Below are positions 1 to 64,000 of a stretch of 64,000 nt of DNA, piece after piece; within the stretch, counting starts at the first letter, position 1; every line of letters starts with the position of its first letter. The position numbers and the translations under genes are program-made. The notes under the pieces are model-generated. The model was not told where the DNA came from, ran no database searches, and saw nothing but the letters and a program-made list of their open reading frames with translations. The DNA is from Rhodococcus sp. ARC_M5. Lineage in GTDB: Bacteria; Actinomycetota; Actinomycetes; Mycobacteriales; Mycobacteriaceae. The stretch covers positions 1 to 64,000 of the forward strand of contig NZ_JALGQE010000022.1 of NCBI RefSeq assembly GCF_022810405.1, written 5' to 3'.

Positions 1-4
1 CAGA

Positions 5-122
5 GTTACGGCGGCCATAGCGGAGGGGAAACGCCCGGTCCCATTCCGAACCCGGAAGCTAAGCCCTCCAGCGCCGATGGTACTGCACTCGACAGGGTGT
101 GGGAGAGTAGGACACCGCCGAA
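5..122 (+). rRNA. rrf: 5S ribosomal RNA
   Basis: This is the last gene of an rRNA operon whose 16S and 23S lie before the window. It carries the actinobacterial 5S signature: the conserved CCCATTCCGAACCCGGAAG block near 40-58, the GATGGTACTGC block near 76-86 and the GGGAGAGTAGG block near 101-111. The 5' end (TTACGGCGG) pairs with the 3' end (CCGCCGAA) to close helix I, which sets both ends to within a few bases. An intrinsic terminator follows directly. Confidence 0.96.
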
Positions 123-132
123 CACAATTTAA

Positions 133-168
133 CGGAATGCCCCCGACCTCACGGTCGGGGGCATTCCG
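133..168 (+). terminator. rRNA operon terminator
   Basis: A perfect 16-bp stem (133-148 with 153-168) closes on a four-base loop just after the 5S gene and is followed by a short T-containing run. The position and stem strength mark the end of the rRNA operon. Confidence 0.9.
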
Positions 169-277
169 CATTTCGAAACCACCCCCGGATCACATACATT
201 CGCGGACAGCGAGGCGGGCAGCGCATCGTATCCCCGGCCGGTCTTCGGGGCTCCCACGAAATTCTGTGGCACAGTCG

Positions 278-898
278 ATGTCGATGAAACTCGCCGTCGG
301 CCAACAGCGCCTCAGCAGAATTCTGCTCGATTTCGATCTGACCATCGAGTTCGACAGTGGTGCCACCATTGCGTTCAGTGAAGTGACGGTCGACGACCTG
401 ACAGTCGACGAGGACAATCAGTTCGAGGGCCTACGTGCGTTCGCGGCACTGCACGGACTGGTGTGCGAAGACGCAGAGTACGACGAATCCGGTGTTCTCC
501 GTCTAACTTTCGAGGGACGGCACACAGTGGTGGCCACTCCGCGAGACGAAGTCGAATCATGGGAGTACAGCGACGCGGATGGATCGATCGTATTGTGTGG
601 ACCGGAAGGGTCCGTCGAATCGTGGCCCGCACCCGCGCACCCGAAAGCGGAAGCTCCGACCGTCGAAGGTATTCCATCGATCGGCGCGACCGTGGTTCGG
701 CTCTCGACAGGCGACGACCCTGCCGTCGAGTTCTCGGACGGTACGAAGCTGTTGTTCGACCTCCCCCTCGATGCCGGGTACCTCGTGTTGCGGGAGAGCG
801 TGACGTCGAGCTCGGAGTCCGACGGTTCGACACCGGGCGATTGGGTCGTCGAACTGTCCTCCGGGCACGTGATCTTCTATCGCCCGCGCACGAGATAG
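278..898 (+). CDS. hypothetical two-repeat beta-rich protein
   Basis: This protein of about 206 residues has no signal peptide or membrane segment. It has two similar halves, each with a hydrophobic-acidic pattern around an 'EFDSGATIAF' or 'EFSDGTKLLF' hairpin, and ends in a strand HVIFYRP. The pattern recalls small bacterial DUF6188-type proteins, but I do not recognise it securely. The first in-frame ATG after the rRNA terminator is at 278, with another at 284; neither has a strong ribosome binding site. The longer open frame reaching back to 77 would overlap the 5S gene and is rejected. The 3' end overlaps the convergent DUF2071 gene by 22 bp. Confidence 0.6.
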   Translation: MSMKLAVGQQRLSRILLDFDLTIEFDSGATIAFSEVTVDDLTVDEDNQFEGLRAFAALHGLVCEDAEYDESGVLRLTFEGRHTVVATPRDEVESWEYSDADGSIVLCGPEGSVESWPAPAHPKAEAPTVEGIPSIGATVVRLSTGDDPAVEFSDGTKLLFDLPLDAGYLVLRESVTSSSESDGSTPGDWVVELSSGHVIFYRPRTR

Positions 899-1626
899 GG
901 CCTACCGAACTGGGTTTCGACGCCAGGGGAGAACAGCACCGAATCCGGCGGTCGGGTGCTGACATCGGGCAAGCCGGCTGCAGCCACGAGTTCGTCCGAA
1001 CAATGTGTGAGATCCGCGTCGACCAGTGGCCAGTGTCGATGCACGTTCGGAACGTACAACAAGCGTCCGGCCAGCGAGGTGTGCAATCCCCAACGCGCGG
1101 TGAGGAACACTGCCAGCGGGTCCTCGGACATATCGCGTGACCCTCTGACGACGCCGAAGTCCGTGGTTGCGCCTCGATGTGGTGGTGCGAGTCGCCGGCT
1201 GCGGTAGCCGATCGTCCGACTGTCGTCGTCGATGTCGATCGATGACCAGCGGTACGGAATGCGAGCGGCGTTGGTGCCCAGCACGACTGCGAGTCTGGTT
1301 GCCTCCAGCGAGCGGAACACGACGCCGCGTCGACCCTCTGCGTCGATGGAATACAAGCGAACGTTGATCTCGCCGAACGTGCCGAAGTACGGAACCGGGT
1401 GCCGATATCCGAGCCCGGCACCGACCATGTGGAAGCCGATCAGACCGACCCACGACGAGCCGTCGAACTCGTCGGGAGTACACCCTCGGGGCAACAGTGG
1501 GGCGACAGCCGAACTCGGAACCCGCCAATGCAGAAATACCAGCCGCTCCCATCGCTGATCCATCACGATCGGACGAGGCAGCAGCGGTGGCCGCGGCCAG
1601 AGGCGTCGGGCATCGTCTCGATTCAT
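877..1626 (-). CDS. DUF2071 (YqjF-like) protein
   Basis: A soluble protein of 249 residues with the DUF2071/YqjF arrangement: an N-terminal 'WERLVFLHWRV' segment, then 'SWVGLIGFHMVG' and 'TFGEINVRLY', and a late segment on the rendered sugar-free core 'WPLVDADL'. The molecular role of the family is not established. The ATG at 1626 begins just 23 bp after the stop of the upstream SIMPL gene, so the two probably share a transcript. Longer upstream starts in this frame would run deep into the SIMPL gene and are rejected. The 3' end overlaps the convergent hypothetical gene by 22 bp. Confidence 0.8.
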   Translation of the reverse strand: MNRDDARRLWPRPPLLPRPIVMDQRWERLVFLHWRVPSSAVAPLLPRGCTPDEFDGSSWVGLIGFHMVGAGLGYRHPVPYFGTFGEINVRLYSIDAEGRRGVVFRSLEATRLAVVLGTNAARIPYRWSSIDIDDDSRTIGYRSRRLAPPHRGATTDFGVVRGSRDMSEDPLAVFLTARWGLHTSLAGRLLYVPNVHRHWPLVDADLTHCSDELVAAAGLPDVSTRPPDSVLFSPGVETQFGRPYLVRGR

Positions 1627-1649
1627 TGTTCGAGAGTAGGCGCGACGCG

Positions 1650-2318
1650 TCAGGAGGCGGTGAATCGGGCGTGCACGCTTGCCGAGATCGTGATGTTCTC
1701 CGGCTTGAGTGCAAACCCGACGGGTGCCGATGTCGCTGCGAACATACGGTTCGAGGAGTCGGGTCCGCCCTGTTCCGCGACGCCCGTCAGCAGGCCGGGG
1801 TCGGCTACAGCGACAGCCTGCACGCCCGTCCGGCCCAGGCTCGACGCGTAGGCCTCGGCTTTGGAGACGGCATCGCGCACGGCCAGTTCTCGGACTGCGA
1901 GGGTGTGCGCAATTCTGCTGGATTCGGTGAGGTCCCAGTCGAAGTGGTCGATCGCCACTCCTTCGAGTGCAGAGGCGGCGTAGACGAACGCATCGACCAG
2001 ATCGAGTTGGCTGAACTGCACCTCCACGGACGCCTCGGCTTGATACACGTACGGCAGTTGCTCGCCCTCGTGATTGAACGGACGGTGACGAGAGTGGCGG
2101 ACCTGGTCCACCGACCACCGATCGATGGGGCCGCCGTCGCTGTTGTAGAGCGGCTCGACCAGTCTCGTGAGCTCCCGGACGAGTTGCTGGGCGGGCTCCG
2201 ACGCGGATTCCGCAGTACGGCCGTCGGTGCGAACGGTCAACGAGAGTGTGCACTGTTCGGGTGGGTAGGTGGCTGCGCCGTGACCGACGACGGTGATGTC
2301 GAGTGCTTCAGGGCTCAT
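1650..2318 (-). CDS. SIMPL (DUF541) domain protein
   Basis: A 222-residue protein with the SIMPL/DUF541 fold signature: an N-terminal 'DITVVGHGAATYPPEQC' strand pair and a C-terminal block 'AVRDAVSKAEAYASSLG' followed by the 'PENITISASVHARF' end strand. Family members are usually exported or periplasmic, but this one has no recognisable signal peptide, so it may be cytoplasmic. I chose the ATG at 2318; the ATG 12 codons upstream (2354) has no clear ribosome binding site and would crowd the promoter of the divergent oxygenase. It is followed after 23 bp by the DUF2071 gene. Confidence 0.82.
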   Translation of the reverse strand: MSPEALDITVVGHGAATYPPEQCTLSLTVRTDGRTAESASEPAQQLVRELTRLVEPLYNSDGGPIDRWSVDQVRHSRHRPFNHEGEQLPYVYQAEASVEVQFSQLDLVDAFVYAASALEGVAIDHFDWDLTESSRIAHTLAVRELAVRDAVSKAEAYASSLGRTGVQAVAVADPGLLTGVAEQGGPDSSNRMFAATSAPVGFALKPENITISASVHARFTAS

Positions 2319-2406
2319 GGCATTCAGTGTGGCATCCGGGCACTGCGGCTTCACAGGACATCGACACTGCTGGCCGACGCGTCAGGTGGGGAGGACAATC
2401 GCGAAC

Positions 2407-3399
2407 ATGCTTCCAGTTCTCGACTTCGCTTCTGCCGATCACGATCCGCAAGCGTTCCAGCGATCACTGCGCGAGGCCGCCCACCGGTCCGGCTTCTTCT
2501 ATCTCGTCGGACACGGGATCGAGACCGGACGGATGCACGAGGTGCTGCGCCTCGCGCGTGAGTTCTTCGCCGTGCCGGACAGTGTCAAGGACGAGATCAG
2601 TCAGCTGAAGAGCCCCCACTTCCGCGGCTACTCGCGGGTGGGCGGGGAGCTGACCAACGGCCGGGTCGATTGGCGAGAGCAGATCGACATCGGTCCCGAA
2701 CGACCGGCCATCGACGGGGCCGACGGGTACTGGAACCTGCAGGGGCCCAACCTGTGGCCGTCACAACCGTCCGGATTCAGAGAGACGTTCGAGCAGTGGG
2801 AGCAGTCCGTGTCGAGTCTCGGGCTCCGGTTGCTCCGGCACTGGGCGCAGTCACTGGGTGCGCCCGAGAACGTGTTCGACGATGCTTTCGCCACCGCGCC
2901 GGCGACGCTCATGAAGGTCGTGCGTTACCCGGGTACCCCCGATCACTCGCAGGGCGTCGGCGCGCACAAGGACTCCGGGGTGCTGACCATGCTTCTCGTC
3001 GAACCCGACTCTGCCGGGCTGCAGGTGGAGACGACGCCGGACACGTGGATCGATGTACCGCCGCTGGACGGGGCATTCATCGTCAACATCGGTGAGCTGT
3101 TGGAAGTGGCCACCGGTGGCTACCTGCGGGCGACGCGGCATCGGGTGGTCGCACCAGGGCCGGGCACAGACCGTATATCGATACCGCATTTCCTGAGCCC
3201 CGCGCTCGACGCCGTCGTACCGGTCATCGAATTGCCACCCGAGTTGGCGCAGTTCTCACGCGGCGTGGAGATCGATCCCGACAACCCCATCTACAGCACT
3301 TACGGCGAGAACGCGTGGAAGTCCCGCACACGTGCGCATCCCGACGTGGCGCAGTTGCACCACGGCATCGTTCCGGCCGGACAGCAGTCCGCCTACTGA
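2407..3399 (+). CDS. 2-oxoglutarate/Fe(II) oxygenase, isopenicillin N synthase family
   Basis: A 330-residue non-heme iron oxygenase of the IPNS-like superfamily. The N-terminal DIOX_N region (residues about 1-110) contains 'SGFFYLVGHGI'; the C-terminal double-stranded beta-helix holds the iron ligands H187, D189 (HKD) and H245, and the 2-oxoglutarate-binding pair R256-x-S258. The substrate cannot be told from sequence; relatives act on small amino-acid or hormone-like molecules. A good ribosome binding site (GGTGGGGAGG, 2385-2394) precedes the ATG at 2407, so the longer frame from 2293 is not used. It stands alone between divergent SIMPL and convergent DoxX genes, overlapping the latter by 7 bp. 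Confidence 0.88.
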   Translation: MLPVLDFASADHDPQAFQRSLREAAHRSGFFYLVGHGIETGRMHEVLRLAREFFAVPDSVKDEISQLKSPHFRGYSRVGGELTNGRVDWREQIDIGPERPAIDGADGYWNLQGPNLWPSQPSGFRETFEQWEQSVSSLGLRLLRHWAQSLGAPENVFDDAFATAPATLMKVVRYPGTPDHSQGVGAHKDSGVLTMLLVEPDSAGLQVETTPDTWIDVPPLDGAFIVNIGELLEVATGGYLRATRHRVVAPGPGTDRISIPHFLSPALDAVVPVIELPPELAQFSRGVEIDPDNPIYSTYGENAWKSRTRAHPDVAQLHHGIVPAGQQSAY

Positions 3400-3821
3400 C
3401 GTCGGTTGCGCTCCTGACGGGATGCGCGCCACTGGGCCCACGCCCCGGTGCACCACAGCGCCCAGACGATCAGCAGTGGCTGGAACAGCAAGCGGATTCC
3501 TCGTGCCGTATCGGAGTCGAGGCCGAACGCATCGGTGTGGGTGACGAACTGCGAGATGTTGCCTGGGAAGACCGCAACGAAGAACGCGGCGACCACCCAA
3601 CCCACGAGCGGTGCGCGAGCAGTCCAGAACAGCAGCGCCAGGCCGAGCACGATTTCCACGACGCCCGATGCCAGTACGACGAAGTCGGTGCTCAGTGGCA
3701 CCCACTCGGGAACCTGCGCTGCGAACGTCTCGCGCGCCCAGAAGAGGTGGCTGAGGCCCGCGAAGACGAGGAACGCTCCCAGTACTACTCGTCCGATGGT
3801 GCGAGAAATCGATTTCGTCAT
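3393..3821 (-). CDS. DoxX family membrane protein
   Basis: A membrane protein of 142 residues with four predicted helices (residues about 10-27, 48-65, 70-88 and 108-125) in the DoxX pattern, including 'LVFAGLSHLFWARETFAAQVPEW'-type spacing (first helix then a W/P loop). DoxX proteins are linked to membrane redox partners, but roles vary. The ATG at 3821 is preferred; the frame extends to 3857, which would overlap the start of the divergent polymerase gene at 3856. It overlaps the oxygenase stop by 7 bp on the opposite strand. Confidence 0.82.
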   Translation of the reverse strand: MTKSISRTIGRVVLGAFLVFAGLSHLFWARETFAAQVPEWVPLSTDFVVLASGVVEIVLGLALLFWTARAPLVGWVVAAFFVAVFPGNISQFVTHTDAFGLDSDTARGIRLLFQPLLIVWALWCTGAWAQWRASRQERNRRQ

Positions 3822-3855
3822 GGCGTCATGAGACACCACGGGCACACTGAACACC

Positions 3856-4923
3856 ATGACCGGGAGCGCTTCGACCGACTTCGCTCGTCGCCGATGGGTA
3901 CTGCACGTGGACCTCGATCAGTTCATCGCGGCCGTGGAAGTGCTGCGCAACCCCGAGCTGATGGGGAAAGCAGTGGTGGTCGGCGGCAGGGGAGACCCGA
4001 CCGAGCGCGGGGTGGTGTCGACGGCATCGTACGAGGCGCGGGCGAAGGGCGTCGGATCCGGAATGCCGCTGCGTATCGCCGCGAAGAAGATCCCCGACGC
4101 GGTCTTCCTCCCCGTGGACAAGCCGGCGTACGACGAGGCGTCGACCATGGTCATGGACACTCTGCGGACGTTGGGCGTCGTGGTCGAGGTGATCGGCTGG
4201 GATGAGGCGTTTCTCGGTGTGGAGACCGATGATCCGGAGCGCTTCGCACAGACGGTGCACGACGCCGTGTTCGACGCGACGGGTCTGCATTGCTCGGTCG
4301 GCATCGGAGACAACAAATTACGAGCCAAGATCGCCACCGACTTCGACAAACCGCAGGGTATCTATCGCCTGACTCAGGACAATTGGTTCGAGGTGATGGG
4401 CGATCGCGGTACGGACGCGCTGTGGGGGATCGGCAAGAAGATCTCGAAGAGGCTGGCGGCCCTCGGCATCTCGACAGTCCGAGAGCTGGCCGATGCCGAG
4501 GACGCGGACCTCGCCGCCGCGTTCGGACCGAAGATCGGTCCGTGGCTCGGTACGAAAGGTCGAGGTACAGACCTTGCACCGGTGACGTCCGAGCCGTGGG
4601 TTGCACGGTCACACAGCCGTGAGGTCACGTTTCAGACCAACGTCGCAGATTGGGCGGTCATCCGAGACACGGTGGCCGGTCTGACGTCGAAGGTGTTGGC
4701 CGACATCGAGGCCGAGAACCGGCCGGCCGTTCGGGCGGCACTGAAGATCCGCTACGCGCCGTTCGAGACGCACACCGTCAGCGCACCGATCGTCGGCGCG
4801 CCCACCTTCGATCTCAAGATCCTGATCTCGGCTGCGGTGGCACTCGTCGATCGCCTCGACCACAGCCGGGAGGTCCGTCTCATCGGCGTTCGGCTGGAAA
4901 TGACTCCGCCGCAACCCCTCTGA
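3856..4923 (+). CDS. dinB2: Y-family DNA polymerase IV, DinB2-like
   Basis: A 355-residue translesion polymerase. The palm metal ligands are visible in 'HVDLDQF' (D19, with D21 adjacent) and 'GWDEAFLG' (D-E near 115). 'YEARAKGV' and 'GIGKKISKRLAALGI' (the thumb helix-hairpin-helix) complete the catalytic core. The little-finger domain lies at about 245-350. The C-terminus stops at 'GVRLEMTPPQPL' without an evident clamp-binding QxxLF peptide, as described for mycobacterial DinB2. The residue aligned to the steric gate (F13 of E. coli DinB) is I24 rather than Phe or Tyr. It is a single gene, 34 bp from the divergent DoxX gene. Confidence 0.9.
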   Translation: MTGSASTDFARRRWVLHVDLDQFIAAVEVLRNPELMGKAVVVGGRGDPTERGVVSTASYEARAKGVGSGMPLRIAAKKIPDAVFLPVDKPAYDEASTMVMDTLRTLGVVVEVIGWDEAFLGVETDDPERFAQTVHDAVFDATGLHCSVGIGDNKLRAKIATDFDKPQGIYRLTQDNWFEVMGDRGTDALWGIGKKISKRLAALGISTVRELADAEDADLAAAFGPKIGPWLGTKGRGTDLAPVTSEPWVARSHSREVTFQTNVADWAVIRDTVAGLTSKVLADIEAENRPAVRAALKIRYAPFETHTVSAPIVGAPTFDLKILISAAVALVDRLDHSREVRLIGVRLEMTPPQPL

Positions 4924-5628
4924 CTACTTGCGGCCCGCCGCCCAGCGCAGGCCCCAGCCGTACTTCTTGTCCAGGTCTGCCTGACTGCCCTGGATGTATT
5001 CGACCTCGCGGGTGACGGTGATCCCCGCAGAAGTGTTCTCCAACAGAGCGATCGAGCAGATTCGCGCGGAGTTCTCGGCCGAGTCGAGACGTACCTCGAC
5101 CTGCGGTCCGCTGGTGGGGTACAGCGTCACCACCCCGTCCACTGCGGCCCAGTTCGGTGCGCCGTCGTAGATCATCGCGAAAATCAGAATCCGAGCGAAC
5201 TTCTCGGGTTGGGCGAGGTTGATGTGCATGTTCTCGCCGCCACTGACCGAGCCGGAACGGTCGTCACCGTCGAGGGCGATGAACGGGGCGTCCTGCAGCG
5301 AGCCGAAGCTGTTACCGAGCGCCTGTACGACGCCCTTGGAACCGTCACGCAGCTCGTAGAGGCACCCGAGGTCGAGATCGACGCCTCCGGAGCCGTACGA
5401 CGCGGCTGCCAGCTTGGCGAGAAAGCCCTTCTTCTTCGGCTGTGCCGCGGGTGCGCCGGTCGACCAGTTGAGGTTCACCCGCATCGAACCCTGCTTCTCG
5501 CCGGACTTGGTCAGGCTGATCGTCGGTGACGCCTTGGACAGCGTCACCTTGCTCAGGCTGACGGGTGCTCCGGGTTGCTGCGCCGGGTTCTGCCCGGTCG
5601 AGGGCTTGCGGGTGTAGTCGATGGCCAT
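4924..5628 (-). CDS. Ter-family (TerA/TerD-like) stress protein
   Basis: A 234-residue soluble protein. Residues about 1-75 are a Pro/Ser/Lys-rich leader ('GAPVSLSKVTLSK', 'ISLTKSGEK'). The rest matches the TerD calcium-binding fold, with 'GVDLDLGCLYEL' and 'DDRSGSVSGGENM', the acidic loops that bind calcium in this family. TerD-type proteins are associated with tellurite and other envelope stresses; no other ter genes are nearby, so a general stress role is the safer reading. A GAAGG ribosome binding site precedes the ATG at 5628. It abuts the dinB2 stop without a gap on the opposite strand. Confidence 0.85.
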   Translation of the reverse strand: MAIDYTRKPSTGQNPAQQPGAPVSLSKVTLSKASPTISLTKSGEKQGSMRVNLNWSTGAPAAQPKKKGFLAKLAAASYGSGGVDLDLGCLYELRDGSKGVVQALGNSFGSLQDAPFIALDGDDRSGSVSGGENMHINLAQPEKFARILIFAMIYDGAPNWAAVDGVVTLYPTSGPQVEVRLDSAENSARICSIALLENTSAGITVTREVEYIQGSQADLDKKYGWGLRWAAGRK

Positions 5629-5754
5629 GGTGGAACCTTCCGAAATGGTCGGTGACCGGATCGCGATGTCCGGTTTGGGCGGTGTGTCGACAATAACTGC
5701 CCGTCCGATGTGCTCGATGCCCGCACCGACACACAGGACGCTCGACAACGTCGT

Positions 5755-7506
5755 TTACGGCCTCGGCACGTTACGCAGATTCGACTTGGCCATCCGAACC
5801 GCCTCGCCGACACCGCCGTTCAGCACGACCTTGCTCATCGCAAGTGCGAACCCCTTGATCTGTTCCCCGGTGATGGTCGGCGGGACCGAGAGCGCGAGCG
5901 GATCGGTGACCAGTTGCACCAGCGCGGGACCATCGACAGCGAACGCGGTCTCGAGCGCGCCGCGGATGTCCTCGGGCTGCTCGACGCGTTGCGCGTGGAT
6001 ACCCGCTGCGGCAGCGATGCCGGTGTAATCGACCTGGGGCACGTCGACACCGAAGTCCGGCAGGCCGTCGACCAGCATCTCGGCCTTGACCATGCCCAGC
6101 GTCGAATTGTCGAACAGCACGATCTTGACGGGCAGCTTATACATCGCGACGGTCAGCAGCTCCGAGAGCAGCATCGAGAAACCGCCGTCGCCGGAGATCG
6201 AGACGACCTGGCGGCCAGGATTGGCGAACTGTGCGCCGATCGCGTGCGGCAGGGCGTTGGCCATCGAACCGTGCAGCATCGACGCGACGAAAGCCCTTCT
6301 GCCGGTGGGGTTGATATAGCGCGCGGTCCACACGTTGCACATGCCGGTATCGGTGGTGAAGACGGCGTCGTCGGCAGCGAGGTCATCGAGCACCGACGCC
6401 GCGTACTCGGGATGGATGGGGACCAGCTTCTCGGCGTTGCGGGTGTACGCGCCGACGGTCTTGCCCATCAGATCGTTGTGCTTGTCGACCCGCTTCTCGA
6501 CGTAGCGGCGGTCTGTCTTGCGATCGACCAACGGCTGCAACGCATTCAGCGTGGCGAGAACATCCCCGTGGATCGGGTACTGCACCGAAGTCCGACGCCC
6601 CAGTTTCGTGGGATCTATGTCGATCTGCGCGGTGGTGACGTCCTCGGGAAGGAACTGCTGATAGGGAAAGTCGGTGCCCAGCAGGATGAGGAGATCTGCG
6701 TCGTGGATTCCCGCGTGTGCCGCGCCGTATCCCAGCAACCCCGTCATGCCGACGTAGTACGGGTTGTCGTACTGAATGAATTCCTTGCCGCGCAACGAAT
6801 GTCCGACGGGAGCGCCGATGGTGTCGGCGAACGCGACCACCTCGTCGTGAGCGCCCTTGACGCCATAGCCGGCGAAGATGGCGACCTTCTCTGCACTGTT
6901 GATGGCGTCGGCCAGCTTCTGGATGTCCGCCGTGGGAGGGGTGACCACCGGTGCGGCGGGAATGGCGATCGGATCCATCGTTCCGGCAGCCGACAGCTCG
7001 GCGATGTCGCCGGGGAGCGTCAAGACAGACACGCCACCGCCGGTGATGGACGCATTGATCGCTGCGCGGAACACCCGAGGAGCCTGCTCGGCGGTGGAGA
7101 CGAATTCGTTGTAGAGCGAGCACTCACCGAAGAGGCGGTCGGGGTGCGTCTCCTGGAAATAGCCCGAACCGATCTCACTGCTGGGAATGTGCGAGGCGAT
7201 CGCCAGAACCGGTGCGCCGGAACGGTGTGCGTCGTACAAGCCGTTGATCAGATGCAGGTTGCCCGGGCCACACGAACCCGCACACACGGCCAGTGTGTCG
7301 GTGGTCTGCGCGTCGGCGGATGCAGCGAACGCAGCGGCCTCCTCGTGGCGTACGTGAATCCAGTCGATGCCGCCCTTGGCCGATCCACCGGTTCGACGCA
7401 CCGCGTCGACCACTGGATTGAGACTGTCGCCGACGATGCCGTAGATGCGTTGTACGCCGGCGTCGACGAGTCCTCGAACGAGTTGATCGGCCACTGTGGT
7501 GGACAT
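5755..7506 (-). CDS. poxB: pyruvate:quinone oxidoreductase (pyruvate dehydrogenase, quinone)
   Basis: A 583-residue thiamine-diphosphate flavoenzyme that oxidises pyruvate to acetate and CO2 and passes electrons to membrane quinone. The three domains are all present: N-terminal ThDP (the 'RHEEAAAFAAS' activation Glu), central FAD-binding (about 190-340) and C-terminal ThDP with 'GDGGFSMLLSEL' and 'FDNSTLGM'. The length matches E. coli PoxB (572). The frame extends to a TTG at 7512, but the GAGGAG ribosome binding site is spaced eight bases from the ATG at 7506. It is likely a separate transcript from the terD-like gene, with 126 bp between them. Confidence 0.92.
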   Translation of the reverse strand: MSTTVADQLVRGLVDAGVQRIYGIVGDSLNPVVDAVRRTGGSAKGGIDWIHVRHEEAAAFAASADAQTTDTLAVCAGSCGPGNLHLINGLYDAHRSGAPVLAIASHIPSSEIGSGYFQETHPDRLFGECSLYNEFVSTAEQAPRVFRAAINASITGGGVSVLTLPGDIAELSAAGTMDPIAIPAAPVVTPPTADIQKLADAINSAEKVAIFAGYGVKGAHDEVVAFADTIGAPVGHSLRGKEFIQYDNPYYVGMTGLLGYGAAHAGIHDADLLILLGTDFPYQQFLPEDVTTAQIDIDPTKLGRRTSVQYPIHGDVLATLNALQPLVDRKTDRRYVEKRVDKHNDLMGKTVGAYTRNAEKLVPIHPEYAASVLDDLAADDAVFTTDTGMCNVWTARYINPTGRRAFVASMLHGSMANALPHAIGAQFANPGRQVVSISGDGGFSMLLSELLTVAMYKLPVKIVLFDNSTLGMVKAEMLVDGLPDFGVDVPQVDYTGIAAAAGIHAQRVEQPEDIRGALETAFAVDGPALVQLVTDPLALSVPPTITGEQIKGFALAMSKVVLNGGVGEAVRMAKSNLRNVPRP

Positions 7507-7712
7507 AAGCAATTCTCCTCGGATGTAGTGGCGCGTTCGGATCGATGTGCCTCACGTGCGCCGGTTGGACGCCTTCCCTGTGCCGAGGGCGTATCAAACA
7601 TAGAAGTGCTGCGCGATCCATACCGCAAGAGGAAAGCCCAGGTAGAGGCCCGGCGCGATCTCCGTCACGTGGCGATATTCCTGCCAGCACCCAACCGGTT
7701 TTGCTGGTGGCC
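7507..7712. other. intergenic gap between pyruvate oxidase and MFS genes
   Basis: This 206-bp stretch must hold the promoter of the minus-strand pyruvate oxidase gene, whose GAGGAG site lies at its left edge. It has no strong hairpin. A 24-codon GTG frame on the minus strand (7594-7668) encodes a hydrophobic peptide but shows no ribosome binding site. Confidence 0.4.
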
Positions 7713-8825
7713 CTACGCGGACAGCCGCAACACTCGGACGGAAGCTACGGTTCCCAGCACCAGTACCCCGGTCGCGATGGCGAAGGCGATCGAATACGAG
7801 TCGCCGATGGCGGGTGCGACGATCAGTGGGCCGAGTACCTGCCCGACGCCGTAGACGGCAGTCAGTGTTGCCGCGGTGCGTCCGATGGGCAGTGTCTGAG
7901 CGGTGCTCATCGTCAGCATCGTGATGCCCATGAACGTTCCGCCGAACAGCAGAGCCGAGAACACGGCGGCGACGGTGTTCCCGGTCAGGGCGGGGAGCAC
8001 TGCTGCGATCGACTGCAAAGCGAACGCCGCCACCAGGGCGTTGCGCATGCTGGTTCGGCGGGCGACTGCCTGCCACAGGACCGTCGCCGGTACCGCGGCG
8101 AATCCGACGACGATCCACACCGCCGGACCGACCGACGTGCTGCCGTGGCCACCGACCGCCGCCACGAGAAACGTGCCGACGACGATGTAGCCGAGACCCT
8201 CGAGGAAGTACGCGAACAGCAATGTCCGCCATACGGTTCGGGTCCTGCCGTCGATGTCGCCGGGCGCAGCCCGCGTTGCGGGCTCGGCATGCACCCGCAG
8301 CGTCCACGCCGGGGCGACGAGGACCACTGTCAGCAGCGCCGAGCACACCCACAGCGCCTCCCAGGACAGGTGCGGTCCGAGAAGCAGCGTCAGAATTCCC
8401 GACGCCGCGATGCCTGCGCCGACGCCTCCGAACGCGATACCGGGTGAGGCGCCGACGGCGCGATGCTTCGTGACGGTGCTCGCGCAGGCGATGAAGACCG
8501 CGGCGCTCGCCAGGCCCGCCAGAAATCTCAGGGCAGAGAACGCTGCAGTGGAATGGACTGCGGCCATGGCCACCTCGCTGGCGACGAGGACCACTGTCCA
8601 CAGTCGGAACGATGTCGTCGTGTTGATCGACGGGCGCACCGACAATACGATCGCGCCGACGAGGTAGCCGGCATAGTTCGCGGTTGCGATGACGGCACCG
8701 CTGCTCGGGGTCACCTCCGCCGCGTCGACCATGATCGGTAGCAGCGGCGTGAACACGAATCGCCCGACGCCCATCGCGGCCGCGAGTCCGGCCGCGGCAG
8801 CGAACGATAGTCGACGGCCGTTCAT
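7713..8825 (-). CDS. YbfB/YjiJ family MFS transporter
   Basis: A 370-residue membrane carrier with about ten to twelve hydrophobic helices. The N-terminal 'AAAMGVGRFVFTPLLPIM' segment is the YbfB/YjiJ hallmark of this short MFS subfamily, as are 'TANYAGYLVGAI' and the later 'YFLEGLGYIVVGTFLVA'. The substrate is unknown; some members are thought to export sugars or drugs. It is transcribed alone from the ATG at 8825, with an AGGAGGGCA-like site just upstream on the minus strand. A 6-bp inverted repeat (8910-8924) lies in its promoter region and could be an operator. Confidence 0.88.
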   Translation of the reverse strand: MNGRRLSFAAAAGLAAAMGVGRFVFTPLLPIMVDAAEVTPSSGAVIATANYAGYLVGAIVLSVRPSINTTTSFRLWTVVLVASEVAMAAVHSTAAFSALRFLAGLASAAVFIACASTVTKHRAVGASPGIAFGGVGAGIAASGILTLLLGPHLSWEALWVCSALLTVVLVAPAWTLRVHAEPATRAAPGDIDGRTRTVWRTLLFAYFLEGLGYIVVGTFLVAAVGGHGSTSVGPAVWIVVGFAAVPATVLWQAVARRTSMRNALVAAFALQSIAAVLPALTGNTVAAVFSALLFGGTFMGITMLTMSTAQTLPIGRTAATLTAVYGVGQVLGPLIVAPAIGDSYSIAFAIATGVLVLGTVASVRVLRLSA

Positions 8826-8955
8826 TGCGGTTGCCCTCCTAAGTCGTTAGCCGCGCCAACGGTACGCGTTGTATCCCTGTCTCATCGAACCGAGCAGCAG
8901 GGAACCGATCGCACCACCGGTGCGTCCAACACCTGATACCGACTGTGGGGGACGC

Positions 8956-9183
8956 ATGAGTGAAACGAAGTACACCGACGCAGAACGACCCACCTGGGTC
9001 CCGTACTGGCCGAACACGTTGGGACGCCTGTGGCAGGCAATCATCGCAACCGTGGCAGTGGTGGCGGTTTCGATCCATCGTGGCCAGCTCGCAGTGCGCG
9101 GTGACGACCCTTGGCACACTACCGGTCCGATGGTTCTGCTGGCGGTGGTGATCTGCGCTGGGTCGGGCTCCACGACAACGTGA
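8956..9183 (+). CDS. small hypothetical membrane protein
   Basis: A 75-residue open frame from the ATG at 8956, preceded by GGGGGA at a suitable distance. It has two hydrophobic segments (about residues 24-38 and 55-70), separated by a polar hairpin, and would sit in the membrane with both ends on one side. I do not recognise it. It heads the plus-strand run that leads into the secretion-like genes, with 62 bp to the next start. It may be a real small gene or the leader of a decayed one. Confidence 0.4.
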   Translation: MSETKYTDAERPTWVPYWPNTLGRLWQAIIATVAVVAVSIHRGQLAVRGDDPWHTTGPMVLLAVVICAGSGSTTT

Positions 9184-9245
9184 TTCGGTGGGGGATCCCC
9201 GTCCGATTCGTCCGGCGCATCGAGGACGACGTACACGGGAGCGGT

Positions 9246-9818
9246 ATGTCCATTCCGCCCCGGACGGCCAAGCTCTGGTTGATCGTGCTTGCGTCGATCG
9301 CTGTGACGGGGATCGGGGTCGCTCTGGCCAGGAGCGAGATGTTGGCTCCGGTTGGCATGCCGATCGCCGGAAGTGGTGCCGTCGTGCTGCTGGTGACGCT
9401 CGGGTTCCGCAGCAGCGTCGAACTGCGTTTGTTCGCGGACGGATTTGTCAGACGCAGACGGTCGTGCATGTTCTTCTTTCCGCGCACTCACGACATCCTC
9501 GTGCGATGGGACGATGTGGAGCAGTACGAGGCCTCGACGTACCGAACGTCAGAGAAGCGGGGGAGTGGGTTCACCGAGCCCGTACTGTACGTCCGAGCGA
9601 CTGGGCTCGATATCGAGCGTCCCCGCAACCGGCTGGATCAACCGGACCGGATGGCGATTCGCATCCATTTGCTCGCAGCCGAGCCGAATGCAGTTCTGGC
9701 ATTGATGAAGTGGTGCACGGACGGCCCGGTCAACCGGATTCGCATGACCGGCTACGACTCACCCGACCTGCTGGTGCCACCACCGCTTCGTGAGCGACTG
9801 GAACTGTCGCGGTCCTAG
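9246..9818 (+). CDS. membrane protein with C-terminal PH-like domain, paralogue of 11186-12130
   Basis: A protein of 190 residues with two N-terminal membrane helices (about 10-28 and 35-55) and a cytoplasmic domain. The domain resembles the C-terminal half of the protein at 11186-12130: both share the order 'L-x-x-D-G-[IV/FV]', 'W-D-[DG]-[VI]' and '[AE]-PN-[AS]-[VL]-LAL-[ML]-[KQ]-WC', and end in a basic/acidic tail 'LL-x-PP-x-R'. The fold looks like the PH-like domain of bacterial DUF6585/bPH proteins. The start at 9246 follows GGAGCGG. As the second copy of a candidate immunity protein, it may protect against a related effector. Function is inferred only. Confidence 0.6.
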   Translation: MSIPPRTAKLWLIVLASIAVTGIGVALARSEMLAPVGMPIAGSGAVVLLVTLGFRSSVELRLFADGFVRRRRSCMFFFPRTHDILVRWDDVEQYEASTYRTSEKRGSGFTEPVLYVRATGLDIERPRNRLDQPDRMAIRIHLLAAEPNAVLALMKWCTDGPVNRIRMTGYDSPDLLVPPPLRERLELSRS

Positions 9819-9909
9819 CTTCGGCACGGAACCGATCACGGGCTCGCTGCGTCAAACCCGATGACGCCGATTCACCGGGCGTCGATACGGTGCGACTCGG
9901 GGGAGCGTC

Positions 9910-10209
9910 ATGACAGTGAATGTGGATCCATCGATCCTGCGGCAGTTCTCGAATGTGTTGTCGGGAACAGGGGAGGCGATCGCCGAATTGGATACCCTCG
10001 CCCCGTTCCGAGAATCCGAGAATGCGTTGCAGGGTACCGACTTCGATGCGGCATGTGCGTCGGCGGCTGCAGCGGCAGCGGGAGCTGTTGCAGCACTGGC
10101 CGGTCGGGCCGAATGCGTCGCTGACATCGCGCGTGGTGTCGCACAGAACTACGAGATCACCGACGACGAACTCGCCCGCCGCCTCGCTGCGATGGACCAG
10201 CCGAAGTGA
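9910..10209 (+). CDS. EspC/WXG100-like small helical protein
   Basis: A 99-residue protein without a signal peptide. It is helical and alanine-rich, starting 'VNVDPSILRQFSNVLSG' and ending with an acidic tail 'YEITDDELARRLAAMD'. Size, the N-terminal 'V-x-x-x-x-L' pattern and its position directly before a larger WXG-type protein match ESX secretion-associated EspC-like proteins (PF10824 group). No WxG triplet is present. The tail contains Y-x-x-x-D-x, close to the YxxxD/E type VII export signal seen in the family. Its stop overlaps the GTG of the next gene (GTGA), so the two are translationally coupled, as expected for a heterodimer. Confidence 0.7.
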   Translation: MTVNVDPSILRQFSNVLSGTGEAIAELDTLAPFRESENALQGTDFDAACASAAAAAAGAVAALAGRAECVADIARGVAQNYEITDDELARRLAAMDQPK

Positions 10210-11189
10210 CCCCGACGGTGCCGCACGTCGCGGGCTGGGAGCCGGAGTCGATGCGCAAGACGATGATCGAACTGGCCGAGATTGTCGAACGCGTCAACGG
10301 CCAGCGCGCCGGGGTGTTGGAGGAGCAGGACGTGCTGGCCGAGACGTGGACCGGCGAGGCAGCAGCCGCCGCGGCCGAACGAGTGGTGACCGAATGCTCC
10401 CGGATGAGCTCGGTGTGCGGTGAGATCGATTTGCTCGGTGCGGCATTCGTGACCGCAGCAGGAATGGTCGACGCCGCGAAGACGCATCTGCAGGCGCAGG
10501 TGTCGGCGGCGACCACGAGCGGGTTTGCCGTCCGGGCAGACGGTGTGGTCGATCCCGACGGGATGATTGCGCTGATTCCGGACAGCCTGCGCGAAGAGAA
10601 AGTACGCCAGGCCGACGAATTGCGCTCTGCTGCAGCTCAGTTGACCCGGGACATCCAAGATGCTCTGAAACAGGCAGAGCGGGCCGCCCTCGACGCTGCG
10701 CAGCAGTTGGCCGAGCCCACAAAGCTGTTGACCGCGCTTGCGCTCGGCAGCCCTACCGGGAAATTCGTCGAGAACTCGGATGGATCGTTCTCATGGGTGC
10801 CGGACTGGCCGACGACCATAGCGTCGACAGTGATCGGAGGCATGGCCGACGTGACGAGGAGAGCACTCGAATTTCCAGGTGTCGGTTCCGTGGACGACGT
10901 CGCCAGAAACATCGGCCGCGGACTCGGGGCGTTCGGTGGTGTGGCCGGAGCGATCCCCGGATTCGCTCAGAACATCGACGACGGGATGGACCCGACCAAG
11001 GCCGTCATCGTCGAGGCAGCACCCATCGCTGCCGGGGCCGCCACGACATGGGTGTTCGGTGCCATCGGCAGCGTGGCAGGTTCGATCGTTCCGGGACCCG
11101 GCACGGTGGCCGGCGCGGCGATCGGTATTGCTCTCGGAGGTGCCGTCAATTACGGCGTGTCCAAGCTGTTCGAGGCGAAGTGGAAATGA
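10206..11189 (+). CDS. WXG-type protein with glycine-zipper C-terminus, candidate type VII effector
   Basis: A 327-residue protein with a GTG start overlapping the previous stop. Residues 1-110 form a WXG100-like helical hairpin with W48-T-G50. Residues about 130-180 are a charged coiled coil. Residues about 195-327 are hydrophobic and rich in glycine ('GAFGGVAGAIPG', 'GTVAGAAIGIALGGAVNYG'), a glycine zipper as seen in pore-forming LXG/WXG toxins. There is no enzyme domain. The next gene, coupled by ATGA, encodes a multi-helix membrane protein, as for known effector-immunity pairs. Toxin identity is inference; a structural or scaffold role is possible. Confidence 0.65.
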   Translation: MTPTVPHVAGWEPESMRKTMIELAEIVERVNGQRAGVLEEQDVLAETWTGEAAAAAAERVVTECSRMSSVCGEIDLLGAAFVTAAGMVDAAKTHLQAQVSAATTSGFAVRADGVVDPDGMIALIPDSLREEKVRQADELRSAAAQLTRDIQDALKQAERAALDAAQQLAEPTKLLTALALGSPTGKFVENSDGSFSWVPDWPTTIASTVIGGMADVTRRALEFPGVGSVDDVARNIGRGLGAFGGVAGAIPGFAQNIDDGMDPTKAVIVEAAPIAAGAATTWVFGAIGSVAGSIVPGPGTVAGAAIGIALGGAVNYGVSKLFEAKWK

Positions 11190-12130
11190 GCCGAGACGAA
11201 GACAACCACGCCATCTCGAAGCACGCCGTCTGTTCGCTGCGTAAAAGCCTTGTAGGGCAGCAGAAACCATTGTGGGTCCGAACCTGGCGCAGTGTGCATG
11301 TCGGGTGGCTCATAGCGTTCGTCGGTCTCGCTGGGGCATCCGTAGCGATTCTTGTGACCCCCGTCCTTCTGCTCGAGCCCCTTCCCCCGGATGTGCTCAT
11401 GGGCGTGTTGTGGCTCGCGTTTCTGGTGATCGTGGCACTCGGACAGTCTGTGGTGATGTCCGGCGTAGGGTCTGCGCGGCTGTCGCGTTTCGTGCGACCG
11501 ATCGAGGTGGCTGCGGCGGGACGTGGTTTGTCCGTGCCCGGGCGGGGAGACTTCCTGATCCGGAGCTTCATCTTCGCCTTCGCGGTTCTGCTCGGCTTTT
11601 CGTACTTCTACTGGAGGGACGACGAACCTGGACGTCGCCAGTTCAGGGCAGAGATCTCGACGCTCGTCGGAGCCCCGGTGGGCCTTCTGTGGTTCGTTCT
11701 GGGATTCGTCATCGTCAACCGGACGAGAATTTCACTGCATCCCGACGGCATAGTGCAGGAGATCTATCGACGTCGGGCATGGAAGGTGACGAGCGACGTC
11801 ACGGTTGTTCCGTGGGACGGGATTGTCGGCCTGCAGCCACAGACACATCCGAATCCGGCGGTGCCCCATCCGCATCTGTACCCCACCGTCCGCGTTGTAT
11901 ATCGCGAAGCCGACAGTGAATTGGATCAGGAACTGACGCTGATGGTGTGCGAGAAAAAGGTCGAGCCCAATTCGTTGCTTGCTCTGTTGCAATGGTGTCG
12001 CGACAATCCATGGGCGCGCGAACAGCTTGCTCACGACGACGCACGAGAATTGCTTCGCCCGCCCCGGTTCCTCGATCGCATCGAAGCAGACCGAGCGGCA
12101 TCGATGTCGGGTCGACGGGACGTCCAGTGA
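11186..12130 (+). CDS. four-helix membrane protein with PH-like domain, candidate immunity protein
   Basis: A 314-residue membrane protein. Helices are predicted near residues 30-52, 58-78, 110-127 and 140-160; the rest (about 160-300) is a soluble domain like that of the shorter protein at 9246-9818 ('LHPDGIVQEIYRR', 'PWDGIVGLQP', 'LLALLQWCRDN'). Its ATG overlaps the stop of the glycine-zipper protein (ATGA), so it is made in step with it. Immunity to a membrane-active effector is the simplest context-based guess; known immunity proteins of pore-forming LXG toxins are polytopic. The evidence is positional, not by family. Confidence 0.65.
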   Translation: MSRDEDNHAISKHAVCSLRKSLVGQQKPLWVRTWRSVHVGWLIAFVGLAGASVAILVTPVLLLEPLPPDVLMGVLWLAFLVIVALGQSVVMSGVGSARLSRFVRPIEVAAAGRGLSVPGRGDFLIRSFIFAFAVLLGFSYFYWRDDEPGRRQFRAEISTLVGAPVGLLWFVLGFVIVNRTRISLHPDGIVQEIYRRRAWKVTSDVTVVPWDGIVGLQPQTHPNPAVPHPHLYPTVRVVYREADSELDQELTLMVCEKKVEPNSLLALLQWCRDNPWAREQLAHDDARELLRPPRFLDRIEADRAASMSGRRDVQ

Positions 12131-12657
12131 CTACTCGGGAACATTCGATGCAGAGCTTCTTGCAGCAGCAGGGTGTCGAGCTTGTTCCGGTACATCTGGA
12201 CGAGTGCAGCAGATTCGGTCTCGAACTGCCGACGATGCCGGGCTGGGACGTGGTTCCCGAGCACCTGTTCCCGCATGCCACCGCGGTGCTGTGTTCGCCG
12301 GCGGACGCCGTCGACGGGTTCGTGCCGAATGCTCTGGCGCTGGTGGGGAAATTGACGCGATCGGTGGACCCGGTGTCGTTGCTGGAGTGCGGGTTCGGAG
12401 ATTCATGGACGTTGCCGGGTTGGGTCGAGGTCAGCCGCGATCGAGCATCGCTGCGCGGGCTACCGTCCGTCGCGATCGCCGGTCGGTACGACTGGGATGG
12501 GCATCTGCTCTTCGCGCGGACCCGCTACGTGGTTGTCCACCACATCGTCGATCAGTACCTCGTGCAGCTGACGGTCACTCTGCCCGATCCGAGCAGGACC
12601 CGATTGGGTTGGGCAGCAGACGAGTTCGTCGACGAGGTACGTATCGGTCGACGCTAG
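12127..12657 (+). CDS. LpqN/LpqT-like protein, no signal peptide
   Basis: A 176-residue protein matching the LpqN/LpqT family pattern: 'MPGWDVVPEHLFPHATAV', then 'PNALALVGKLT', 'LPGWVEVSRDRASLRG' and 'YLVQLTVTLPD'. Mycobacterial LpqN is a lipoprotein, but this copy lacks any signal or lipobox, so it is probably cytoplasmic. The GTG at 12127 overlaps the previous stop (GTGA), matching the coupling of all junctions in this operon; an ATG at 12148 is the alternative. The fold belongs to the Mog1/PsbP-like group, which includes effector chaperones, so a chaperone for the upstream protein is possible but unproven. Its stop overlaps that of the convergent MmgE/PrpD gene by 3 bp. Confidence 0.7.
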   Translation: MTTREHSMQSFLQQQGVELVPVHLDECSRFGLELPTMPGWDVVPEHLFPHATAVLCSPADAVDGFVPNALALVGKLTRSVDPVSLLECGFGDSWTLPGWVEVSRDRASLRGLPSVAIAGRYDWDGHLLFARTRYVVVHHIVDQYLVQLTVTLPDPSRTRLGWAADEFVDEVRIGRR

Positions 12658-13985
12658 CGAATCGGTAGTGCCCGCAACAGCGCTGCAACGTCCTCGGTAT
12701 CGCCGAGGGAGTCGACGATGTCCTCGATGACTGCGGTATCGGATTCGCCGACCAAGCGAGCGATCTTGGCGCGCACCGCACTGAAATTCATCGGGAAATG
12801 GTCGATGTCGCCCACCGGATTGGGGGCGGTCGCAGAAAGTGTGGTTCCGTCCCGAAATTCGATCGTCACTTCGGCGGCTCGGCGCTCCGGTAGCAGCGCG
12901 TCGAGCTCGGTCGATGTCGTGACGTCGACACGGTCGCTCAACGATTCGGCCGCGGAGAAGCCGGCACCTCGGGGATCCAGAGAATCGACGTCTATCTCGT
13001 CGGAAACCAAGGCAGCTGCCACCACGAACGGCAGCGAGAACATCGCACCCAGCCTGCTGGAGGGGTGCCGGCGAAACAGCGGTTCCGCCAGCGAATGTGT
13101 CCGTACCCGTACATGTTCGACGTCCTCTGCTGACCAGTCCGCACTCGCGCGCAGGCTCTGTACGGCGTCCACCGCGGCGTGCGTGTACGAGCAGCTGGCG
13201 TGTTGCTTCGTGTAGCCCTCCAACGTGAGCCAACGATCGCCGAGGTCCTCGGTCAGTCGGGCGGTGTTCAGCGTCCCTACCAGTGCGCCCAGGGTGTGTT
13301 CGATAGCCCCCGAGTTGTGCACTACCCCTGATCGAGCCAGCCTGGCCGCGTTCACGCCCGCGCGCGCGGCACCGCCGATCCACAGGTTTCGTGAGAAGTT
13401 TCCGTCGAGGACGACTGCCCATGGTGCCACTTGAACCAGCGCAGACGACGAGTCGATCGCCGCCGCGACCTCGTTCGCATCGGCGCCGCGAAGCAATGTC
13501 GCTGCCGTGGCAGCACCGGTAGCACCCCAGTGCCCATGGGTGTGCCAGGAACTGTGGCGGGTCAGTGCCCAGCCGAATCGGGCAGCAACCTCGTAGCCCG
13601 CCACGACGGCCGCCAAGAACTTCGAACCCGGGATCGGCGTCGGTGCCAGCCTGGCCGCAGCGATCGCCGCTGGAAGCACATGTGCGGCGGGATGTCCGGC
13701 GGCGTACTTGTTGCCCTCGTCCAGCTCGAGGCAACACGATGCGATGGCGTCGAGTTCGGCCGCCGTGTCGATGGTGGTGCCGACGCTTCCGCCTATCGGG
13801 TACGTCGATCCGGGCTCCGCATCCCACTCACGACGCACCGCGACCATCTCGGCGGTGCGGGAACCGGCGAGGGTGACACCCAGCAGATCGAACAGAATCA
13901 ACCGAATCCGGTCGTCGAGCGGTGCGGGCAGGGGCGCACTTGTGAGTTCGACCATCACTGTGGCCAAGGCGTCCACCGCAGGCAT
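12654..13985 (-). CDS. MmgE/PrpD family protein (first copy)
   Basis: A 443-residue protein of the 2-methylcitrate dehydratase/iron-independent aconitase-like family, with 'LILFDLLGVTLAG' at the N-terminus, 'LDEGNKYAAGHPAAHVLPAA' (PrpD active-site region), 'HTHGHWGATGAA' and 'KQHASCSYTHAAVDA'. Family enzymes hydrate or dehydrate small di- or tricarboxylates; some are decarboxylases. The frame has ATGs at 14057, 14021 and 13985. I prefer 13985 because a 17-bp palindrome related to the IclR-type sites (13988-14004) lies just in front of it; 14021 remains possible. It is transcribed away from the cyclase gene. Confidence 0.85.
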   Translation of the reverse strand: MPAVDALATVMVELTSAPLPAPLDDRIRLILFDLLGVTLAGSRTAEMVAVRREWDAEPGSTYPIGGSVGTTIDTAAELDAIASCCLELDEGNKYAAGHPAAHVLPAAIAAARLAPTPIPGSKFLAAVVAGYEVAARFGWALTRHSSWHTHGHWGATGAATAATLLRGADANEVAAAIDSSSALVQVAPWAVVLDGNFSRNLWIGGAARAGVNAARLARSGVVHNSGAIEHTLGALVGTLNTARLTEDLGDRWLTLEGYTKQHASCSYTHAAVDAVQSLRASADWSAEDVEHVRVRTHSLAEPLFRRHPSSRLGAMFSLPFVVAAALVSDEIDVDSLDPRGAGFSAAESLSDRVDVTTSTELDALLPERRAAEVTIEFRDGTTLSATAPNPVGDIDHFPMNFSAVRAKIARLVGESDTAVIEDIVDSLGDTEDVAALLRALPIR

Positions 13986-13987
13986 AT

Positions 13988-14004
13988 GTTCCGTTGAGCG
14001 AAAC
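13988..14004. promoter_or_regulatory. candidate IclR operator, site A
   Basis: The 17-mer GTTCCG-N5-CGAAAC sits directly before the chosen start of the first MmgE/PrpD gene. Read on the minus strand it matches sites C and D at the distant end of the cluster (G-x-T-x-CGC-x-CA-x-CGGAAC). Confidence 0.55.
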
Positions 14005-14129
14005 GCTGAAGAACCGTTCATCCGTGGACTGTAGAAGGCCGAAAAAGAAAGAGTCAATGATCGAGACGTACGACTAGGGGACTGCTACGCTCGGCTTGCC
14101 GCTGGAACGGCTTCTTGCGGGCCGTAAGC

Positions 14130-14146
14130 GTTTCGGCTAGCGAAAC
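14130..14146. promoter_or_regulatory. candidate IclR operator, site B
   Basis: A perfect inverted repeat GTTTCG-N5-CGAAAC lies 54 bp before the cyclase start and between the divergent MmgE/PrpD and cyclase genes. The half-sites and 5-bp spacing match sites A and C. Confidence 0.6.
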
Positions 14147-14200
14147 AATATTTACGCTGGTGCGAGTTGCGCGCGCAGCGTCTAACGAGGAGAAGAAGCA

Positions 14201-15013
14201 ATGTCCGATCCACTTCTTCGTGCCGTCCAGGGGGGCGTGCATGCAGTCGATCTCGGTAGGCAGCTCAGGGTCGGCATGCCGCAGTCGCCGAATCATCCGC
14301 AGTTCTGGCACACGTTGCCGCGCCGGCACGGTGATATGACACGTGCGGATGGCGGCAGCGCCGCGAACGACATGATCACCACCGGAACACATGTGGGCAC
14401 CCATATCGACGCCCTTGCTCACGTCAGCCAGGACGGAAAGTTGCACGGCGGGGCCGATGCCGGTCAGTCGTGCCTGGGCGGCAAATACGTCGAACACGGC
14501 GTACACACCATCGAACCCATGATCCGCCGTGGTGTGCTGCTCGACATCCCGAGACTCCTCGGTGTCGGTCGTTGCGAGGGTGGATACGAGATCACCGTCG
14601 ACGATCTGCAATCGGCCTGCGCTGCAGAGAAAATCGAGATCGAACGAGGCGATGTCGTGTTGATCCGCAGCGGCTGGGGGCAGTTGTTCGCTGAGGGGCT
14701 GCCCTACGTCGGTGGTCCGTCCGGAGTTCCTGGGGTCGGAGAAGCGGGCGCGCAGTGGCTGGCGGACAAGGGTGTCCACGCTGCGGGTGCGGACACGATC
14801 GCGTTCGAGCGGCTCGCCCCCGGTGGCGGACATGCGCTGCTACCCGCGCACCGAGTTCTGCTGGTGGAGAGCGGGATCTACATCATCGAAGCGCTGGACC
14901 TCGAAGAGCTCTCCCAGCAGGAATTGTTCGAGTTCACGTTCGTTCTCGTTCCGCTCAACATCTTCGGTGCAACGGGTTCGCCGGTCCGGCCGCTGGCGGT
15001 GACGTCCGCATGA
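14201..15013 (+). CDS. cyclase family protein (kynurenine formamidase/isatin hydrolase fold)
   Basis: A 270-residue metal-dependent hydrolase of the Cyclase superfamily (PF04199). The metal motif HxGTHxDxxxH is intact: H64, H68, D70 and H74. 'GDVVLIRSGWG' and 'RVLLVESGIYIIEALDLEEL' are further family marks. Characterised members open cyclic amides (isatin hydrolase) or cleave N-formyl amides (kynurenine formamidase). A GAGGAG site is eight bases from the ATG. The stop overlaps the next ATG (ATGA), linking it to the second MmgE/PrpD. In context it is likely a hydrolase of the pathway served by the cluster. Confidence 0.88.
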   Translation: MSDPLLRAVQGGVHAVDLGRQLRVGMPQSPNHPQFWHTLPRRHGDMTRADGGSAANDMITTGTHVGTHIDALAHVSQDGKLHGGADAGQSCLGGKYVEHGVHTIEPMIRRGVLLDIPRLLGVGRCEGGYEITVDDLQSACAAEKIEIERGDVVLIRSGWGQLFAEGLPYVGGPSGVPGVGEAGAQWLADKGVHAAGADTIAFERLAPGGGHALLPAHRVLLVESGIYIIEALDLEELSQQELFEFTFVLVPLNIFGATGSPVRPLAVTSA

Positions 15014-16437
15014 CCGAACGCACACTCGCGCAGCACCTGGCGCATTTCGCCGCAACCACCCGCTATCCGGATCTGCCCGACGCCGTGGTCGCATCCGTGG
15101 GGATGCGGGTGCTCGATACGCTCGGGATCGCGGTGGCGGCCACCGACCTGGAGACGAGCAAGGCCGCGACCGCATGGGCCCGTGAACAAGGCGGGGCAGC
15201 AACGGCATCCGCGATCGGCCTCGACATTGCCCTTCCTCCCGCGTTGGCCGCGTTCGTCAACGGAGTGCTCGCACACTCACTGGACTTCGACGACACACAT
15301 CTCCCGTCGATCCTGCACCCGAGCGCCAGTGTCGTGCCCGCGGCTCTCGCAGCCGCTCAGGAGCATGGAGCCGACGGCCGAGAGCTCGTGCGCGGCATCG
15401 CCATCGGCCTCGAAGTCTGTGTGCGCATCGGTATGGCGGGATTCGACCCGGCCACCAAGAACTCGGTGTTCTTCGAGCACGGTCAGCACGCGACGTCCAT
15501 CTGCGGTGCGATGGGAAGCGCCGTGGCCGCCGCTGTCATCGGTGGTGCGTCCGAGGAGCAGATCGTCGACACGATGGGTATTGCCGCGTCGATGGCGTCG
15601 GGCATCATCGAGGCCAACCGCACCGGAGGCACCGTCAAGCGCATGCACTGCGGTTGGGCGGCGCACTCCGCGCTCTCCGCGGCAGGGCTTGCGCGACACG
15701 GGATCACGGGGCCGCCGACGGTCCTCGAAGGACGGTTCGGCTTCTTCCAGGCCTGGCTGCACGAGCCTGGCCGAGCCAACGAGATTCTGGACGGACTCGG
15801 CACCGAGTGGGCCGTTCCCGGAATCTTCTTCAAGCCGTATCCCGCCAATCACTTCACCCATGCCGCAATCGACGCAGGAGCAGCCCTGCGGGCGAGGGGA
15901 GTCCGGCCGGAGCAGATCGAGAAGCTCGAGCTCGGGGTGCCCGCGGCAAATCTGCGGACCATCGGCGAACCCATCGATGTCAAACGCACGCCCGAGACCG
16001 GTTACATGGCGCAGTTCAGCGGCCCGTACGCCGTGGTCGTCGGCCTGCTGGGTGGGGGCGGACTCGGTGCGGCACTGGAGGACTACACCGACGAGTTGGC
16101 GAAGTCGGCGGATCGACGGGCCCTGATGGCCAAGGTCGACGTCGTACCGGATCCGAAGTGCGACGCCATCTTCCCGCATCAGTTCCCAGCGGTGCTGACC
16201 GCAACACTGAGCGACGGAACAGTGCTGGTCGAAGAGGTACTCACCACGCGTGGCGGACCCGAACGATCACTGTCCTTCGACGAGGTCTCGACCAAGTTCA
16301 CCAGCAACGCACGGCCGTTCCTCACCGAAGTCGAGCTGAAGGAACTTGCCGGTCGATGCGATCGACTCGGAGACCTGACCGACATCGGAGCACTGCTTGC
16401 GCCGTTGACCGATCTGAAATCGACCACGCAGCAATAG
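15010..16437 (+). CDS. MmgE/PrpD family protein (second copy)
   Basis: A 475-residue member of the MmgE/PrpD family, distinct from the first copy: N-terminal 'VGMRVLDTLGIAVAAT', then 'VNGVLAHSLDFDDTHLPSILHPSASVVPAA' read as the family signature with the D-D-T-H motif, 'KRMHCGWAAHSALSAA' and 'KPYPANHFTHAAIDA'. It has the DDTHxxxxxHPSxxVxPA active-site block that the first copy carries only in altered form (L-D-E-G-N-K-Y). It is translationally coupled to the cyclase gene. The probable reaction is hydration/dehydration of a carboxylic acid intermediate. Confidence 0.88.
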   Translation: MTERTLAQHLAHFAATTRYPDLPDAVVASVGMRVLDTLGIAVAATDLETSKAATAWAREQGGAATASAIGLDIALPPALAAFVNGVLAHSLDFDDTHLPSILHPSASVVPAALAAAQEHGADGRELVRGIAIGLEVCVRIGMAGFDPATKNSVFFEHGQHATSICGAMGSAVAAAVIGGASEEQIVDTMGIAASMASGIIEANRTGGTVKRMHCGWAAHSALSAAGLARHGITGPPTVLEGRFGFFQAWLHEPGRANEILDGLGTEWAVPGIFFKPYPANHFTHAAIDAGAALRARGVRPEQIEKLELGVPAANLRTIGEPIDVKRTPETGYMAQFSGPYAVVVGLLGGGGLGAALEDYTDELAKSADRRALMAKVDVVPDPKCDAIFPHQFPAVLTATLSDGTVLVEEVLTTRGGPERSLSFDEVSTKFTSNARPFLTEVELKELAGRCDRLGDLTDIGALLAPLTDLKSTTQQ

Positions 16438-16443
16438 GACAGT

Positions 16444-16479
16444 CCTCGGGCATCGTCACTCGTGTGGCGGTGCCCGAGG
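16444..16479. terminator. bidirectional terminator hairpin
   Basis: Inverted repeat CCTCGGGCA (16444-16452) and TGCCCGAGG (16471-16479) lies between the convergent MmgE/PrpD and CitE-like genes. Confidence 0.6.
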
Positions 16480-16494
16480 CATAGTTCGACCAGT

Positions 16495-17322
16495 TCAGGC
16501 CCGTCCGAGAATCTCCCGCGCGCCCCGGACCACTGCCTCGTCGACGAACCGTCCGTTGTCGTCGACGGTCGGTCCGCCCTGCGAATCCGCGTAGAGCTGT
16601 ACCAGTCGACGTGCTGTATCGACATCGTCCACCGACGGCGTGAGCGCTGCATTGATGATCGGAACCTGACGGGGGTGCAACGCAGTCCGGGCTCGGAATC
16701 CCATCTGCACGAAACGTTCTGTGGTGCCGACGAAACCGTCCAGGTCCCGAAAATCGGTGGACGTCGGTGCAATAGGTGCCGCCAGTCCCGCAGCAGCACA
16801 ATCGATCACGACGTTCAGGCGAACAGCGTCGATCATCGGCTCGGTGGCCGCCGAACGGGTGATCCGTAGATCGGCGAGCAGGTCGACCTCACCGATCCCG
16901 AAGGTTCGTACTCTGTTGCATCGAGCCATTTCCGGCAGGGCGCGCAGCGAGTGCGCGGTCTCGATGAGGCCGATGAGTTCGACCTCGCCCAGATTGTGCT
17001 GGGTGAGCAATCGGTCTGCACGCGTGAGTGACTCGACCGAACACTTCGCCACCATGATGCCGGTGACTCCGCCCTCGGCGACGGCCTCGAGGTCTTGCAT
17101 CATGAATTCGGGGGTGACGCGGATCCAGATCTGGGTATCGGTCGACGGCTCCGAGGCCAACCATCGCGTGAGGGCGGCACGCGCCCGGTCCTTCTCCGGC
17201 AGTGGAACCGCATCCTCCAGGTCGATGATCACAGCGTCGGCGGCACCGCCCGCGGCCTTGTCGAACAATTCGGGCTTGTTCGCCGGTACGTAGAGGAACG
17301 ACCGGGCGGAGGTGGGGTTCAT
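16495..17322 (-). CDS. HpcH/HpaI-family CitE-like lyase
   Basis: A 275-residue TIM-barrel protein of the citrate lyase beta/malyl-CoA lyase family. Landmarks are 'RSFLYVPANKPELFDKA', the metal motif D34-L-E36-D37, R68 ('IWIRV'), E121 ('GLIETAHSL') and 'FGIGEVDLLADL'. Such enzymes split (3S)-malyl-, citramalyl- or related 3-hydroxyacyl-CoA thioesters to acetyl-CoA or a homologue and a 2-oxoacid. With a CoA-transferase at 26483 the combination would activate and cleave a hydroxyacid. It overlaps the iclR gene (ATGA, 17319-17322) and follows it in the transcript. Confidence 0.88.
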   Translation of the reverse strand: MNPTSARSFLYVPANKPELFDKAAGGAADAVIIDLEDAVPLPEKDRARAALTRWLASEPSTDTQIWIRVTPEFMMQDLEAVAEGGVTGIMVAKCSVESLTRADRLLTQHNLGEVELIGLIETAHSLRALPEMARCNRVRTFGIGEVDLLADLRITRSAATEPMIDAVRLNVVIDCAAAGLAAPIAPTSTDFRDLDGFVGTTERFVQMGFRARTALHPRQVPIINAALTPSVDDVDTARRLVQLYADSQGGPTVDDNGRFVDEAVVRGAREILGRA

Positions 17323-18107
17323 CGAGCTGCACGCGCTTCCAGGATGGTGGTGATGGACTGGGCCGCCGCGACAACTTGGCCGGCGTGAACGATGTGTTCG
17401 TCGTCTGCGGACGATGAGTAGCGGAAGGCGGGGCCGGAGGAGCTGACCGAACCGAGCACGTGCCCTGCGGCGTCGAAGAACGGCGCGGCGATCGAGGCTG
17501 CACCGGTGTTTCGCTCGTTCGTCGAGGTTGCGTATCCGTTGGTGCGGATCTCGGCGAGGCGAGCGCGAAAGCGGGTCTCGTCGGCGTCCGGAGAATTGCT
17601 GCGCAGTTCCTGAAAGGCCTCCTCCGCGAACCGATCGGGGAGGAACGCCAGGATCGCTCGGCTCGATGCGCCCGAGTGCAACGCGTACTGAGGTCCGATC
17701 TCGACGACCATCTTCACCTCCTGAGGGCTCTCGTACTGATCGAGATAGACGCGTCGGTGGCCGACAAGCACCGAGAGCGTTGCGGTTTCGCGTGTGTTCG
17801 CCCGCAGCGCGCGAAGCACCGGAGCCGCGATGGACCGGACGTCGAGCTGGCTCCACGCCTTTGTACCGAGTCCGATGGCCGCCGGGCCGAGTGAATACGT
17901 CGACTCGCCCGCCACCGGCTGCACGATCGATCGTGATGCCAGCGATTGCAGAATGCGGTGCACCACAGCCTTGCTCAGGTCCAGTGTGCGGGCGATCTCG
18001 GACACGCCGAGCGCTCGATCGGATTGGGCGAAGGCGATGAGCACATCGGCAACTCGATCGGCCGACTCTGTGCCCGTCGACGTCTCCAGTACAGGCCTGT
18101 TGACCAT
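17319..18107 (-). CDS. IclR family transcriptional regulator
   Basis: A 262-residue IclR-type regulator. The N-terminal winged helix-turn-helix is 'VSEIARTLDLSKAVVHRILQ' (about residues 36-55). The C-terminal effector domain (about 80-250) includes 'LYLDQ'-type and 'ALHSGASSRAILAFL' segments, and 'GYATSTNERNTGAASIAAPFF', which forms part of the ligand pocket in the family. AAAGGTG precedes the ATG at 18107. It is divergent from the ABC importer, and palindromes C and D lie between them, so autoregulation with control of the importer is likely. The ligand is unknown. Confidence 0.9.
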   Translation of the reverse strand: MVNRPVLETSTGTESADRVADVLIAFAQSDRALGVSEIARTLDLSKAVVHRILQSLASRSIVQPVAGESTYSLGPAAIGLGTKAWSQLDVRSIAAPVLRALRANTRETATLSVLVGHRRVYLDQYESPQEVKMVVEIGPQYALHSGASSRAILAFLPDRFAEEAFQELRSNSPDADETRFRARLAEIRTNGYATSTNERNTGAASIAAPFFDAAGHVLGSVSSSGPAFRYSSSADDEHIVHAGQVVAAAQSITTILEARAAR

Positions 18108-18133
18108 AAGTGCACCTTTCGGGATACGCGGCC

Positions 18134-18150
18134 GTTCCGCTGGGCGAACC
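18134..18150. promoter_or_regulatory. candidate IclR operator, site C
   Basis: GTTCCG-N5-CGAACC, 27 bp before the iclR start. Its reverse complement shares GnTnCGCnCAnCGGAAC with sites A and D. Confidence 0.6.
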
Positions 18151-18241
18151 ATACCCGTAACAAGAAATTGACGGAAGAGCCTGTTCTGAGGCCGTGATGC
18201 GTGCCATACTCGAATCCAGCGAGATCAATCATCAATCTGAT

Positions 18242-18280
18242 GGTGCGCTCAGCGGAACGGTTGGTTCCGCCCAGTGGTTC
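18242..18280. promoter_or_regulatory. candidate tandem IclR operators, site D and degenerate copy
   Basis: GGTGCGCTCAGCGGAAC (18242-18258) matches site C at 13 or more of 17 positions in the same alignment. A second, looser copy (18264-18280) follows in direct contact. They lie 38-76 bp before the ABC importer start, where an activator or repressor of that operon would bind. Confidence 0.5.
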
Positions 18281-18317
18281 GACTCGGCGCCGATGGGCGC
18301 GGAAGGCAGATTCGACA

Positions 18318-19538
18318 ATGAAGAAGCTCGTAGGTGTGCTGACAGCCGTTGCAGTCGTGGGTGCGGCAGCATGTGGCTCCTCCACCGGTTCGGACGACTC
18401 CGGACCCATCAAGATCGGATCGGTTCACCCCACCACCGGAGCTCTGGCAGGTGTGGGCGGGCTGATGAACGACGGTGCGGCACTTGCCGTGGCCGATATC
18501 AATGCAGCCGGCGGCATTTCGTCCATGGACGGTCGGCAGTTGGAATTGGTGTCGGGCGACAGTCAGGGCAAAGCAGAGGTCGGACAGAGTGAGGCGCAGC
18601 GACTGATCGACGAGGGCGCGGTATCGCTCATCGGCACGTACCAGAGTGATGTCACGCAGAACGTCGCCTCGGTCGCCGAGCGATCCCGGGTGCCGCTCGT
18701 GATCGATGTGGCGGTGGACGACAAGATCCTCGACCAGGGATACCAATACTCCTTCCGCATGCAGCCGAATGCTTCCAGCATGGGAACCGATGGTGCCAAG
18801 GCCCTCGCCGCGATCGAGGAGCAGACCGGCCAGCCCATCGACCGCGTCTCCTACCTGCACATCGAAGGGTCCTTCGGCGACAGTGTCTTCGACGCATTCG
18901 AATCCGAGGCTGCGAACCAGGGAATCTCGTCGGTACAGGAAATCACCTACCCGGCAACCAATTTCTCCGACGCCACCACGCAGGTGCGTGAGGCCGCAGT
19001 GTCCAATCCCGACGTCATCGTCGCCACCGGCTACTACCCGGACGGACTGCTCATCGCACGCGCGGTGCAGCAGCTGAACTTGAACGTCAAGGGTGTCTAC
19101 GGAATTGCCAACGGCGCGTTCGACGACAGCTCGTTCCCCGGTGACGCAGGGGCCGCAGGCGACGGCGTGCTGAGCGCCAACTACCACTACGACGCCACCA
19201 GCGACCGCGTCACCGATATCCGCTCGCGGTTCGAGGCCGAATACGGGCGTCCCATGGAAACCGCGGCAATGCTGTCCTACCAGGCGGTAGAGGTCATCGC
19301 GGCGGGGCTGAACGACGGAGCATCGAGTGATCCGGAAGATCTGCGCGACGCCATCTCCGGTGTCTCGATCGAGGATCCGCTGCTCGCCTTCAGCGGACCG
19401 ATCGAGTTCGACGAAACCGGCCAGAACAAGAACGCCACCGTCATCGTCATGCAGGTTCGCGACGGAGCAGTCGCCCAGGTGTTCCCCGAGGAATTCGCCA
19501 CGGACGCAATCGAGTTCCCCGTAGGAGCCGGCCAGTGA
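18318..19538 (+). CDS. livJ: ABC transporter substrate-binding lipoprotein, Liv type
   Basis: A 406-residue type I periplasmic-binding protein of the leucine/isoleucine/valine-amide-urea family. An N-terminal signal ends in the lipobox 'VVGAAAC', so it is anchored to the outer face of the membrane. The mature part starts 'GPIKIGSVHPTTGALAGVG', the ligand-binding loop of the family, followed by 'INAAGGISSMDGRQLELV'. The first ATG with good fit is 18318; the frame reaching 18201 crosses the operator region. Five transporter genes follow with overlaps (GTGA, ATGA). Ligands of such systems range from amino acids to aromatic acids; the ligand here is not known. Confidence 0.9.
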   Translation: MKKLVGVLTAVAVVGAAACGSSTGSDDSGPIKIGSVHPTTGALAGVGGLMNDGAALAVADINAAGGISSMDGRQLELVSGDSQGKAEVGQSEAQRLIDEGAVSLIGTYQSDVTQNVASVAERSRVPLVIDVAVDDKILDQGYQYSFRMQPNASSMGTDGAKALAAIEEQTGQPIDRVSYLHIEGSFGDSVFDAFESEAANQGISSVQEITYPATNFSDATTQVREAAVSNPDVIVATGYYPDGLLIARAVQQLNLNVKGVYGIANGAFDDSSFPGDAGAAGDGVLSANYHYDATSDRVTDIRSRFEAEYGRPMETAAMLSYQAVEVIAAGLNDGASSDPEDLRDAISGVSIEDPLLAFSGPIEFDETGQNKNATVIVMQVRDGAVAQVFPEEFATDAIEFPVGAGQ

Positions 19539-20524
19539 CGGCCGCTACCTCGACTGCGGAGAAAACGGGAAAGAAGAGTCTCTCCGGGCTGAACCCCGGC
19601 ATCCCGGTCGCAGCAGCGATCGTCGTCATCATGGCGGTGATCTATCTCGTCGGCGGAAAAGATCAGGGCCTGGTCACGCAGTCGGTAGTCTCCGGACTTC
19701 TCCTCGGTGGTGTGTACGCACTGATCTCCGTCGGACTGACCCTCATCTTCGGTGTTCTCGGCATCGTGAACTTCGCCCAGGGCGCGATGCTGACGATGGC
19801 GATGTACATCGTGTACGCGCTGTCCAACGCAGGTCTGCCGGTCTATCTCGCGACACTGCTGGCGGTTCCGGTGATGTTCCTGTTCGGCATGGTCGTTCAG
19901 GCAACACTGCTGACGAAACTGACCGTCAGTGGCAGCCACGACGGGCCGCTCCTGGTCACCCTCGGTCTGTCACTGCTGATCATCAACGTGCTGCTGATGA
20001 TCTTCGGTGGGCGACCGCAATCGGTGCAGGCTCCGATCGACGGTTCCCTCGACGTACTCGGCGCCGTCGCGGCGTGGCCACGCGTGATCGCGTTCATAGG
20101 GGCTGCATTGGTGGCCGTCGCGCTCACCGCAGTGCTGAAGCGGACGCCGCTCGGATTGTCCATTCGCGCAGTCGCATCCAATTCCGAGGGAGCCAAACTG
20201 GTCGGCGTCGACATCGGGCGGGTCTATGCGCTCACCTTCGGTATCGGCGCGGCCTGCGTCGCGGTCGCCGGCGGATTGATGACGCCGTTCACCAGCCTGA
20301 CGCCGTCGGTCGGAGAGCAATTCACCATCCTGGCGTTCGTCATCGTGGTTCTCGGTGGACTCGGAAGTGTCGTCGGAGCCATGGTCGGTGGCCTTGTCAT
20401 CGGCCTGGTGCAGACCGTCGGCGCGCTGTACCTCCCCGGAACAGGCTCGCTGATCCTGGTATTCGCGGTGTTCGTTCTCGTCCTGTTTCTCAAGCCAGAA
20501 GGATTGTACGGAGCGCGCCGATGA
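19535..20524 (+). CDS. livH: branched-chain-type ABC permease, LivH-like
   Basis: A 329-residue permease with eight to nine helices. It carries 'GLLLGGVYALISVGLTLIFGVLGIVNFAQGA', the LivH signature, read here as G-G-V-Y-A-L and N-F-A-Q-G. The cytoplasmic loop 'RAVASNSEGAKLVGVD' is the coupling (EAA-like) segment. The GTG start overlaps the previous stop (GTGA). It forms the pore with the next gene product. Confidence 0.92.
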   Translation: MTAATSTAEKTGKKSLSGLNPGIPVAAAIVVIMAVIYLVGGKDQGLVTQSVVSGLLLGGVYALISVGLTLIFGVLGIVNFAQGAMLTMAMYIVYALSNAGLPVYLATLLAVPVMFLFGMVVQATLLTKLTVSGSHDGPLLVTLGLSLLIINVLLMIFGGRPQSVQAPIDGSLDVLGAVAAWPRVIAFIGAALVAVALTAVLKRTPLGLSIRAVASNSEGAKLVGVDIGRVYALTFGIGAACVAVAGGLMTPFTSLTPSVGEQFTILAFVIVVLGGLGSVVGAMVGGLVIGLVQTVGALYLPGTGSLILVFAVFVLVLFLKPEGLYGARR

Positions 20525-21564
20525 CAACGACAGCTGCTGCACCCAGCGCGGTGCACGACGACCCACGACTGAAAGACACCTGGCTCCGTCGCCAGTTGAT
20601 CACGCTCGCAATCGGATTCGTCGTGGTGGCGGCATTGCCACTGATTCTCGGTGAGCAGGCGCAGACGGTCGCCGTCCGCACCCTGATCTTCGCGCTGATG
20701 GCCGTGGCGTGGAACATCATGAGTGGTTTCGGCGGGATGTTCAGTTTCGGCCACGCCGCCTTCTTCGGAATCGGTGCGTACACCGGCGCGTATCTTCTGG
20801 TCGACCACGGTATATCGCCGTGGATCTCGATGATCATCGCGGCGACTCTCTCGGCCGTGGTGGGAACGCTCATCGCTTATCTGTGCCTGCGCTACCGGCT
20901 CGCCGGGTCCTACTTCGCGTTGGCCACGTTCGCTTTTGCGCAGATGTTCCTGCTGCTGGTGCAGAACCTGGAGGTGTTCAACAAGACCGAGGGCTTCAAT
21001 GTACCCATCCTGCCGCGTGATTCGTGGTGGATGCTGCAGTTCGAGAAGGGCAGCCCCAACTACGTCTGGATCCCGCTGGTCATCCTGACCCTCGCGGTTC
21101 TCGGCACCATCTTCTACACCCGTTCCCGAGCAGGGCAATTCGTCCAGGCCACCCGCGACGACGAAACTGCCGCAGCCTCGCTCGGTATCGACACGATGAA
21201 GTATCGGTTGATCGCCGTTGCTGCGAGTTGTGCGCTGACCGCCGTCGCCGGCGTCTACTACACGCAGTACTACTTCTTCGTGGGCCCGGAACAGGCCTTC
21301 GGTTCGGCCGTTTCCGTCGAAGCGATCGTGCCGGCCGTCATCGGCGGCATCGGAACGATCTGGGGGCCGGTCATCGGTGCAGCCGTGATCGGGCCGTTGT
21401 CGGAGTTGATCAATCAACTGCTGAGAAACCCACCTGCCTTCCTCGAATTCCTGCAAGGGACAATTGGATTGGACGTTGCCGCGTACTCGGTGATTCTGAT
21501 TGCGATCGTGATCTTCCTGCCCAAGGGAATCTTCGGGACGATCCGTGAGAGGTGGAACCGATGA
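20521..21564 (+). CDS. livM: branched-chain-type ABC permease, LivM-like
   Basis: A 347-residue permease. 'GFGGMFSFGHAAFFGIGAY' (the LivM-type N-terminal motif) and the coupling loop 'QATRDDETAAASLGIDTMKY' are present, with about ten helices. The ATG at 20521 overlaps the livH stop (ATGA); the longer frame to 20074 is antisense-like reading within livH and is rejected. Its stop overlaps the next ATG. Confidence 0.92.
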   Translation: MTTTAAAPSAVHDDPRLKDTWLRRQLITLAIGFVVVAALPLILGEQAQTVAVRTLIFALMAVAWNIMSGFGGMFSFGHAAFFGIGAYTGAYLLVDHGISPWISMIIAATLSAVVGTLIAYLCLRYRLAGSYFALATFAFAQMFLLLVQNLEVFNKTEGFNVPILPRDSWWMLQFEKGSPNYVWIPLVILTLAVLGTIFYTRSRAGQFVQATRDDETAAASLGIDTMKYRLIAVAASCALTAVAGVYYTQYYFFVGPEQAFGSAVSVEAIVPAVIGGIGTIWGPVIGAAVIGPLSELINQLLRNPPAFLEFLQGTIGLDVAAYSVILIAIVIFLPKGIFGTIRERWNR

Positions 21565-22283
21565 GTTTGTTGACCATCGAGAACCTGAGCAAGTCCTTCT
21601 CTGGCATCCACGCGGTGCGCGAGGTCAGCCTCGATGTACCCGAGCACGAATTCCTCGGCATCATCGGTCCCAACGGGGCAGGAAAGACGACCCTGTTCTC
21701 CCTGCTGTCGGGTGAGCAGCCCCCGACAGCAGGCCGAGTGATCTTCGACGGAACGGACATCACCGGATGGCCTGCGAGCAAGATCGCGCGCGCCGGGCTG
21801 GTGCGGACGTTCCAGTTGATGCGCCCCTTCGACTCGATGTCGGTGCTCGAGAACGTCACCATCGCCGCATTGTCGAAGCGCAAGTCGCGTAAGGATGCCC
21901 GGCGGCATGCCCTCGAAGTTCTGGACCGCGTCCAGCTGTCCGACCAGGTCGGCGGCAAGGTCTCGACCATGTCGACGGCAGGCCTCAAACGACTCGAACT
22001 CGCGCGCGCACTGGCCATGGAACCGCGCGTGGTACTCCTCGACGAGGTACTCGCCGGGCTCGTTCCAGCCGAGCGGGCACCGATGATCGAACTGCTGCGC
22101 ACGGTGCATCAGCAAGGTCAGACGGTGATGTTCGTCGAGCACATCATGGCGGCGGTGATGGCCCTGTCCGAGCGTCTGGTGGTCATGCACGAGGGTGCAG
22201 TGCTCACCTCGGGCGACCCACGCACGGTCGTTGCCGACGACCGCGTCGTCGAGGCATACCTCGGAGAGGAGAAGACTGCATGA
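21561..22283 (+). CDS. livG: ABC transporter ATPase, LivG-like
   Basis: A 240-residue ATPase. Walker A 'GPNGAGKTTLF' is near residue 38; the signature helix reads 'STMSTAGLKRLELARAL', with M-S-T-A-G replacing the usual L-S-x-G-x, and Walker B is 'PRVVLLDEVLAGL', where V replaces the usual P after DE. The H-loop is 'MFVEHIM'. These match the LivG subgroup, which differs from canonical ABC ATPases in the same places. Coupled by ATGA to both neighbours. Confidence 0.9.
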   Translation: MSLLTIENLSKSFSGIHAVREVSLDVPEHEFLGIIGPNGAGKTTLFSLLSGEQPPTAGRVIFDGTDITGWPASKIARAGLVRTFQLMRPFDSMSVLENVTIAALSKRKSRKDARRHALEVLDRVQLSDQVGGKVSTMSTAGLKRLELARALAMEPRVVLLDEVLAGLVPAERAPMIELLRTVHQQGQTVMFVEHIMAAVMALSERLVVMHEGAVLTSGDPRTVVADDRVVEAYLGEEKTA

Positions 22284-22984
22284 TGCTCGAAATCGACAAC
22301 CTGCACGCCGGATACCGTCGGCTCGAGATCCTGCACGGGTTGACCCTGTCGGTCGACCGGCACGAGATCGTCTCCCTGATCGGCGCGAACGGTGCGGGCA
22401 AGACGACAACGCTGCGTGCGCTGTCCGGCCTGGTGTCCACGTCCGGCGGCAGAATCATGTTGGACGGCACTGCAATCCATGGGATGCGCGCGGACCGGAT
22501 CGTGCGAGCCGGGCTGGTGCACGTCGCCCAGGATCGGGCTTTGTTCGGCAGCCTCACCGTGGCCGACAACCTGGAGATGGGCGCATACACCCAGAAACGC
22601 AGCGGCGTGAAGGAATCACTCGACCAGGTCTACGCCCTGTTCCCGATTCTCGCCGAACGACGAGAACAGCGGGCCGACACGATGTCCGGCGGTCAACAGC
22701 AGATGCTCGCCATCGGGCGCGCCATGATGTCGAAGCCGCGGGTACTGACACTCGACGAACCGTCCGTCGGACTCGCTCCCAAGCTGGCAGCTCAAGTCCT
22801 CGACGCGATCGTACGTATCCGTGATTCGGGTGTGACCGTGCTGATCGTCGAACAGAACGCCGCGCAGGCACTCGCCATCTCCGATCGGGCATACGTCATC
22901 GAAAGCGGGTCGATCGTGCTGACCGGCACCGGACCCGAACTGGCACACGACGAGCGAGTCAAAGCTGCCTACCTCGGCATTTAG
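22280..22984 (+). CDS. livF: ABC transporter ATPase, LivF-like
   Basis: A 234-residue ATPase, last of the importer genes. Walker A 'GANGAGKTTTLRAL', signature 'DTMSGGQQQMLAIGRAM', Walker B 'PRVLTLDEPSVGL' and the 'IVEQNAAQAL' H-loop region (Q where most ATPases have H, as normal in LivF) are all visible. Two ATGs (22280, 22283) are possible; the first overlaps the livG stop. Thirteen bases separate it from the racemase-family gene, so the catabolic genes are in the same transcript. Confidence 0.92.
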   Translation: MMLEIDNLHAGYRRLEILHGLTLSVDRHEIVSLIGANGAGKTTTLRALSGLVSTSGGRIMLDGTAIHGMRADRIVRAGLVHVAQDRALFGSLTVADNLEMGAYTQKRSGVKESLDQVYALFPILAERREQRADTMSGGQQQMLAIGRAMMSKPRVLTLDEPSVGLAPKLAAQVLDAIVRIRDSGVTVLIVEQNAAQALAISDRAYVIESGSIVLTGTGPELAHDERVKAAYLGI

Positions 22985-22997
22985 GAGTCCATCTCAC

Positions 22998-23630
22998 ATG
23001 CACCTCTTGGCTTTCACCCCGATCGACGTCGACGCGGCAGAACTGCGGCGCCGGCAGGATCGGTACGATCACCTTTCACCCGCGGGGATCACCGTCGAGC
23101 TCCGCAACATCGGGCCCGATGCGCCGAGCGCACTGGATACCGAACTCGACGTCAGACGGTCGGAAGACGTGCTGTCGCAGGTCTTCCACTCCGTGCGCGA
23201 CACGCACGCCGACGGGTTCCTGCCCGACTGCGTGCTCGACCCCTGTGCCGAGGAAGCGGATTCGTTCGCGCGGCCGCTCTACGGCCTCACGCGGCTGACG
23301 GCGTCGTTCTATGCCTCCCAGGGACATCGGATCGGTGCGTTGGCGAGGAACGACGCCATCGCCGCAGAACTGGACCGCCGACTCGGGTTCTACGGGATAG
23401 TCGCCGAGGCCACCGAGGTGCTCGGGCTCGGTGTGCACGACATCGTAGACGCCGGAGCCTGGGGTAGAGCGGTCTCGGAACACGCGCGCAAACTCCGGTG
23501 CACCATCGCCGTCAATGCCTGCTCTGCAGTCGATCTCGTCGATCCACCGACGTCACCACAGGTCGTCGATCCGACGGCTACGGCGCTGCGGCTGCTGGGT
23601 CTGCGTTCCGATCTGCAGGTCCCCGCATGA
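22998..23630 (+). CDS. Asp/Glu/hydantoin racemase superfamily protein
   Basis: A 210-residue protein of the Asp/Glu racemase-like superfamily, which also covers hydantoin racemase, maleate isomerase and arylmalonate decarboxylase. The two catalytic cysteines of the superfamily appear as C74/C79 ('LPDCVLDPCAEEA', either could serve) and C175 ('IAVNACSAVDL'). The N-terminus is 'LLAFTPIDVDAAELRRRQ', odd for the family, which usually starts with a short 'I-x-x-I-N-P' strand. Its exact reaction cannot be read; between an importer and an amidohydrolase, isomerisation or racemisation of a ring-opened intermediate fits. Its stop overlaps the following ATG. Confidence 0.75.
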   Translation: MHLLAFTPIDVDAAELRRRQDRYDHLSPAGITVELRNIGPDAPSALDTELDVRRSEDVLSQVFHSVRDTHADGFLPDCVLDPCAEEADSFARPLYGLTRLTASFYASQGHRIGALARNDAIAAELDRRLGFYGIVAEATEVLGLGVHDIVDAGAWGRAVSEHARKLRCTIAVNACSAVDLVDPPTSPQVVDPTATALRLLGLRSDLQVPA

Positions 23631-25000
23631 GCGAGGACGGCCCCGACCTGGTGGTGGCAGGCGCGGGCGGCGGACTCGTTGCTGCTCTGCGTGCGGCCCA
23701 GCTCGGGCTCGACGTGCTTGTGGTCGAGGCCAGCACGCACTTCAAGCGGGGCAACAACACGGCAATGTCCACGGCCATGATCCCCGGTGCCGGTTCACGG
23801 TGGCAGCGGGAGGCCGGAATCGAGGATTCGCCGCAGCAGTTTCTGGACGATGTCTTGCGCAAAACGAAGGGTAGTGCCGATCTTCGGCTGGCGTCCACCC
23901 TGGCCGATGTCAGTGCGCCGCTGGTGGAATGGCTCGCAGATCACGTCGAGCTGCCGCTCACGCTCGTCACCGATTTCGCGTACCCGGGTCACTCGCAATT
24001 GCGTTGCCACACAGTCGAAGGCCGCCACGGCAGCGCGATGCTCGAGCACCTCGCCCGAGCGGTCGCGGACGAGCCGCGGATCGACATGTTGACTCCCGCC
24101 CGCCTGACCGACGTGTCCGTCGACACCGCCGGGGCTGTCGACGGGGTGAGCATCACGATGCCCGACGGTAGCGTCGATGTCGTTCCCACCCGCGCAGTTC
24201 TGTTGGCCACCAACGGTTACGGTGCCAATACGGACATGGTGGCACAGTACGTGCCGGAGATATCCGCGGCGCGCTATCACGGCAGTGAGCACTCCAACGG
24301 GGATGCGCTGGCCATCGGACGTCGTCTCGGTGCCGACTCGGCATACCTCGATGCCTACCAGGGGCACGCGGCACTGTCGAAGCAGGCGACGACGCTCGTC
24401 GGATGGGCGACGGTGATGCACGGCGGCGTCGTGCTCGACTCGACCGGTCGCCGGTTCGGTGACGAGACGACCGGCTACTCCGAATACGCGGCCACTCTGG
24501 CCGCCAGGCCCGGCTCCGAGGGCTGGGTTGTCATCGACCGCGAGATCTACGACAAGTGTTTGTCGTTCAAAGACTTCCAGCAGACGGTCGAGTCGGGTGC
24601 TGCAATATGGGCCGACGATGCGGAGAGTCTTGCTGCCGCTACCGGGCTTCCACCTGCCACAGTGGCGGAGGAACTCGCCGCTGTGGAAAGCTATGCGCGG
24701 GGAGAGGCGTCGGATCCGTTCGGCCGCAACTCTTTCGAGCACACGCTTGCCGGGCCGTACGCCGCCATCAAGATCGTGCCCGCGTTGTTCCACACCCAGG
24801 GTGGGCTCGTCGTGGACGAGAACGCACGTGTTCTCCGCACCGACGGTTCCGCCATCACCGGTCTGTTCGCCTCGGGCGGTGCCGCGATGGGCATCTCCGG
24901 CCACGGTGCGGCCGGGTATCTGGCAGGCAACGGATTGCTCCCTGCTCTCGGACTCGCTTACCTCGCGGCAAGCTCACTCCGATCAACTGCACTCTTGTGA
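23627..25000 (+). CDS. FAD-dependent oxidoreductase, fumarate reductase/KstD-like
   Basis: A 457-residue flavoprotein of the FAD_binding_2 family. The dinucleotide motif is 'DLVVAGAGGGLVAALRAAQLG', residues 7-27 in part, followed by an acidic strand end 'VVEAS'. 'VLLATNGYGAN' and the C-terminal 'TQGGLVVDENARVLRTDGSAITGLFASGGAA' with 'GISGHGAAGYLAGNGL' are typical of flavoprotein fumarate reductase, 3-ketosteroid dehydrogenase and tricarballylate dehydrogenase. It probably removes or adds hydrogen at a C-C bond next to a carboxyl or carbonyl. ATGA coupling with the racemase-family gene. Confidence 0.85.
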   Translation: MSEDGPDLVVAGAGGGLVAALRAAQLGLDVLVVEASTHFKRGNNTAMSTAMIPGAGSRWQREAGIEDSPQQFLDDVLRKTKGSADLRLASTLADVSAPLVEWLADHVELPLTLVTDFAYPGHSQLRCHTVEGRHGSAMLEHLARAVADEPRIDMLTPARLTDVSVDTAGAVDGVSITMPDGSVDVVPTRAVLLATNGYGANTDMVAQYVPEISAARYHGSEHSNGDALAIGRRLGADSAYLDAYQGHAALSKQATTLVGWATVMHGGVVLDSTGRRFGDETTGYSEYAATLAARPGSEGWVVIDREIYDKCLSFKDFQQTVESGAAIWADDAESLAAATGLPPATVAEELAAVESYARGEASDPFGRNSFEHTLAGPYAAIKIVPALFHTQGGLVVDENARVLRTDGSAITGLFASGGAAMGISGHGAAGYLAGNGLLPALGLAYLAASSLRSTALL

Positions 25001-25019
25001 AAAAATCGAAAGGACAACC

Positions 25020-26486
25020 ATGTCAACGCTCTTGATCACCAATGCCCGCGTAGTTCGTGCAGGATCCGATGCCCCCGACGAGGGCGAATTTCTGGACCTG
25101 CTCATCGAGGACGGCAAGTTCACCCGAATCGAAGCGAACATCGATGCCTCCGCGGCGGACACCGTCGTCGACGCAGCAGGCAAGATCGCGTTTCCCGGCG
25201 TCGTCGATGCGCACCAGCACTGGGGTATCTACAACTCGCTCGGTGAGGATGCCGAGACCGAGTCGCGGGCGTGCGTGCAGGGCGGCGTGACCACGTCGTT
25301 GTCCTACATGCGGACCGGCCAGTACTACATGAACACCGGCGGTTCCTACGCTGATGTGTTCCCCAAGGTCCTCGAGGCCACCGAGGGACGCCCCTACGTC
25401 GATTACGCGTACCACCTCGCGCCGATGTCGAAGGAACACATCGACGAAATCCCCTCGCTCATCGCCGACCACGGCGTCACGTCGTTCAAGATCTTCATGT
25501 TCTACGGTAGCCACGGGCTCCACGGCCGGTCCACCGATCAGAGCGAGTTCCTCATGACGCCCGAGGGGGAGCGCTACGACTTGGCGCACTTCGAGTTCGT
25601 CATGCGCGGCATCCAGGCTGCCCGTGAGCAGATGGGCGACAAGGCCGATCACATCTCGCTGTCGCTGCACTGCGAGACCGCCGAGATCATGAGCGCGTAC
25701 ACCAAGATCGTCGAGGAGGAGGGCACCCTCGAGGGCCTCGCCGCATACAGCGCGTCGCGGCCACCGCATTCCGAGGGCCTCGCAGTCACCATTGCGTCGT
25801 TCCTCGCAGACGAGACGCAGCTGCCCAACATCAACTTGCTGCACCTGTCGTCGCGCAAGGCGCTGACCGCGGCGATGCGGATGGCAAAGGCGTTCCCACA
25901 CGTCAACTTCCGCCGCGAGGTCACGATCGGCCACCTGCTGGCCGATATCGACACCGCCTACGGACTCGGTGGCAAGGTCAACCCGCCGTTGCGTCCGCGT
26001 GACGACGTCGAAGCGCTGTGGGAGCACCTGCTCGCAGGCGACATCGACTGGGTCGTCAGCGATCACGCGTGCTGCAAGGACGAGAAGAAGTTCGCCGAGG
26101 ATCGCGGCGACATCTTCGCCGCGAAGTCCGGCTTCGGCGGTGCCGAATACCTGCTCCCAGGACTGGTCAGCGAAGGACGCAAGCGCGGCCTGAGCTGGCG
26201 TCGCATCGCCGAGCTCACGTCACTGAACCCGGCCCGACGCTACGGGCTGCCGGGCAAGGGAGACATCGCCGTCGGCATGGACGCAGACGTCGCTCTGATC
26301 GACCCCGATCACACCTGGACCGTCCGGCCGGAGGATTCCGAGTCGGCGCAGGAGTACACACCGTTCGAGGGATTCGAGCTCGGTGCCAAGGTGACCGACA
26401 CGTTCGTCCGTGGTCAGCGGGTACTCGCCGACGGTGCCGTCGCCGGTGCGCCGGCAGGCCGCTACCTGCACCGTCCGTACCTGTGA
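25020..26486 (+). CDS. dihydropyrimidinase/hydantoinase-like amidohydrolase
   Basis: A 488-residue amidohydrolase of the cyclic-amidase group. The binuclear metal site is complete: H65 and H67 ('DAHQHWG'), the carboxylated lysine K157 ('TSFKIFMFY'), H217 ('LSLHCETA'), H275 ('NLLHLSSRKAL') and D348 ('VVSDHACC'). Hydantoinases, dihydropyrimidinases, allantoinases and imidases share this set. 'DAHQHWG' in place of 'DxHTHxxxP' and the Tyr/Met-rich 'SYMRTGQYYMN' loop set it apart, so a familiar substrate cannot be assumed. AAAGGA precedes the ATG by five bases. It is followed by the CoA-transferase with GTGA overlap. Confidence 0.85.
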   Translation: MSTLLITNARVVRAGSDAPDEGEFLDLLIEDGKFTRIEANIDASAADTVVDAAGKIAFPGVVDAHQHWGIYNSLGEDAETESRACVQGGVTTSLSYMRTGQYYMNTGGSYADVFPKVLEATEGRPYVDYAYHLAPMSKEHIDEIPSLIADHGVTSFKIFMFYGSHGLHGRSTDQSEFLMTPEGERYDLAHFEFVMRGIQAAREQMGDKADHISLSLHCETAEIMSAYTKIVEEEGTLEGLAAYSASRPPHSEGLAVTIASFLADETQLPNINLLHLSSRKALTAAMRMAKAFPHVNFRREVTIGHLLADIDTAYGLGGKVNPPLRPRDDVEALWEHLLAGDIDWVVSDHACCKDEKKFAEDRGDIFAAKSGFGGAEYLLPGLVSEGRKRGLSWRRIAELTSLNPARRYGLPGKGDIAVGMDADVALIDPDHTWTVRPEDSESAQEYTPFEGFELGAKVTDTFVRGQRVLADGAVAGAPAGRYLHRPYL

Positions 26487-27673
26487 CGGGCCCGCTCGAG
26501 GGCATCAGAGTTCTCGATATCTCGACGATCCTCGCCGGCCCTCTCGTTGCGCAGATCCTCGGCGATTTCGGGGCGGAGGTCATCAAGATCGAGCACCCCA
26601 CCAAGCCCGACGGTATGCGCGGACACGGTCTGGACAAGGACGGTCACCCGCTGTGGTGGACGATGATCGGTCGAAACAAGCGAACGATGACTCTCGACCT
26701 CGGAAATGCACAGGGCGGAGCACTCTTTCGTCGTCTCGCCGCCGAAGCCGATGTGGTGGTCGAGAACTTCCGGCCGGGAACCCTCGAACGCTGGGGGCTG
26801 GGATACGACGTGCTGTCCGAGCTGAATCCGGGTCTGATCCTGTTGCGTGTCACGGGCTTCGGTCAGACCGGGCCGTACGCCACCCGGCCGGCCTTCGGGA
26901 CGCTCGTCGAATCGATGAGTGGCTTTGCGCATCTGACCGGTGAAGCAGACGGACCGCCGACGCTTCCTGCGTTCGGACTGGCCGATTCCCTCGCCGGGAT
27001 CGCCGGCTCGTCGGCGGTGTCCATGGCCCTGCTGCACCGAACCAACAACGGCGGTCAGGGTCAGCAGATCGACCTCGATCTGTTGAGCCCGATCATGGCC
27101 GCGGTCGGGCCGGGCGTCATCTACGCCGACCAGTTGGGGATCGATCAGGAACGCACGGGCAATCGGTCGAGCAACAATGCGCCCCGCAACCTGTACAAGA
27201 CCGCGGACGGTCATTGGTTGGCGATCTCCACGAGCGCCAATTCGATCGCTGAGCGGGTGCTGGTCCTGGTGGGCCACCCCGAGGTGCTGGACGAACCATG
27301 GTTCGCCACCGGGCGTCAGCGCGCCGCCCACGCGGACCTGCTGGACGAGTACGTCGGCGGCTGGATCGGCGAGCGGACGAAAGACGTGGTGATCGACGAG
27401 TTCGAGAAGGCGGGCGCGGCAGTCGCTCCCGTCTACAAGCCGAGCGACCTGTTGTCCGATCCACAGGTCAACGCCATCGAGATGGTGACGACTGTCGAGG
27501 ACGACGACCTGGGTCCGGTGCGCATGCAGAACGTCATGTGGCGGATGGGTAGTAGCCCCGGAAGCATCAGATACACCGGACGCAAGCACGGTGCCGATAC
27601 CGATGAGGTGCTGACCGAAATCGGGTGCAGCGCCGACGAGATCGAGGCCATGCACCGCGACAGCATCGTGTAG
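26483..27673 (+). CDS. CaiB/BaiF family (class III) CoA-transferase
   Basis: A 396-residue class III CoA-transferase. The N-terminus 'GPLEGIRVLDISTILAGPLVAQILGDFGAEVIKIE' region (G-P-x-x-x-x-L-x-D-F-G-A-x-V-I-K-I-E) is diagnostic. The catalytic aspartate lies in 'AFGLADSLAGIAG' near residue 170, and 'GKWLAI'-like 'DGHWLAIS' follows. It would move CoA from a donor thioester to a carboxylate of the pathway, feeding the CitE-like lyase encoded upstream. It ends the operon; a terminator hairpin follows five bases downstream. Confidence 0.9.
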   Translation: MTGPLEGIRVLDISTILAGPLVAQILGDFGAEVIKIEHPTKPDGMRGHGLDKDGHPLWWTMIGRNKRTMTLDLGNAQGGALFRRLAAEADVVVENFRPGTLERWGLGYDVLSELNPGLILLRVTGFGQTGPYATRPAFGTLVESMSGFAHLTGEADGPPTLPAFGLADSLAGIAGSSAVSMALLHRTNNGGQGQQIDLDLLSPIMAAVGPGVIYADQLGIDQERTGNRSSNNAPRNLYKTADGHWLAISTSANSIAERVLVLVGHPEVLDEPWFATGRQRAAHADLLDEYVGGWIGERTKDVVIDEFEKAGAAVAPVYKPSDLLSDPQVNAIEMVTTVEDDDLGPVRMQNVMWRMGSSPGSIRYTGRKHGADTDEVLTEIGCSADEIEAMHRDSIV

Positions 27674-27677
27674 AGCG

Positions 27678-27710
27678 CGGCGGGTGATCGCAGTGTTCGG
27701 TCACCCGCCG
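27678..27710. terminator. terminator of the catabolic operon
   Basis: A perfect 10-bp stem (CGGCGGGTGA at 27678-27687 with 27701-27710) lies between the convergent CoA-transferase and BtuF-like genes and can serve both. Confidence 0.75.
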
Positions 27711-27713
27711 AGT

Positions 27714-28661
27714 TCACGCCGGAATCTGTTGCACCACAGCGGCGACGGCTTCCACCTGGTCTGCGATGCGTGGGCCCCACCGACTCGACAGGTCTTCGTC
27801 CATCGGGAATATCCTGCCGTCTCGGACGGCGGTCATCGAACCCCACCCCGGCCGAGCGGCGACGGATTCGGCTGTCACGCCGCAGCATTGGGCGTCGGCG
27901 AGGAACACGATATCGGGATCCGTGCTGATCACTGTTTCGGCGGACAGTTGTGGGTAGTCGCCCGCATCGGAGCCGTCGGCGATGCTCTGGAGGCCGAACA
28001 GTCCGTAGATTTGGCCGACGAAGCTCTGGCTGGACACGGTGTACAGCGTGTCGTCGAGTTCGTGGAAGTACGTCAGCGGCTGATCACGATCCGGAACGCT
28101 CGCCACGGCAGCGTCGATCCGGGACCGCATCTGGGCGACCACCGCATCGCCGTCGGCGTCGTGCCCGGTGGCATCCGCGACGCGTTCGATCTGCGAGTAC
28201 GCGTCGTCGAGGCTCGTCGCGGCCGGAACCAGCAGCGTCGGAATGCCGGCCTCGGCCAGAGTGGACGTCACGAGGCCGAGGTCGGTGGAGGTGATCACCA
28301 GGTCCGGGTCGTACGCGACGATCGCCTCGAGGCTCGGCGTGAACGCCGACAGCCCGGTCTTCGGCGCGTCGGCGGGATAGTCCGACTGATCGTCGACGGC
28401 CGCCACCTGCTCACCCGCGCCGACGGCGTACAGGGTCTCCGTCGCCGTCGGGCTCAGCGAGACGATCGAACGAGGCATCGCGTCGATGGTGACGGTCCCG
28501 CCGTCCGAGCCCGAGGCGATCGTCCTCGGAAACTCCCCGCTCGACGCCGTGGCCGAGGTGGTGGTCGGCGGGGAGTCCGTGGTCGTGCCGCCGCAGCCGG
28601 TCGCGACCAGCGCGACGACTGCGAACCCGGCTGAGATCATTCGTGCCGATCGACGCTGCAC
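27714..28661 (-). CDS. BtuF/FepB-like ABC substrate-binding lipoprotein
   Basis: A lipoprotein of about 315 residues of the class III substrate-binding fold used for vitamin B12, heme and iron siderophores. The lipobox is 'LVATGCGG'. 'RSIVSLSPTATETLYAVGAGEQVAAVDD' and 'YDPDLVI' match the BtuF/FecB pattern. The start is uncertain: AGGAG is best spaced to a GTG at 28661, with another GTG at 28667 and an ATG at 28640. No permease or ATPase is adjacent in the window, so the partners must lie elsewhere. It follows the uvrA-like gene after 54 bp. Confidence 0.85.
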   Translation of the reverse strand: MQRRSARMISAGFAVVALVATGCGGTTTDSPPTTTSATASSGEFPRTIASGSDGGTVTIDAMPRSIVSLSPTATETLYAVGAGEQVAAVDDQSDYPADAPKTGLSAFTPSLEAIVAYDPDLVITSTDLGLVTSTLAEAGIPTLLVPAATSLDDAYSQIERVADATGHDADGDAVVAQMRSRIDAAVASVPDRDQPLTYFHELDDTLYTVSSQSFVGQIYGLFGLQSIADGSDAGDYPQLSAETVISTDPDIVFLADAQCCGVTAESVAARPGWGSMTAVRDGRIFPMDEDLSSRWGPRIADQVEAVAAVVQQIPA

Positions 28662-28715
28662 TGCCACTCCTGTGTTTCCGATGCCTCTGGGAGCGCCAAC
28701 ACTATCGGGTCGCGG

Positions 28716-31019
28716 TCAGCGCCCCAGGCTCCGTGCCAGGTACGTGCCGGTGTGGGTGTCGGAGAGCACCAACTCGTCGACGGTGCCGGTGAAGGTGATC
28801 ACCCCGCCGTTGTGCCCGCCGTCGGGGCCGAGATCGATGACCCAGTCGGCGGCGGCGATGACGTCGAGGTTGTGTTCGATGACGATCACCGACCTACCCT
28901 CGTCGACCATCCCGGACAGCAACGCGATCAGGTTCGACACGTCCGACGGGTGCAGACCGGTCGTCGGCTCGTCTAGAACCAGCACCGGCGACGACCCGAC
29001 CAATTCGGTGGCGAGCTTGAGCCGTTGACGTTCGCCGCCGGAAAGCGAAGACAGGTTCTGGCCGAGTGAGAGGTAGCCGAGGCCGACGTCCCGGCACCGA
29101 CGGAGGATGTCGCGGATCTTCTTGACCTCGAAGAAGTCCTGCGCGTCTTCGACGGACATCTCGAAGATGTCGGCGATGCTGATGCCGTCGACGGTGTGCC
29201 GGATCGCGCCCGATCGGAACCGCCTGCCCTGGCATGTCTCACACGTGCTCGTCACCGGGTCGGTGAACCCGAGATCGGTGAAGATGACGCCACCGCCCTG
29301 GCAGTCGGGGCACGCACCGTCGGAGTTGGGGGAGAACAGTGACGGCGGCTGCCCGGTCTTCTTGGCGAAGTAGGCGCGGATCGGATCGAGCAGTCCGGTG
29401 TAGGTCGCGGGGGAGGAACGACGCGAACCGCGGATGGGTGCCTGGTCGATGATGACGGCGTCCGGCGCGGCCTCACGAAGGTGGCCGTGGATGAGGCTGG
29501 ACTTGCCGGAGCCCGCGACCCCGGTGACGGCCGTCAGGACTCCGAGCGGAATGTCGACGCTGACGTCGCGCAGGTTGTGGGTGCTCGCTCCGGTGATGCT
29601 CAGCCAGCCCGATGGCGGACGGGGAGTGCGTAGTTCGACGCCTACGCGCCGCAGCGCAGATCCGGTGCGGGTGTCGGCGCGGCGCAGTTCGTCGTAAGTG
29701 CCCTCGAACACGACTGTGCCGCCGGCCTTTCCGGCACCGGGGCCGATCTCGACGATGCGGTCGGCGATGGCCATGACCTCGGGATCGTGCTCGACGACGA
29801 GGACGGTGTTGCCCTTGTCGCGCAGCGCGAGCAACATGTCGTCGAGGCGGTGGACGTCGCGGGGGTGGAGCCCGGTGGTCGGTTCGTCGAAGACGTAGAG
29901 CATGTCGTTGAGGGTTGCCCCGAGGTGCCGCACCATCTTGATACGCTGCGATTCACCGCCCGACAGCGACGACGTTACGCGGTCCAGGCTGAGATAGCCG
30001 AGACCGAGATCGACGAGTCGTCGCAGCTGCGTGACGATTTCGGCGGTGACGCTGCCCAGGCCCGTGATCCGCCAGCCGTCGATGCGGTCGGCGAGTTCGG
30101 AGACCTGCATCGCGAACGCGTCGGGTAAGGACAGTCCTTCGAGGGTGGCACCGCGGATGGTCTCGTTGTATCGAGAGCCGCCGCAGGCCTCGCAGGTGCC
30201 GCGGGTGACGATGCGCTCGAACGCGAGCTTGGCTTTGCCTTTGAGTGCGTCGGCGTCCTTCGCCAGGTAGCTGCGCCGGAACCTGGACACGATCCCCTCG
30301 TAGCTCTTCATGACGGCGTCGGGATTCGTCACCTCGACCTCGCCGGGCTTGGCGTCGAAGAAGATGTGGCGCTCACGGGCGGAGTACTGCTCGATCGGGA
30401 CGTCGAGGTCGAACAGGCCCGAGTCGGCGAACACTCGGTACGGCCATTTGCCGACCTCGAAGTCCGGATGCTTGAACGGCCCCTCGCGCAAGGACTTCGA
30501 CTCGTCCACCAGCTCGCGGAGGTCTACGACCTTCGCCTCGCCGAGCCCCTCGCATTCGAGGCACATTCCGGCGGGGTCGTTGAACGAAAACGCATTGGCG
30601 TAGCCGATGCTCGGCGTGACGGCACGGGACCAGAGCATGCGTAGCCAGTCGCCGATGTCGGTGATGGTGCCGACCGTCGATCGCGGGCCACCGAACAGAC
30701 GCTTCTGATCGACGATCACGACGGCCGACAGGTTGGCGATCAGATCGGCGTCGGGCCGACCGTAGGACGGGAGAAACGTCTGAGCGAACGCGGTGAACGT
30801 GGAGTTGATCTGCCGTTGTGCTTCGGCGGCGATGGTGTCGAAGACGAGCGACGACTTGCCCGATCCGGAGACGCCCGCGAACACGACGAGCGAGCGTTTG
30901 GGGAGGTCGAGGTTCACATCGCGGAGATTGTTCTCGCGGGCTCCGCGAACGATGATGGTGGACAGTTCGTCTGCAGCTGTCGGTGTATCGATCGAGATCG
31001 TCGGCTGGGCTGGAGTCAT
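28716..31019 (-). CDS. short UvrA-like ABC ATPase (UvrA paralogue without UvrB-binding domain)
   Basis: A 767-residue UvrA-related protein, compared with about 950 for UvrA. Both ABC modules are intact: Walker A 'GVSGSGKSSLVFDT' and 'GVAGSGKSSLIHG', signatures 'SSLSGGESQRIKM' and 'SSLSGGERQRLKL', Walker B 'YVFDEPTTGLHP' and 'LVLDEPTTGLHP'. Three zinc motifs are visible (CLECEG, CEACGG, and CPDCQG with CETCQG). The sequence runs directly from the first Walker module into 'FLPSYGRPDADLI', without the domain that binds UvrB. Such short UvrAs are linked to resistance against DNA-binding drugs rather than to general excision repair. An inverted repeat (31080-31094) lies before it. Confidence 0.88.
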   Translation of the reverse strand: MTPAQPTISIDTPTAADELSTIIVRGARENNLRDVNLDLPKRSLVVFAGVSGSGKSSLVFDTIAAEAQRQINSTFTAFAQTFLPSYGRPDADLIANLSAVVIVDQKRLFGGPRSTVGTITDIGDWLRMLWSRAVTPSIGYANAFSFNDPAGMCLECEGLGEAKVVDLRELVDESKSLREGPFKHPDFEVGKWPYRVFADSGLFDLDVPIEQYSARERHIFFDAKPGEVEVTNPDAVMKSYEGIVSRFRRSYLAKDADALKGKAKLAFERIVTRGTCEACGGSRYNETIRGATLEGLSLPDAFAMQVSELADRIDGWRITGLGSVTAEIVTQLRRLVDLGLGYLSLDRVTSSLSGGESQRIKMVRHLGATLNDMLYVFDEPTTGLHPRDVHRLDDMLLALRDKGNTVLVVEHDPEVMAIADRIVEIGPGAGKAGGTVVFEGTYDELRRADTRTGSALRRVGVELRTPRPPSGWLSITGASTHNLRDVSVDIPLGVLTAVTGVAGSGKSSLIHGHLREAAPDAVIIDQAPIRGSRRSSPATYTGLLDPIRAYFAKKTGQPPSLFSPNSDGACPDCQGGGVIFTDLGFTDPVTSTCETCQGRRFRSGAIRHTVDGISIADIFEMSVEDAQDFFEVKKIRDILRRCRDVGLGYLSLGQNLSSLSGGERQRLKLATELVGSSPVLVLDEPTTGLHPSDVSNLIALLSGMVDEGRSVIVIEHNLDVIAAADWVIDLGPDGGHNGGVITFTGTVDELVLSDTHTGTYLARSLGR

Positions 31020-31079
31020 TGCGTTCGAGTCGCCTTTCGCCGCCCCCGACGCTGGTTCGCCCGGGGCCGACGCAGTCTA

Positions 31080-31094
31080 CCGTACGGTGTACGG
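31080..31094. promoter_or_regulatory. candidate operator upstream of uvrA-like gene
   Basis: Inverted repeat CCGTAC-GGT-GTACGG, 61 bp before the uvrA-like start. The size and symmetry suit a TetR-family dimer, but no such gene is adjacent. Confidence 0.45.
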
Positions 31095-31191
31095 AAATGC
31101 AGACTATTTTGCCGTGTAACAGACTTCTCGGTACGGCGATTCCCTTTGGTCACCGGTGGCAGCTGGTCATCGGTCGCATCGAAAGGTCTCC

Positions 31192-31665
31192 GTGTCGAAC
31201 AACAGTCGCATCACTGTGCACTCGATCGTCTTGTGCGCGCTCCTTGCCCTCACCGCCGCAGCCTGTGGCTCCACTGACTCCGAGGTCGGAACCGAGGTCA
31301 GGACCGTGACTGTGCAAGCGACCGAACCCTCGCCGACTTCTGTGCCGCGGCTTGTCCTTCCGGATGCCACTTCCCTCGAGCCTTCGGTGCTCGAGCCTTC
31401 GGCGACCCCCGAGCCCGCGGCACCCGAGCCGGTACCCGCGTTCATGCCGTCCGTTGTGTGTATGAATCTGCAGACTGCCCAGAACGCAATTCAGGCTGCA
31501 GGGGTCTTCTACTCCCGGAGCGTCGATGCGTCCGGTGCGAGCCGGATGCAGGTCAACGACTCGAACTGGATTGTCGTAGCGCAGGATCCACCCGCAGGGA
31601 CTCTCATCGGTGAGGGAGATGCCCTGCTGTCCTCGGTGAAGATCGGGGAGCCGAACAACTGCTGA
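31192..31665 (+). CDS. PASTA-domain lipoprotein
   Basis: A 157-residue lipoprotein. The signal ends at the lipobox 'LTAAAC', followed by a Pro/Thr/Glu-rich linker (about residues 35-90) and one PASTA-like domain from 'MPSVVCMNLQTAQNAIQAAG' to 'PPAGTLIGEGDALLSSV'. PASTA domains bind muropeptides or other cell-wall ligands, so an extracellular wall-associated role is likely. The GTG at 31192 is preceded by GAAAGG with six-base spacing; the frame to 31156 has no better site. Two cysteines in the domain may form a disulfide. It is convergent with the DUF2231 gene, with a one-base gap. Confidence 0.78.
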   Translation: MSNNSRITVHSIVLCALLALTAAACGSTDSEVGTEVRTVTVQATEPSPTSVPRLVLPDATSLEPSVLEPSATPEPAAPEPVPAFMPSVVCMNLQTAQNAIQAAGVFYSRSVDASGASRMQVNDSNWIVVAQDPPAGTLIGEGDALLSSVKIGEPNNC

Positions 31666-31666
31666 T

Positions 31667-32206
31667 CTACCGGCGAATGCTGTGCTTGCCCGCTGGAGCC
31701 GGTTCCTGCTCGGTGGAGCTGTAGGCGAGGTGACCTCCGATGAGGCCGCCGACGCTCGCTGCCGCCAGGCCTGCCGCAGCCAGGGCCTTGGCAACACCGT
31801 CGGTGTGCTTGCGGCGTCGTAAGTAGGAGCCGAGGAACAGGAATACGCCGGTCGCGTTCGAGGCCGCGTGGATCATCCCGACCCGTCGTTGGCGCGTGTT
31901 CATCGTCGACCAGTCGGCCCAACCGGTGGCGATGGCTGCCGGCGCGGACGCCAGCCCGACGGAGATGACGAGCTTGCTCGCCCTCGATTGGTGATTCAGC
32001 AGGTCGAGGGCAACGGCGCTGGTCCAGCTACCGATGGTGACGTTGACGAGTGCCGGGTGAATGGGGTGACCGATCCATCGCCCACGGAGCGCCCCACCGA
32101 TCGCGCTGTCGTCGAGTGCGGGCTCGAGAACGCCGTTGATGGCGTTGCCGGTTCCGTCGAGGAACGATGCCGATTCGAGGCTGTCGAGTGCTTGTTCGAG
32201 TGTCAT
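31667..32206 (-). CDS. DUF2231 membrane protein
   Basis: A 179-residue protein with four predicted helices (about 52-72, 82-100, 112-130 and 140-160). 'GRWIGHPIHPALVNVTIGSWTSAVALDLL' with the H-P-x-H-P motif is the DUF2231 signature; paired histidines suggest heme or metal binding in the membrane, though the family is uncharacterised. The N-terminal part (1-40) is a soluble extension containing 'LEQALDSLESA'. The ATG at 32206 is chosen; longer starts to 32311 would run across the divergent ligase start. Confidence 0.78.
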   Translation of the reverse strand: MTLEQALDSLESASFLDGTGNAINGVLEPALDDSAIGGALRGRWIGHPIHPALVNVTIGSWTSAVALDLLNHQSRASKLVISVGLASAPAAIATGWADWSTMNTRQRRVGMIHAASNATGVFLFLGSYLRRRKHTDGVAKALAAAGLAAASVGGLIGGHLAYSSTEQEPAPAGKHSIRR

Positions 32207-32295
32207 ACCGGGGCGAATGCCCCACTGGGGATGCGCGAACCGTAAGGGCAGCCAAACACGGGACGAGATGCTTGGACGTCCTATAACGTCGGGTG

Positions 32296-33792
32296 ATGAG
32301 CAGCGGAACACGAGTGAACACCGTCGACGGCGTCCTGCGACGGTCGGCCGCGAAATTCCCCGATCGTCTCGCCGTGACGTTCGAGGGACGCAGTCACACC
32401 TACAAGGAACTCGATACCGCGGTCACCCGCGCCGCCCGCCGGCTGATCGCGTTGGGATTGAACAAGGGTGACCGTGTGGCGGCGTACGGCGTCAACTCGG
32501 ATGCGTACGTCGTTGCGTTCCTTGCTTGTGCGCGAGCCGGATTGGTGCACGTTCCGATCAACTACGCGCTGGTGGGCGAAGAACTGCAGTACTTGCTCGG
32601 TCAGTCGGGCTCCCGCGTGGTTCTCGTGGACCCGGCGTTGACGGCCACCCTCGACTCCGTTCGTGGAGACCTGACGATCGAGCACGTGGTGCCCCTTCCC
32701 GATGTGCTGGGCGCAGACGGTGACGGCTCCGAACTCGAACCCGCCGCCGATTCGAGCGACCTCGCTCAGTTGCTCTACACCTCCGGAACGACGTCGAAAC
32801 CCAAGGGCGCGATGATGTCTCATGGCGCGCTCGTCGCGGAATACGTCTCGTGCGTCATCGCGCTCGGGTTCACTCAGGACGACGATCCTCTGCTCGTGAT
32901 GCCGATGTATCACTCGGCGGGGATGCACGTGTTCATGCTGCCCTACCTGTCGGTGGGTGCCACGGTCCGCTTGATGCGCAGGCCCGACGTTCCCGAGATC
33001 CTGCGCCGCATCGAAGAGGAGAAGATCAAGTCTCTGTTCCTGGCACCGACGGTGTGGGTTCCGCTCGCCAATCACCCCGACCTGGCCACGCGCGACCTCT
33101 CGTCGCTGAAGAAGGCGCAGTACGGGTCTTCGATCATGCCTGTCACCGTGCTGACTCGGCTACGTGACCGGTACCCGGACATCGAGTTCTACAACTGTTT
33201 CGGGCAGTCCGAGATCGGCCCGCTGGCAACGGTATTGCAGCCCGAGGAGCACGAGGCGCGGCCGGCATCGTGCGGACGTGCGGTCTTCTTCGTCGAAACC
33301 CGCGTCGTCGATGCCGACGGCAACGATGTGCCGGACGGCGAGCCCGGCGAGATCCTCTACCGTTCCCCTCAGTTGTGCGACGGCTACTGGGACAAGCCGG
33401 AGGCGACGGCAGATGCGTTCTCGGACGGGTGGTTTCATTCCGGTGACCTGGTGACCCGCGATGCCGAGGGGTTCATCACCGTGGTCGATCGGATCAAGGA
33501 CGTAATCAATACCGGCGGCATTCTCGTCGCGTCGCGCGAGGTGGAGGATGCGATCTACACCCATCCGGCGGTCGCCGAGGTCGCGGTGATCGGGACCCCC
33601 GACGACAAGTGGATCGAGGCGGTGACGGCCGTCGTCGTTCTGAAGGACGGAAGTGAGTTGTCGTCGGAGGTCTTGATCGACCATGTGAAGGGTCGGATAG
33701 CGCCGTTCAAGGTGCCCAAGACCGTCGCGTTCGTCGACGAATTGCCGCGCAATCAGAGCGGAAAATTGCTCAAGCGTGAGCTGCGCAGTTGA
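32296..33792 (+). CDS. fatty-acyl-CoA synthetase family (AMP-binding) protein
   Basis: A 498-residue adenylate-forming ligase. The AMP/ATP loop is 'LLYTSGTTSKPKGAMMSH', with T-S-G-T-T intact. 'YNCFGQSEIGP' is the A4-type motif, 'GWFHSGDLVTRDAEG' the adenylate-binding Asp region, 'DRIKDVINTGG' the hinge and 'PRNQSGKLLKREL' with the catalytic lysine the end. It activates a carboxylic acid as acyl-AMP and then CoA thioester; the chain length is unknown. GTG and ATG starts lie next to each other (32293, 32296); I give the ATG. It stands as a single gene. Confidence 0.9.
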   Translation: MSSGTRVNTVDGVLRRSAAKFPDRLAVTFEGRSHTYKELDTAVTRAARRLIALGLNKGDRVAAYGVNSDAYVVAFLACARAGLVHVPINYALVGEELQYLLGQSGSRVVLVDPALTATLDSVRGDLTIEHVVPLPDVLGADGDGSELEPAADSSDLAQLLYTSGTTSKPKGAMMSHGALVAEYVSCVIALGFTQDDDPLLVMPMYHSAGMHVFMLPYLSVGATVRLMRRPDVPEILRRIEEEKIKSLFLAPTVWVPLANHPDLATRDLSSLKKAQYGSSIMPVTVLTRLRDRYPDIEFYNCFGQSEIGPLATVLQPEEHEARPASCGRAVFFVETRVVDADGNDVPDGEPGEILYRSPQLCDGYWDKPEATADAFSDGWFHSGDLVTRDAEGFITVVDRIKDVINTGGILVASREVEDAIYTHPAVAEVAVIGTPDDKWIEAVTAVVVLKDGSELSSEVLIDHVKGRIAPFKVPKTVAFVDELPRNQSGKLLKRELRS

Positions 33793-33799
33793 CCTGTTG

Positions 33800-35665
33800 T
33801 CAGGCTGCGCGACGTTTTCGTCGGTGGTAGCTGGGGATGGGTCGCCTTGTGGGGTCGATGGATTCGGGTGGGATGGCGTAGGGGTGTCCATCGTCGCCCA
33901 TGAGTAGCTGCCAGTCGCCGTGGTGGACGAGGCGGTGGCATTCTCCGCAGACCAGCGCAAGGTTGTTCAGGTCGGTGCGGCCGCCGTGTTCCCAGAATCT
34001 GACGTGGTGGGCTTGGCACCACTGTGCGGGGCGGCCGCACATCACGCAGCAGGTGTCGCGGATGGTCAGAGCGATGCGCTGGTCGTCGGAGGCGAGTCTG
34101 GTGGTTCGTCCGAGCGCGAGTGGAACGCCGTTGTGGTCGACGATGACAGGGGTCAGGTCGGCGTCACAGGTGACGAGTTCGGCGAGGGAGCGACTGATCG
34201 GGCCGGTCCAGTCGAAGTGGAACGGCCAGTCCGCGTCGCCCGGCTCGGGAGCCGGGTTCTTCCTGGCATCGCCACCACCGGCATCGCTGCGACCGCCACG
34301 ACCGGGACCGGCGTTGGAGTCACCGGTTCGTGAGTTGTCGGCGGTAACAGCACTGCTCCCGCCCACACGGTGATCGGCGGTGCCACGACCGGGACCGGCG
34401 TTGGCATCGCCGGTTCGTGAGTTGTCGGCGGTAACAGCACTGCTCCCGCCCACACGGTGATCGGCGGTGCCACGACCGGGACCGGCGTTGGAGTCACCGG
34501 TTCGTGAGTTGTCGCCGGTAGCAGCACTGCTCCCGCTGGTACGGGCACCGCCCGCTCCGCGATCGGGGCCCTCGTTGCCGCCGCCATTGGCACGATCGGG
34601 ACTGGCACCGCCGCCGGTTCGTGAGTTGTCGCCGGTAGCGCCGGCGATGTGTGTCGCCGAACCCGTTGTAGCGCTCCCGGATTGCTTCTCTCCGCGGTCC
34701 CTGAGCAAGTCTCGCAGCGGAACGATCAGGTGCACCGACGCCCGCGACCCACCCGCCGACCCGCGGCTGCCGCGTAGGTGTCGGTCGAGAATGTGATCGA
34801 GTGCATCGGCCCGGCGCTTCGACGGACCACGTGGATCGCGCTCACCACCGTGGCCCGGGCGCGGAGCGGTCAACCCCGACAACGCGGTGAGCAGCTTCTC
34901 GGCCACCATCAGGTCGACGTTGCCGCCCAGCTGGAAGCGGCCATTGGCCAGAGGATGAACGTCGAAACGGTTCAGGTCCGGGTTCTCCGACACCGGCCGC
35001 GGTGCAGGAGTCGGCGGAACAGGCTCCGGTGCAGGCGGTTCCGGATCGGGCAGCCTGTCGGTGGACGTCGCTGAATGATCGCTCTGCCCCGCCTGGTCTC
35101 GACGCTCCTGCTCCCGCTTTTCCTGCTCTCGTTGTTGTTGCTCCCGTCGGTCCTTCTCGTGCCGGGCCCGAGCGTCCTCCGCCGCAGAGTGCGCCAGCGC
35201 TTGCGCACGTGAGGTGACCTGACCGGCGGTGCTGCGCATCGCGGTGTCGAGGAGTTCGGCGACGATTGCGTCGCGTCGATGCTCGTCGAGGGTGGGGTCG
35301 GCCAGCAGGACGACGTCGTAGCCCTCGGCGATCGCGGCGGCATGCGCGGCGTGGATCTCACCGCAGGCGAGGGCGTCGAGCACGGTGTGGTGATCGTGCA
35401 GCCAGTACCCCAGTGCGTTCTGGCGGACGGCTGATCCGTCGGTGATCCGAACCGACCGGGCGTACCAGCGGGTCACGGACGAGTGGCCGAGCTTCATCGC
35501 CAATCCGCGTCGGTCGATCTCGGCCAGCAGAGTCAATCTGGTTGCAGCAAGCGCATTCTCGTGGGAAGTCGCGTCGGCGAGCGCGGAGACCAATTCCTTG
35601 TCCCCGAGCCCGAACACATCCCCCCATGTCTTCACCCCACGAAAGCTATACCCACCCACCGACAC
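33800..35665 (-). CDS. DUF222/HNH endonuclease domain protein (13E12 type)
   Basis: A 621-residue protein with an N-terminal DUF222 helical domain (about 1-320) and a C-terminal HNH nuclease domain (about 540-600: 'DTCCVMCGRPAQWCQAHHVRFWEHGG', here split as C-x2-C, HHV and 'NLALVCGECHRLVHHG'). Between them lies a low-complexity Gly/Ser/Asn/Arg region with three tandem 29-residue repeats. A second low-complexity patch of Glu/Arg/Gln (about 165-195) is near the middle of DUF222. Related proteins occur in many copies in mycobacteria and rhodococci, their biology unsettled. The start is a GTG at 35665. It converges on the ligase gene with a 7-bp gap. Confidence 0.88.
   Translation of the reverse strand: MSVGGYSFRGVKTWGDVFGLGDKELVSALADATSHENALAATRLTLLAEIDRRGLAMKLGHSSVTRWYARSVRITDGSAVRQNALGYWLHDHHTVLDALACGEIHAAHAAAIAEGYDVVLLADPTLDEHRRDAIVAELLDTAMRSTAGQVTSRAQALAHSAAEDARARHEKDRREQQQREQEKREQERRDQAGQSDHSATSTDRLPDPEPPAPEPVPPTPAPRPVSENPDLNRFDVHPLANGRFQLGGNVDLMVAEKLLTALSGLTAPRPGHGGERDPRGPSKRRADALDHILDRHLRGSRGSAGGSRASVHLIVPLRDLLRDRGEKQSGSATTGSATHIAGATGDNSRTGGGASPDRANGGGNEGPDRGAGGARTSGSSAATGDNSRTGDSNAGPGRGTADHRVGGSSAVTADNSRTGDANAGPGRGTADHRVGGSSAVTADNSRTGDSNAGPGRGGRSDAGGGDARKNPAPEPGDADWPFHFDWTGPISRSLAELVTCDADLTPVIVDHNGVPLALGRTTRLASDDQRIALTIRDTCCVMCGRPAQWCQAHHVRFWEHGGRTDLNNLALVCGECHRLVHHGDWQLLMGDDGHPYAIPPESIDPTRRPIPSYHRRKRRAA
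34299..34536. repeat. 87-bp tandem repeats inside the DUF222/HNH gene
   Basis: Units begin at 34299, 34386 and 34473. The first two differ at only a few bases; the third holds for about 64 bp before diverging. The period is a multiple of three, so the protein gains 29-residue copies ('SSAVTADNSRTGD') without a frameshift. Confidence 0.9.
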
Positions 35666-35681
35666 GTTTCTGCAGCGCAGG

Positions 35682-36077
35682 TCAGCGCTTCCACCGGATG
35701 CGGATGGGCCCCTTCGCGGTCGATGGATCGACGACGGAACCCTTCTGTGTGATCTCGACTTCTCCCGCGTCGACCATGCGTCGAGCTGCGCGGCGGACCG
35801 GCTCCATCAAGTCGCGCCACCCGTCGTCGGACAGCGCTCGTGCGACGTCGGAGGGGCAGATCGTGGCGTCACGAGATCGGGCGTCGAGCAGGGTCCTGAT
35901 CTTGTCCTCGAGTTCCTTGTCTGTGGTGCTCACCTTGTGTCGCCGGCATGTGTCGCTGCAGTACTTGATGTCATCCCAGTTCTTCTCCCACTTCTTGCGC
36001 CATTCGATTCTCCGTCCGCACGATGCGCAAACCTTGTCCGCTGGGTGCGCCGTGGGGGAGCGACGGGAGTGAGCCAT
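35682..36077 (-). CDS. DUF2256 and DUF3253 domain protein
   Basis: A 131-residue protein with two known small domains. Residues about 10-48 match DUF2256: 'KVCASCGRRIEWRKKWEKNW' with 'KYCSDTCRRHK', a four-cysteine zinc site. Residues about 50-131 match DUF3253, a winged-helix domain ('IRTLLDARSRDATICPSDVARALSDDGWRDLM' read in parts, ending 'GPIRIRW'). It is probably a nucleic-acid-binding protein. The ATG at 36077 is divergent from the deformylase, 22 bp apart. It is 16 bp from the DUF222 gene start on the same strand, so the two could share a transcript. Confidence 0.85.
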   Translation of the reverse strand: MAHSRRSPTAHPADKVCASCGRRIEWRKKWEKNWDDIKYCSDTCRRHKVSTTDKELEDKIRTLLDARSRDATICPSDVARALSDDGWRDLMEPVRRAARRMVDAGEVEITQKGSVVDPSTAKGPIRIRWKR

Positions 36078-36099
36078 GCTTCGACAGTAACCTCGTCGC

Positions 36100-36666
36100 A
36101 TGGCGATTCGACCCATCCTCATTGCCGGCGACCCGCGGCTGACGACCTATGCCGTTCCCGTCGCCGAGTTCGATGCGGCACTGGCGGCGTTCGTGGACGA
36201 TCTCTTCGAGACCAACACCGCCGCGCACGGTGCCGGTCTCGCCGCCAATCAGGTCGGTGACCCGCGGGCGGTGTTCGTCTACGACCTGAACGACGGCGGA
36301 GTGCGTCACCGCGGGCACGTGGTCAATCCAGTGCTCGAGACGTCGGCGATCCCGGAGACGATGCCCGACCCCGAGGACACCGAAGGGTGTCTGTCGGTTC
36401 CGGGGGAGCGGTACCCCACGGGACGCGCCGAGTGGGCCCGCGTCACCGGCGTCGATGTGGAGGGCGATCCGGTGACGGTCGAGGGCCACGGCTACCTGGC
36501 TCGGTGTCTCCAACACGAGTGCGACCATCTGGCCGGTCACCTGTACCTCGACCGCCTGATCGGCCGCAATCAGCGCGCCGCCAAGAAGATGATCAAATCC
36601 ATGGGATGGGTCGAACCAGGCAACAGTTGGCTGCCCGGATCCGACTCCGACCCGTTCGGTTGGTGA
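36100..36666 (+). CDS. def: peptide deformylase
   Basis: A 188-residue metalloprotease that removes the N-formyl group from nascent proteins. All three motifs are intact: motif 1 '[10 protein letters not shown]', motif 2 'EGCLSVPG' with C97, and motif 3 '[10 protein letters not shown]' with H139, E140 and H143. The extra C-terminal tail (about 155-188) is common in actinobacterial copies. Without a neighbouring fmt gene, this may be a second deformylase. It meets the convergent lipoprotein gene stop with no gap. Confidence 0.93.
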
Positions 36667-37104
36667 TCAGCAGGCCCCGGTGACAGCGCAGGCCGTCGAT
36701 CGTTCGAGTTTCCAGCGGCCATCCGACACGACGAAGTCGATGGTCGTAGGTTGCCCCAGTGAGGCTCCTGTCGCCGCGACCCGGTCGGGCGAAACAGTGG
36801 AAACGTGGTCGAAGATCACCTCCGACACGATTCCCCCGCTGTCGAAGACCGCGGCGTTTTCCTCCGCCGATCCTTCGAGCGCGTCGGCGCGGTCGCCTCG
36901 TTCGGCGGTGCCATCGAACACGGTGCGAAAGATCGCGGTCGTATCCTCCGGGGTGGGGATGGCGGTGGCTGCGACCGCTGAGGGAGGCAGCGGGAACGAC
37001 GTCGGCGTCACGTCGACCACCTCGACCTGCGGCTCGGGTTCCGTTGCCGCGCAACCGGTAAGAGTGAGGAGCGCCAGTCCGCACAGTGCACGGCCGACGA
37101 ACAT
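36667..37104 (-). CDS. hypothetical lipoprotein (low-molecular Mce/DUF-like tail)
   Basis: A 145-residue protein. The signal ends with the lipobox 'LLTLTGC', and a Pro/Thr-rich linker leads to a domain of about 85 residues ('FRTVFDGTAERGDRADALEG', 'IDFVVSDGRWKLERSTAC'). The end is like the low-molecular-weight antigen MTB12/DUF4878-type folds found in actinobacterial lipoproteins. Function is not known. Two late cysteines may pair. Its ATG overlaps the stop of the upstream secreted protein gene by one base (TGATG). Confidence 0.65.
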   Translation of the reverse strand: MFVGRALCGLALLTLTGCAATEPEPQVEVVDVTPTSFPLPPSAVAATAIPTPEDTTAIFRTVFDGTAERGDRADALEGSAEENAAVFDSGGIVSEVIFDHVSTVSPDRVAATGASLGQPTTIDFVVSDGRWKLERSTACAVTGAC

Positions 37105-37436
37105 CAGAAGGGGTTGTAGACGTAGAGCATCCGGTAGTTCCACTCCGACGACCCGGCCGGGATTCGGATCTCCGTCAGGGCTCGGCCGTTCTGGGAGCAC
37201 CAGCTCTGACCGTGGAACGACGAGCAATCGATCTGCACGCTCGTGCCGAACGGGCTGACGATCAACGACTTGGTGCTCGCTGCACCGTATGCCGCCGGGT
37301 CGAAGGCGCTCACGAAGTTCGCGGTCGAATCCTTGGGCCCGAACGGGTTGTCGTCGGGAGCTGCGGAGGCTGTCGGCGCGACGAGCACTGCGCCGCCGAT
37401 CGCCAACGCGACTCCGGCGAGGATCTTCTTCAGCAT
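37104..37436 (-). CDS. small secreted hypothetical protein
   Basis: A 110-residue protein with a clear Sec signal (residues 1-33, cleavage after 'APTASA'). The mature part of about 77 residues has two cysteines in 'VQIDCSSFHGQSWCSQNG' that likely form a disulfide, and ends in an aromatic strand 'EWNYRMLYVYNPF'. I do not recognise a family. It is the first gene of a two-gene transcript with the lipoprotein at 36667-37104. Confidence 0.7.
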   Translation of the reverse strand: MLKKILAGVALAIGGAVLVAPTASAAPDDNPFGPKDSTANFVSAFDPAAYGAASTKSLIVSPFGTSVQIDCSSFHGQSWCSQNGRALTEIRIPAGSSEWNYRMLYVYNPF

Positions 37437-37543
37437 GGTGGCTCCGTTCGTTTCGAGCACGAATACTCAGTGCTCATGGGATCGGCCGCAACCGACCGCG
37501 CGTTACGAACCGGCCTTCCCTCGAACGCGGCACACTGGAGACC

Positions 37544-37957
37544 ATGACAGCACTCGAAGCCCCCATCGTCGCCCAGCGGCTCGGCCGTCGTCTCACGGTG
37601 TGGGGCGGTGGAAGTGCGCTCGTCGGAACGGTGTTGGCGTTGCGCGGGTCGTCGCCTGCCTGGCGGGCGTTCGGTCAGCAGACCGCCGGGTGGGGAGCAA
37701 TCGATGTGGCCATTGCCGCCGCGGGGGCGCTCAACTCCTCGGTCCCGACGTCCAAGAGCTTGAGCAAGCTGCTGTGGATCAATGCAGGTCTCGACGTTCT
37801 CTACATCGCGACCGGTGCGCACATCGCCGTCAGGAAGCCTCGGTTCGGCGGCCGGATCACCGCTGACCAGGCGCTGGGCCACGGAGCTGCCGTCGTCGTG
37901 CAGGGTGCTGCGCTTCTCGCACTGGACACGACTCACGCGCGCATGATCGCCGACTAA
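37544..37957 (+). CDS. DUF6992-like small membrane protein
   Basis: A 137-residue protein with four hydrophobic segments (about 22-40, 52-68, 80-97 and 112-130), with the pattern 'RRLTVWGGGSALVGTVLAL', 'GWGAIDVAIAAAGAL', 'LLWINAGLDVLYIATG' and a C-terminal 'GHGAAVVVQGAALLALD'. This order matches small actinobacterial and Bacteroidetes DUF6992 membrane proteins, whose function is unknown. The ATG at 37544 follows GGAG with three-base spacing. A 142-bp gap with no strong hairpin separates it from the DUF4185 gene. Confidence 0.65.
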   Translation: MTALEAPIVAQRLGRRLTVWGGGSALVGTVLALRGSSPAWRAFGQQTAGWGAIDVAIAAAGALNSSVPTSKSLSKLLWINAGLDVLYIATGAHIAVRKPRFGGRITADQALGHGAAVVVQGAALLALDTTHARMIAD

Positions 37958-38099
37958 TCACACGAGTGTCATTCTCGCCGTAGGCGTTTTGTCAAGTACC
38001 GACGCGCCCGATTTGTTGCGTGTTCGGTAGATTTGCGTAACACTCGTCCCATCAGTCACATCAGTATCGTGGGTCACACGGGAAACGGTGGGTTCGTTC

Positions 38100-39368
38100 A
38101 TGCGTGTACGTAGTCGGCAGATCGCTGTCGGGGCTGTCCTGGCACTGGCAGTGAGCGGACTCAGCGCTCTCACCGCGCCTACCGTCTCGGCCGAACCCTG
38201 CGGTGGCCTCGGTGGGCCGGGTTCGTCGCCGCTGTTCGGATCCTCGGGCAGCGCGGGGATGTCCGGCAAGAATCCCCAGGGGCCGCAGGGGCCTCTTCCT
38301 CGGATCACCGGGAACACGCAGAGCATTGCCTGGGTCACCGGTCCGCAAAGCGTGAACAACACCTACAACGACCTCGCGATGTCCGGCACCGACCTGGGTA
38401 TCAGTTGGGACAACGGTGCCGGCCAGATCTTGATGGCGTTCGGAGACACGTTCGGGGACTGCTCCTCCGGCAACGCGCAGTGGCGCAGCAACGCGCTCTT
38501 CCGTTCGGACAAGGCATCGACGAACCTGGCGCAGGGCATCGAGATCGGTCCAGCCAACCCAGCGGACAACACCTCCGGTGCGGTCGTGCGAGCCGACAAT
38601 CCCAGGTACGCAGCCGAAATCATCGCGAGCGCCAAACTGCCGACCGTCGAGGACACGACGATCCCCACGGCGGCCATCGCGATCGGCAACACCCAGTACA
38701 TCAACTACATGTCGGTGCAGAGCTGGGGCACACCAGGACGCTGGATCACGAACTACTCCGCAACGGCCAAATCGACTGACAACGGCCAGAATTGGTCGAC
38801 GGATCCCAAGACGATCCGCGTCAACAAGGGTGTCACCATCCCGGGCTTCACCAACGTCCACGAGAGCCAGGGCAAGTTCCAGCAGAGTGCCTACGTGCTG
38901 GGTCGCGACGGCGAGTACCTGTACCAGTTCGGCACTCCGAACGGACGATTCGGCGACGCCTTCGTCTCGCGCGTGGCACCGAACGACATCGAGAACCTCG
39001 ACGCGTACGAGTACTCGACGCAGGATCCGGATCCGACGAAGCAGTGGTCGAAGAATATCGGCGACACCGTTGCCATCGTCAAGGGACCGGTCAGCGAGAT
39101 GTCGGTGGCGTGGAACGACTACCTCGGCCGCTACGTGATGATGTACGGGGACGAGAACTCTCGCACATTGGTCGCTCGCACCGCCGACAATCCCGAGGGT
39201 CCGTGGAGTGCGCCGAGGACAATTCTCGACGCCGGTCAGACGGCCGGTGGTATCTATGCGCCGTTCATTCACCCGATGTCGAGCGGAAAAGACCTGTACT
39301 TCACTGCTTCTCGGTGGTCGGACTACAACGTGCTGTTGTTGAAGACGAATCTCGATGCTCTGAAGTGA
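38100..39368 (+). CDS. secreted DUF4185 protein
   Basis: A 422-residue exported protein with a Sec signal (cleavage after 'APTVSA', about residue 32) and a DUF4185 domain over almost the whole mature part. The fold is a five-bladed beta-propeller like glycosyl hydrolases: 'WDNGAGQILMAFGDTFGDC', 'WRSNALFRSD', 'VTIPGFTNVHESQGKFQQSA' and 'SEMSVAWNDYLGRYVMMYGDE' are visible. Corynebacterial and mycobacterial homologues act on or bind cell-envelope glycans, so an envelope role is plausible. The ATG at 38100 is used; a GTG lies four codons earlier. Its 3' end overlaps the convergent gene by 68 bp. Confidence 0.85.
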   Translation: MRVRSRQIAVGAVLALAVSGLSALTAPTVSAEPCGGLGGPGSSPLFGSSGSAGMSGKNPQGPQGPLPRITGNTQSIAWVTGPQSVNNTYNDLAMSGTDLGISWDNGAGQILMAFGDTFGDCSSGNAQWRSNALFRSDKASTNLAQGIEIGPANPADNTSGAVVRADNPRYAAEIIASAKLPTVEDTTIPTAAIAIGNTQYINYMSVQSWGTPGRWITNYSATAKSTDNGQNWSTDPKTIRVNKGVTIPGFTNVHESQGKFQQSAYVLGRDGEYLYQFGTPNGRFGDAFVSRVAPNDIENLDAYEYSTQDPDPTKQWSKNIGDTVAIVKGPVSEMSVAWNDYLGRYVMMYGDENSRTLVARTADNPEGPWSAPRTILDAGQTAGGIYAPFIHPMSSGKDLYFTASRWSDYNVLLLKTNLDALK

Positions 39369-39963
39369 TCGTCCCCGATCGTTCGATGGCGGCCTGCAGG
39401 TAGGCGTCCACATCGAGGTCGATGGAGGCGGACAGTAGTCCGCGCCGGATCGTCGAAAGATACCTGCTCGACGGTTCGCCGGGCTCCCGCACGATCGAAC
39501 TGGTCAGTGTGAACGCGGGCTGTCCACCGAGGTCCGGAAGTCGCAGCAGTGCATCGTATTTGCCGCGGAAGTTCTCGCCCTCGCGATCCACTGCCAGCTG
39601 CGACCACTGTCCGATGGCAAGCGTCTCCGTCGCTCCGATATCGACGGACTCGACGACGTTCTCGACCGCAGCCAGATGAGCGAACTGGCGTCGGTCGACC
39701 AGGTAGCCGTGCGCTACCGAGCGATTCGTGGCATCTACTGTTGTCGCGACGAAGGCGGATGATCCCGTCCAGCGCCTGGAGACGCCTGCGAAATACAGTG
39801 CGTGGTCGATCCACAACCACTTTTCTTCAGCAGGTAGCGCAGTCGACGGCGCGGTAGGGTGCGCACCGAATTCGGAGCTGTCGTCGGATCCCGTCAGGTA
39901 CGTGAAGAACCTCTCGCGCAGCAGGTTCGACCCGTACGAGACGTACCAGAGTCGGTCGGTCAC
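39301..39963 (-). CDS. YGSN-motif protein, gamma-glutamylcyclotransferase-like
   Basis: A 220-residue protein beginning 'DRLWYVSYGSNLLRERF', the start of the gamma-glutamylcyclotransferase-like fold, where the YGSN loop binds the substrate. The middle 'ALYFAGVSRRWTGSSAFVA' and 'HGYLVDRRQFAHLAAVEN' fit a GGCT-like barrel with a long insert. The catalytic Glu cannot be placed with certainty. The GTG start overlaps the stop of the upstream gene (GTGA). The last 22 codons are antisense to the end of the DUF4185 gene and look like read-through sequence after loss of an older stop. Confidence 0.6.
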   Translation of the reverse strand: MTDRLWYVSYGSNLLRERFFTYLTGSDDSSEFGAHPTAPSTALPAEEKWLWIDHALYFAGVSRRWTGSSAFVATTVDATNRSVAHGYLVDRRQFAHLAAVENVVESVDIGATETLAIGQWSQLAVDREGENFRGKYDALLRLPDLGGQPAFTLTSSIVREPGEPSSRYLSTIRRGLLSASIDLDVDAYLQAAIERSGTITSEHRDSSSTTARCSPTTEKQ

Positions 39964-40916
39964 TCGGTCTCGAACAGCTGCCGGTATGCCTCGGCGAGCA
40001 GGTCGGCGGCCAGGTCGTGGTTGTGTGTCGCTGCGCCCGTGGAGTTTCCGGAGCGCATGAGCCGGGCGTTGAGGCCGTAGGCGAGGTCGTCGAACGTGTC
40101 GTCGTCGATGCCCAAGTCGACATCGACGTCTTCTTCCAGCAGTGCCCCGAGGTCGATCGACCACGACCACACACGTTCGTCACGGTACGGTCCGCGCCCA
40201 GCACTGACGGTCTCGTTGGATATCTCGAGCTGCTCGTCGGTCCGGTCGCGCGGAACATTGGTGTTGATGCGCAGGTCGAGTTCGATCGTGTCGTCGTCGT
40301 GCATGATCTCGTCTATGCGCAGCGTTTCGAAACCGCCGCACGTCAGCGTCACCAGGCGTCGAGGTCCCGTCTCGTCGGGTGCGTCGGACAGTGCCGCGAT
40401 CTGCCACAGGTACTTGGTGGTGTTCGCCGGGTCGGGTATCGAGGAATTGATGTAGTCGGCCACGATGCTGCGGATGGCGGGGTACGCGATGTGGTCGGAC
40501 AGTTCCCAGAACTGTTTGCGCGCCTTGCCCACGGCTGCGTCGAGCAATGTTGCCCGCTTGGCTCGTTCCTTCGGCAGTGCTGATTTCGCGCTCGGTGCCT
40601 CGCCGATCGCACCGGACTCGGCGGGGCGTTCGCGTAGGCGGGTCAGGCGCGACACGAGCTCCTGCACCTCTACCAGCTGGTCCGACGTTCCGGTCGTGAA
40701 GTCGATTGCCTCGATGTCGGTCCAGGTGTCCAGATCGGCGGCGAACCGCGCGGCGACCGAATCGGCGTAGCCGACGTGAGCCGAGCCGTCGGTGAAGTGC
40801 AGAACGTAGAGCCCGGCTCGGTGTTCCTTGGCCGCGAAGACCGTGGCGATGGATCCGGCGTCGGTGACGTCGAAGCGCTCGAAGGTGAATCCGTCGGGTG
40901 TGGAATCTGTCGGCAT
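39960..40916 (-). CDS. GIY-YIG-like N-terminal domain protein
   Basis: A 318-residue soluble protein. Residues about 30-75 resemble a GIY-YIG nuclease core: 'AGLYVLHFTDGSAHVGYADSVAARFA' has G-L-Y for GIY and H-V-G for YIG, with the helix arginine R57 in place; a partner Glu is not certain. The rest (about 110-318) is of no known family and is highly acidic late ('LEEDVDVDLGIDDDTFDDLAYG'). It is coupled by GTGA to the YGSN protein. The pairing of a GIY-YIG-like and a GGCT-like protein is unexplained. Confidence 0.55.
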   Translation of the reverse strand: MPTDSTPDGFTFERFDVTDAGSIATVFAAKEHRAGLYVLHFTDGSAHVGYADSVAARFAADLDTWTDIEAIDFTTGTSDQLVEVQELVSRLTRLRERPAESGAIGEAPSAKSALPKERAKRATLLDAAVGKARKQFWELSDHIAYPAIRSIVADYINSSIPDPANTTKYLWQIAALSDAPDETGPRRLVTLTCGGFETLRIDEIMHDDDTIELDLRINTNVPRDRTDEQLEISNETVSAGRGPYRDERVWSWSIDLGALLEEDVDVDLGIDDDTFDDLAYGLNARLMRSGNSTGAATHNHDLAADLLAEAYRQLFETE

Positions 40917-41168
40917 GGTCGTGAATCTACCGATGTGAGTGGGCAGCGCCTATTCTCGCTTTCGCCGTCGAGCCGTGAACATCATTGTCGACGGTGGTGG
41001 GTTTGCCGAATCGGTACCTGCCGCTGTCAGCGCGATCTGGCGGCCGGCGGTCGGTGATAGCGATCCCAGCTGAACTGTCCCGCTGAGCACTTCGTCCGAC
41101 CCGTGATCGTAACGGCCGAGAAACACGGCGCGTCTACGTTCGAGATTCGGACACTTCAGGAGGTAGCA
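40917..41168. other. intergenic region upstream of acetamidase
   Basis: A 252-bp divergent promoter region between the GIY-YIG-like gene and the acetamidase. It ends in CAGGAGG (41157-41163), a strong ribosome binding site for the acetamidase. I saw no strong palindrome in it. Confidence 0.4.
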
Positions 41169-42533
41169 ATGGCGCGGTCGATGGCGGAGCAGGCAGCGGA
41201 AACGATCACCAAGGGAATCGGGCGTCGCGGCTTCATTCAGGCGGTGGCAGCACTGGGCGCAGGCGTCGGAATTGCCGGAACGGCAGCGTGTTCGACGTCT
41301 TCGACGACCACCGCGGCTGCCAGTTCGTCGTCACCGGCCCCGACCGCTGCCGGCATCCTTCAGCCCGGAGCGGGCGACATCTCCGGCGATCACTACCTGA
41401 GCTCGGAGGTCGACAAGGTCCTGTGGGGCTACGTGCCGACGGTCGAGTCCGAATCGGTGCTGCAGATGAAGTCCGGTGAGACGGTGACCATCGACGCGCT
41501 CAGCCATGAGGGGATTCTCGAAGACCAGGGCCGCGATCCCGTCGAATTCTTCGGTGGCGAAGGTGTTTCCGAGTCCGATGTTCTGCAGGATGCGATCGAC
41601 ATCGCCGGCGGGTACGACCGGACGGTACGCAACTTCGACGTCGACGGACCGCACGTGGTCACGGGCCCGGTGTTCGTCGAAGGTGCACAGCGCGGCGACG
41701 TTCTCAAGATCGAGACGCTCGAGGCGACTCCCCGGGTGCCGTACGGCGTGGTGTCGAGTCGGCACGGCAAGGGCGCTCTGGCCGTCACCGCGTCCGGTGA
41801 GGCACCGCCGGGTATCAGCCTCGACGAGGTCATGCCACCGATCGGAAGCGACGGCAGGAAGTCGGGTGACCCGACGCAGTACGGCAACGTCTCCACGTTC
41901 ACCGCCGTCGAGGACGGGCAGGGCGTGATGCGGTACGGCGATGCGTCCGTGCGCTTTCCGCTACGACCGTTCATGGGCATGATGGGTGTCGCGTTCGCCA
42001 GCGACCCGGGGTTGACGTCGCCCAATGCGAATTCGATTCCGCCGACGCTCGGCGGCGGCAACATCGATGTCGGGTTGCTCGGCGTCGGATCGACGTTCTA
42101 CCTCCCGGTGTTCGCGGAGGGTGCGTTGTTCTACGTCGGTGATCCGCACATGGCGATGGGCGACGGGGAGGTGGCGTTGACGGCGATGGAGGGTTCGCTG
42201 CGCGGCACCTTCCGCCTCACCGTCTGCAAGGCGGGCAGCGGTGATGCCCCGGCCGTTGCCTACTCGTATCCCTTTGCCGAGAACGAGGACTCATGGATTC
42301 CGATCGGTCTGTCCGACCCGGACGGTGCCGTCGGCGGCCAGAGCTCGGACCTGAACGCCGCCATGCGCCGCGCGGTGGTCAATGCGCTCGACTTCCTCGA
42401 GACCGATCTGGGTATGGACCGCGCGACGGCCTATGCGTACCTCTCCGCGGCCGCGAACTTCACCGTTTCGCAGGTGGTCGACAAGACGGTCGGTGTGCAC
42501 GGCCGGATCTCGAAGGCACACTTCGACCGGTAG
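41169..42533 (+). CDS. Tat-exported acetamidase/formamidase family lipoprotein
   Basis: A 454-residue protein of the FmdA/AmdA acetamidase/formamidase family: 'SGETVTIDALSHEG', 'GPVFVEGAQRGDVLKIETLE', 'GGGNIDVGLLGVGSTFYLPVFAEGALFYVGDPH' (read in parts) and 'GDGEVALTAMEGSL' carry the metal-binding Asp/His/Glu residues. Most family members are cytoplasmic. This one begins with a twin-arginine signal 'GRRGFIQAVAALGAG' ending in a lipobox-like 'GTAACS', then a Ser/Thr linker, so it is probably folded inside, exported by Tat and anchored outside. CAGGAGG precedes the ATG. It likely splits short amides outside the membrane. Confidence 0.85.
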   Translation: MARSMAEQAAETITKGIGRRGFIQAVAALGAGVGIAGTAACSTSSTTTAAASSSSPAPTAAGILQPGAGDISGDHYLSSEVDKVLWGYVPTVESESVLQMKSGETVTIDALSHEGILEDQGRDPVEFFGGEGVSESDVLQDAIDIAGGYDRTVRNFDVDGPHVVTGPVFVEGAQRGDVLKIETLEATPRVPYGVVSSRHGKGALAVTASGEAPPGISLDEVMPPIGSDGRKSGDPTQYGNVSTFTAVEDGQGVMRYGDASVRFPLRPFMGMMGVAFASDPGLTSPNANSIPPTLGGGNIDVGLLGVGSTFYLPVFAEGALFYVGDPHMAMGDGEVALTAMEGSLRGTFRLTVCKAGSGDAPAVAYSYPFAENEDSWIPIGLSDPDGAVGGQSSDLNAAMRRAVVNALDFLETDLGMDRATAYAYLSAAANFTVSQVVDKTVGVHGRISKAHFDR

Positions 42534-42539
42534 GAGTGC

Positions 42540-42603
42540 GCCTTCGGCGCAGTGGTGCGTTCAAGTGCCTCAACGGGCACTTGATCACGCCACTGCCGAA
42601 GGC
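42540..42603. terminator. large interrupted hairpin between convergent genes
   Basis: Nested arms pair across the gap: GCCTTCGGC (42540-42548) with GCCGAAGGC (42595-42603), CAGTGG with CCACTG, and CAAGTGCC (42562-42569) with GGCACTTG (42576-42583) around a six-base loop. It fits a bidirectional terminator for the acetamidase and TetR genes. Confidence 0.7.
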
Positions 42604-42606
42604 ACC

Positions 42607-43224
42607 TCAGCGATGCGCCGTCGCGATGAACTGCCGGGTTGCGGCGGCGACGATATCCGCAGGGGTGATGTCGATTTCGTCGTTGAGCCACGCGATCACC
42701 AGTTCGGCGAGTCCGCCGATGAACAGGAGGCCGTTGATCTCCGACTGCGGTTGCGGGAAGGCCTGCTCACCGTAGAGTTCGCGCGATTGTTCGGCGACCA
42801 GGTGGGCGAACGCGCGCATGGACTTTCGTCGGTATGCCCGGAGTGAGTCGACGGCCAGTGATTCGATCATCGCGACGCGGCCCTTGCGCGGGTCCTCGGT
42901 GAGCACGCCGACGAAGGCAGCGATGGCGTTGTGTACCTGTTCTTCGACGGTGGGTGCGGGGGAGTGGAGCGCGTCCAGGGCCTTGGATCGGATGTCGTCG
43001 GAAATCGAATCCACCACTCGTTCGAGCAGCTCGTCTCGGCCGGTGAAGTTTTCGTAGAAGTAGCGTTCGGTCAGCTTCGCCTCCGCGCAGATCGCGGTCA
43101 TGGTCGTGTTCTGGGCACCTGCCTTCGCGAACACCTCGAGCCCGGCGTCGAGCAGGCGGGCCCGACGGTCGGCAAGGCGGTCGTCGGCGCTCATGCCGTT
43201 GTAGCGGCGCGTCGTGGAGGCCAT
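42607..43224 (-). CDS. TetR/AcrR family regulator
   Basis: A 205-residue TetR-type regulator. The N-terminal helix-turn-helix covers about residues 20-66: 'RARLLDAGLEVFAKAGAQNT', 'MTAICAEAKLTERYFYENF' and 'GRDELLERV'. The C-terminal ligand domain is all-helical. The ATG at 43224 is divergent from the P450, 85 bp apart, and a perfect 9-bp inverted repeat lies between them. It most likely represses the P450 and itself; the inducer is unknown. Confidence 0.9.
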   Translation of the reverse strand: MASTTRRYNGMSADDRLADRRARLLDAGLEVFAKAGAQNTTMTAICAEAKLTERYFYENFTGRDELLERVVDSISDDIRSKALDALHSPAPTVEEQVHNAIAAFVGVLTEDPRKGRVAMIESLAVDSLRAYRRKSMRAFAHLVAEQSRELYGEQAFPQPQSEINGLLFIGGLAELVIAWLNDEIDITPADIVAAATRQFIATAHR

Positions 43225-43270
43225 GGGTAGATCTTGACAGAGGGAGCACGTGTGACGCACACTACATCGC

Positions 43271-43294
43271 ATCTGACAGGACGCTCTGTCAGAT
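43271..43294. promoter_or_regulatory. TetR-type operator between tetR and P450
   Basis: Perfect inverted repeat ATCTGACAG-N6-CTGTCAGAT, 15 bp before the P450 ATG and 46 bp before the tetR start. A second half-site CTTGACAG lies at 43233-43240. Confidence 0.75.
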
Positions 43295-43309
43295 TGATGG
43301 AGGTCGACA

Positions 43310-44662
43310 ATGGCACGTGCTCTGGCTGCTCCACCTGCTGATTCAACGCTCCAGCCGGTATACGGCGACGGCGGTGTGCCCCTCGTGGGCCACACCCTGG
43401 AGTACATCCGAGACCCGCTGAAACTGCTCGGGAGTCGGTGGGAGAAGTACGGCGAGGTGTCCTGGTTGACGATGGCCGGGCAGAAGTGGATCACCGTCCT
43501 CGGCCCCGACGCATGCCAGCAGGTGCTTCAGAACGCCGACAAAGCGTTCGCGAACGGTGACGGCTGGTCGCTGTTGATCGGCCCGTTCTTTCACGGCGGA
43601 TTGATGCTGCTCGACTCCGACGAACATCTGAAGCACCGACGAATCATGCAGCAGGCCTTCACGAGGGACAGGCTCACCAAATCCGTGGAGGCGTTGAATC
43701 CTGTCACCGCAACCGGTTTGGACGCCTGGCAAGGCGGGCGCGACGTCCAGGTCTACCCGGCGCTCAAGGCGTTGACCCTGGAGGTGGCGACGAGCATTTT
43801 CATGGGCGGCGCAGAGGGCAGCACCGACGCCGAGATAGCCGAGCTCAATTCGAGTTTCGTGGCGTGCGTTCAGGCGGCGACGTCGATCGTGCGCTATCGA
43901 GTTCCGGGAACGCGGTGGAAGCGTGGCCTCGACGGCCGCGCCATGCTCGAGCAGTTCTTCCGGCGCTACCTACCTGCGCGGCGCGCCACCGAGACCGACG
44001 ACCTGTTCTCGGTTCTGTGTCACATCGAGGGGGAGGGCGGCGAGCGCTTCTCGGACGACGAAGTGATCGACCACATGATCTTCCTGCTCATGGCGGCTCA
44101 CGACACGTCGACGATCACGCTGTCGACGATCATGCAGTATCTCGGGCAACACCCCGAGTGGCAGGACAAGTGTCGTGCGGAATCCGAGGCCCTCGGCACC
44201 GATGCACCGACGCTCGCGCAACTCGACGAACTGCACAGCGTCGACCTGGTGATGAAGGAATGCCTGCGGCTGGTGTCACCCACTCCGGTGGTGGCGCGTC
44301 GCGCAGTGAAGGACACCGAGGTGCAGGGAAAGTTCGTTCCCGCGGGCACGTATGCATCGGTCGCGCCGCACTTCACGCACCACATGGAGCAGTACTGGCC
44401 CGACCCCGAGAAGTTCGACCCCGGCCGGTTCGCCGCCGACCGTCGCGAGGACAAGGTGCACCGCTACGCGTGGGAGCCGTTCGGCGGGGGCGTGCACAAG
44501 TGCATCGGCATGTACTTCGCGGGCGCGGAGATCAAGACGATCATGCACCATCTGCTGTTGCGGTTCGACTGGTCGGTCGACCCCGATTACGTTGCACCGC
44601 TGAACTTCACGTCGCTGCCCTTCCCCGAGGACGGGCAGCCCGTGCACCTACGAAAGCGGTAG
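43310..44662 (+). CDS. cytochrome P450
   Basis: A 450-residue P450. The heme loop is 'FGGGVHKCIG' (C398), the ExxR pair is E317-C-L-R320 and the I-helix oxygen site is A262-A-H-D265-T266, where A-A-H replaces the usual A-G-x. 'PFGGGVHKCIGMYFAGAEIK' (in parts) resembles CYP51/CYP136-like enzymes more than camphor-type bacterial P450s, but the family number cannot be set here. The long N-terminus 'LQPVYGDGGVPLVGHTLEY' (in part) suits a lipid or sterol-like substrate. It has no redox partner gene adjacent. TetR control is inferred from the operator in front. GGAGG precedes the ATG. Confidence 0.92.
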   Translation: MARALAAPPADSTLQPVYGDGGVPLVGHTLEYIRDPLKLLGSRWEKYGEVSWLTMAGQKWITVLGPDACQQVLQNADKAFANGDGWSLLIGPFFHGGLMLLDSDEHLKHRRIMQQAFTRDRLTKSVEALNPVTATGLDAWQGGRDVQVYPALKALTLEVATSIFMGGAEGSTDAEIAELNSSFVACVQAATSIVRYRVPGTRWKRGLDGRAMLEQFFRRYLPARRATETDDLFSVLCHIEGEGGERFSDDEVIDHMIFLLMAAHDTSTITLSTIMQYLGQHPEWQDKCRAESEALGTDAPTLAQLDELHSVDLVMKECLRLVSPTPVVARRAVKDTEVQGKFVPAGTYASVAPHFTHHMEQYWPDPEKFDPGRFAADRREDKVHRYAWEPFGGGVHKCIGMYFAGAEIKTIMHHLLLRFDWSVDPDYVAPLNFTSLPFPEDGQPVHLRKR

Positions 44663-44664
44663 AG

Positions 44665-45528
44665 CTACCCGGCGCGGTCGGTCAGCCACCCGATGATGTT
44701 CGCGGTGACCTCGTCCCGGTTGGTCTCGTTGAGGATCTCGTGGCGGGCACCGGGGTAGAGGGTGACGGTCACGTCGCTCATCCCGGCCTCGCGATACCGG
44801 GCGGCGAGGGTTTCGATCAATTGTCCGCCACCGGCGAGCGGGTCGTCTGCTCCCGAGGTGATGAGCAGCGGAAGGTCGGAGCGGATCTGCTCGAGGTTGT
44901 GTGGGTCGGCCAGCTTGTCGGCCTCACCGAACAACGCGGGGACCGTCGACTCCGGGAGGTCGAAACCGCACAGAGGATCGGCGACGTACGCGTCCACTTC
45001 GGCCTCGTCGCGGGTGAGCCACTCGTATCCGGTGCGGTGTTCGAAGGCGGCGTTGAACACGCTCAGGTCGCCCGCGGGGGCGTCGGCCATGCCGGCGGCG
45101 AGGATGTTCAGCGTCGTCGAGCCCGACAGCACCACTCCCTCGTACAGATCCGATCGCTCGATCAGAACATGCTGCGCGGCAAACGAACCCATCGAGTGCG
45201 CGAACAGGAACAGCGGCAGGTCAGGGTAGTCGTTCAGCAACGACTCGCCCAGCTGCTCGATGTCGGCCCACAGTCCGGCGAATGCGGCGGCACCGAAATC
45301 GCCCGGGGTGTCGACGATCGACTGGCCGTGGCCACGATGATCGGACGCGACGACATGGAATCCGGCGTCGTTCAGCGCGGCGGCGAAGCGGGCGTAGCGG
45401 CTGCCGTGCTCGGCCAGTCCGTGCGCGATCTGCACGACGCCGCGTGCCGGGTCGGCCGAGGTCGCCCAGGTGTAGGTACTGATCTCGGTGTCGTCCTGCT
45501 TGGATACGAACGACGAAGCGTTGGCCAC
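44665..45528 (-). CDS. alpha/beta hydrolase, monoacylglycerol lipase-like
   Basis: A 287-residue hydrolase. 'IAHGLAEHGSRY' supplies the oxyanion region, 'DHRGHGQS' the family mark and 'LFAHSMGSFAA' the nucleophile S112. The acid is likely in 'LLITSGADDPLAGGG' and the base in 'YPGARHEILNET'. This is the lysophospholipase/monoacylglycerol lipase group (Hydrolase_4). AAGGAG is five bases before the GTG start at 45528. It converges on the P450 gene with a two-base gap. Confidence 0.9.
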   Translation of the reverse strand: MANASSFVSKQDDTEISTYTWATSADPARGVVQIAHGLAEHGSRYARFAAALNDAGFHVVASDHRGHGQSIVDTPGDFGAAAFAGLWADIEQLGESLLNDYPDLPLFLFAHSMGSFAAQHVLIERSDLYEGVVLSGSTTLNILAAGMADAPAGDLSVFNAAFEHRTGYEWLTRDEAEVDAYVADPLCGFDLPESTVPALFGEADKLADPHNLEQIRSDLPLLITSGADDPLAGGGQLIETLAARYREAGMSDVTVTLYPGARHEILNETNRDEVTANIIGWLTDRAG

Positions 45529-45574
45529 GAGTGTCTCCTTGAACCGGTGAGGGGTCGAGAACCGAACTTATCTC

Positions 45575-45736
45575 CTATGCCCTGAGCCTCGGAGCGAAAT
45601 GCTCGATGCGGCGCGAGGGGGTCGGGTTCACGAACCCCGGCATCGAGGAGATGATCGATTTCGCGTCGGCGAAGGCGACCGCGAGTTCGTTGGTTCGATG
45701 GGGAATGACATGCAGCAGAGCGTGTTCGACGATCAT
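45575..45736 (-). pseudogene. internally deleted antibiotic biosynthesis monooxygenase (ABM) remnant
   Basis: A 53-codon frame starting 'MIVEHALLHVIPHRTNELA' and 'AKSIISSMPGF', which is the N-terminal strand and first helix of a small ABM-domain protein of about 100 residues. After 'PGFVN' it jumps to 'RRIEHFAPRLRA', which resembles the C-terminal strand of the same family (VEHFxP). The central 40-50 residues are missing in frame. Without them the beta-sheet cannot form, so it is likely non-functional. It lies between the ALDH and lipase genes on the same strand, behind a terminator. Confidence 0.6.
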
Positions 45737-45764
45737 CGGGACCGCACGACCGCGGCACGACAAA

Positions 45765-45790
45765 GCTCCCCGGACAACTGCCCGGGGAGC
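45765..45790 (-). terminator. terminator of aldehyde dehydrogenase gene
   Basis: Inverted repeat GCTCCCCGG (45765-45773) and CCGGGGAGC (45782-45790) follows the minus-strand ALDH stop by about 15 bp; a TTTG run follows on that strand. Confidence 0.75.
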
Positions 45791-45804
45791 ATCGTCAGCT
45801 GAGC

Positions 45805-47211
45805 CTACTTCGCGGAGACTCGCACCAGCTTCTTGTTCACGAACTCGTCCATGCCCCACGGTCCCAGTTCGCGGCCGACGCCGGAGCGCTTGACGCCGCC
45901 GAACGGGAGGCCGGGGAGGGTGGTGCCGTGCTCGTTGACGAACGCCATGCCGACCTCGAGCTGCTCGGCCACATCGCGGGCCTTGTCCAGGTCGGTGCTC
46001 CACACCGATCCGCTCAGACCGTATGCCGAGGAGTTCGCCAATTCGATTGCCTGCTGCGGGCTTTCGACCTTGTAGATCACACCGGCCGGTCCGAACAGCT
46101 CTTCGCTGTACGCCCGCATATCCGGGGTGACGTCGGTCAGCAGCGTCGGCTGCACGAATGCACCCGGCCCGTCGATCTTCTTGCCACCGGTCAGCAGTGT
46201 CGCGCCCTTGGCGACGGCGTCGTCGATCTGCTCGATCAACGTGTCGGCGGCGGTCTGCGACGACAGCGGCCCGAGGGTGGTGTTCGCGTCCAACGGGTCG
46301 CCGGTCTGCACGGCCTCGAACGACGCGACGAGCTTGGTGACGAAGTCGTCGTAGATGTCCTCGGCGACGAGGATGCGCTTGGCGGCGTTGCAGGCCTGGC
46401 CGGCGTTGGACAGGCGTGCCCGAGTCGCAGATTCGACGGTGGCATCCATGTCGTCGGAGTCGAGCAGGATGAACACGTCCGAACCGCCGAGTTCGAGGAC
46501 GACCTTCTTGAGGTTGCGTCCTGCGGTTTCGGCCACGGAGGTTCCGGCTCGCTCGCTACCGGTGAGCGAGACGCCCTGCACGCGGGGGTCGGCGATCATG
46601 TCGGCGATCTGTTCGTTGGTCGCGAAAATGTTGATGTACGCATCCTGGGGGAGTCCCGCCTGCTGGAAGATCTCCTCCATCAGCAACGCCGATTGCGGGC
46701 AGTTCGGTGCGTGCTTGAGCAGAATCGTGTTGCCCACCATCAGGTTCGGACCGGCGAACCGGGCAACCTGGTAGTACGGGAAATTCCATGGCATGACGCC
46801 GACCAGTGCGCCGACCGGCTTGCGTTGCAGCACAGAGTCTTCCGCGCCGGGTACGTCGAGCTTCTCATCCTCGAGCAGGGTCGGGCCGTTGTCTGCGTAG
46901 TACCGGTAGATGCTCGACGACAGCTCCACCTCGCCCTGGGACTCGGTCAGCGGCTTGCCCATCTCGAGCGAGATGGTTCGAGCCAGTTCGTCGGAACGCT
47001 CGGTGTAGAGGTCAGCGACCTTGTGCAGGATTTCCGCGCGGTGCTTCGGTGAGGTCTTGCGCCACGTCTGGAATCCGGCGTGTGCGTCGGCGAGTGCGCG
47101 CTCGACGCCGGCCGTGTCGAGAGTTTCGAATTCCTTGACGGTTGTGCCGTCGGCTGGATTGACAGTCTTGTAGGTCGTCATACCCGGTTCAACGGTCGCA
47201 GAGGGTGCCAT
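45805..47211 (-). CDS. NAD(P)-dependent aldehyde dehydrogenase, succinate-semialdehyde type
   Basis: A 468-residue aldehyde dehydrogenase. '[15 protein letters not shown]' is the cofactor-binding start, '[12 protein letters not shown]' holds the general-base Glu, '[14 protein letters not shown]' the catalytic Cys, and '[15 protein letters not shown]' with '[17 protein letters not shown]' the C-terminal marks. The N-terminal '[18 protein letters not shown]' and '[20 protein letters not shown]' pattern fits the succinate-semialdehyde dehydrogenase group, though related aldehydes are possible. The ATG at 47211 (AGGAACA in front) is used; the ATG at 47181 starts 'TTYKTVNP' and is an alternative. 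It is divergent from the isocitrate dehydrogenase. Confidence 0.9.
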
Positions 47212-47420
47212 TGTTCCTATTCGGGCAAATCGGAGGCTCCGACGGTGGTCAGGGCCGGATCGAGGAGGGTTGCGAAATCCTTTGAGCGCCCTACCGGTCG
47301 GTAACTTGGAACCGCTGGTGGAGTGATACCCCACTGCCCCCCACATTCGCGGGATCGAAGATTAAAGTTGACCACGAACGCATCCAAAAGACGACGTTGA
47401 AACTGAGGCAAAGGCGAAAC

Positions 47421-49658
<2,238 letters not shown>

Positions 49659-49679
49659 TTCTTTCTGCCTCACCCCCAT

Positions 49680-49732
49680 CGAATGAATGGTCCATTCACG
49701 CGCTCAGACGTTGTGAATGGACCATTCATTCG
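49680..49732. repeat. 20-bp-arm palindromic element after icd2
   Basis: Perfect arms 49680-49699 and 49713-49732 (CGAATGAATGGTCCATTCAC and its complement) flank a 13-base loop GCGCTCAGACGTT. It lies between the convergent icd2 and lysR genes. The right arm with the loop is repeated at 49792-49827, so it is more than a simple terminator. Confidence 0.85.
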
Positions 49733-49791
49733 TATTGGGGTGCACCATCATTCGGGTCCACCGCCCACCCCGTCCGGATCAATGTGACTTT

Positions 49792-49827
49792 CACGCGCTC
49801 AGACGTATTGAATGGACCATTCATTCG
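49792..49827. repeat. second, one-armed copy of the palindromic element
   Basis: The 36-bp segment 49792-49827 matches 49697-49732 except for two adjacent bases. It supplies the stop codon and last codons of the lysR gene (49821-49823). Confidence 0.85.
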
Positions 49828-50714
49828 TTACGGGGCGGCACCACAATGTCCAGAAACGCCGAACAACTAGCGCTCTGGCGTCGCCCCGGCAATTGCACGA
49901 CCGAAATGGTTCGATGGATGGTCGGCTCGATCGGCAGGTAGACAAGGCTCGCGAACGACATCATCGGCACCACCAGTTCCGGGATGACGGTGATGCCGAG
50001 TCCCGCCGCGGTCAGGCCCGCCACGGCGGCCACGTTGTGTGCCTGAACAGACGGTCCGACGTCGACTCCCTCGTTCTCCAGGGCCAGTCGTACATGCGAC
50101 GCGATGCTGGATTCGGGGCCGAACGCGATGAACGGCTCGTCGGCGAGGTCGGTCCACCTCAGGCTCTTGCGCTGCGCGAGAGCGTGATTCGACGGTAGCG
50201 CGCAGACGAACGCATCGGCGCTGACCGTCGTGCGCATCAGGTCGTTCGCTCGACCCGATGCTGCCACCACTGCGAAATCCACGGAGCCGTCGCGGACGGA
50301 GGCCACCACGTCGTCGCGCAGGCCGTCCTTGATGTGCACCGAGACGTCGGGATGGCTGTCGCGAAAGTCCACGATGTACGGCGGGAGGAACGTCGCCGCG
50401 ATCGACGGCAAGCACGCGATGGTGACGGTTCCTCGGTCGCCCGAGACGAAGCGTCCGATCTGCTCCAGGCCGTCATCGAACTCGAGCAATACCCGACGGG
50501 CATAGGCCGTCACCTCGTGTCCATCGCCGGTGAGGTCGACGCTGCGGGTGGTGCGGACGAACAGTCGCACGCCCAGGCGGCGCTCTGCCTCGGCGACCGT
50601 GCGGCTCAGGTTCGGCTGGGATACCCCGAGGGACGCCGCCGCCGAGGTGAAGCTCGCGAGATCGGCCAGCGCCACGATGGCCCGTAGGTGCGCGATACCG
50701 ATATTGATGCTCAC
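49821..50714 (-). CDS. LysR family regulator
   Basis: A 297-residue LysR-type regulator. The winged helix-turn-helix is 'LRAIVALADLASFTSAAASLGVSQPNLSRTVAEAERRLG' in shape (about residues 7-45); the substrate domain is 'VTIACLPSIAATFLPPYIVDF' onwards, with 'GLGITVIPELVVPMM' near the end. A GTG at 50714 gives the usual LysR length; the frame to 50765 would cross the divergent promoter. It is divergent from the CitMHS transporter and likely controls it. Its last residues are encoded by the repeat element. Confidence 0.88.
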   Translation of the reverse strand: MSINIGIAHLRAIVALADLASFTSAAASLGVSQPNLSRTVAEAERRLGVRLFVRTTRSVDLTGDGHEVTAYARRVLLEFDDGLEQIGRFVSGDRGTVTIACLPSIAATFLPPYIVDFRDSHPDVSVHIKDGLRDDVVASVRDGSVDFAVVAASGRANDLMRTTVSADAFVCALPSNHALAQRKSLRWTDLADEPFIAFGPESSIASHVRLALENEGVDVGPSVQAHNVAAVAGLTAAGLGITVIPELVVPMMSFASLVYLPIEPTIHRTISVVQLPGRRQSASCSAFLDIVVPPRNE

Positions 50715-50731
50715 AGCGAATGAATGTATAC

Positions 50732-50745
50732 CCAACTGATGTTGG
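50732..50745. promoter_or_regulatory. candidate LysR operator
   Basis: Inverted repeat CCAAC-TGAT-GTTGG with flanking AT-rich bases, midway between the divergent lysR and transporter starts, as usual for LysR recognition sites. Confidence 0.5.
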
Positions 50746-50796
50746 ACTGCGTAAGTGATCTGCACAACACTCGTCGTATTCGATGAAGGAGATCAC

Positions 50797-52230
50797 ATGT
50801 TGTCACTGCTCGGCTTCGGGACGATTGCCATCATCCTGCTGCTGTTGTTCACCCAGCGCGTCGCGGCCATCGTCGCGCTTGCAGGTGTCCCGCTCGCTGC
50901 GGCGTTCCTGGCCGGCAACTCTCCATCCGAGGTGGCAGGGTTCGTCAAAGAGGGGCTCGGCGGGGTCGTCGGCGTCGCCGCGATGTTCCTGTTCGCAATC
51001 GTCTTCTTCGGGATCATGCGCGACGCGGGTCTGTTCGATCCGATCATCGCCCGCATCGTGCGCTGGGCAGGTAGTGCCCCGCCGACCGTGGCAGTCGCGA
51101 CCACTGCCCTCGCCGTGGTGGCTCACCTCGACGGTGCCGGCGCAACCACGTTCCTGATCGCCGTCCCCGCCATGCTGCCGATCTACGAACGCCTCGGTAT
51201 GAGCCGGCTCGTCCTGGCGACCTGCGTCGGTCTCGGTGCCGGAGTGATGAACATGGTCCCCTGGGGTGGTCCGACGGCTCGCGCTGCAGCAACACTGGGC
51301 GTCGACGCCAACGAGCTGTGGGTGCCGCTGATTCCCGCGCAGATCGCCGGGGTCGTGTTTGCACTGGGCGTCGCCTACTATCTGGGTCGGCGTGAGCGGA
51401 CCCGGTTGGCCAAGGTAGCCGCGGGCGATGCGTCGGCCGTCGTGGAGGAGTCGACGGCGCGAGTCGCCGAACGCATGTCCGTGGGATCCGGGGATACCGG
51501 ATCATCAGTCGATGACGCGAACGAGGAGCCCGGCAGCCCGTCGACCGGCGGGAACGATGCGGACGGTCCGGCAACCGCGTCGAGTGACCGAGCACTGCTG
51601 CGGCCGAAGTTGTTCTGGGTCAACGCCTTCCTGGTAATCGCGACGTTGGCTGCGTTGATCGCCGCCATCGCCCCGCCGGAGACGTGCTTCATCATCGCCA
51701 CTATCGTGGCGCTCCTTGTCAACTACCGCGGAATGAAGGCCCAGTCGGCCCGCATCGAGGCCCACGCTGTCGGCGCGATGCTCATGGTCGGTACGTTGCT
51801 CGCGGCCGGTGTACTACTCGGTGTGCTCGACGGCAGCGGCATGATCGAATCGATGGCGGTCAGCGCAGCGAATGCCATTCCGGACGCCATGGCACCTGCC
51901 TTACCGCTCATCGTCGGCGTGTTCGCCGTCCCGATGAGCCTGATCTTCGGGCCGGACGCCTACTACTTCGGCGTGCTGCCGGTCCTCATCGAGGTAGGCG
52001 ACCAATTCGGCGTCAGCGCAATGGATCTGGCGCAAGCCTCGATCATCGGTGAGGAAACCGTCGGATTCCCCATCAGCCCGATGACCGGCGCGTTCTACCT
52101 TCTGGTGGGTCTCGCGAAAGTCGACATCGGTAAGCACATTCGCCACACGCTGGGGTGGGCGTGGCTGATCAGTCTCGGCATGCTCGGCGTTGCCATGGCC
52201 ACCGGCGCGATCCCGCTGTGGTCGTCATGA
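50797..52230 (+). CDS. CitMHS family citrate/dicarboxylate transporter
   Basis: A 477-residue carrier with about 11 helices. 'MLSLLGFGTIAIILLLLF', 'FFGIMRDAGLFDPI', 'HLDGAGATTFLIAVPAMLPIY' and 'NMVPWGGPTARAA' are the CitMHS (citrate-metal:H+ symporter) marks; 'SLIFGPDAYYFGVLPVL' and 'GFPISPMTGAFYLLVGL' close the second half. A long polar loop (about 225-280) is rich in Asp/Ser. GAAGGAGA precedes the ATG. It is coupled to the AtuA-like genes by ATGA, so it probably imports their substrate, a di- or tricarboxylic acid. Confidence 0.88.
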   Translation: MLSLLGFGTIAIILLLLFTQRVAAIVALAGVPLAAAFLAGNSPSEVAGFVKEGLGGVVGVAAMFLFAIVFFGIMRDAGLFDPIIARIVRWAGSAPPTVAVATTALAVVAHLDGAGATTFLIAVPAMLPIYERLGMSRLVLATCVGLGAGVMNMVPWGGPTARAAATLGVDANELWVPLIPAQIAGVVFALGVAYYLGRRERTRLAKVAAGDASAVVEESTARVAERMSVGSGDTGSSVDDANEEPGSPSTGGNDADGPATASSDRALLRPKLFWVNAFLVIATLAALIAAIAPPETCFIIATIVALLVNYRGMKAQSARIEAHAVGAMLMVGTLLAAGVLLGVLDGSGMIESMAVSAANAIPDAMAPALPLIVGVFAVPMSLIFGPDAYYFGVLPVLIEVGDQFGVSAMDLAQASIIGEETVGFPISPMTGAFYLLVGLAKVDIGKHIRHTLGWAWLISLGMLGVAMATGAIPLWSS

Positions 52231-53579
52231 GTCGCGACGGAACGATCCGGCTCGGGGCCGGCGCAGGGTTTGCCGGCGACCGCATCGACCCGGCACGGAT
52301 CTTGGCCGAGCGCGGCGAGCTCGACTATTTGATCTTCGAGTGCCTCGGGGAGCGGACGGTTGCGACCGGGCAGGCACGAAAGCTGCTCGATCCCGCTGCG
52401 GGCTACGACCCACTGTTGGCCGCGCGGATGCGGGCAGTGCTGGGCGCGACCACGGAGCAGGGCATCACCGTCGTGACGAACTCGGGAGCGGCGAATCCTG
52501 TTGCGGCAGCAGCGGTTGCTGCTCGTGTTGCCGAGCAGGTGTGCTCGCGCTCGGTGCGCATCGCTGCCGTCACCGGCGACGACGTGCTCGACGCAGTGCG
52601 CCGGATCGACCCGATGGTGTGGGAGACCGGCCGGCCGCTGTCGGAGCATTCCGAGGAACTGGTGTCGGCCAACGCCTATATCGGTGCCGATGCGGTTCTG
52701 CCCGCACTCGATGTCGGTGCCGACGTGATCGTCACCGGCCGTCTTGCCGATCCAGCGCTGTATCTTGCGCCGCTGATGCACGAGTTCGGTTGGGCCGGTC
52801 AGGACTGGGAGACGCTCGGTGCAGGTACGGTCGTCGGACATCTTCTCGAATGCGCGGGCCAACTGACCGGTGGCTACTTCGCCGATCCGATCACCAAGCC
52901 GGTGCCGGGTCTGGCACATCTGGGATTTCCGTTCGGGGATGTACGTGCCGATGGCACAGCCGAATTCGGCAAAGTCGACGGCACCGGCGGGGAATTGACG
53001 CGGCGAACGTGCGCCGAGCAGTTGCTCTACGAGGTAGGCGATCCAGCCCGGTACTTGACGCCGGATGTGACCGCCGATTTCACCGGAGTCGCGTTCGAGA
53101 CCGTCGGACCCGATCGGGTAGCGGTGTCCGGGGCGACGGGCAGTACACGGCCAGAGGAGCTGAAGGTGACCCTCGGTTTTCGCGGCGGTTGGCTCGGCGA
53201 AGGTCAGATCAGCTACGCCGGGCCGCGCGCGCTGCAACGCGCCGAGCTCGCCGGAGAGATTGTGCAGCAGCGACTGTGGGAGGTGCACGGTATTCCGGCC
53301 GAGAATGTCGGCATCGAGTACATCGGGGCGGGTGCGGCGTTCCGCGGACTTGCTGCCCCAACCGATGTCCCCGAAGTGCGGCTGCGCGTGACCGGGAAGG
53401 TGCCCGACGCGGAGACCGCGGCACTCGTGGGGTGGGAAGTCGAAAGCCTCTATACCAACGGCCCTGCCGGCGGCGGTGGCGCACGCAGCAGCAGCGCCGA
53501 GGTGCTCGCGATCAGATCGTGTCTGATCCCACGTGCACAGGTGACGACCGCTGTACACACCACGGAGGTGACGGTATGA
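52227..53579 (+). CDS. acyclic terpene utilisation AtuA-like (DUF1446) protein
   Basis: A 450-residue DUF1446/AtuA family protein: 'RLGAGAGFAGDRIDPA', 'LDYLIFECLGERT', 'VVTNSGAANP', 'TGRLADPALYLAPL' and 'GHLLECAGQLTGGYFADP' are visible, with 'LGFPFGDV' further on. AtuA is required for citronellol/geraniol use in Pseudomonas, but many family members sit in carboxylate clusters and the chemistry is unknown. With an importer of the CitMHS type and the AtuA-associated small subunit next to it, it is likely one of the latter. ATGA overlaps on both sides. Confidence 0.85.
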   Translation: MSRDGTIRLGAGAGFAGDRIDPARILAERGELDYLIFECLGERTVATGQARKLLDPAAGYDPLLAARMRAVLGATTEQGITVVTNSGAANPVAAAAVAARVAEQVCSRSVRIAAVTGDDVLDAVRRIDPMVWETGRPLSEHSEELVSANAYIGADAVLPALDVGADVIVTGRLADPALYLAPLMHEFGWAGQDWETLGAGTVVGHLLECAGQLTGGYFADPITKPVPGLAHLGFPFGDVRADGTAEFGKVDGTGGELTRRTCAEQLLYEVGDPARYLTPDVTADFTGVAFETVGPDRVAVSGATGSTRPEELKVTLGFRGGWLGEGQISYAGPRALQRAELAGEIVQQRLWEVHGIPAENVGIEYIGAGAAFRGLAAPTDVPEVRLRVTGKVPDAETAALVGWEVESLYTNGPAGGGGARSSSAEVLAIRSCLIPRAQVTTAVHTTEVTV

Positions 53580-53890
53580 GGACTGTCGACGATCTCGCCG
53601 ACGTGCGAACCGGGGACAAGGGCGACACCCTCATCCTCGCTGTGTTTCCGCGGTCCGAGGAGTACTACGAGTTATTGACCCGTGAACTGACCGTCGATGC
53701 TGTTGCCACGCATTTCGCGCCGCTGGTTACCGGGGACGTACACCGCACTGACATGCCCCTGGTCTCCGGGTTGGTGTTCGAGCTACCCGGCGTGCTCGGT
53801 GGGGGAGTTACGGGTAGCCCCGTTCTGGACGGACACGGCAAATGCCTGAGCTACCACCTATTGAGCATGGTTGTACCGGAACCTCTTTGA
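53576..53890 (+). CDS. AtuA-associated small subunit
   Basis: A 104-residue protein beginning 'TVDDLADVRTGDKGDTLILAVF', the hallmark of the short C-terminal domain that many DUF1446 proteins carry in one chain; here it is a separate gene. 'LSYHLLSMVV' ends the domain. Coupling by ATGA with the AtuA-like gene supports a complex. Confidence 0.82.
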   Translation: MRTVDDLADVRTGDKGDTLILAVFPRSEEYYELLTRELTVDAVATHFAPLVTGDVHRTDMPLVSGLVFELPGVLGGGVTGSPVLDGHGKCLSYHLLSMVVPEPL

Positions 53891-53928
53891 CCCCATTTTT
53901 CGACTCTCGCGGCCCAGCCGCCCGATGG

Positions 53929-55485
53929 ATGGAGATCGACATCCGTAACATCCGCGTACTCCTGGCCCTGACTCTTGCCGTAGTCCTCGTCGGACAGGCA
54001 GCCGGTACCGCCGGAGCACTGCCTCGCGAATTACCGACCGACCCCTTCTTCGGTTATGGGCGGGCGGCCGAATACACGGTCACCTCGGAGCGCATGGAGG
54101 TTCCGATGCGCGACGGTGCCGCGCTGGCGTGTGACGTGAACCGACCCGGTGATGACGGCAACGTGCCGGTCGCAGAGAAGTTCCCGACCATCGTCTACGA
54201 CTTCAACGCTTACGACGGCCTCGACCAGTTGGCAGTGGACTCGGCGTATCTGGTCGAACGCGGGTACAACATCTTGTTGTGCAACGTCCGGGGATCCGGA
54301 GATTCTCCAGGCGTACTGGATCCGTTCGGCCCGCAGGAACAGCAGGACAACTACGATCTCGTCGAATGGGCTGCAGCACAGCCGTGGTCGACGGACAAGG
54401 TCGGACAATCCGGTGTCAGCTACGGAGGTCACACGTCGATGCTCGCCGCAGCCAACAATCCACCGCACCTGGCTGCGGTCATCCCGGTCGATGCATTCAG
54501 TGACTGGTACGAGAACACCATCTACCGCGGCGGGATCCGATCCGACACCATCCGCACGTGGCAGGCGAGCACAGCCCCGGCCACCGAGGGTCCGTACGAC
54601 GAGCATCCGCTGTACGACGAGTACTGGATCGACCGCAGCGTCAAGGCGAAATGGCAGTACATCGACGTCCCGATGTTGCAGGTCGGCGGATGGTACGACC
54701 GCTATCGAGACCCGATGATGCAGAACTACTCCGCGCATCGGGATCTGACGTGGGTCGTTGCCGGGCCCTGGAAACACGGTATGCCGGCGGGCCAGAAAGC
54801 CGACATCGGTACGGGCGCATACCTCGCATGGTGGGACAAGTGGCTGCGCGAGGACAGCTCTGCACCTCTGCCGGCGAAGCGGATCAATTCCTACGAGATC
54901 TCCTCGGTGCCCGACGAACGTGGCTGGCAGGAATTCGGTCAGTGGCCGCCCGCCGAATCCACCGAGCTGACGCTGACGATGGGGACCGACAGTGGTCTGA
55001 GTCCGGTGTCGACCGAGCAGGGCAGTCGCGCATACACCGTCCCGACGGACAACACCGACGCTGCCGATGCGGCAGTGGTCTTCTTGACCACTCCACTACC
55101 CGGTGATGTGGTCATCACGGGTTCCCCGACGGCACAGATCTCGGCGACCTTCACCGCGTCCGACGGCAACCTCGCGGTGATCGTGGACGATGTTGCGCCG
55201 GACGGCACCGTGGAGCGCATCACTCAGGGCTGGCTCAAGGTAAGCCATCGCAACGGATCCATTGCACCCGAGCCCGTAATACCCGGACAGGAGTATGAAT
55301 TGGACGTACGGGCGTGGCCTACGCACTTCCGAGTGCCGGCCGGACATCGGCTGCAGGTCCAGGTTCGCAGTGACGACTACCCCGACATCACCGATGACGC
55401 CCCTGTCGGAGATGTCATCGTCCGCACTGGCTTCGGAGGTTCATCCCTGACTGTGCCGGTGCTCCCCACCGCGGCAGTGCGTTGA
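53929..55485 (+). CDS. secreted CocE/NonD family hydrolase
   Basis: A 518-residue serine hydrolase of the CocE/NonD, X-Pro dipeptidyl-peptidase-like family. Residues 1-30 form a Sec signal (cleavage near 'AGA-LP'). The alpha/beta core has 'VRDGAALACDVNRPG'-type 'MRDGAALACDVNRP', the nucleophile S164 in 'GQSGVSYGGHTS' and 'WVVAGPWKHG' with the catalytic His. The C-terminal jelly-roll (about 330-515) ends with 'DDYPDITDDAPVGDVIVRTG'. It probably cleaves acyl, ester or peptide bonds outside the cell. The start codon at 53929 lacks a strong ribosome binding site, 38 bp after the AtuA-subunit stop. Confidence 0.88.
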   Translation: MEIDIRNIRVLLALTLAVVLVGQAAGTAGALPRELPTDPFFGYGRAAEYTVTSERMEVPMRDGAALACDVNRPGDDGNVPVAEKFPTIVYDFNAYDGLDQLAVDSAYLVERGYNILLCNVRGSGDSPGVLDPFGPQEQQDNYDLVEWAAAQPWSTDKVGQSGVSYGGHTSMLAAANNPPHLAAVIPVDAFSDWYENTIYRGGIRSDTIRTWQASTAPATEGPYDEHPLYDEYWIDRSVKAKWQYIDVPMLQVGGWYDRYRDPMMQNYSAHRDLTWVVAGPWKHGMPAGQKADIGTGAYLAWWDKWLREDSSAPLPAKRINSYEISSVPDERGWQEFGQWPPAESTELTLTMGTDSGLSPVSTEQGSRAYTVPTDNTDAADAAVVFLTTPLPGDVVITGSPTAQISATFTASDGNLAVIVDDVAPDGTVERITQGWLKVSHRNGSIAPEPVIPGQEYELDVRAWPTHFRVPAGHRLQVQVRSDDYPDITDDAPVGDVIVRTGFGGSSLTVPVLPTAAVR

Positions 55486-55598
55486 CCGGTAATCACCAAG
55501 CCTATTGTGGTTCAACGCTCAGACGGAAGGTTTGTCAGTGGCTGGGAAATGAGTGAGGACCAGCCTGCGTCGGTTCTCAGTGAGGGGAGACTGTACTG

Positions 55599-55898
55599 AT
55601 GAGTGCTATCGGGAGCGCGGCCGAGCAGGCCCTGATTTTCAGCCCCACTATCGAGGCTTTCGTAGATGGGAGTCACACCGCCGATGCCTTCCAGAAGGCA
55701 TATTTGAGGCTGGTGAAGCGGACGCCGGGGATACTCGAAAGGGAAGTGTCCGAGATCGTCAACGGTCTGTTCGGCGACGTGGACGCTTACGTCGCCGAGG
55801 ACAGGTTGCGTGGCGATGACGATCTGGACGCAGGGCAATTGCTTGTCCGTGCGAGTGGGGCGTTGGAAAAACTTCGTCAGTTGAGTCGAGCCGGATAG
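55599..55898 (+). CDS. colicin-immunity-like small protein (first copy)
   Basis: A 99-residue soluble helical protein. 'IEAFVDGSHTADAFQKAYLRLVK', 'NGLFGDVDAYVAEDRLR' and 'LDAGQLLVRASGALEKL' match the order of colicin D-type immunity proteins: F-x-x-G-x-x-x-A-x-x-F-x-x-x-Y, then L-F-x-D-V-D-A-Y, then L-x-x-x-x-A. Those proteins mask an RNase toxin. No toxin gene is seen here. GAGGGGA is at the right distance from the ATG. About 71 bp later comes a diverged second copy. Confidence 0.7.
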   Translation: MSAIGSAAEQALIFSPTIEAFVDGSHTADAFQKAYLRLVKRTPGILEREVSEIVNGLFGDVDAYVAEDRLRGDDDLDAGQLLVRASGALEKLRQLSRAG

Positions 55899-55969
55899 TG
55901 TCGATCTCTCGTGGATTCGCGTTCACAAGTCAGCGATGCGCTCTGACACAGAAATCTTGGGGGTGAGTA

Positions 55970-56266
55970 ATGGCTGAGCGCGAGAGGTCAGTCGAAGCAA
56001 TGCTGCGCCAGTATAGGGAGCTGATCGAGGCATTTGTACAAGAAAAGATTTCGGCAGATGATTTCGAGACAGACTATATTCGCACCTTCACCAACGACAA
56101 ATGTCAAGTGCCGGGTAGTGAGTTCACGGTTCTCGAAAAGCTATTTTTCGATGTAGATGATTATGTTTCGGATCCGGAGCTGCGCGATAGCCCGGAGGAT
56201 CTGTCGGGTGAACAGCTCAGAGAACGTGCGGCGGCCACCTACTCGAAACTGTTCGGTCTCGAGTGA
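55970..56266 (+). CDS. colicin-immunity-like small protein (second copy)
   Basis: A 98-residue paralogue of the previous protein, with the same framework: 'LIEAFVQEKISADDFETDYIRTF', 'LEKLFFDVDDYVSDPELR' and 'LSGEQLRERAAATYSKLF'. The DNA is visibly richer in A and T (for example AAGAAAAGATTT, GCTATTTTTCGATG) than the surrounding genes, which suggests recent transfer. A good GGGGGTGAGTA leader precedes the ATG. No RNase-type toxin lies next to it, so both copies look like orphan immunity genes. Confidence 0.72.
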   Translation: MAERERSVEAMLRQYRELIEAFVQEKISADDFETDYIRTFTNDKCQVPGSEFTVLEKLFFDVDDYVSDPELRDSPEDLSGEQLRERAAATYSKLFGLE

Positions 56267-56309
56267 GACAGGTTTCCGACTTCCCAAGTCGAGGTCGACG
56301 TCGAGTTGT

Positions 56310-56421
56310 CCTGGTCCTCAGGAACGACTACCCCGACATCACCGACGACGCTCCGCAGGGGACGTCATCGTCTGAACCGGAGCCGGTGGTTCGTCCTTGA
56401 CCCTGCACGTGCTTCCCGGCG
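56310..56421 (+). pseudogene. decayed copy of the CocE/NonD hydrolase 3' end
   Basis: Bases 56321-56410 align with 55368-55470 at the end of the hydrolase gene: GACTACCCCGACATCACCGA is shared, then GACGTCATCGTC and GTTCGTCC-TTGA. The copy has a one-base deletion that shifts frame and a stop (TGA) where the intact gene has an Arg codon. It is the tail of a second, lost hydrolase gene. Confidence 0.7.
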
Positions 56422-57258
56422 CTATCCCGCGCTGATGGACGGCGTTGTATCCGGTTGCACCGGCAGCGCAATCGGATACAACTGGAAAGTCCCGCTCATT
56501 CCCTTGAGTTCGACGTCTCGGGGCGTTCCGAGAGTCAGGTCCTGTGCCGCAGCGATGGCCTTGCGCACCGGTTCGCTGATCAGAATTTCGCCGCCGTCGG
56601 CCTGTCCCGCGACGCGTGCGGCCATGGCCACGTTGAGGCCGAACAGGTCGTCACCGCGTCGTACGGAACTGCCGACGTGGATACCCATCCGGACGCGGAT
56701 ACGGTCCCATCGATCCGGGTTCTTCGTCAGTGCTTCTTGCACTTCCACCCCGCAACGCACGGCCTGGCCCGGGTCGGAGAAAGCAATCATGTAGCCGTCG
56801 CCCTGGCTTTTCACCACGTGCCCGCCGTGGGCGTCGACGTGCTTGTTGATGAGCTTGTTGTGCTTTTCGAGCAGTTTCACCCAACCGCGGTCGCCCAGTT
56901 CCTCGTTGCGTGCGGTGGATCCTTCGATGTCGGAGAACATCACCACGATGTCGCCGTCGGCCGTCATGCGTGCCAGGTCGGGGCGTTCGACTTTGGCCCA
57001 GCCCGCGAGGTCTTCGACGGAGTTGCGGACCGTGGCACCGAAGCCTTTGTTGATGAGTAGGTCCGTGGTGTGGAAGGCAGTTCTGATCGCGAAGGGCACC
57101 AGGCCGCGTCGCTTACGGCGTTGCTGCGATTCGAGAGCGCGGTCCAGTGCCCGGCGCGTGTGCTTCAACTTTCGACGCGAGACGATCAAGACCACACTGA
57201 GCGCGATGATGGCAGCGAGCTCTACTCCGGCAACTATCCACAGGATCACGTCGCTCAT
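56422..57258 (-). CDS. membrane-anchored class III adenylate/guanylate cyclase
   Basis: A 278-residue protein. One N-terminal helix (about 6-27) anchors it, a basic linker follows, and the cyclase homology domain covers about 98-260. The metal-binding aspartates are in '[17 protein letters not shown]' and '[11 protein letters not shown]'; '[15 protein letters not shown]' holds the transition-state Asn/Arg pair (N and R). '[12 protein letters not shown]' closes the domain. It makes cAMP or cGMP. It overlaps the regulator gene by ATGA. The 3' end abuts the decayed hydrolase copy. Confidence 0.9.
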
Positions 57259-58235
57259 CCTTGCCTGTCGACCGTATCTGTGGGCGCACATCCGACGGCG
57301 AATTGCCGTCGATAGGCCGTCGGTGTCACTGCGAATGCCGAGCGAAAGTTCTGACGCAGAGTGACAGCGCTGCCGAATCCGCACAGGGCAGCGATGTTCT
57401 CGATACTGCGATCGGTCGTTTCGAGCAGGCTCCGAGCTTCCTCGAGGCGTTTGTCCAAGACCCAGCGAGCCGGGGTGGATCCTGTCTCGAGCTGAAACTG
57501 ACGGATGAAGCTGCGTCGGCTCATGCGCGCATGGTCGGCCAGTCGCTCGATGGGCAACGGCTCGTCCAGACGCTCGAGTACCCAGCTCAGCACGTCGGCG
57601 ATCGCGGTATCTCCCGATGCCTCGATGACCGGACGCTCTATGTACTGCGCCTGTCCGCCGTCGCGATGGGGCGCGACCACGAGACTCCGCGCCACCCGTG
57701 TCGCGGCAGCCGAACCGAGGTGCTTGCGCACGATGTGCAGGCAGGAATCGATCGACGACGCGGTGCCCGCGGAGGTCATCACGTCGCCGTGGTCGATGTA
57801 GAGCACCGACTCGTCGACGCCCGCGTGTGCATTTCGCTCCCGCAGCTCGGCCATCTTGGTCCAGTGCGTGACGGCCGGACGGCCGGCGAGCAACCCGGTA
57901 TCGACTACAGCGAACGAACCGAGGCACAGACCTGCGATCTCTGCCCCTCGTTCATGTGCTCCTCGCAGTGAGTTCGAGAAGTCAGTGCCTATGCGAGGCA
58001 ACGACTCCGGCCACGATGTCACGATCACGATATCGGCCCAGGCGACGGTATCGGGCCCTGCGATCTCGCCGACCGGAAATCCCTCCTCGGTGCGGATCGA
58101 ACCGGCTTCGTCGGACCACACTCGCGTCTCCCAGTCCGGGGCGAGTCCGAGCCGGGTCACCTCGCCGAACACCATCAACGGCGCGGCGAGGTGGAACATC
58201 GTGATGCCGTCGAACGCGTAAAGCGCGATGCGCAT
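57255..58235 (-). CDS. GlxA-type AraC regulator
   Basis: A 326-residue regulator with an N-terminal DJ-1/PfpI-like domain (about 1-185; '[24 protein letters not shown]', in parts) and two C-terminal AraC helix-turn-helices ('[19 protein letters not shown]', '[20 protein letters not shown]'). The C-G-S-x-x 'nucleophile elbow' reads C-L-G-S, typical of GlxA regulators that only bind ligand. It is divergent from the cysteine hydrolase (125 bp), which it probably controls, and coupled to the cyclase gene. The ATG at 58235 is used. Confidence 0.9.
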
Positions 58236-58359
58236 ACCGACTCCGATCTCAACCGCTGGCGCAAATCCATCGAAAGTATGCATCCGTGCCACTCGTGAAT
58301 GCAAGAGCAGCACCGCAGGATGAAGTGCGACCGAACAACGCCAGTCGAAGGAGAACGCC

Positions 58360-58992
58360 ATGACCGCACCGCGTAGAGCCCTCATCGTCATCGATGTCCA
58401 GCAGGAATACTTCGAGGGAGTGCTGAAGATTCAGTACCCGCCCCGCGACGAATCGCTGGCCAACATCGTCCGCACGATCGAAGCTGCCGCGGCGCAGGAT
58501 CTTCCCGTCGCGATCGTGCAGCACGAAATGCCGGAAGGTGCGCCCGCTTTCGTCAAAGGCACTCCGACATACGAACTGCACCCGGACATTCAAGCCGTCG
58601 TGCAGCCGTCTTTCGAGCGGGTCGAGAAGAAGTACAGCAGCGTGTTCGCCGGGACCGGAGTCGCGAAGTGGCTGCAGAGCAACAACATCGACACCGTCAC
58701 GATCGTCGGCTACATGACCAACAACTGCGACCTCGCATCCAGCGCCGACGCCGAGGCGCTGGATCTGACCGTTGAGATCCTGTCCGACGCCACGGGTGCG
58801 ATCAACCTCTCGAACGAGGCCGGCACCGTCTCGGCCGAACAGTTGCACAAGGCTCTGATGGTGCTGTACCAGTCGAACTTCGCGGCGGTAGCGACGACGG
58901 ATCAGTGGATCGACGCCGCCAAGAACGGGAACGGGCTGACCGCAAACAATCTGGTGGTCTCGGCATCCCAGGGCAACGACGCGGTGGGCTGA
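58360..58992 (+). CDS. isochorismatase-family cysteine hydrolase
   Basis: A 210-residue hydrolase. The catalytic triad of the family is visible: D12 ('LIVIDVQQEYF'), a lysine at 90-91 ('VEKKYSS') and C123 ('TNNCDLASS'). Such proteins hydrolyse amides or imides (nicotinamidase, biuret or N-carbamoyl hydrolases) as well as isochorismate. Substrate unknown. AAGGAGA precedes the ATG. A terminator follows. Confidence 0.9.
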   Translation: MTAPRRALIVIDVQQEYFEGVLKIQYPPRDESLANIVRTIEAAAAQDLPVAIVQHEMPEGAPAFVKGTPTYELHPDIQAVVQPSFERVEKKYSSVFAGTGVAKWLQSNNIDTVTIVGYMTNNCDLASSADAEALDLTVEILSDATGAINLSNEAGTVSAEQLHKALMVLYQSNFAAVATTDQWIDAAKNGNGLTANNLVVSASQGNDAVG

Positions 58993-59049
58993 CGCCAGTC
59001 GGTCGGTCGAGACACTCGGCCGGACAACAACGTACAGGCTTCACCGCAT

Positions 59050-59080
59050 CGAGCCCGGGGCCTCGCGGTCCCCGGGCTCG
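59050..59080. terminator. bidirectional terminator
   Basis: A perfect 11-bp GC-rich stem CGAGCCCGGGG (59050-59060 with 59070-59080) lies between the convergent hydrolase and MFS genes. Confidence 0.8.
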
Positions 59081-59115
59081 ATGGCTATCGGTCATTCATG
59101 ATTTCGGAGCCGGGC

Positions 59116-60369
59116 TCACGCCCCGACCTGCTCGTCTGCTCGGCGCGCCACACGAATTCTGCCGAGGGCCACGACGACGAGAAGCGCGCCGAATACGGGA
59201 ATGCAGGCGAGCAACACGATGGTGCTGGTCGACGTGCCGAGACCGATGAGTGCGCCGCCGACGATGGGTCCGACGACCGATCCCAGCCGTCCCATCGACG
59301 AGGTCCACCCGACGCCCGTTGCGGCGGTGCGCTGAGGGTAGATCGAGACAGCGACGGCTGCCTGGCCGATCATTCCCGCCTGAAGGCCGAGGCCGACGCC
59401 ACCGAACACGATCAGCAGGAGTGCCTTGTCCGGTCCGAGGAACGCCGAGATGACCAGGAAGACAATGGCTGCAGCGGTGGTGCAGGCGAGGACGGAGGTC
59501 ATCCTGAACTTCGTGGCGCAGACGATCAGTATTCCTGCGCCGATGATGCTGCCGACGCCGAGCGCTGCCGAGCCCAACGGAGCGAGTCCGGTACTGAAGC
59601 CGTAGCTGGTGAGCAAAGTCGGCAACCACGAGGAGAAGATGTAGAAGACCGAGAACACGAGGAACGAGAAGACCCACAGCAGCAGCGTCCGCGTCCGGAC
59701 CTCGGGGTCGAAGAGACGAGCGACGGACGCACTGTGCTTGGCATCGGCGACGGGGACGTCTCCGATGACCGTGCGCTCGTCGGGAAGCTTGAACCACAGA
59801 AACGGGAACAGTATTGCCGATGCGACGGCACCGGCGATGAAGACCGAGGGCCAGCCGAAGTTACGTACGAGCTGGCTGCCGGCGACACCCGCAATCAACG
59901 CACCGAGCGAGATGCCCATGGTCACGAACACTGCGATCGACTGCCGTAGACGTGCCGGGTTGAGTGCCGTCGTCTGGGCCACTGCAGCGGGCATGACGGC
60001 GCCGAGTCCGAGGCCGGTGATGAACCGTAGAGCGGTGAGCTCGACTATCGACCCAGCCCATGCTGTGAGCAGGGAACCCACGGTAAACACCGCGACCGCC
60101 ACCAAGATGACGTTGCGGCAACCGAACCGTGCTGTCAGTCGTCCCACCGCGATGTAGCCGAAAGCCACACCGAGACTGGTCAATGCCAGAGCGGGCGTGA
60201 AATGCGACGGTGCCACACCCCACTCTGCAGAGAGAGCAGGTACGGACAATCCCAGTGCGATCGTGTCGTATCCGTCGAGCACGACGGCGATGAAGGCCAG
60301 CGTCAACACCGACCAGTTCGGTCGGGTGATGGGCGGGGCGGGATTTCTGGTCATGGTCGGTCCGCTCAT
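59116..60369 (-). CDS. AAHS-family MFS transporter (aromatic acid:H+ symporter)
   Basis: A 417-residue carrier with 12 helices. The motif 'VVLDGYDTIALGLSVPAL' in the first helix, with D-G-Y-D, is the AAHS hallmark for aromatic acid uptake (PcaK, BenK type). 'GRLTARFGCRNVIL' is the loop 2-3 MFS motif, and 'GRLGSVVGPIVGG' the later repeat. GAGGA precedes the ATG at 60369. It is last in the minus-strand operon, 41 bp after the RidA gene, and probably imports the substrate. Confidence 0.9.
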   Translation of the reverse strand: MSGPTMTRNPAPPITRPNWSVLTLAFIAVVLDGYDTIALGLSVPALSAEWGVAPSHFTPALALTSLGVAFGYIAVGRLTARFGCRNVILVAVAVFTVGSLLTAWAGSIVELTALRFITGLGLGAVMPAAVAQTTALNPARLRQSIAVFVTMGISLGALIAGVAGSQLVRNFGWPSVFIAGAVASAILFPFLWFKLPDERTVIGDVPVADAKHSASVARLFDPEVRTRTLLLWVFSFLVFSVFYIFSSWLPTLLTSYGFSTGLAPLGSAALGVGSIIGAGILIVCATKFRMTSVLACTTAAAIVFLVISAFLGPDKALLLIVFGGVGLGLQAGMIGQAAVAVSIYPQRTAATGVGWTSSMGRLGSVVGPIVGGALIGLGTSTSTIVLLACIPVFGALLVVVALGRIRVARRADEQVGA

Positions 60370-60410
60370 TATGCGTCCTCGATGTGTAGGTCGACGCTGG
60401 ATGCGCCGAA

Positions 60411-60824
60411 TCAGCTGATTCGTGCGTCCGCGGTGCGGACGACGGGAATGAAACCGTGAGCCTCGATCTCGACACTGAGTTCGGGCTCGACAAGCGCCGA
60501 CACCTCGACGAGGGTCGAACAGGGAAGGTCACCGCGGAACACGCCGCCGCGTGCCCGGCCGACGGCGGTCTTGTCGGCCATGTCGGTGAGGTAGATCCGC
60601 AGCGTCACTATGTCGTCGACGCGTGCGCCGCAGGCCACGGCGAGGGCACCGATGCGGCGGAACGCCTCGACGGCCTGAAGGTAGGGGTCCGACCCGCCGA
60701 CCGGACCCGACGGTGTGCCGGCGTGCATGCCGGACAGAAAGAACTGATTGCCGACGACGCGGGCGTTGCTGAACATCCCTGGCCGAGGTGGTTCGGCAAC
60801 GTCGGGGTGGGTTGCCCGTGTCAT
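60411..60824 (-). CDS. RidA family protein
   Basis: A 137-residue RidA/YjgF protein: 'MFSNARVVGNQFFLSGMHAG', 'AFRRIGALAVACGARVDDIVTLRIYLTDM' (in parts) with the substrate-binding Arg in 'LRIYLTDM', and 'CSTLVEVSALVEPELSVEIEA' at the end. RidA hydrolyses reactive enamine/imine intermediates; pathway-linked copies in aromatic catabolism act as deaminases or on 2-aminomuconate-type products. Its ATG overlaps the preceding stop (ATGA). Confidence 0.9.
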   Translation of the reverse strand: MTRATHPDVAEPPRPGMFSNARVVGNQFFLSGMHAGTPSGPVGGSDPYLQAVEAFRRIGALAVACGARVDDIVTLRIYLTDMADKTAVGRARGGVFRGDLPCSTLVEVSALVEPELSVEIEAHGFIPVVRTADARIS

Positions 60825-61153
60825 GACGAGAGAGCCTTGCGGCGTTCGTCGGATTCACGGGTGAGGCGTTCGCGGACGGGCACGAAGTCGTAGGTCGGAT
60901 AGAACTCCGTGGCAAATGTGCCCCACGCCCGGCGTTCGAGTTCGACGTTGACGGTGGACAGTCGATGGGCGGGCAGCCGTAGGGTGACGATCTGCCCGAT
61001 TCCCATCGCGACCACCCACGACACGACCTCGCAGCCCTCGGGTGGAAACTCGTGCCACCAATCGTTGTCGTCCAGTCGTCCCTGCAGCTGCGCGAGATTC
61101 TGGGTCTGGTCGTGCCGCAGCAGAACCGTCAGCATCAAAGTGTCTTCCTTCAT
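60821..61153 (-). CDS. hypothetical protein of the Rieske operon
   Basis: A 110-residue soluble protein that I do not recognise. 'RHDQTQNLAQLQGRL', 'WWHEFPPEGCEVVSWVVAMGIGQIVTLRLPA' (in parts) and 'RAWGTFATEFYPTYDF' suggest a small ferredoxin-like alpha+beta fold similar in size to muconolactone isomerase or dimeric ABM proteins. It is coupled by ATGA on both sides with the Rieske and RidA genes, so it likely serves the same pathway. A second ATG lies at 61135. Confidence 0.65.
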   Translation of the reverse strand: MKEDTLMLTVLLRHDQTQNLAQLQGRLDDNDWWHEFPPEGCEVVSWVVAMGIGQIVTLRLPAHRLSTVNVELERRAWGTFATEFYPTYDFVPVRERLTRESDERRKALSS

Positions 61154-62232
61154 GCGTTGACGCTCGAAAGCTTCTCTGCCTGGGCGAGCGCGTCGGCGCG
61201 ATACAGCCGCCTGATGCGCGCGACGCCCAGATCGTGCTGGTACAGGTGCTCTTCTCTGTCGGCGTCAGACGCGAGAACTTCCAATACCGCGCGGTCCTGC
61301 TCGAGCACCTGCCAGTGCTTCTCCTCGAGAATCGTGCGGTAGAGGAACCGCCAGGATTCGCGCTCCCAGTTACTGACCCGCCGGGTACGCCAGTGGAAGA
61401 TCGCCGAATTCTCGCGGTCGATCGGTGTACTCATGCCGACGATGCCGAAGACGCCGCCGGGCCCGGCACCGGGTCCGTAGGGAATCTCGAGGTCGACGAA
61501 ATCCATCGATCCACGGACGAACTCGACCCAGTCGAAGTTCACTCCGCGTTGGTCGGTCTTCTCGAAGAAGAACCCGCGATCGGTCTCGCGGATCCGGAAC
61601 CGCGCAGAAACGTCGCCGCCGAACATCGAATGCGAGTCTCGGTGCAGGAACGCGCCGTGCATCGGATCGAGGACGTTGTCCATGTAGAACCGCCACGGCC
61701 CGGCCCATTCGGCGTAGTTGGGGAACCATGACACCTCGGGGTCCGCCAACCGATCGGGAAGTACGAACGGCGTCGGGGTCGAGTCGTTGGTCAGGGGTAC
61801 GAAAGCGAAGATGGTGTCCGCGGCTTCCACGACCTCGAGACTGACGGTGGCTCGGCGGCCCTCCAATGCGCAACCGGGCATGCCGGGAACGGACACGACG
61901 GTTCCAGTTCCGTCCACCTGTACGCCGTGGTACATGCATGCGATGCGGTCTCCGAGGTGCTGACCGACGGACAGCGGTGCGCTGCGGTGTGGGCAGCGGT
62001 CTTCGAGCATGCGGACGGTTCCTTGTGCGTCCCGGAACAGCACCCAGTCGACGTCGAGGCGGCGGACGGGCACCATCGCACCCGCCTCGACCATGTGCGA
62101 CGGCAAGATCGGGTACCAGCGGTCGCGGATACCGGTGGCGGCGATGTCCTCGGCGTCCAGGTGCCGACGCGTTCCGACTGCGTAGGTCGGTCCGGAGCGG
62201 CGACCGGTCGGACGAGCTTCGGTGGTGGTCAT
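61150..62232 (-). CDS. Rieske non-heme iron oxygenase, alpha subunit
   Basis: A 360-residue oxygenase. The Rieske cluster ligands are C80, H82 ('RCPHRSAPL') and C99, H102 ('CMYHGVQVD'). The catalytic iron site is 'NVLDPMHGAFLH' with D189, H192 and H197. The size and single-component look match phthalate- or vanillate-type oxygenases that act on carboxylated or methylated rings. No beta subunit, ferredoxin or reductase gene is in the window. The ATG at 62232 is near the small protein gene stop; the start 'TTTEARPTGRRSG' is unstructured. Confidence 0.92.
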   Translation of the reverse strand: MTTTEARPTGRRSGPTYAVGTRRHLDAEDIAATGIRDRWYPILPSHMVEAGAMVPVRRLDVDWVLFRDAQGTVRMLEDRCPHRSAPLSVGQHLGDRIACMYHGVQVDGTGTVVSVPGMPGCALEGRRATVSLEVVEAADTIFAFVPLTNDSTPTPFVLPDRLADPEVSWFPNYAEWAGPWRFYMDNVLDPMHGAFLHRDSHSMFGGDVSARFRIRETDRGFFFEKTDQRGVNFDWVEFVRGSMDFVDLEIPYGPGAGPGGVFGIVGMSTPIDRENSAIFHWRTRRVSNWERESWRFLYRTILEEKHWQVLEQDRAVLEVLASDADREEHLYQHDLGVARIRRLYRADALAQAEKLSSVNA

Positions 62233-62233
62233 T

Positions 62234-62467
62234 TCAATTCCCCAATCTGCGCATCTCGGCGCGAAAGTTCTCGGCGGTCCACGGACCGCCGTCCGGCCCG
62301 TGCAGGCCTAGGTCGTTCAGGCCGGCGACGACGCCGTCCAGGGTGTCGACTCCGCCGGAGTAGATCTCGCTCAGCGAGCCGGCGAGTTTGCGCTCGTACG
62401 GCGTGATCGGCTGCGGGTGGGTCTGGTGGGTTTCCAGATACGGCTCGCGGGCTGTACGAGTGATCAT
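62234..62467 (-). CDS. small recombinase-like helix-turn-helix protein
   Basis: A 77-residue protein: 'TPYERKLAGSLSEIYSGGVDTLDGVVAGLNDLG' (in parts) and 'PWTAENFRAEMRRLGN'. The pattern resembles the short 'recombinase-like' helix-turn-helix domain proteins sometimes found beside oxygenase genes. The role is unknown; no recombinase is nearby. It overlaps the previous stop by ATGA and lies one base from the Rieske start. Confidence 0.65.
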   Translation of the reverse strand: MITRTAREPYLETHQTHPQPITPYERKLAGSLSEIYSGGVDTLDGVVAGLNDLGLHGPDGGPWTAENFRAEMRRLGN

Positions 62468-62925
62468 CGGAACGCTCCTTCGACGAGGGGGGTGGGCGGG
62501 GTGAGTGCTGTTCCGGAACGGAGCGCCAGACCTTCTGCGATGGTGACGAAGGAGGACGTCCACTCGCGGAACGACTCTCGGTTGCCGGTGTGGACCGGGT
62601 TGGCTGCATCGTCGATGACGACGAAAACAGCGTTCTCGATGTCCCCGGCGAGTCGTTGCGAGATGGTCAGATCGGTGGTGGGCTCCGGTGCCGACGCGAT
62701 GACGAGCGTCGGAACCGCCACCGACGCAAGCAGGTACGCATGCTGCTCGACGTCGAATGTCGGGTCGGCGAGAATCAGGCTCAGAACGGTCTCCGGGTAG
62801 GCGACGGCAAGCTCGATGGCAGCGTGGGCGTCGGTGCCCGCTGCGAAGACATGTGTCGGAACGGCTGCCGCGACGGCCATCTGGGCATCGTCGTCCCACC
62901 ACCTCACGGCTGCGACGGCGCTCAT
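62464..62925 (-). CDS. small alpha/beta-hydrolase-like protein
   Basis: A 153-residue protein resembling a stripped-down alpha/beta hydrolase: 'HVFAAGTDAHAAIELAVAYPETVLSLILADPTF' (in parts) sits where a G-x-S-x-G elbow and its helix would be, but reads A-G-T-D-A; 'VPTLVIASAPEP' matches the strand before the acid residue and 'VVIDDAANPVHTGNRESFREW' the final His region. With Thr/Asp at the nucleophile position and half the normal length, hydrolysis is doubtful. ATGA overlaps on both sides. Confidence 0.6.
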   Translation of the reverse strand: MSAVAAVRWWDDDAQMAVAAAVPTHVFAAGTDAHAAIELAVAYPETVLSLILADPTFDVEQHAYLLASVAVPTLVIASAPEPTTDLTISQRLAGDIENAVFVVIDDAANPVHTGNRESFREWTSSFVTIAEGLALRSGTALTPPTPLVEGAFR

Positions 62926-64000
62926 CGCCGGACCTCGCTCGGCACGTGAACGGGCGGGACGAACGGCCCCGGTGTGGGTTCTACCGAGGCGACGTCCACC
63001 TCGATGATGGTCGGCCCGGTGCGACCCACCGCTTCGGTCAACACGTCGGCGAAGGTCTCGACGCGTTGGATCAGCCGGTGCGGGATGTCGAGAGATGCCG
63101 CGAGCAGGTCGAAGCGTGGAGTGTGCAGGTCGACGCCGGACCGACGAAACCCGTTTGCCTCCTGCATGTTCCGGAGAACGCCGTAGCCGCCGTCGTTGAA
63201 CACGACCACGATGACGTGGGCGTTCGAGCCCGCGAGTGAGGCCAGCTCACCCAGGTGCACCGCTAGTCCGCCATCGCCGACCATGACCAACGTGGGCACA
63301 TCACGTCGGCCGTGAGCTGCGCCGATGCCCATTGCCAGGCCCTGGCCGATGCCGCCGCCCAGCGGGAAGATGTTGGTCTCGCGCTCGAGTATCGGCAGCA
63401 GACGGTTACCCCACTGGCTGGACGGGATGGTGACATCGCGGGCGATCGGTGAGCGGTCGGGCAGGATCGAGCGCATCGCCGCGCAGATGTCGGCGTAGCC
63501 GCCGATGTACTCGGTCAGACCACTGCGTACGGCCTCACGGACCTCGGTGACCCGCGCCGCCCAACCTGGCTGTGCGGCAACGCGATCAGCGAGAGACGTC
63601 AGGACGGCCCTTGCATCTCCGACGATCCCGACGGTGGCAGGGTAGACCCGACCGATCGTGGACGGTTCGAGGTCGATCTGAATGATGTTGTCAGGCAGGG
63701 ACAAGCCGTACGACGCGGTCTCGTTGGACCGAAAGTGGGTGCCGACGGCAATGAGAAGGTCGGAATCGTCGAGCAGCGCGCGTCCCTGCGGCGTCGTGGC
63801 GAAGTTGCCGATGACGAGGGGGTCGGTCTCGGGCACGATGCCGCGGCCTGAGTTGCTGGTGAGGATGCCCGCTCCGACTCGATGTGCGAGCTCGGTGAGT
63901 TCGGGGCCTGCGCCTGCTGCTCCGCCCCCGAGCCAGAACAAGGGAGCCTTCGCCGCGTCGATCAGCTCGACTGCACGCGCGATCGTGTCGGCGTCGGGAA
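62922..64000 (-). CDS. thiamine-diphosphate enzyme, acetolactate synthase-like (5' end outside window)
   Basis: The C-terminal 359 codons of a ThDP-dependent enzyme; the frame is open to the window end, so the N-terminal domain is missing. The central domain starts near 'LFWLGGGAAGAG'. The C-terminal ThDP domain contains 'GGGIGQGLAMGIGAA' and 'VMVGDGGLAVHLGELASLAG' with 'VVFNDGGYGVLRNM', that is, GDG...N. The family covers acetolactate synthase, benzoylformate decarboxylase and similar 2-oxoacid enzymes. In an operon with a Rieske oxygenase, a 2-oxoacid decarboxylase or carboligase is likely. It overlaps the next gene by ATGA. Confidence 0.88.
   Translation of the reverse strand, partial: PDADTIARAVELIDAAKAPLFWLGGGAAGAGPELTELAHRVGAGILTSNSGRGIVPETDPLVIGNFATTPQGRALLDDSDLLIAVGTHFRSNETASYGLSLPDNIIQIDLEPSTIGRVYPATVGIVGDARAVLTSLADRVAAQPGWAARVTEVREAVRSGLTEYIGGYADICAAMRSILPDRSPIARDVTIPSSQWGNRLLPILERETNIFPLGGGIGQGLAMGIGAAHGRRDVPTLVMVGDGGLAVHLGELASLAGSNAHVIVVVFNDGGYGVLRNMQEANGFRRSGVDLHTPRFDLLAASLDIPHRLIQRVETFADVLTEAVGRTGPTIIEVDVASVEPTPGPFVPPVHVPSEVRR

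Follow-up and report, generated by a model that had tools for sequence, protein, structure and literature searches.

The anaerobic nicotinate route proceeds through a hydroxylase, a reductase, an enamidase and a later C–C lyase, and the isonicotinate/citrazinate route runs via a carboxylated glutarimide. A racemase and a hydantoinase form the classical hydantoinase partnership, while HxHxR is the motif of dihydroorotases. In the excerpts used here, the cyclic amidohydrolases are described as having a binuclear metal site of four His, one Asp and one carboxylated Lys (PMC9863593), and the family is described as including imidases (PMC9863593, PMC4437985). Likewise by excerpt, H-x3-H-x-D-x3-H is the metal motif of the cyclase family (PMC5341072), whose members can also split C–C bonds of cyclic diketones, or lactones (PMC10470551, PMC5341072), and class III CoA-transferases directly activate malate and citramalate and also take mesaconate (PMC5592240).

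Members of these families stand together in the window, which is the whole stretch of 64,000 nucleotides of Rhodococcus sp. ARC_M5 DNA that was analysed. At 12654–27673, 14 genes cover about 15 kb in four transcription units, and neighbours within a unit overlap by 4 bp at eight of the ten junctions and are otherwise separated by 13 or 19 bp. The gene content given in the earlier note was recovered at this place by open reading frames and by Pfam and NCBIfam models, with which ten of the 14 genes were tested; livH, livM, livG and livF were assigned from open reading frames alone. Gene starts were chosen by hand, such as 13985 and not 14057 for prpD1, and 18107 and not 18152 for iclR. The features are as follows.

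12654–13985, minus strand: prpD1, divergent MmgE/PrpD protein, accessory
13986–14200, no strand: prpD1/cyc divergent promoter region, candidate operator GTTCCGTTGAGCGAAAC at 13988
14201–15013, plus strand: cyc, cyclase-family metal hydrolase (CYC), core, PF04199
15010–16437, plus strand: prpD2, MmgE/PrpD protein, core, by Pfam
16495–17322, minus strand: citE-like CoA-ester lyase, core, PF03328
17319–18107, minus strand: iclR regulator, IclR_C and HTH_IclR
18108–18317, no strand: iclR/livJ divergent promoter region, two palindrome copies
18318–19538, plus strand: livJ, substrate-binding protein of importer, Peripla_BP_6 at 174.9 bits
19535–20524, plus strand: livH, permease, open reading frame; other Liv-type loci have a homologue at the matching place in the gene order
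20521–21564, plus strand: livM, permease, assigned like livH
21561–22283, plus strand: livG, ATPase, assigned like livH
22280–22984, plus strand: livF, ATPase, assigned like livH
22998–23630, plus strand: Asp/Glu/hydantoin racemase-family protein, accessory, PF01177 via family alignment
23627–25000, plus strand: FAD_binding_2 oxidoreductase, PF00890
25020–26486, plus strand: HYD, cyclic amidohydrolase of the hydantoinase/allantoinase branch, module marker, allantoinase model below cut-off
26483–27673, plus strand: class III CoA-transferase (CaiB), core, PF02515

The importer livJHMGF (18318–22984) lies in the same operon, as had been claimed, and no oxygenase was found among the 14 genes.

HYD orthologues were present in 37 of 298 genomes of the order. 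PrpD2 (E limit 1e-100) accompanied HYD in 36 of these 37 genomes and was found in 2 of the 261 genomes without HYD (Fisher 7e-43); for CYC (E limit 1e-55), the figures were 36 of 37 and 4 of 261 (Fisher 9.5e-41). Among 39 HYD loci, cyc, prpD2, caiB, citE, iclR and fad reached identity thresholds in 34, 33, 34, 31, 29 and 21, respectively, whereas no cluster gene did so in 20 controls, each a 20-kb region of the same genomes; these thresholds were fixed after the first locus comparisons had been inspected. Since the controls gave no threshold match and the majority of the HYD loci did, linkage of the cluster exceeds chance. Without thresholds (E ≤ 1e-8, half of the query covered), the 20 controls contained prpD2 once, prpD1 once, livG three times and livF four times, and none of the other genes.

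Removal of duplicates between genome sets, recognised by identical HYD, reduced 120 loci to 111 distinct ones, in which genes were called by a custom script and not by a published gene finder; the gene-order comparisons and residue-conservation alignments still include duplicate genomes. The linked set occurs in many rearranged gene orders. Its core is HYD, CYC, PrpD2, the CoA-transferase and CitE, while the importers, the oxidoreductases and PrpD1 with the racemase-family protein are variable. The iclR gene was found in 88 of the 111 distinct loci, and the FAD gene, present in 70 distinct loci, immediately adjoins HYD in 68 of them. As loci are partial, the accessory counts are minima: at least 44 of 111 for the racemase gene and at least 37 each for prpD1 and livJ. 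The type labels A, B and C are imperfect in such partial loci, one of which (L061), labelled B, is of the full Liv type with its flank. The joint occurrence of all eight catabolic families, which the earlier note had proposed to look for, was seen in at least 14 of the 111 loci (again a lower bound), but linkage is conserved mainly for the core five. The refutation named in the earlier note, linkage retained for part of the set alone, thus applies in part. Isomerisation, previously drawn as a backbone step, thus looks accessory. HYD relatives at E ≤ 1e-3 are encoded in at least 580 stretches of named species genomes, the weakest of which may be other amidohydrolases, and the best 80 of them belong to more than twenty actinobacterial genera. 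A widespread nutrient is therefore probably involved, one that no pathway found accounts for.

Both divergent promoters of the cluster carry a 17-bp palindrome, GTTCCGCTNAGCGGAAC, newly recognised in this analysis. Besides the copy at 13988, the prpD1/cyc promoter has a weaker one with four mismatches at 14130, and the iclR/livJ promoter has copies at 18134–18150 (three mismatches) and 18242–18258 (two mismatches). Copies resembling the prpD1/cyc operator were also found in the orthologous loci L032 and L033. At up to two mismatches, 124 sites were detected in 73 of the 111 distinct loci and none in the other 38, and 111 of the 124 sites lie a short way upstream of a cluster gene. With 100 scrambled palindromes, the mean was 1.8 sites, 0.6 of them upstream, and the maxima were 39 and 29. 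At up to one mismatch, 10 of 36 HYD genomes had 14 distinct sites between them, against 1 for the reversed control. Of the 14, eight fall within HYD loci and one more, in G012, at the iclR/livJ promoter of that region; two are in coding sequence of two same-family genomes, two in G259 and one in G231. When up to three mismatches are allowed, the genome of the window itself has 40 distinct sites and the reversed control gives 23; single sites at this level are therefore mostly noise. The palindrome is likely the operator of the IclR protein, which has IclR_C and HTH_IclR domains and may bind it as a repressor. Control by a single IclR regulator, as claimed before, agrees with these domains and with the palindrome common to both promoters, and the view of one catabolic unit is upheld by linkage, phylogenetic profile and the shared palindrome. 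The conserved palindrome offers a handle for delimiting the regulon across these genomes, and the binding protein of the importer offers a direct route to the ligand.

The same data bear on whether two unrelated pathways merely lie side by side, one of Liv, racemase, FAD enzyme, HYD and CaiB, the other of CYC, PrpD2 and CitE. In trees without support values, the CYC–PrpD2(–CitE) block of the window has its nearest neighbours in another locus group than HYD and CaiB do, and one genome (G185, locus L178) holds CaiB–CitE–CYC–PrpD2 without HYD. Such separateness is already disfavoured and very improbable in our view: CYC and PrpD2 are nearly constant companions of HYD (the 36 of 37 genomes above), the same palindrome recurs at both promoters, and linkage is retained through many rearranged orders. 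A block exchanged between lineages was still kept with HYD, which favours a shared function. In G185, the block adjoins a second set of a PrpD-like protein, an HMG-CoA-lyase-like protein and a CoA-transferase, so PrpD, CoA-transferase and C–C lyase appear as a recurring triad. CYC relatives also occur at four further places within a different gene set, which in the one place tested (L182) includes an M20 hydrolase; these places and the G185 set indicate that CYC and PrpD2 are not bound to HYD alone. On the R. gordoniae plasmid pDND3A, the module adjoins a further set of genes, whose products carry the annotations HyuA/HyuB-type hydantoinase/oxoprolinase, amidase, PrpD, CoA-transferase and MaoC; this set repeats the logic of a cyclic-amide opener, an amidase, PrpD and a CoA-transferase.

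HYD has six of the six metal-binding residues described for cyclic amidohydrolases in the excerpts cited above and belongs by this residue pattern to the metal-dependent branch; the ligands H65, H67, K157, H217, H275 and D348 are conserved in ≥95% of 120 sequences. With 221 of 488 columns conserved at ≥95%, compared with 127 of 396 in CaiB, it ranks with the most strongly conserved enzymes of the cluster, and its predicted active site fits metal-dependent ring hydrolysis. HYD scored below every equivalog cut-off shown, with 216.1, 185.7, 187.6 and 188.7 against 357.85, 393.25, 279.05 and 650 for allantoinase, hydantoinase, dihydroorotase and hydantoin-propionate amidohydrolase, respectively, and its substrate may therefore be outside the known set. 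Ergothioneine use was rejected, judged on HYD only, by scores below the ErtD cut-offs.

The racemase-family protein of the window alone had no Pfam match. Of the 36 members of its family alignment, however, 31 hit the Asp_Glu_race model (PF01177) with E ≤ 0.01, and C78 and C175, presumably the two catalytic cysteines of the Asp/Glu/hydantoin racemase superfamily, are conserved in ≥95% of 48 sequences; the family label given earlier therefore holds. Its operon with a hydantoinase-like enzyme recalls a route for 5-substituted hydantoins or dihydropyrimidines, in which the racemase-family protein would racemise the hydantoin, HYD would open the ring, CYC would serve as carbamoylase, and the amino acid would be deaminated and cleaved. 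The below-cut-off matches of HYD to the hydantoin-5-propionate amidohydrolase and allantoinase models point the same way. We regard this route as improbable, as the racemase is one of the variable genes (the count of at least 44 in partial loci), no carbamoylase family was found among the ten cluster proteins scanned (although CYC may do this step), and the CoA-transferase and CitE would be superfluous for an amino acid.

CYC matched PF04199 with 102.7 bits, and its motif H64-x3-H68-x-D70-x3-H74 is kept in at least 95% of 84 sequences. Cyclase-family C–C and lactone hydrolases, such as those for dihydrophloroglucinol and trans-dienelactone in the parts of the sources cited (PMC10470551, PMC5341072), leave room for a carbocyclic or lactone ring derived from plant polyphenols or alicyclic acids, which CYC would open, HYD having been recruited to a different hydrolysis. 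In Micromonospora humi and Asanoa hainanensis, CaiB is immediately followed by a tannase/feruloyl-esterase-family protein (PF07519, 343 bits in L113) with a signal-like N-terminus, whose gene is preceded by paired operators. For the MFS importer found in other loci, the best model was the D-galactonate transporter subfamily (271.5; cut-off 395), with weaker matches to aromatic-acid permeases; the transported compound is therefore likely an organic anion, which would suit such a ring as well. Together, the esterase and the cyclase precedent keep a nitrogen-free ring possible by analogy. Overall, we consider it unlikely, since HYD, so well conserved, still has every ligand of the two-metal site typical of cyclic amidohydrolases, no phloroglucinol-type reductase was found by family among the 14 genes, and only two genomes have the esterase at full length, the copy in L108 being a 260-residue stretch with no operator before it.

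PrpD2 matched the MmgE_PrpD Pfam models with 204.4 and 111.4 bits and is probably a hydratase/dehydratase, as judged by family; its best solved relatives are cis-aconitate decarboxylase and IDS epimerase. It scored far below the 2-methylcitrate dehydratase PrpD equivalog (75.4; cut-off 950), which PrpD1 did not match; PrpD1 matched MmgE_PrpD_N and MmgE_PrpD_C with 98.7 and 88.1 bits, respectively. The FAD oxidoreductase (PF00890, 154.3 bits), aligned to 1qo8 and 6t85, has TTGY in place of TTRD and GYLAGNG in place of NRLGGNA, with G283, Y284 and Y431 kept in at least 95% of 76 sequences. The replaced arginines are what we take to be catalytic and substrate-binding residues of fumarate and urocanate reductases. 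With the substrate-binding arginines missing, the enzyme is unlikely to act on a fumarate-like dicarboxylate, and fumarate-type or tricarballylate chemistry was rejected on the same ground; the score against TcuA was 122.8, below the cut-off of 369. The CoA-transferase (PF02515, 367.6 bits) keeps D168, presumably the catalytic aspartate, in at least 95% of 112 sequences. Its best model was the succinate–glutarate CoA-transferase (227.5, below the cut-off of 750), an observation that touches the hematinic acid case mentioned below. CitE matched PF03328 with 93.8 bits and had RipC/Ccl as its best model (168.7, below the cut-off of 375). Itaconate degradation (Ict–Ich–Ccl) was rejected on this missed cut-off and because none of the ten proteins scanned belongs to an itaconyl- or mesaconyl-CoA hydratase family.

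On these grounds, we propose, with a probability of about 0.5, an IclR-controlled catabolic regulon whose substrate is a small organic acid with a ring, most likely a cyclic amide or imide that bears a carboxyl group. We infer the reactions, their order and the substrate from the calculated gene content, linkage, co-occurrence, shared palindrome and conserved metal and catalytic residues. The Liv importer would bring the substrate in, the FAD enzyme would alter the oxidation state of the ring beside a carbonyl, and the two-metal centre of HYD would break the amide C–N bond and open the ring. CYC would carry out a second metal-dependent hydrolysis, of a half-amide or an N-acyl compound; PrpD2 would hydrate the unsaturated di-acid to a substituted malate; the CoA-transferase would form its CoA ester; and CitE would cleave this to an acyl-CoA and glyoxylate or a 2-oxoacid. 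The racemase-family protein and PrpD1 may adjust the stereochemistry or shift the double bond, or they may channel a second isomer into the route. When no inducer is present, IclR on the palindromes at both divergent promoters would repress all four units. The route sketched in the earlier note is plausible in this form, its isomerisation and redox steps being least secure.

Neighbouring genes differ across architectures and point to no single substrate. In six loci, xanthine-dehydrogenase-type subunits adjoin the core, four of them also with an OYE-type protein (assigned by protein family, with Pfam tests on L057 and L144, duplicate genomes retained), and some loci have a TPP enzyme. More tentatively, the core may form the shared lower part of a funnel pathway of actinobacteria that has not been described, into which several upstream modules feed: Liv with PrpD1, racemase and FAD enzyme; MFS with FAD enzyme; a xanthine-dehydrogenase-type hydroxylase with an OYE-type enzyme; a TPP enzyme with aldehyde dehydrogenase; M20 and alpha/beta hydrolases; and a tannase-like esterase. 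The modules would converge on a single cyclic imide or lactam acid, and the core would open it and split it to an acyl-CoA and a 2-oxoacid with no oxygenase. The special case of maleimides from chlorophyll and haem decay, in which hematinic acid would yield pyruvate and glutaryl-CoA, is very far-fetched.

A description of this gene set was not found in the literature searched, and the earlier statement that no such pathway was described stands within that literature. Riboflavin/lumichrome catabolism, considered on account of the TPP enzyme, was set aside; PrpD, CoA-transferase and CitE are not named in the excerpt of PMC12746152. The isonicotinate/citrazinate route, chemically attractive, was also set aside, citrazinic acid not being found in the literature searched. 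The anaerobic nicotinate route is comparable in its general order of hydroxylase, reductase, ring amidohydrolase and lyase, and the xanthine-dehydrogenase-type subunits of the six loci above are a further likeness, but its enzyme families are mostly others, and there is no hydroxylase among the 14 genes. CYC shares PF04199 and the metal motif with isatin hydrolase, kynurenine formamidase, dihydrophloroglucinol cyclohydrolase and trans-dienelactone hydrolase, but misses the kynurenine formamidase (arylformamidase) cut-off (36.1; 223) and resembles isatin hydrolase only weakly (E 5.8e-8). The FAD enzyme shares the FAD_binding_2 family and many conserved stretches with fumarate and urocanate reductases and tricarballylate dehydrogenase, but is without the catalytic and substrate-binding arginines of the two reductases. 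With the itaconate, mesaconate and malate CoA routes the cluster shares the logic of CoA-transferase and CitE, whereas MmgE/PrpD here stands in place of a CoA-ester hydratase. HYD shares its family and six metal residues with allantoinase, hydantoinase, dihydropyrimidinase, dihydroorotase and imidase; it differs from dihydroorotase by HQHWGIY in place of HxHxR, and from the known cyclic amidohydrolases by its partners PrpD, CoA-transferase and CitE.

At positions 12654-27673, the 64 kb window (GC 64.4%) carries 14 genes in four transcription units. Together they make up a catabolic unit that is real and conserved, and whose set of enzymes is unusual.

Transcription unit 1, minus strand: prpD1 (MmgE/PrpD protein)
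Transcription unit 2, plus strand: cyc (cyclase-family metal hydrolase) and prpD2 (second MmgE/PrpD protein)
Transcription unit 3, minus strand: iclR (regulator) and citE (CitE-like lyase)
Transcription unit 4, plus strand: livJHMGF (Liv importer), rac (Asp/Glu-racemase-family protein), fad (FAD_binding_2 oxidoreductase), hyd (hydantoinase-like cyclic amidohydrolase) and caiB (class III CoA-transferase)

According to the coordinates, eight of the ten intra-unit junctions overlap by 4 bases, and the genes are separated by 13 bases at livF-rac and by 19 bases at fad-hyd. The family names given in an earlier note were confirmed by profile scans for the ten proteins scanned, while livH, livM, livG and livF were identified by reading ORFs. 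The rac label was taken from homologues, as PF01177 was matched by 31 of 36 alignment members and not by the window protein itself. The source genome is of Rhodococcus type: the closest named relatives of HYD among the matches listed were 98% identical and located in Rhodococcus contigs. The window opens with a 5S rRNA gene (7-123, plus strand, Rfam 102.5 bits), and ARAGORN detected no tRNA in it. Reading of the ORF list placed a UvrA-type ABC ATPase-like ORF of 767 aa directly downstream of the cluster (28716-31019, minus strand), adjoined by a periplasmic-binding-protein-like ORF (27714-28667).

Across 298 genomes of the order, HYD was present at ≥45% identity in 37, among them the source genome; a 38th genome, G005, met the E-value limit and was excluded at 37% identity. 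PrpD2 (E ≤ 1e-100) and CYC (E ≤ 1e-55) were found in 38 and 40 of the 298 genomes, respectively. Both occurred in 36 of the 37 HYD genomes, the remaining one (G054) being a 550-contig assembly in which HYD lies on a contig of 6 kb, and in HYD-free genomes PrpD2 and CYC were detected in 2 and 4 of 261, respectively. Fisher tests for co-occurrence with HYD across the 298 genomes gave 7e-43 for PrpD2 and 9.5e-41 for CYC, values that overstate the association because related genomes are not independent. Above per-gene identity thresholds, 39 HYD loci contained cyc (34), prpD2 (33), caiB (34), citE (31), fad (21) and iclR (29). As controls, 20 regions of 20 kb were taken from these same genomes; no cluster gene reached the thresholds there, and the sub-threshold matches were prpD2 (1), prpD1 (1), livG (3) and livF (4).

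Among 111 distinct loci, a set outside which the window itself lies, caiB, citE, iclR, prpD2 and cyc were found in 103, 89, 88, 81 and 77, and fad, rac, livJ, prpD1 and an MFS importer in 70, 44, 37, 37 and 27, respectively; these counts are lower bounds because the loci were cut at both sides. All eight catabolic families, whose joint occurrence the earlier note had proposed to check, were together in 14 of the 111, again a lower bound. L041 also has all eight and was left out, its genome being represented twice and the longer copy kept. The earlier note's observation of the cluster stands. No description of this gene set appeared among the matches listed from open PubMed Central papers, a search that did not extend to subscription journals.

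The claim of a single IclR regulator is probably correct, since comparison of the divergent promoter regions 13986-14200 and 18108-18317 revealed the same palindrome, GTTCCGCTNAGCGGAAC, in both. All three window copies with up to 3 mismatches lie within these two regions, with a fourth, weaker copy at 14130 (four mismatches); 100 shuffles gave a mean of 0.42 copies and never reached three. At up to 2 mismatches, 124 copies occurred in 73 of the 111 loci, 111 of them between 300 bases upstream of and 60 bases inside a cluster gene start, with no copy in the other 38 loci or in the 20 control regions. One hundred scrambled palindromes of the same composition gave means of 1.8 sites and 0.6 upstream sites (maxima 39 and 29). 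Pairs up to 250 bases apart were present in 36 of the 111 loci, most commonly spaced by 132 (11) or 108 bases (8). The 108-base spacing belongs to window-type Rhodococcus and the 132-base spacing mainly to Nocardia, also to Rhodococcus spongiicola (L105); 132-base pairs sit in the iclR/fad gap of L095, L097 and similar loci. This fixed spacing hints at looping or paired dimers, with IclR as the putative binder.

Window-like loci with Liv, PrpD1, racemase and FAD genes occur, for example, in Micromonospora humi, Asanoa and Nonomuraea thailandensis. Loci with an MFS importer and FAD occur in Nocardia, Arthrobacter sp. YD4 and the Rhodococcus gordoniae plasmid pDND3A, and none of the 111 loci combined MFS with livJ. 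A third group has CaiB-CYC-PrpD2-HYD-CitE with different upstream genes. Some of its loci have nearby an enzyme of OYE type (a single family found in five loci, Pfam-tested on L057) or a further FAD_binding_2 protein (a single family found in three, tested on L119), and xanthine-dehydrogenase-type subunits are encoded in six loci (tests on L057 and L144). In trees without support values, the window CYC-PrpD2 block was nearest the third group and G012, a Liv-type genome once its flank was read, whereas HYD and CaiB were nearest the other groups. CYC-PrpD2 blocks from different clades therefore serve the same partners.

The proposed route of ring opening, isomerisation, redox step, hydration, CoA activation and cleavage is plausible but unproven, its racemase and redox steps being least secure. 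FAD adjoins HYD in 68 of 70 distinct FAD-bearing loci, which suggests that the FAD product is the HYD substrate, or the reverse; two Liv-type loci (L122 and L134) show no FAD gene. PrpD2, CaiB and CitE would act as a triad for hydration, activation and cleavage, and PMC5592240 gives a precedent for a class III CoA-transferase activating malate or citramalate. Genome G185 (L178, 5347-16963) has CaiB-CitE-CYC-PrpD2 without HYD, followed by an acyl-CoA dehydrogenase, a second set of hydration/activation/cleavage type (second PrpD-like, HMG-CoA-lyase-like and second CoA-transferase) and an enoyl-CoA hydratase; the divergent upstream gene resembles 3-hydroxybenzoate 6-monooxygenase.

On pDND3A (L071, 1-9377), a neighbouring set annotated as PrpD, CoA-transferase, MaoC, GntR, HyuA/HyuB and amidase is, by analogy, a parallel with unrelated ring openers and favours a cyclic amide or imide substrate. 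Against this, C-C and lactone hydrolysis are known in the cyclase family (PMC10470551, PMC5341072), and a tannase-family esterase with paired operators lies directly behind CaiB in M. humi and Asanoa hainanensis. The tannase/feruloyl-esterase-family matches were:

L113, 12772-14388: Asanoa hainanensis, signal-like N-terminus, paired operators before the gene
L041, 2579-4204, and L125, 12740-14365: Micromonospora humi (one genome), signal-like N-terminus, paired operators before the gene
L108, 13161-13940: Asanoa ishikariensis, a stretch of 260 residues only, no operator

This protein is a candidate regulon member and may indicate that the substrate is ester-bound. CYC relatives of 48-51% identity in L179, L180, L181 and L182 are each preceded by two further genes, similar in size across the four loci; in L182, the one tested, these encode an amidohydrolase of the M20 family and an MFS metabolite symporter, with an AsnC-type regulator adjoining.

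HYD has all six cyclic amidohydrolase metal ligands and reached no equivalog model score, CYC has the classical metal motif, and RipC/Ccl was the closest model for CitE. In PrpD2, two histidines and two lysines are retained at positions that align with what we take to be active-site positions of cis-aconitate decarboxylase, and in PrpD1 an arginine replaces one of these lysines. Two motifs of fumarate reductase are altered in FAD: TTGY stands in place of TTRD, and NRLGGNA has lost its arginine; at least 95% of 76 relatives share both changes.
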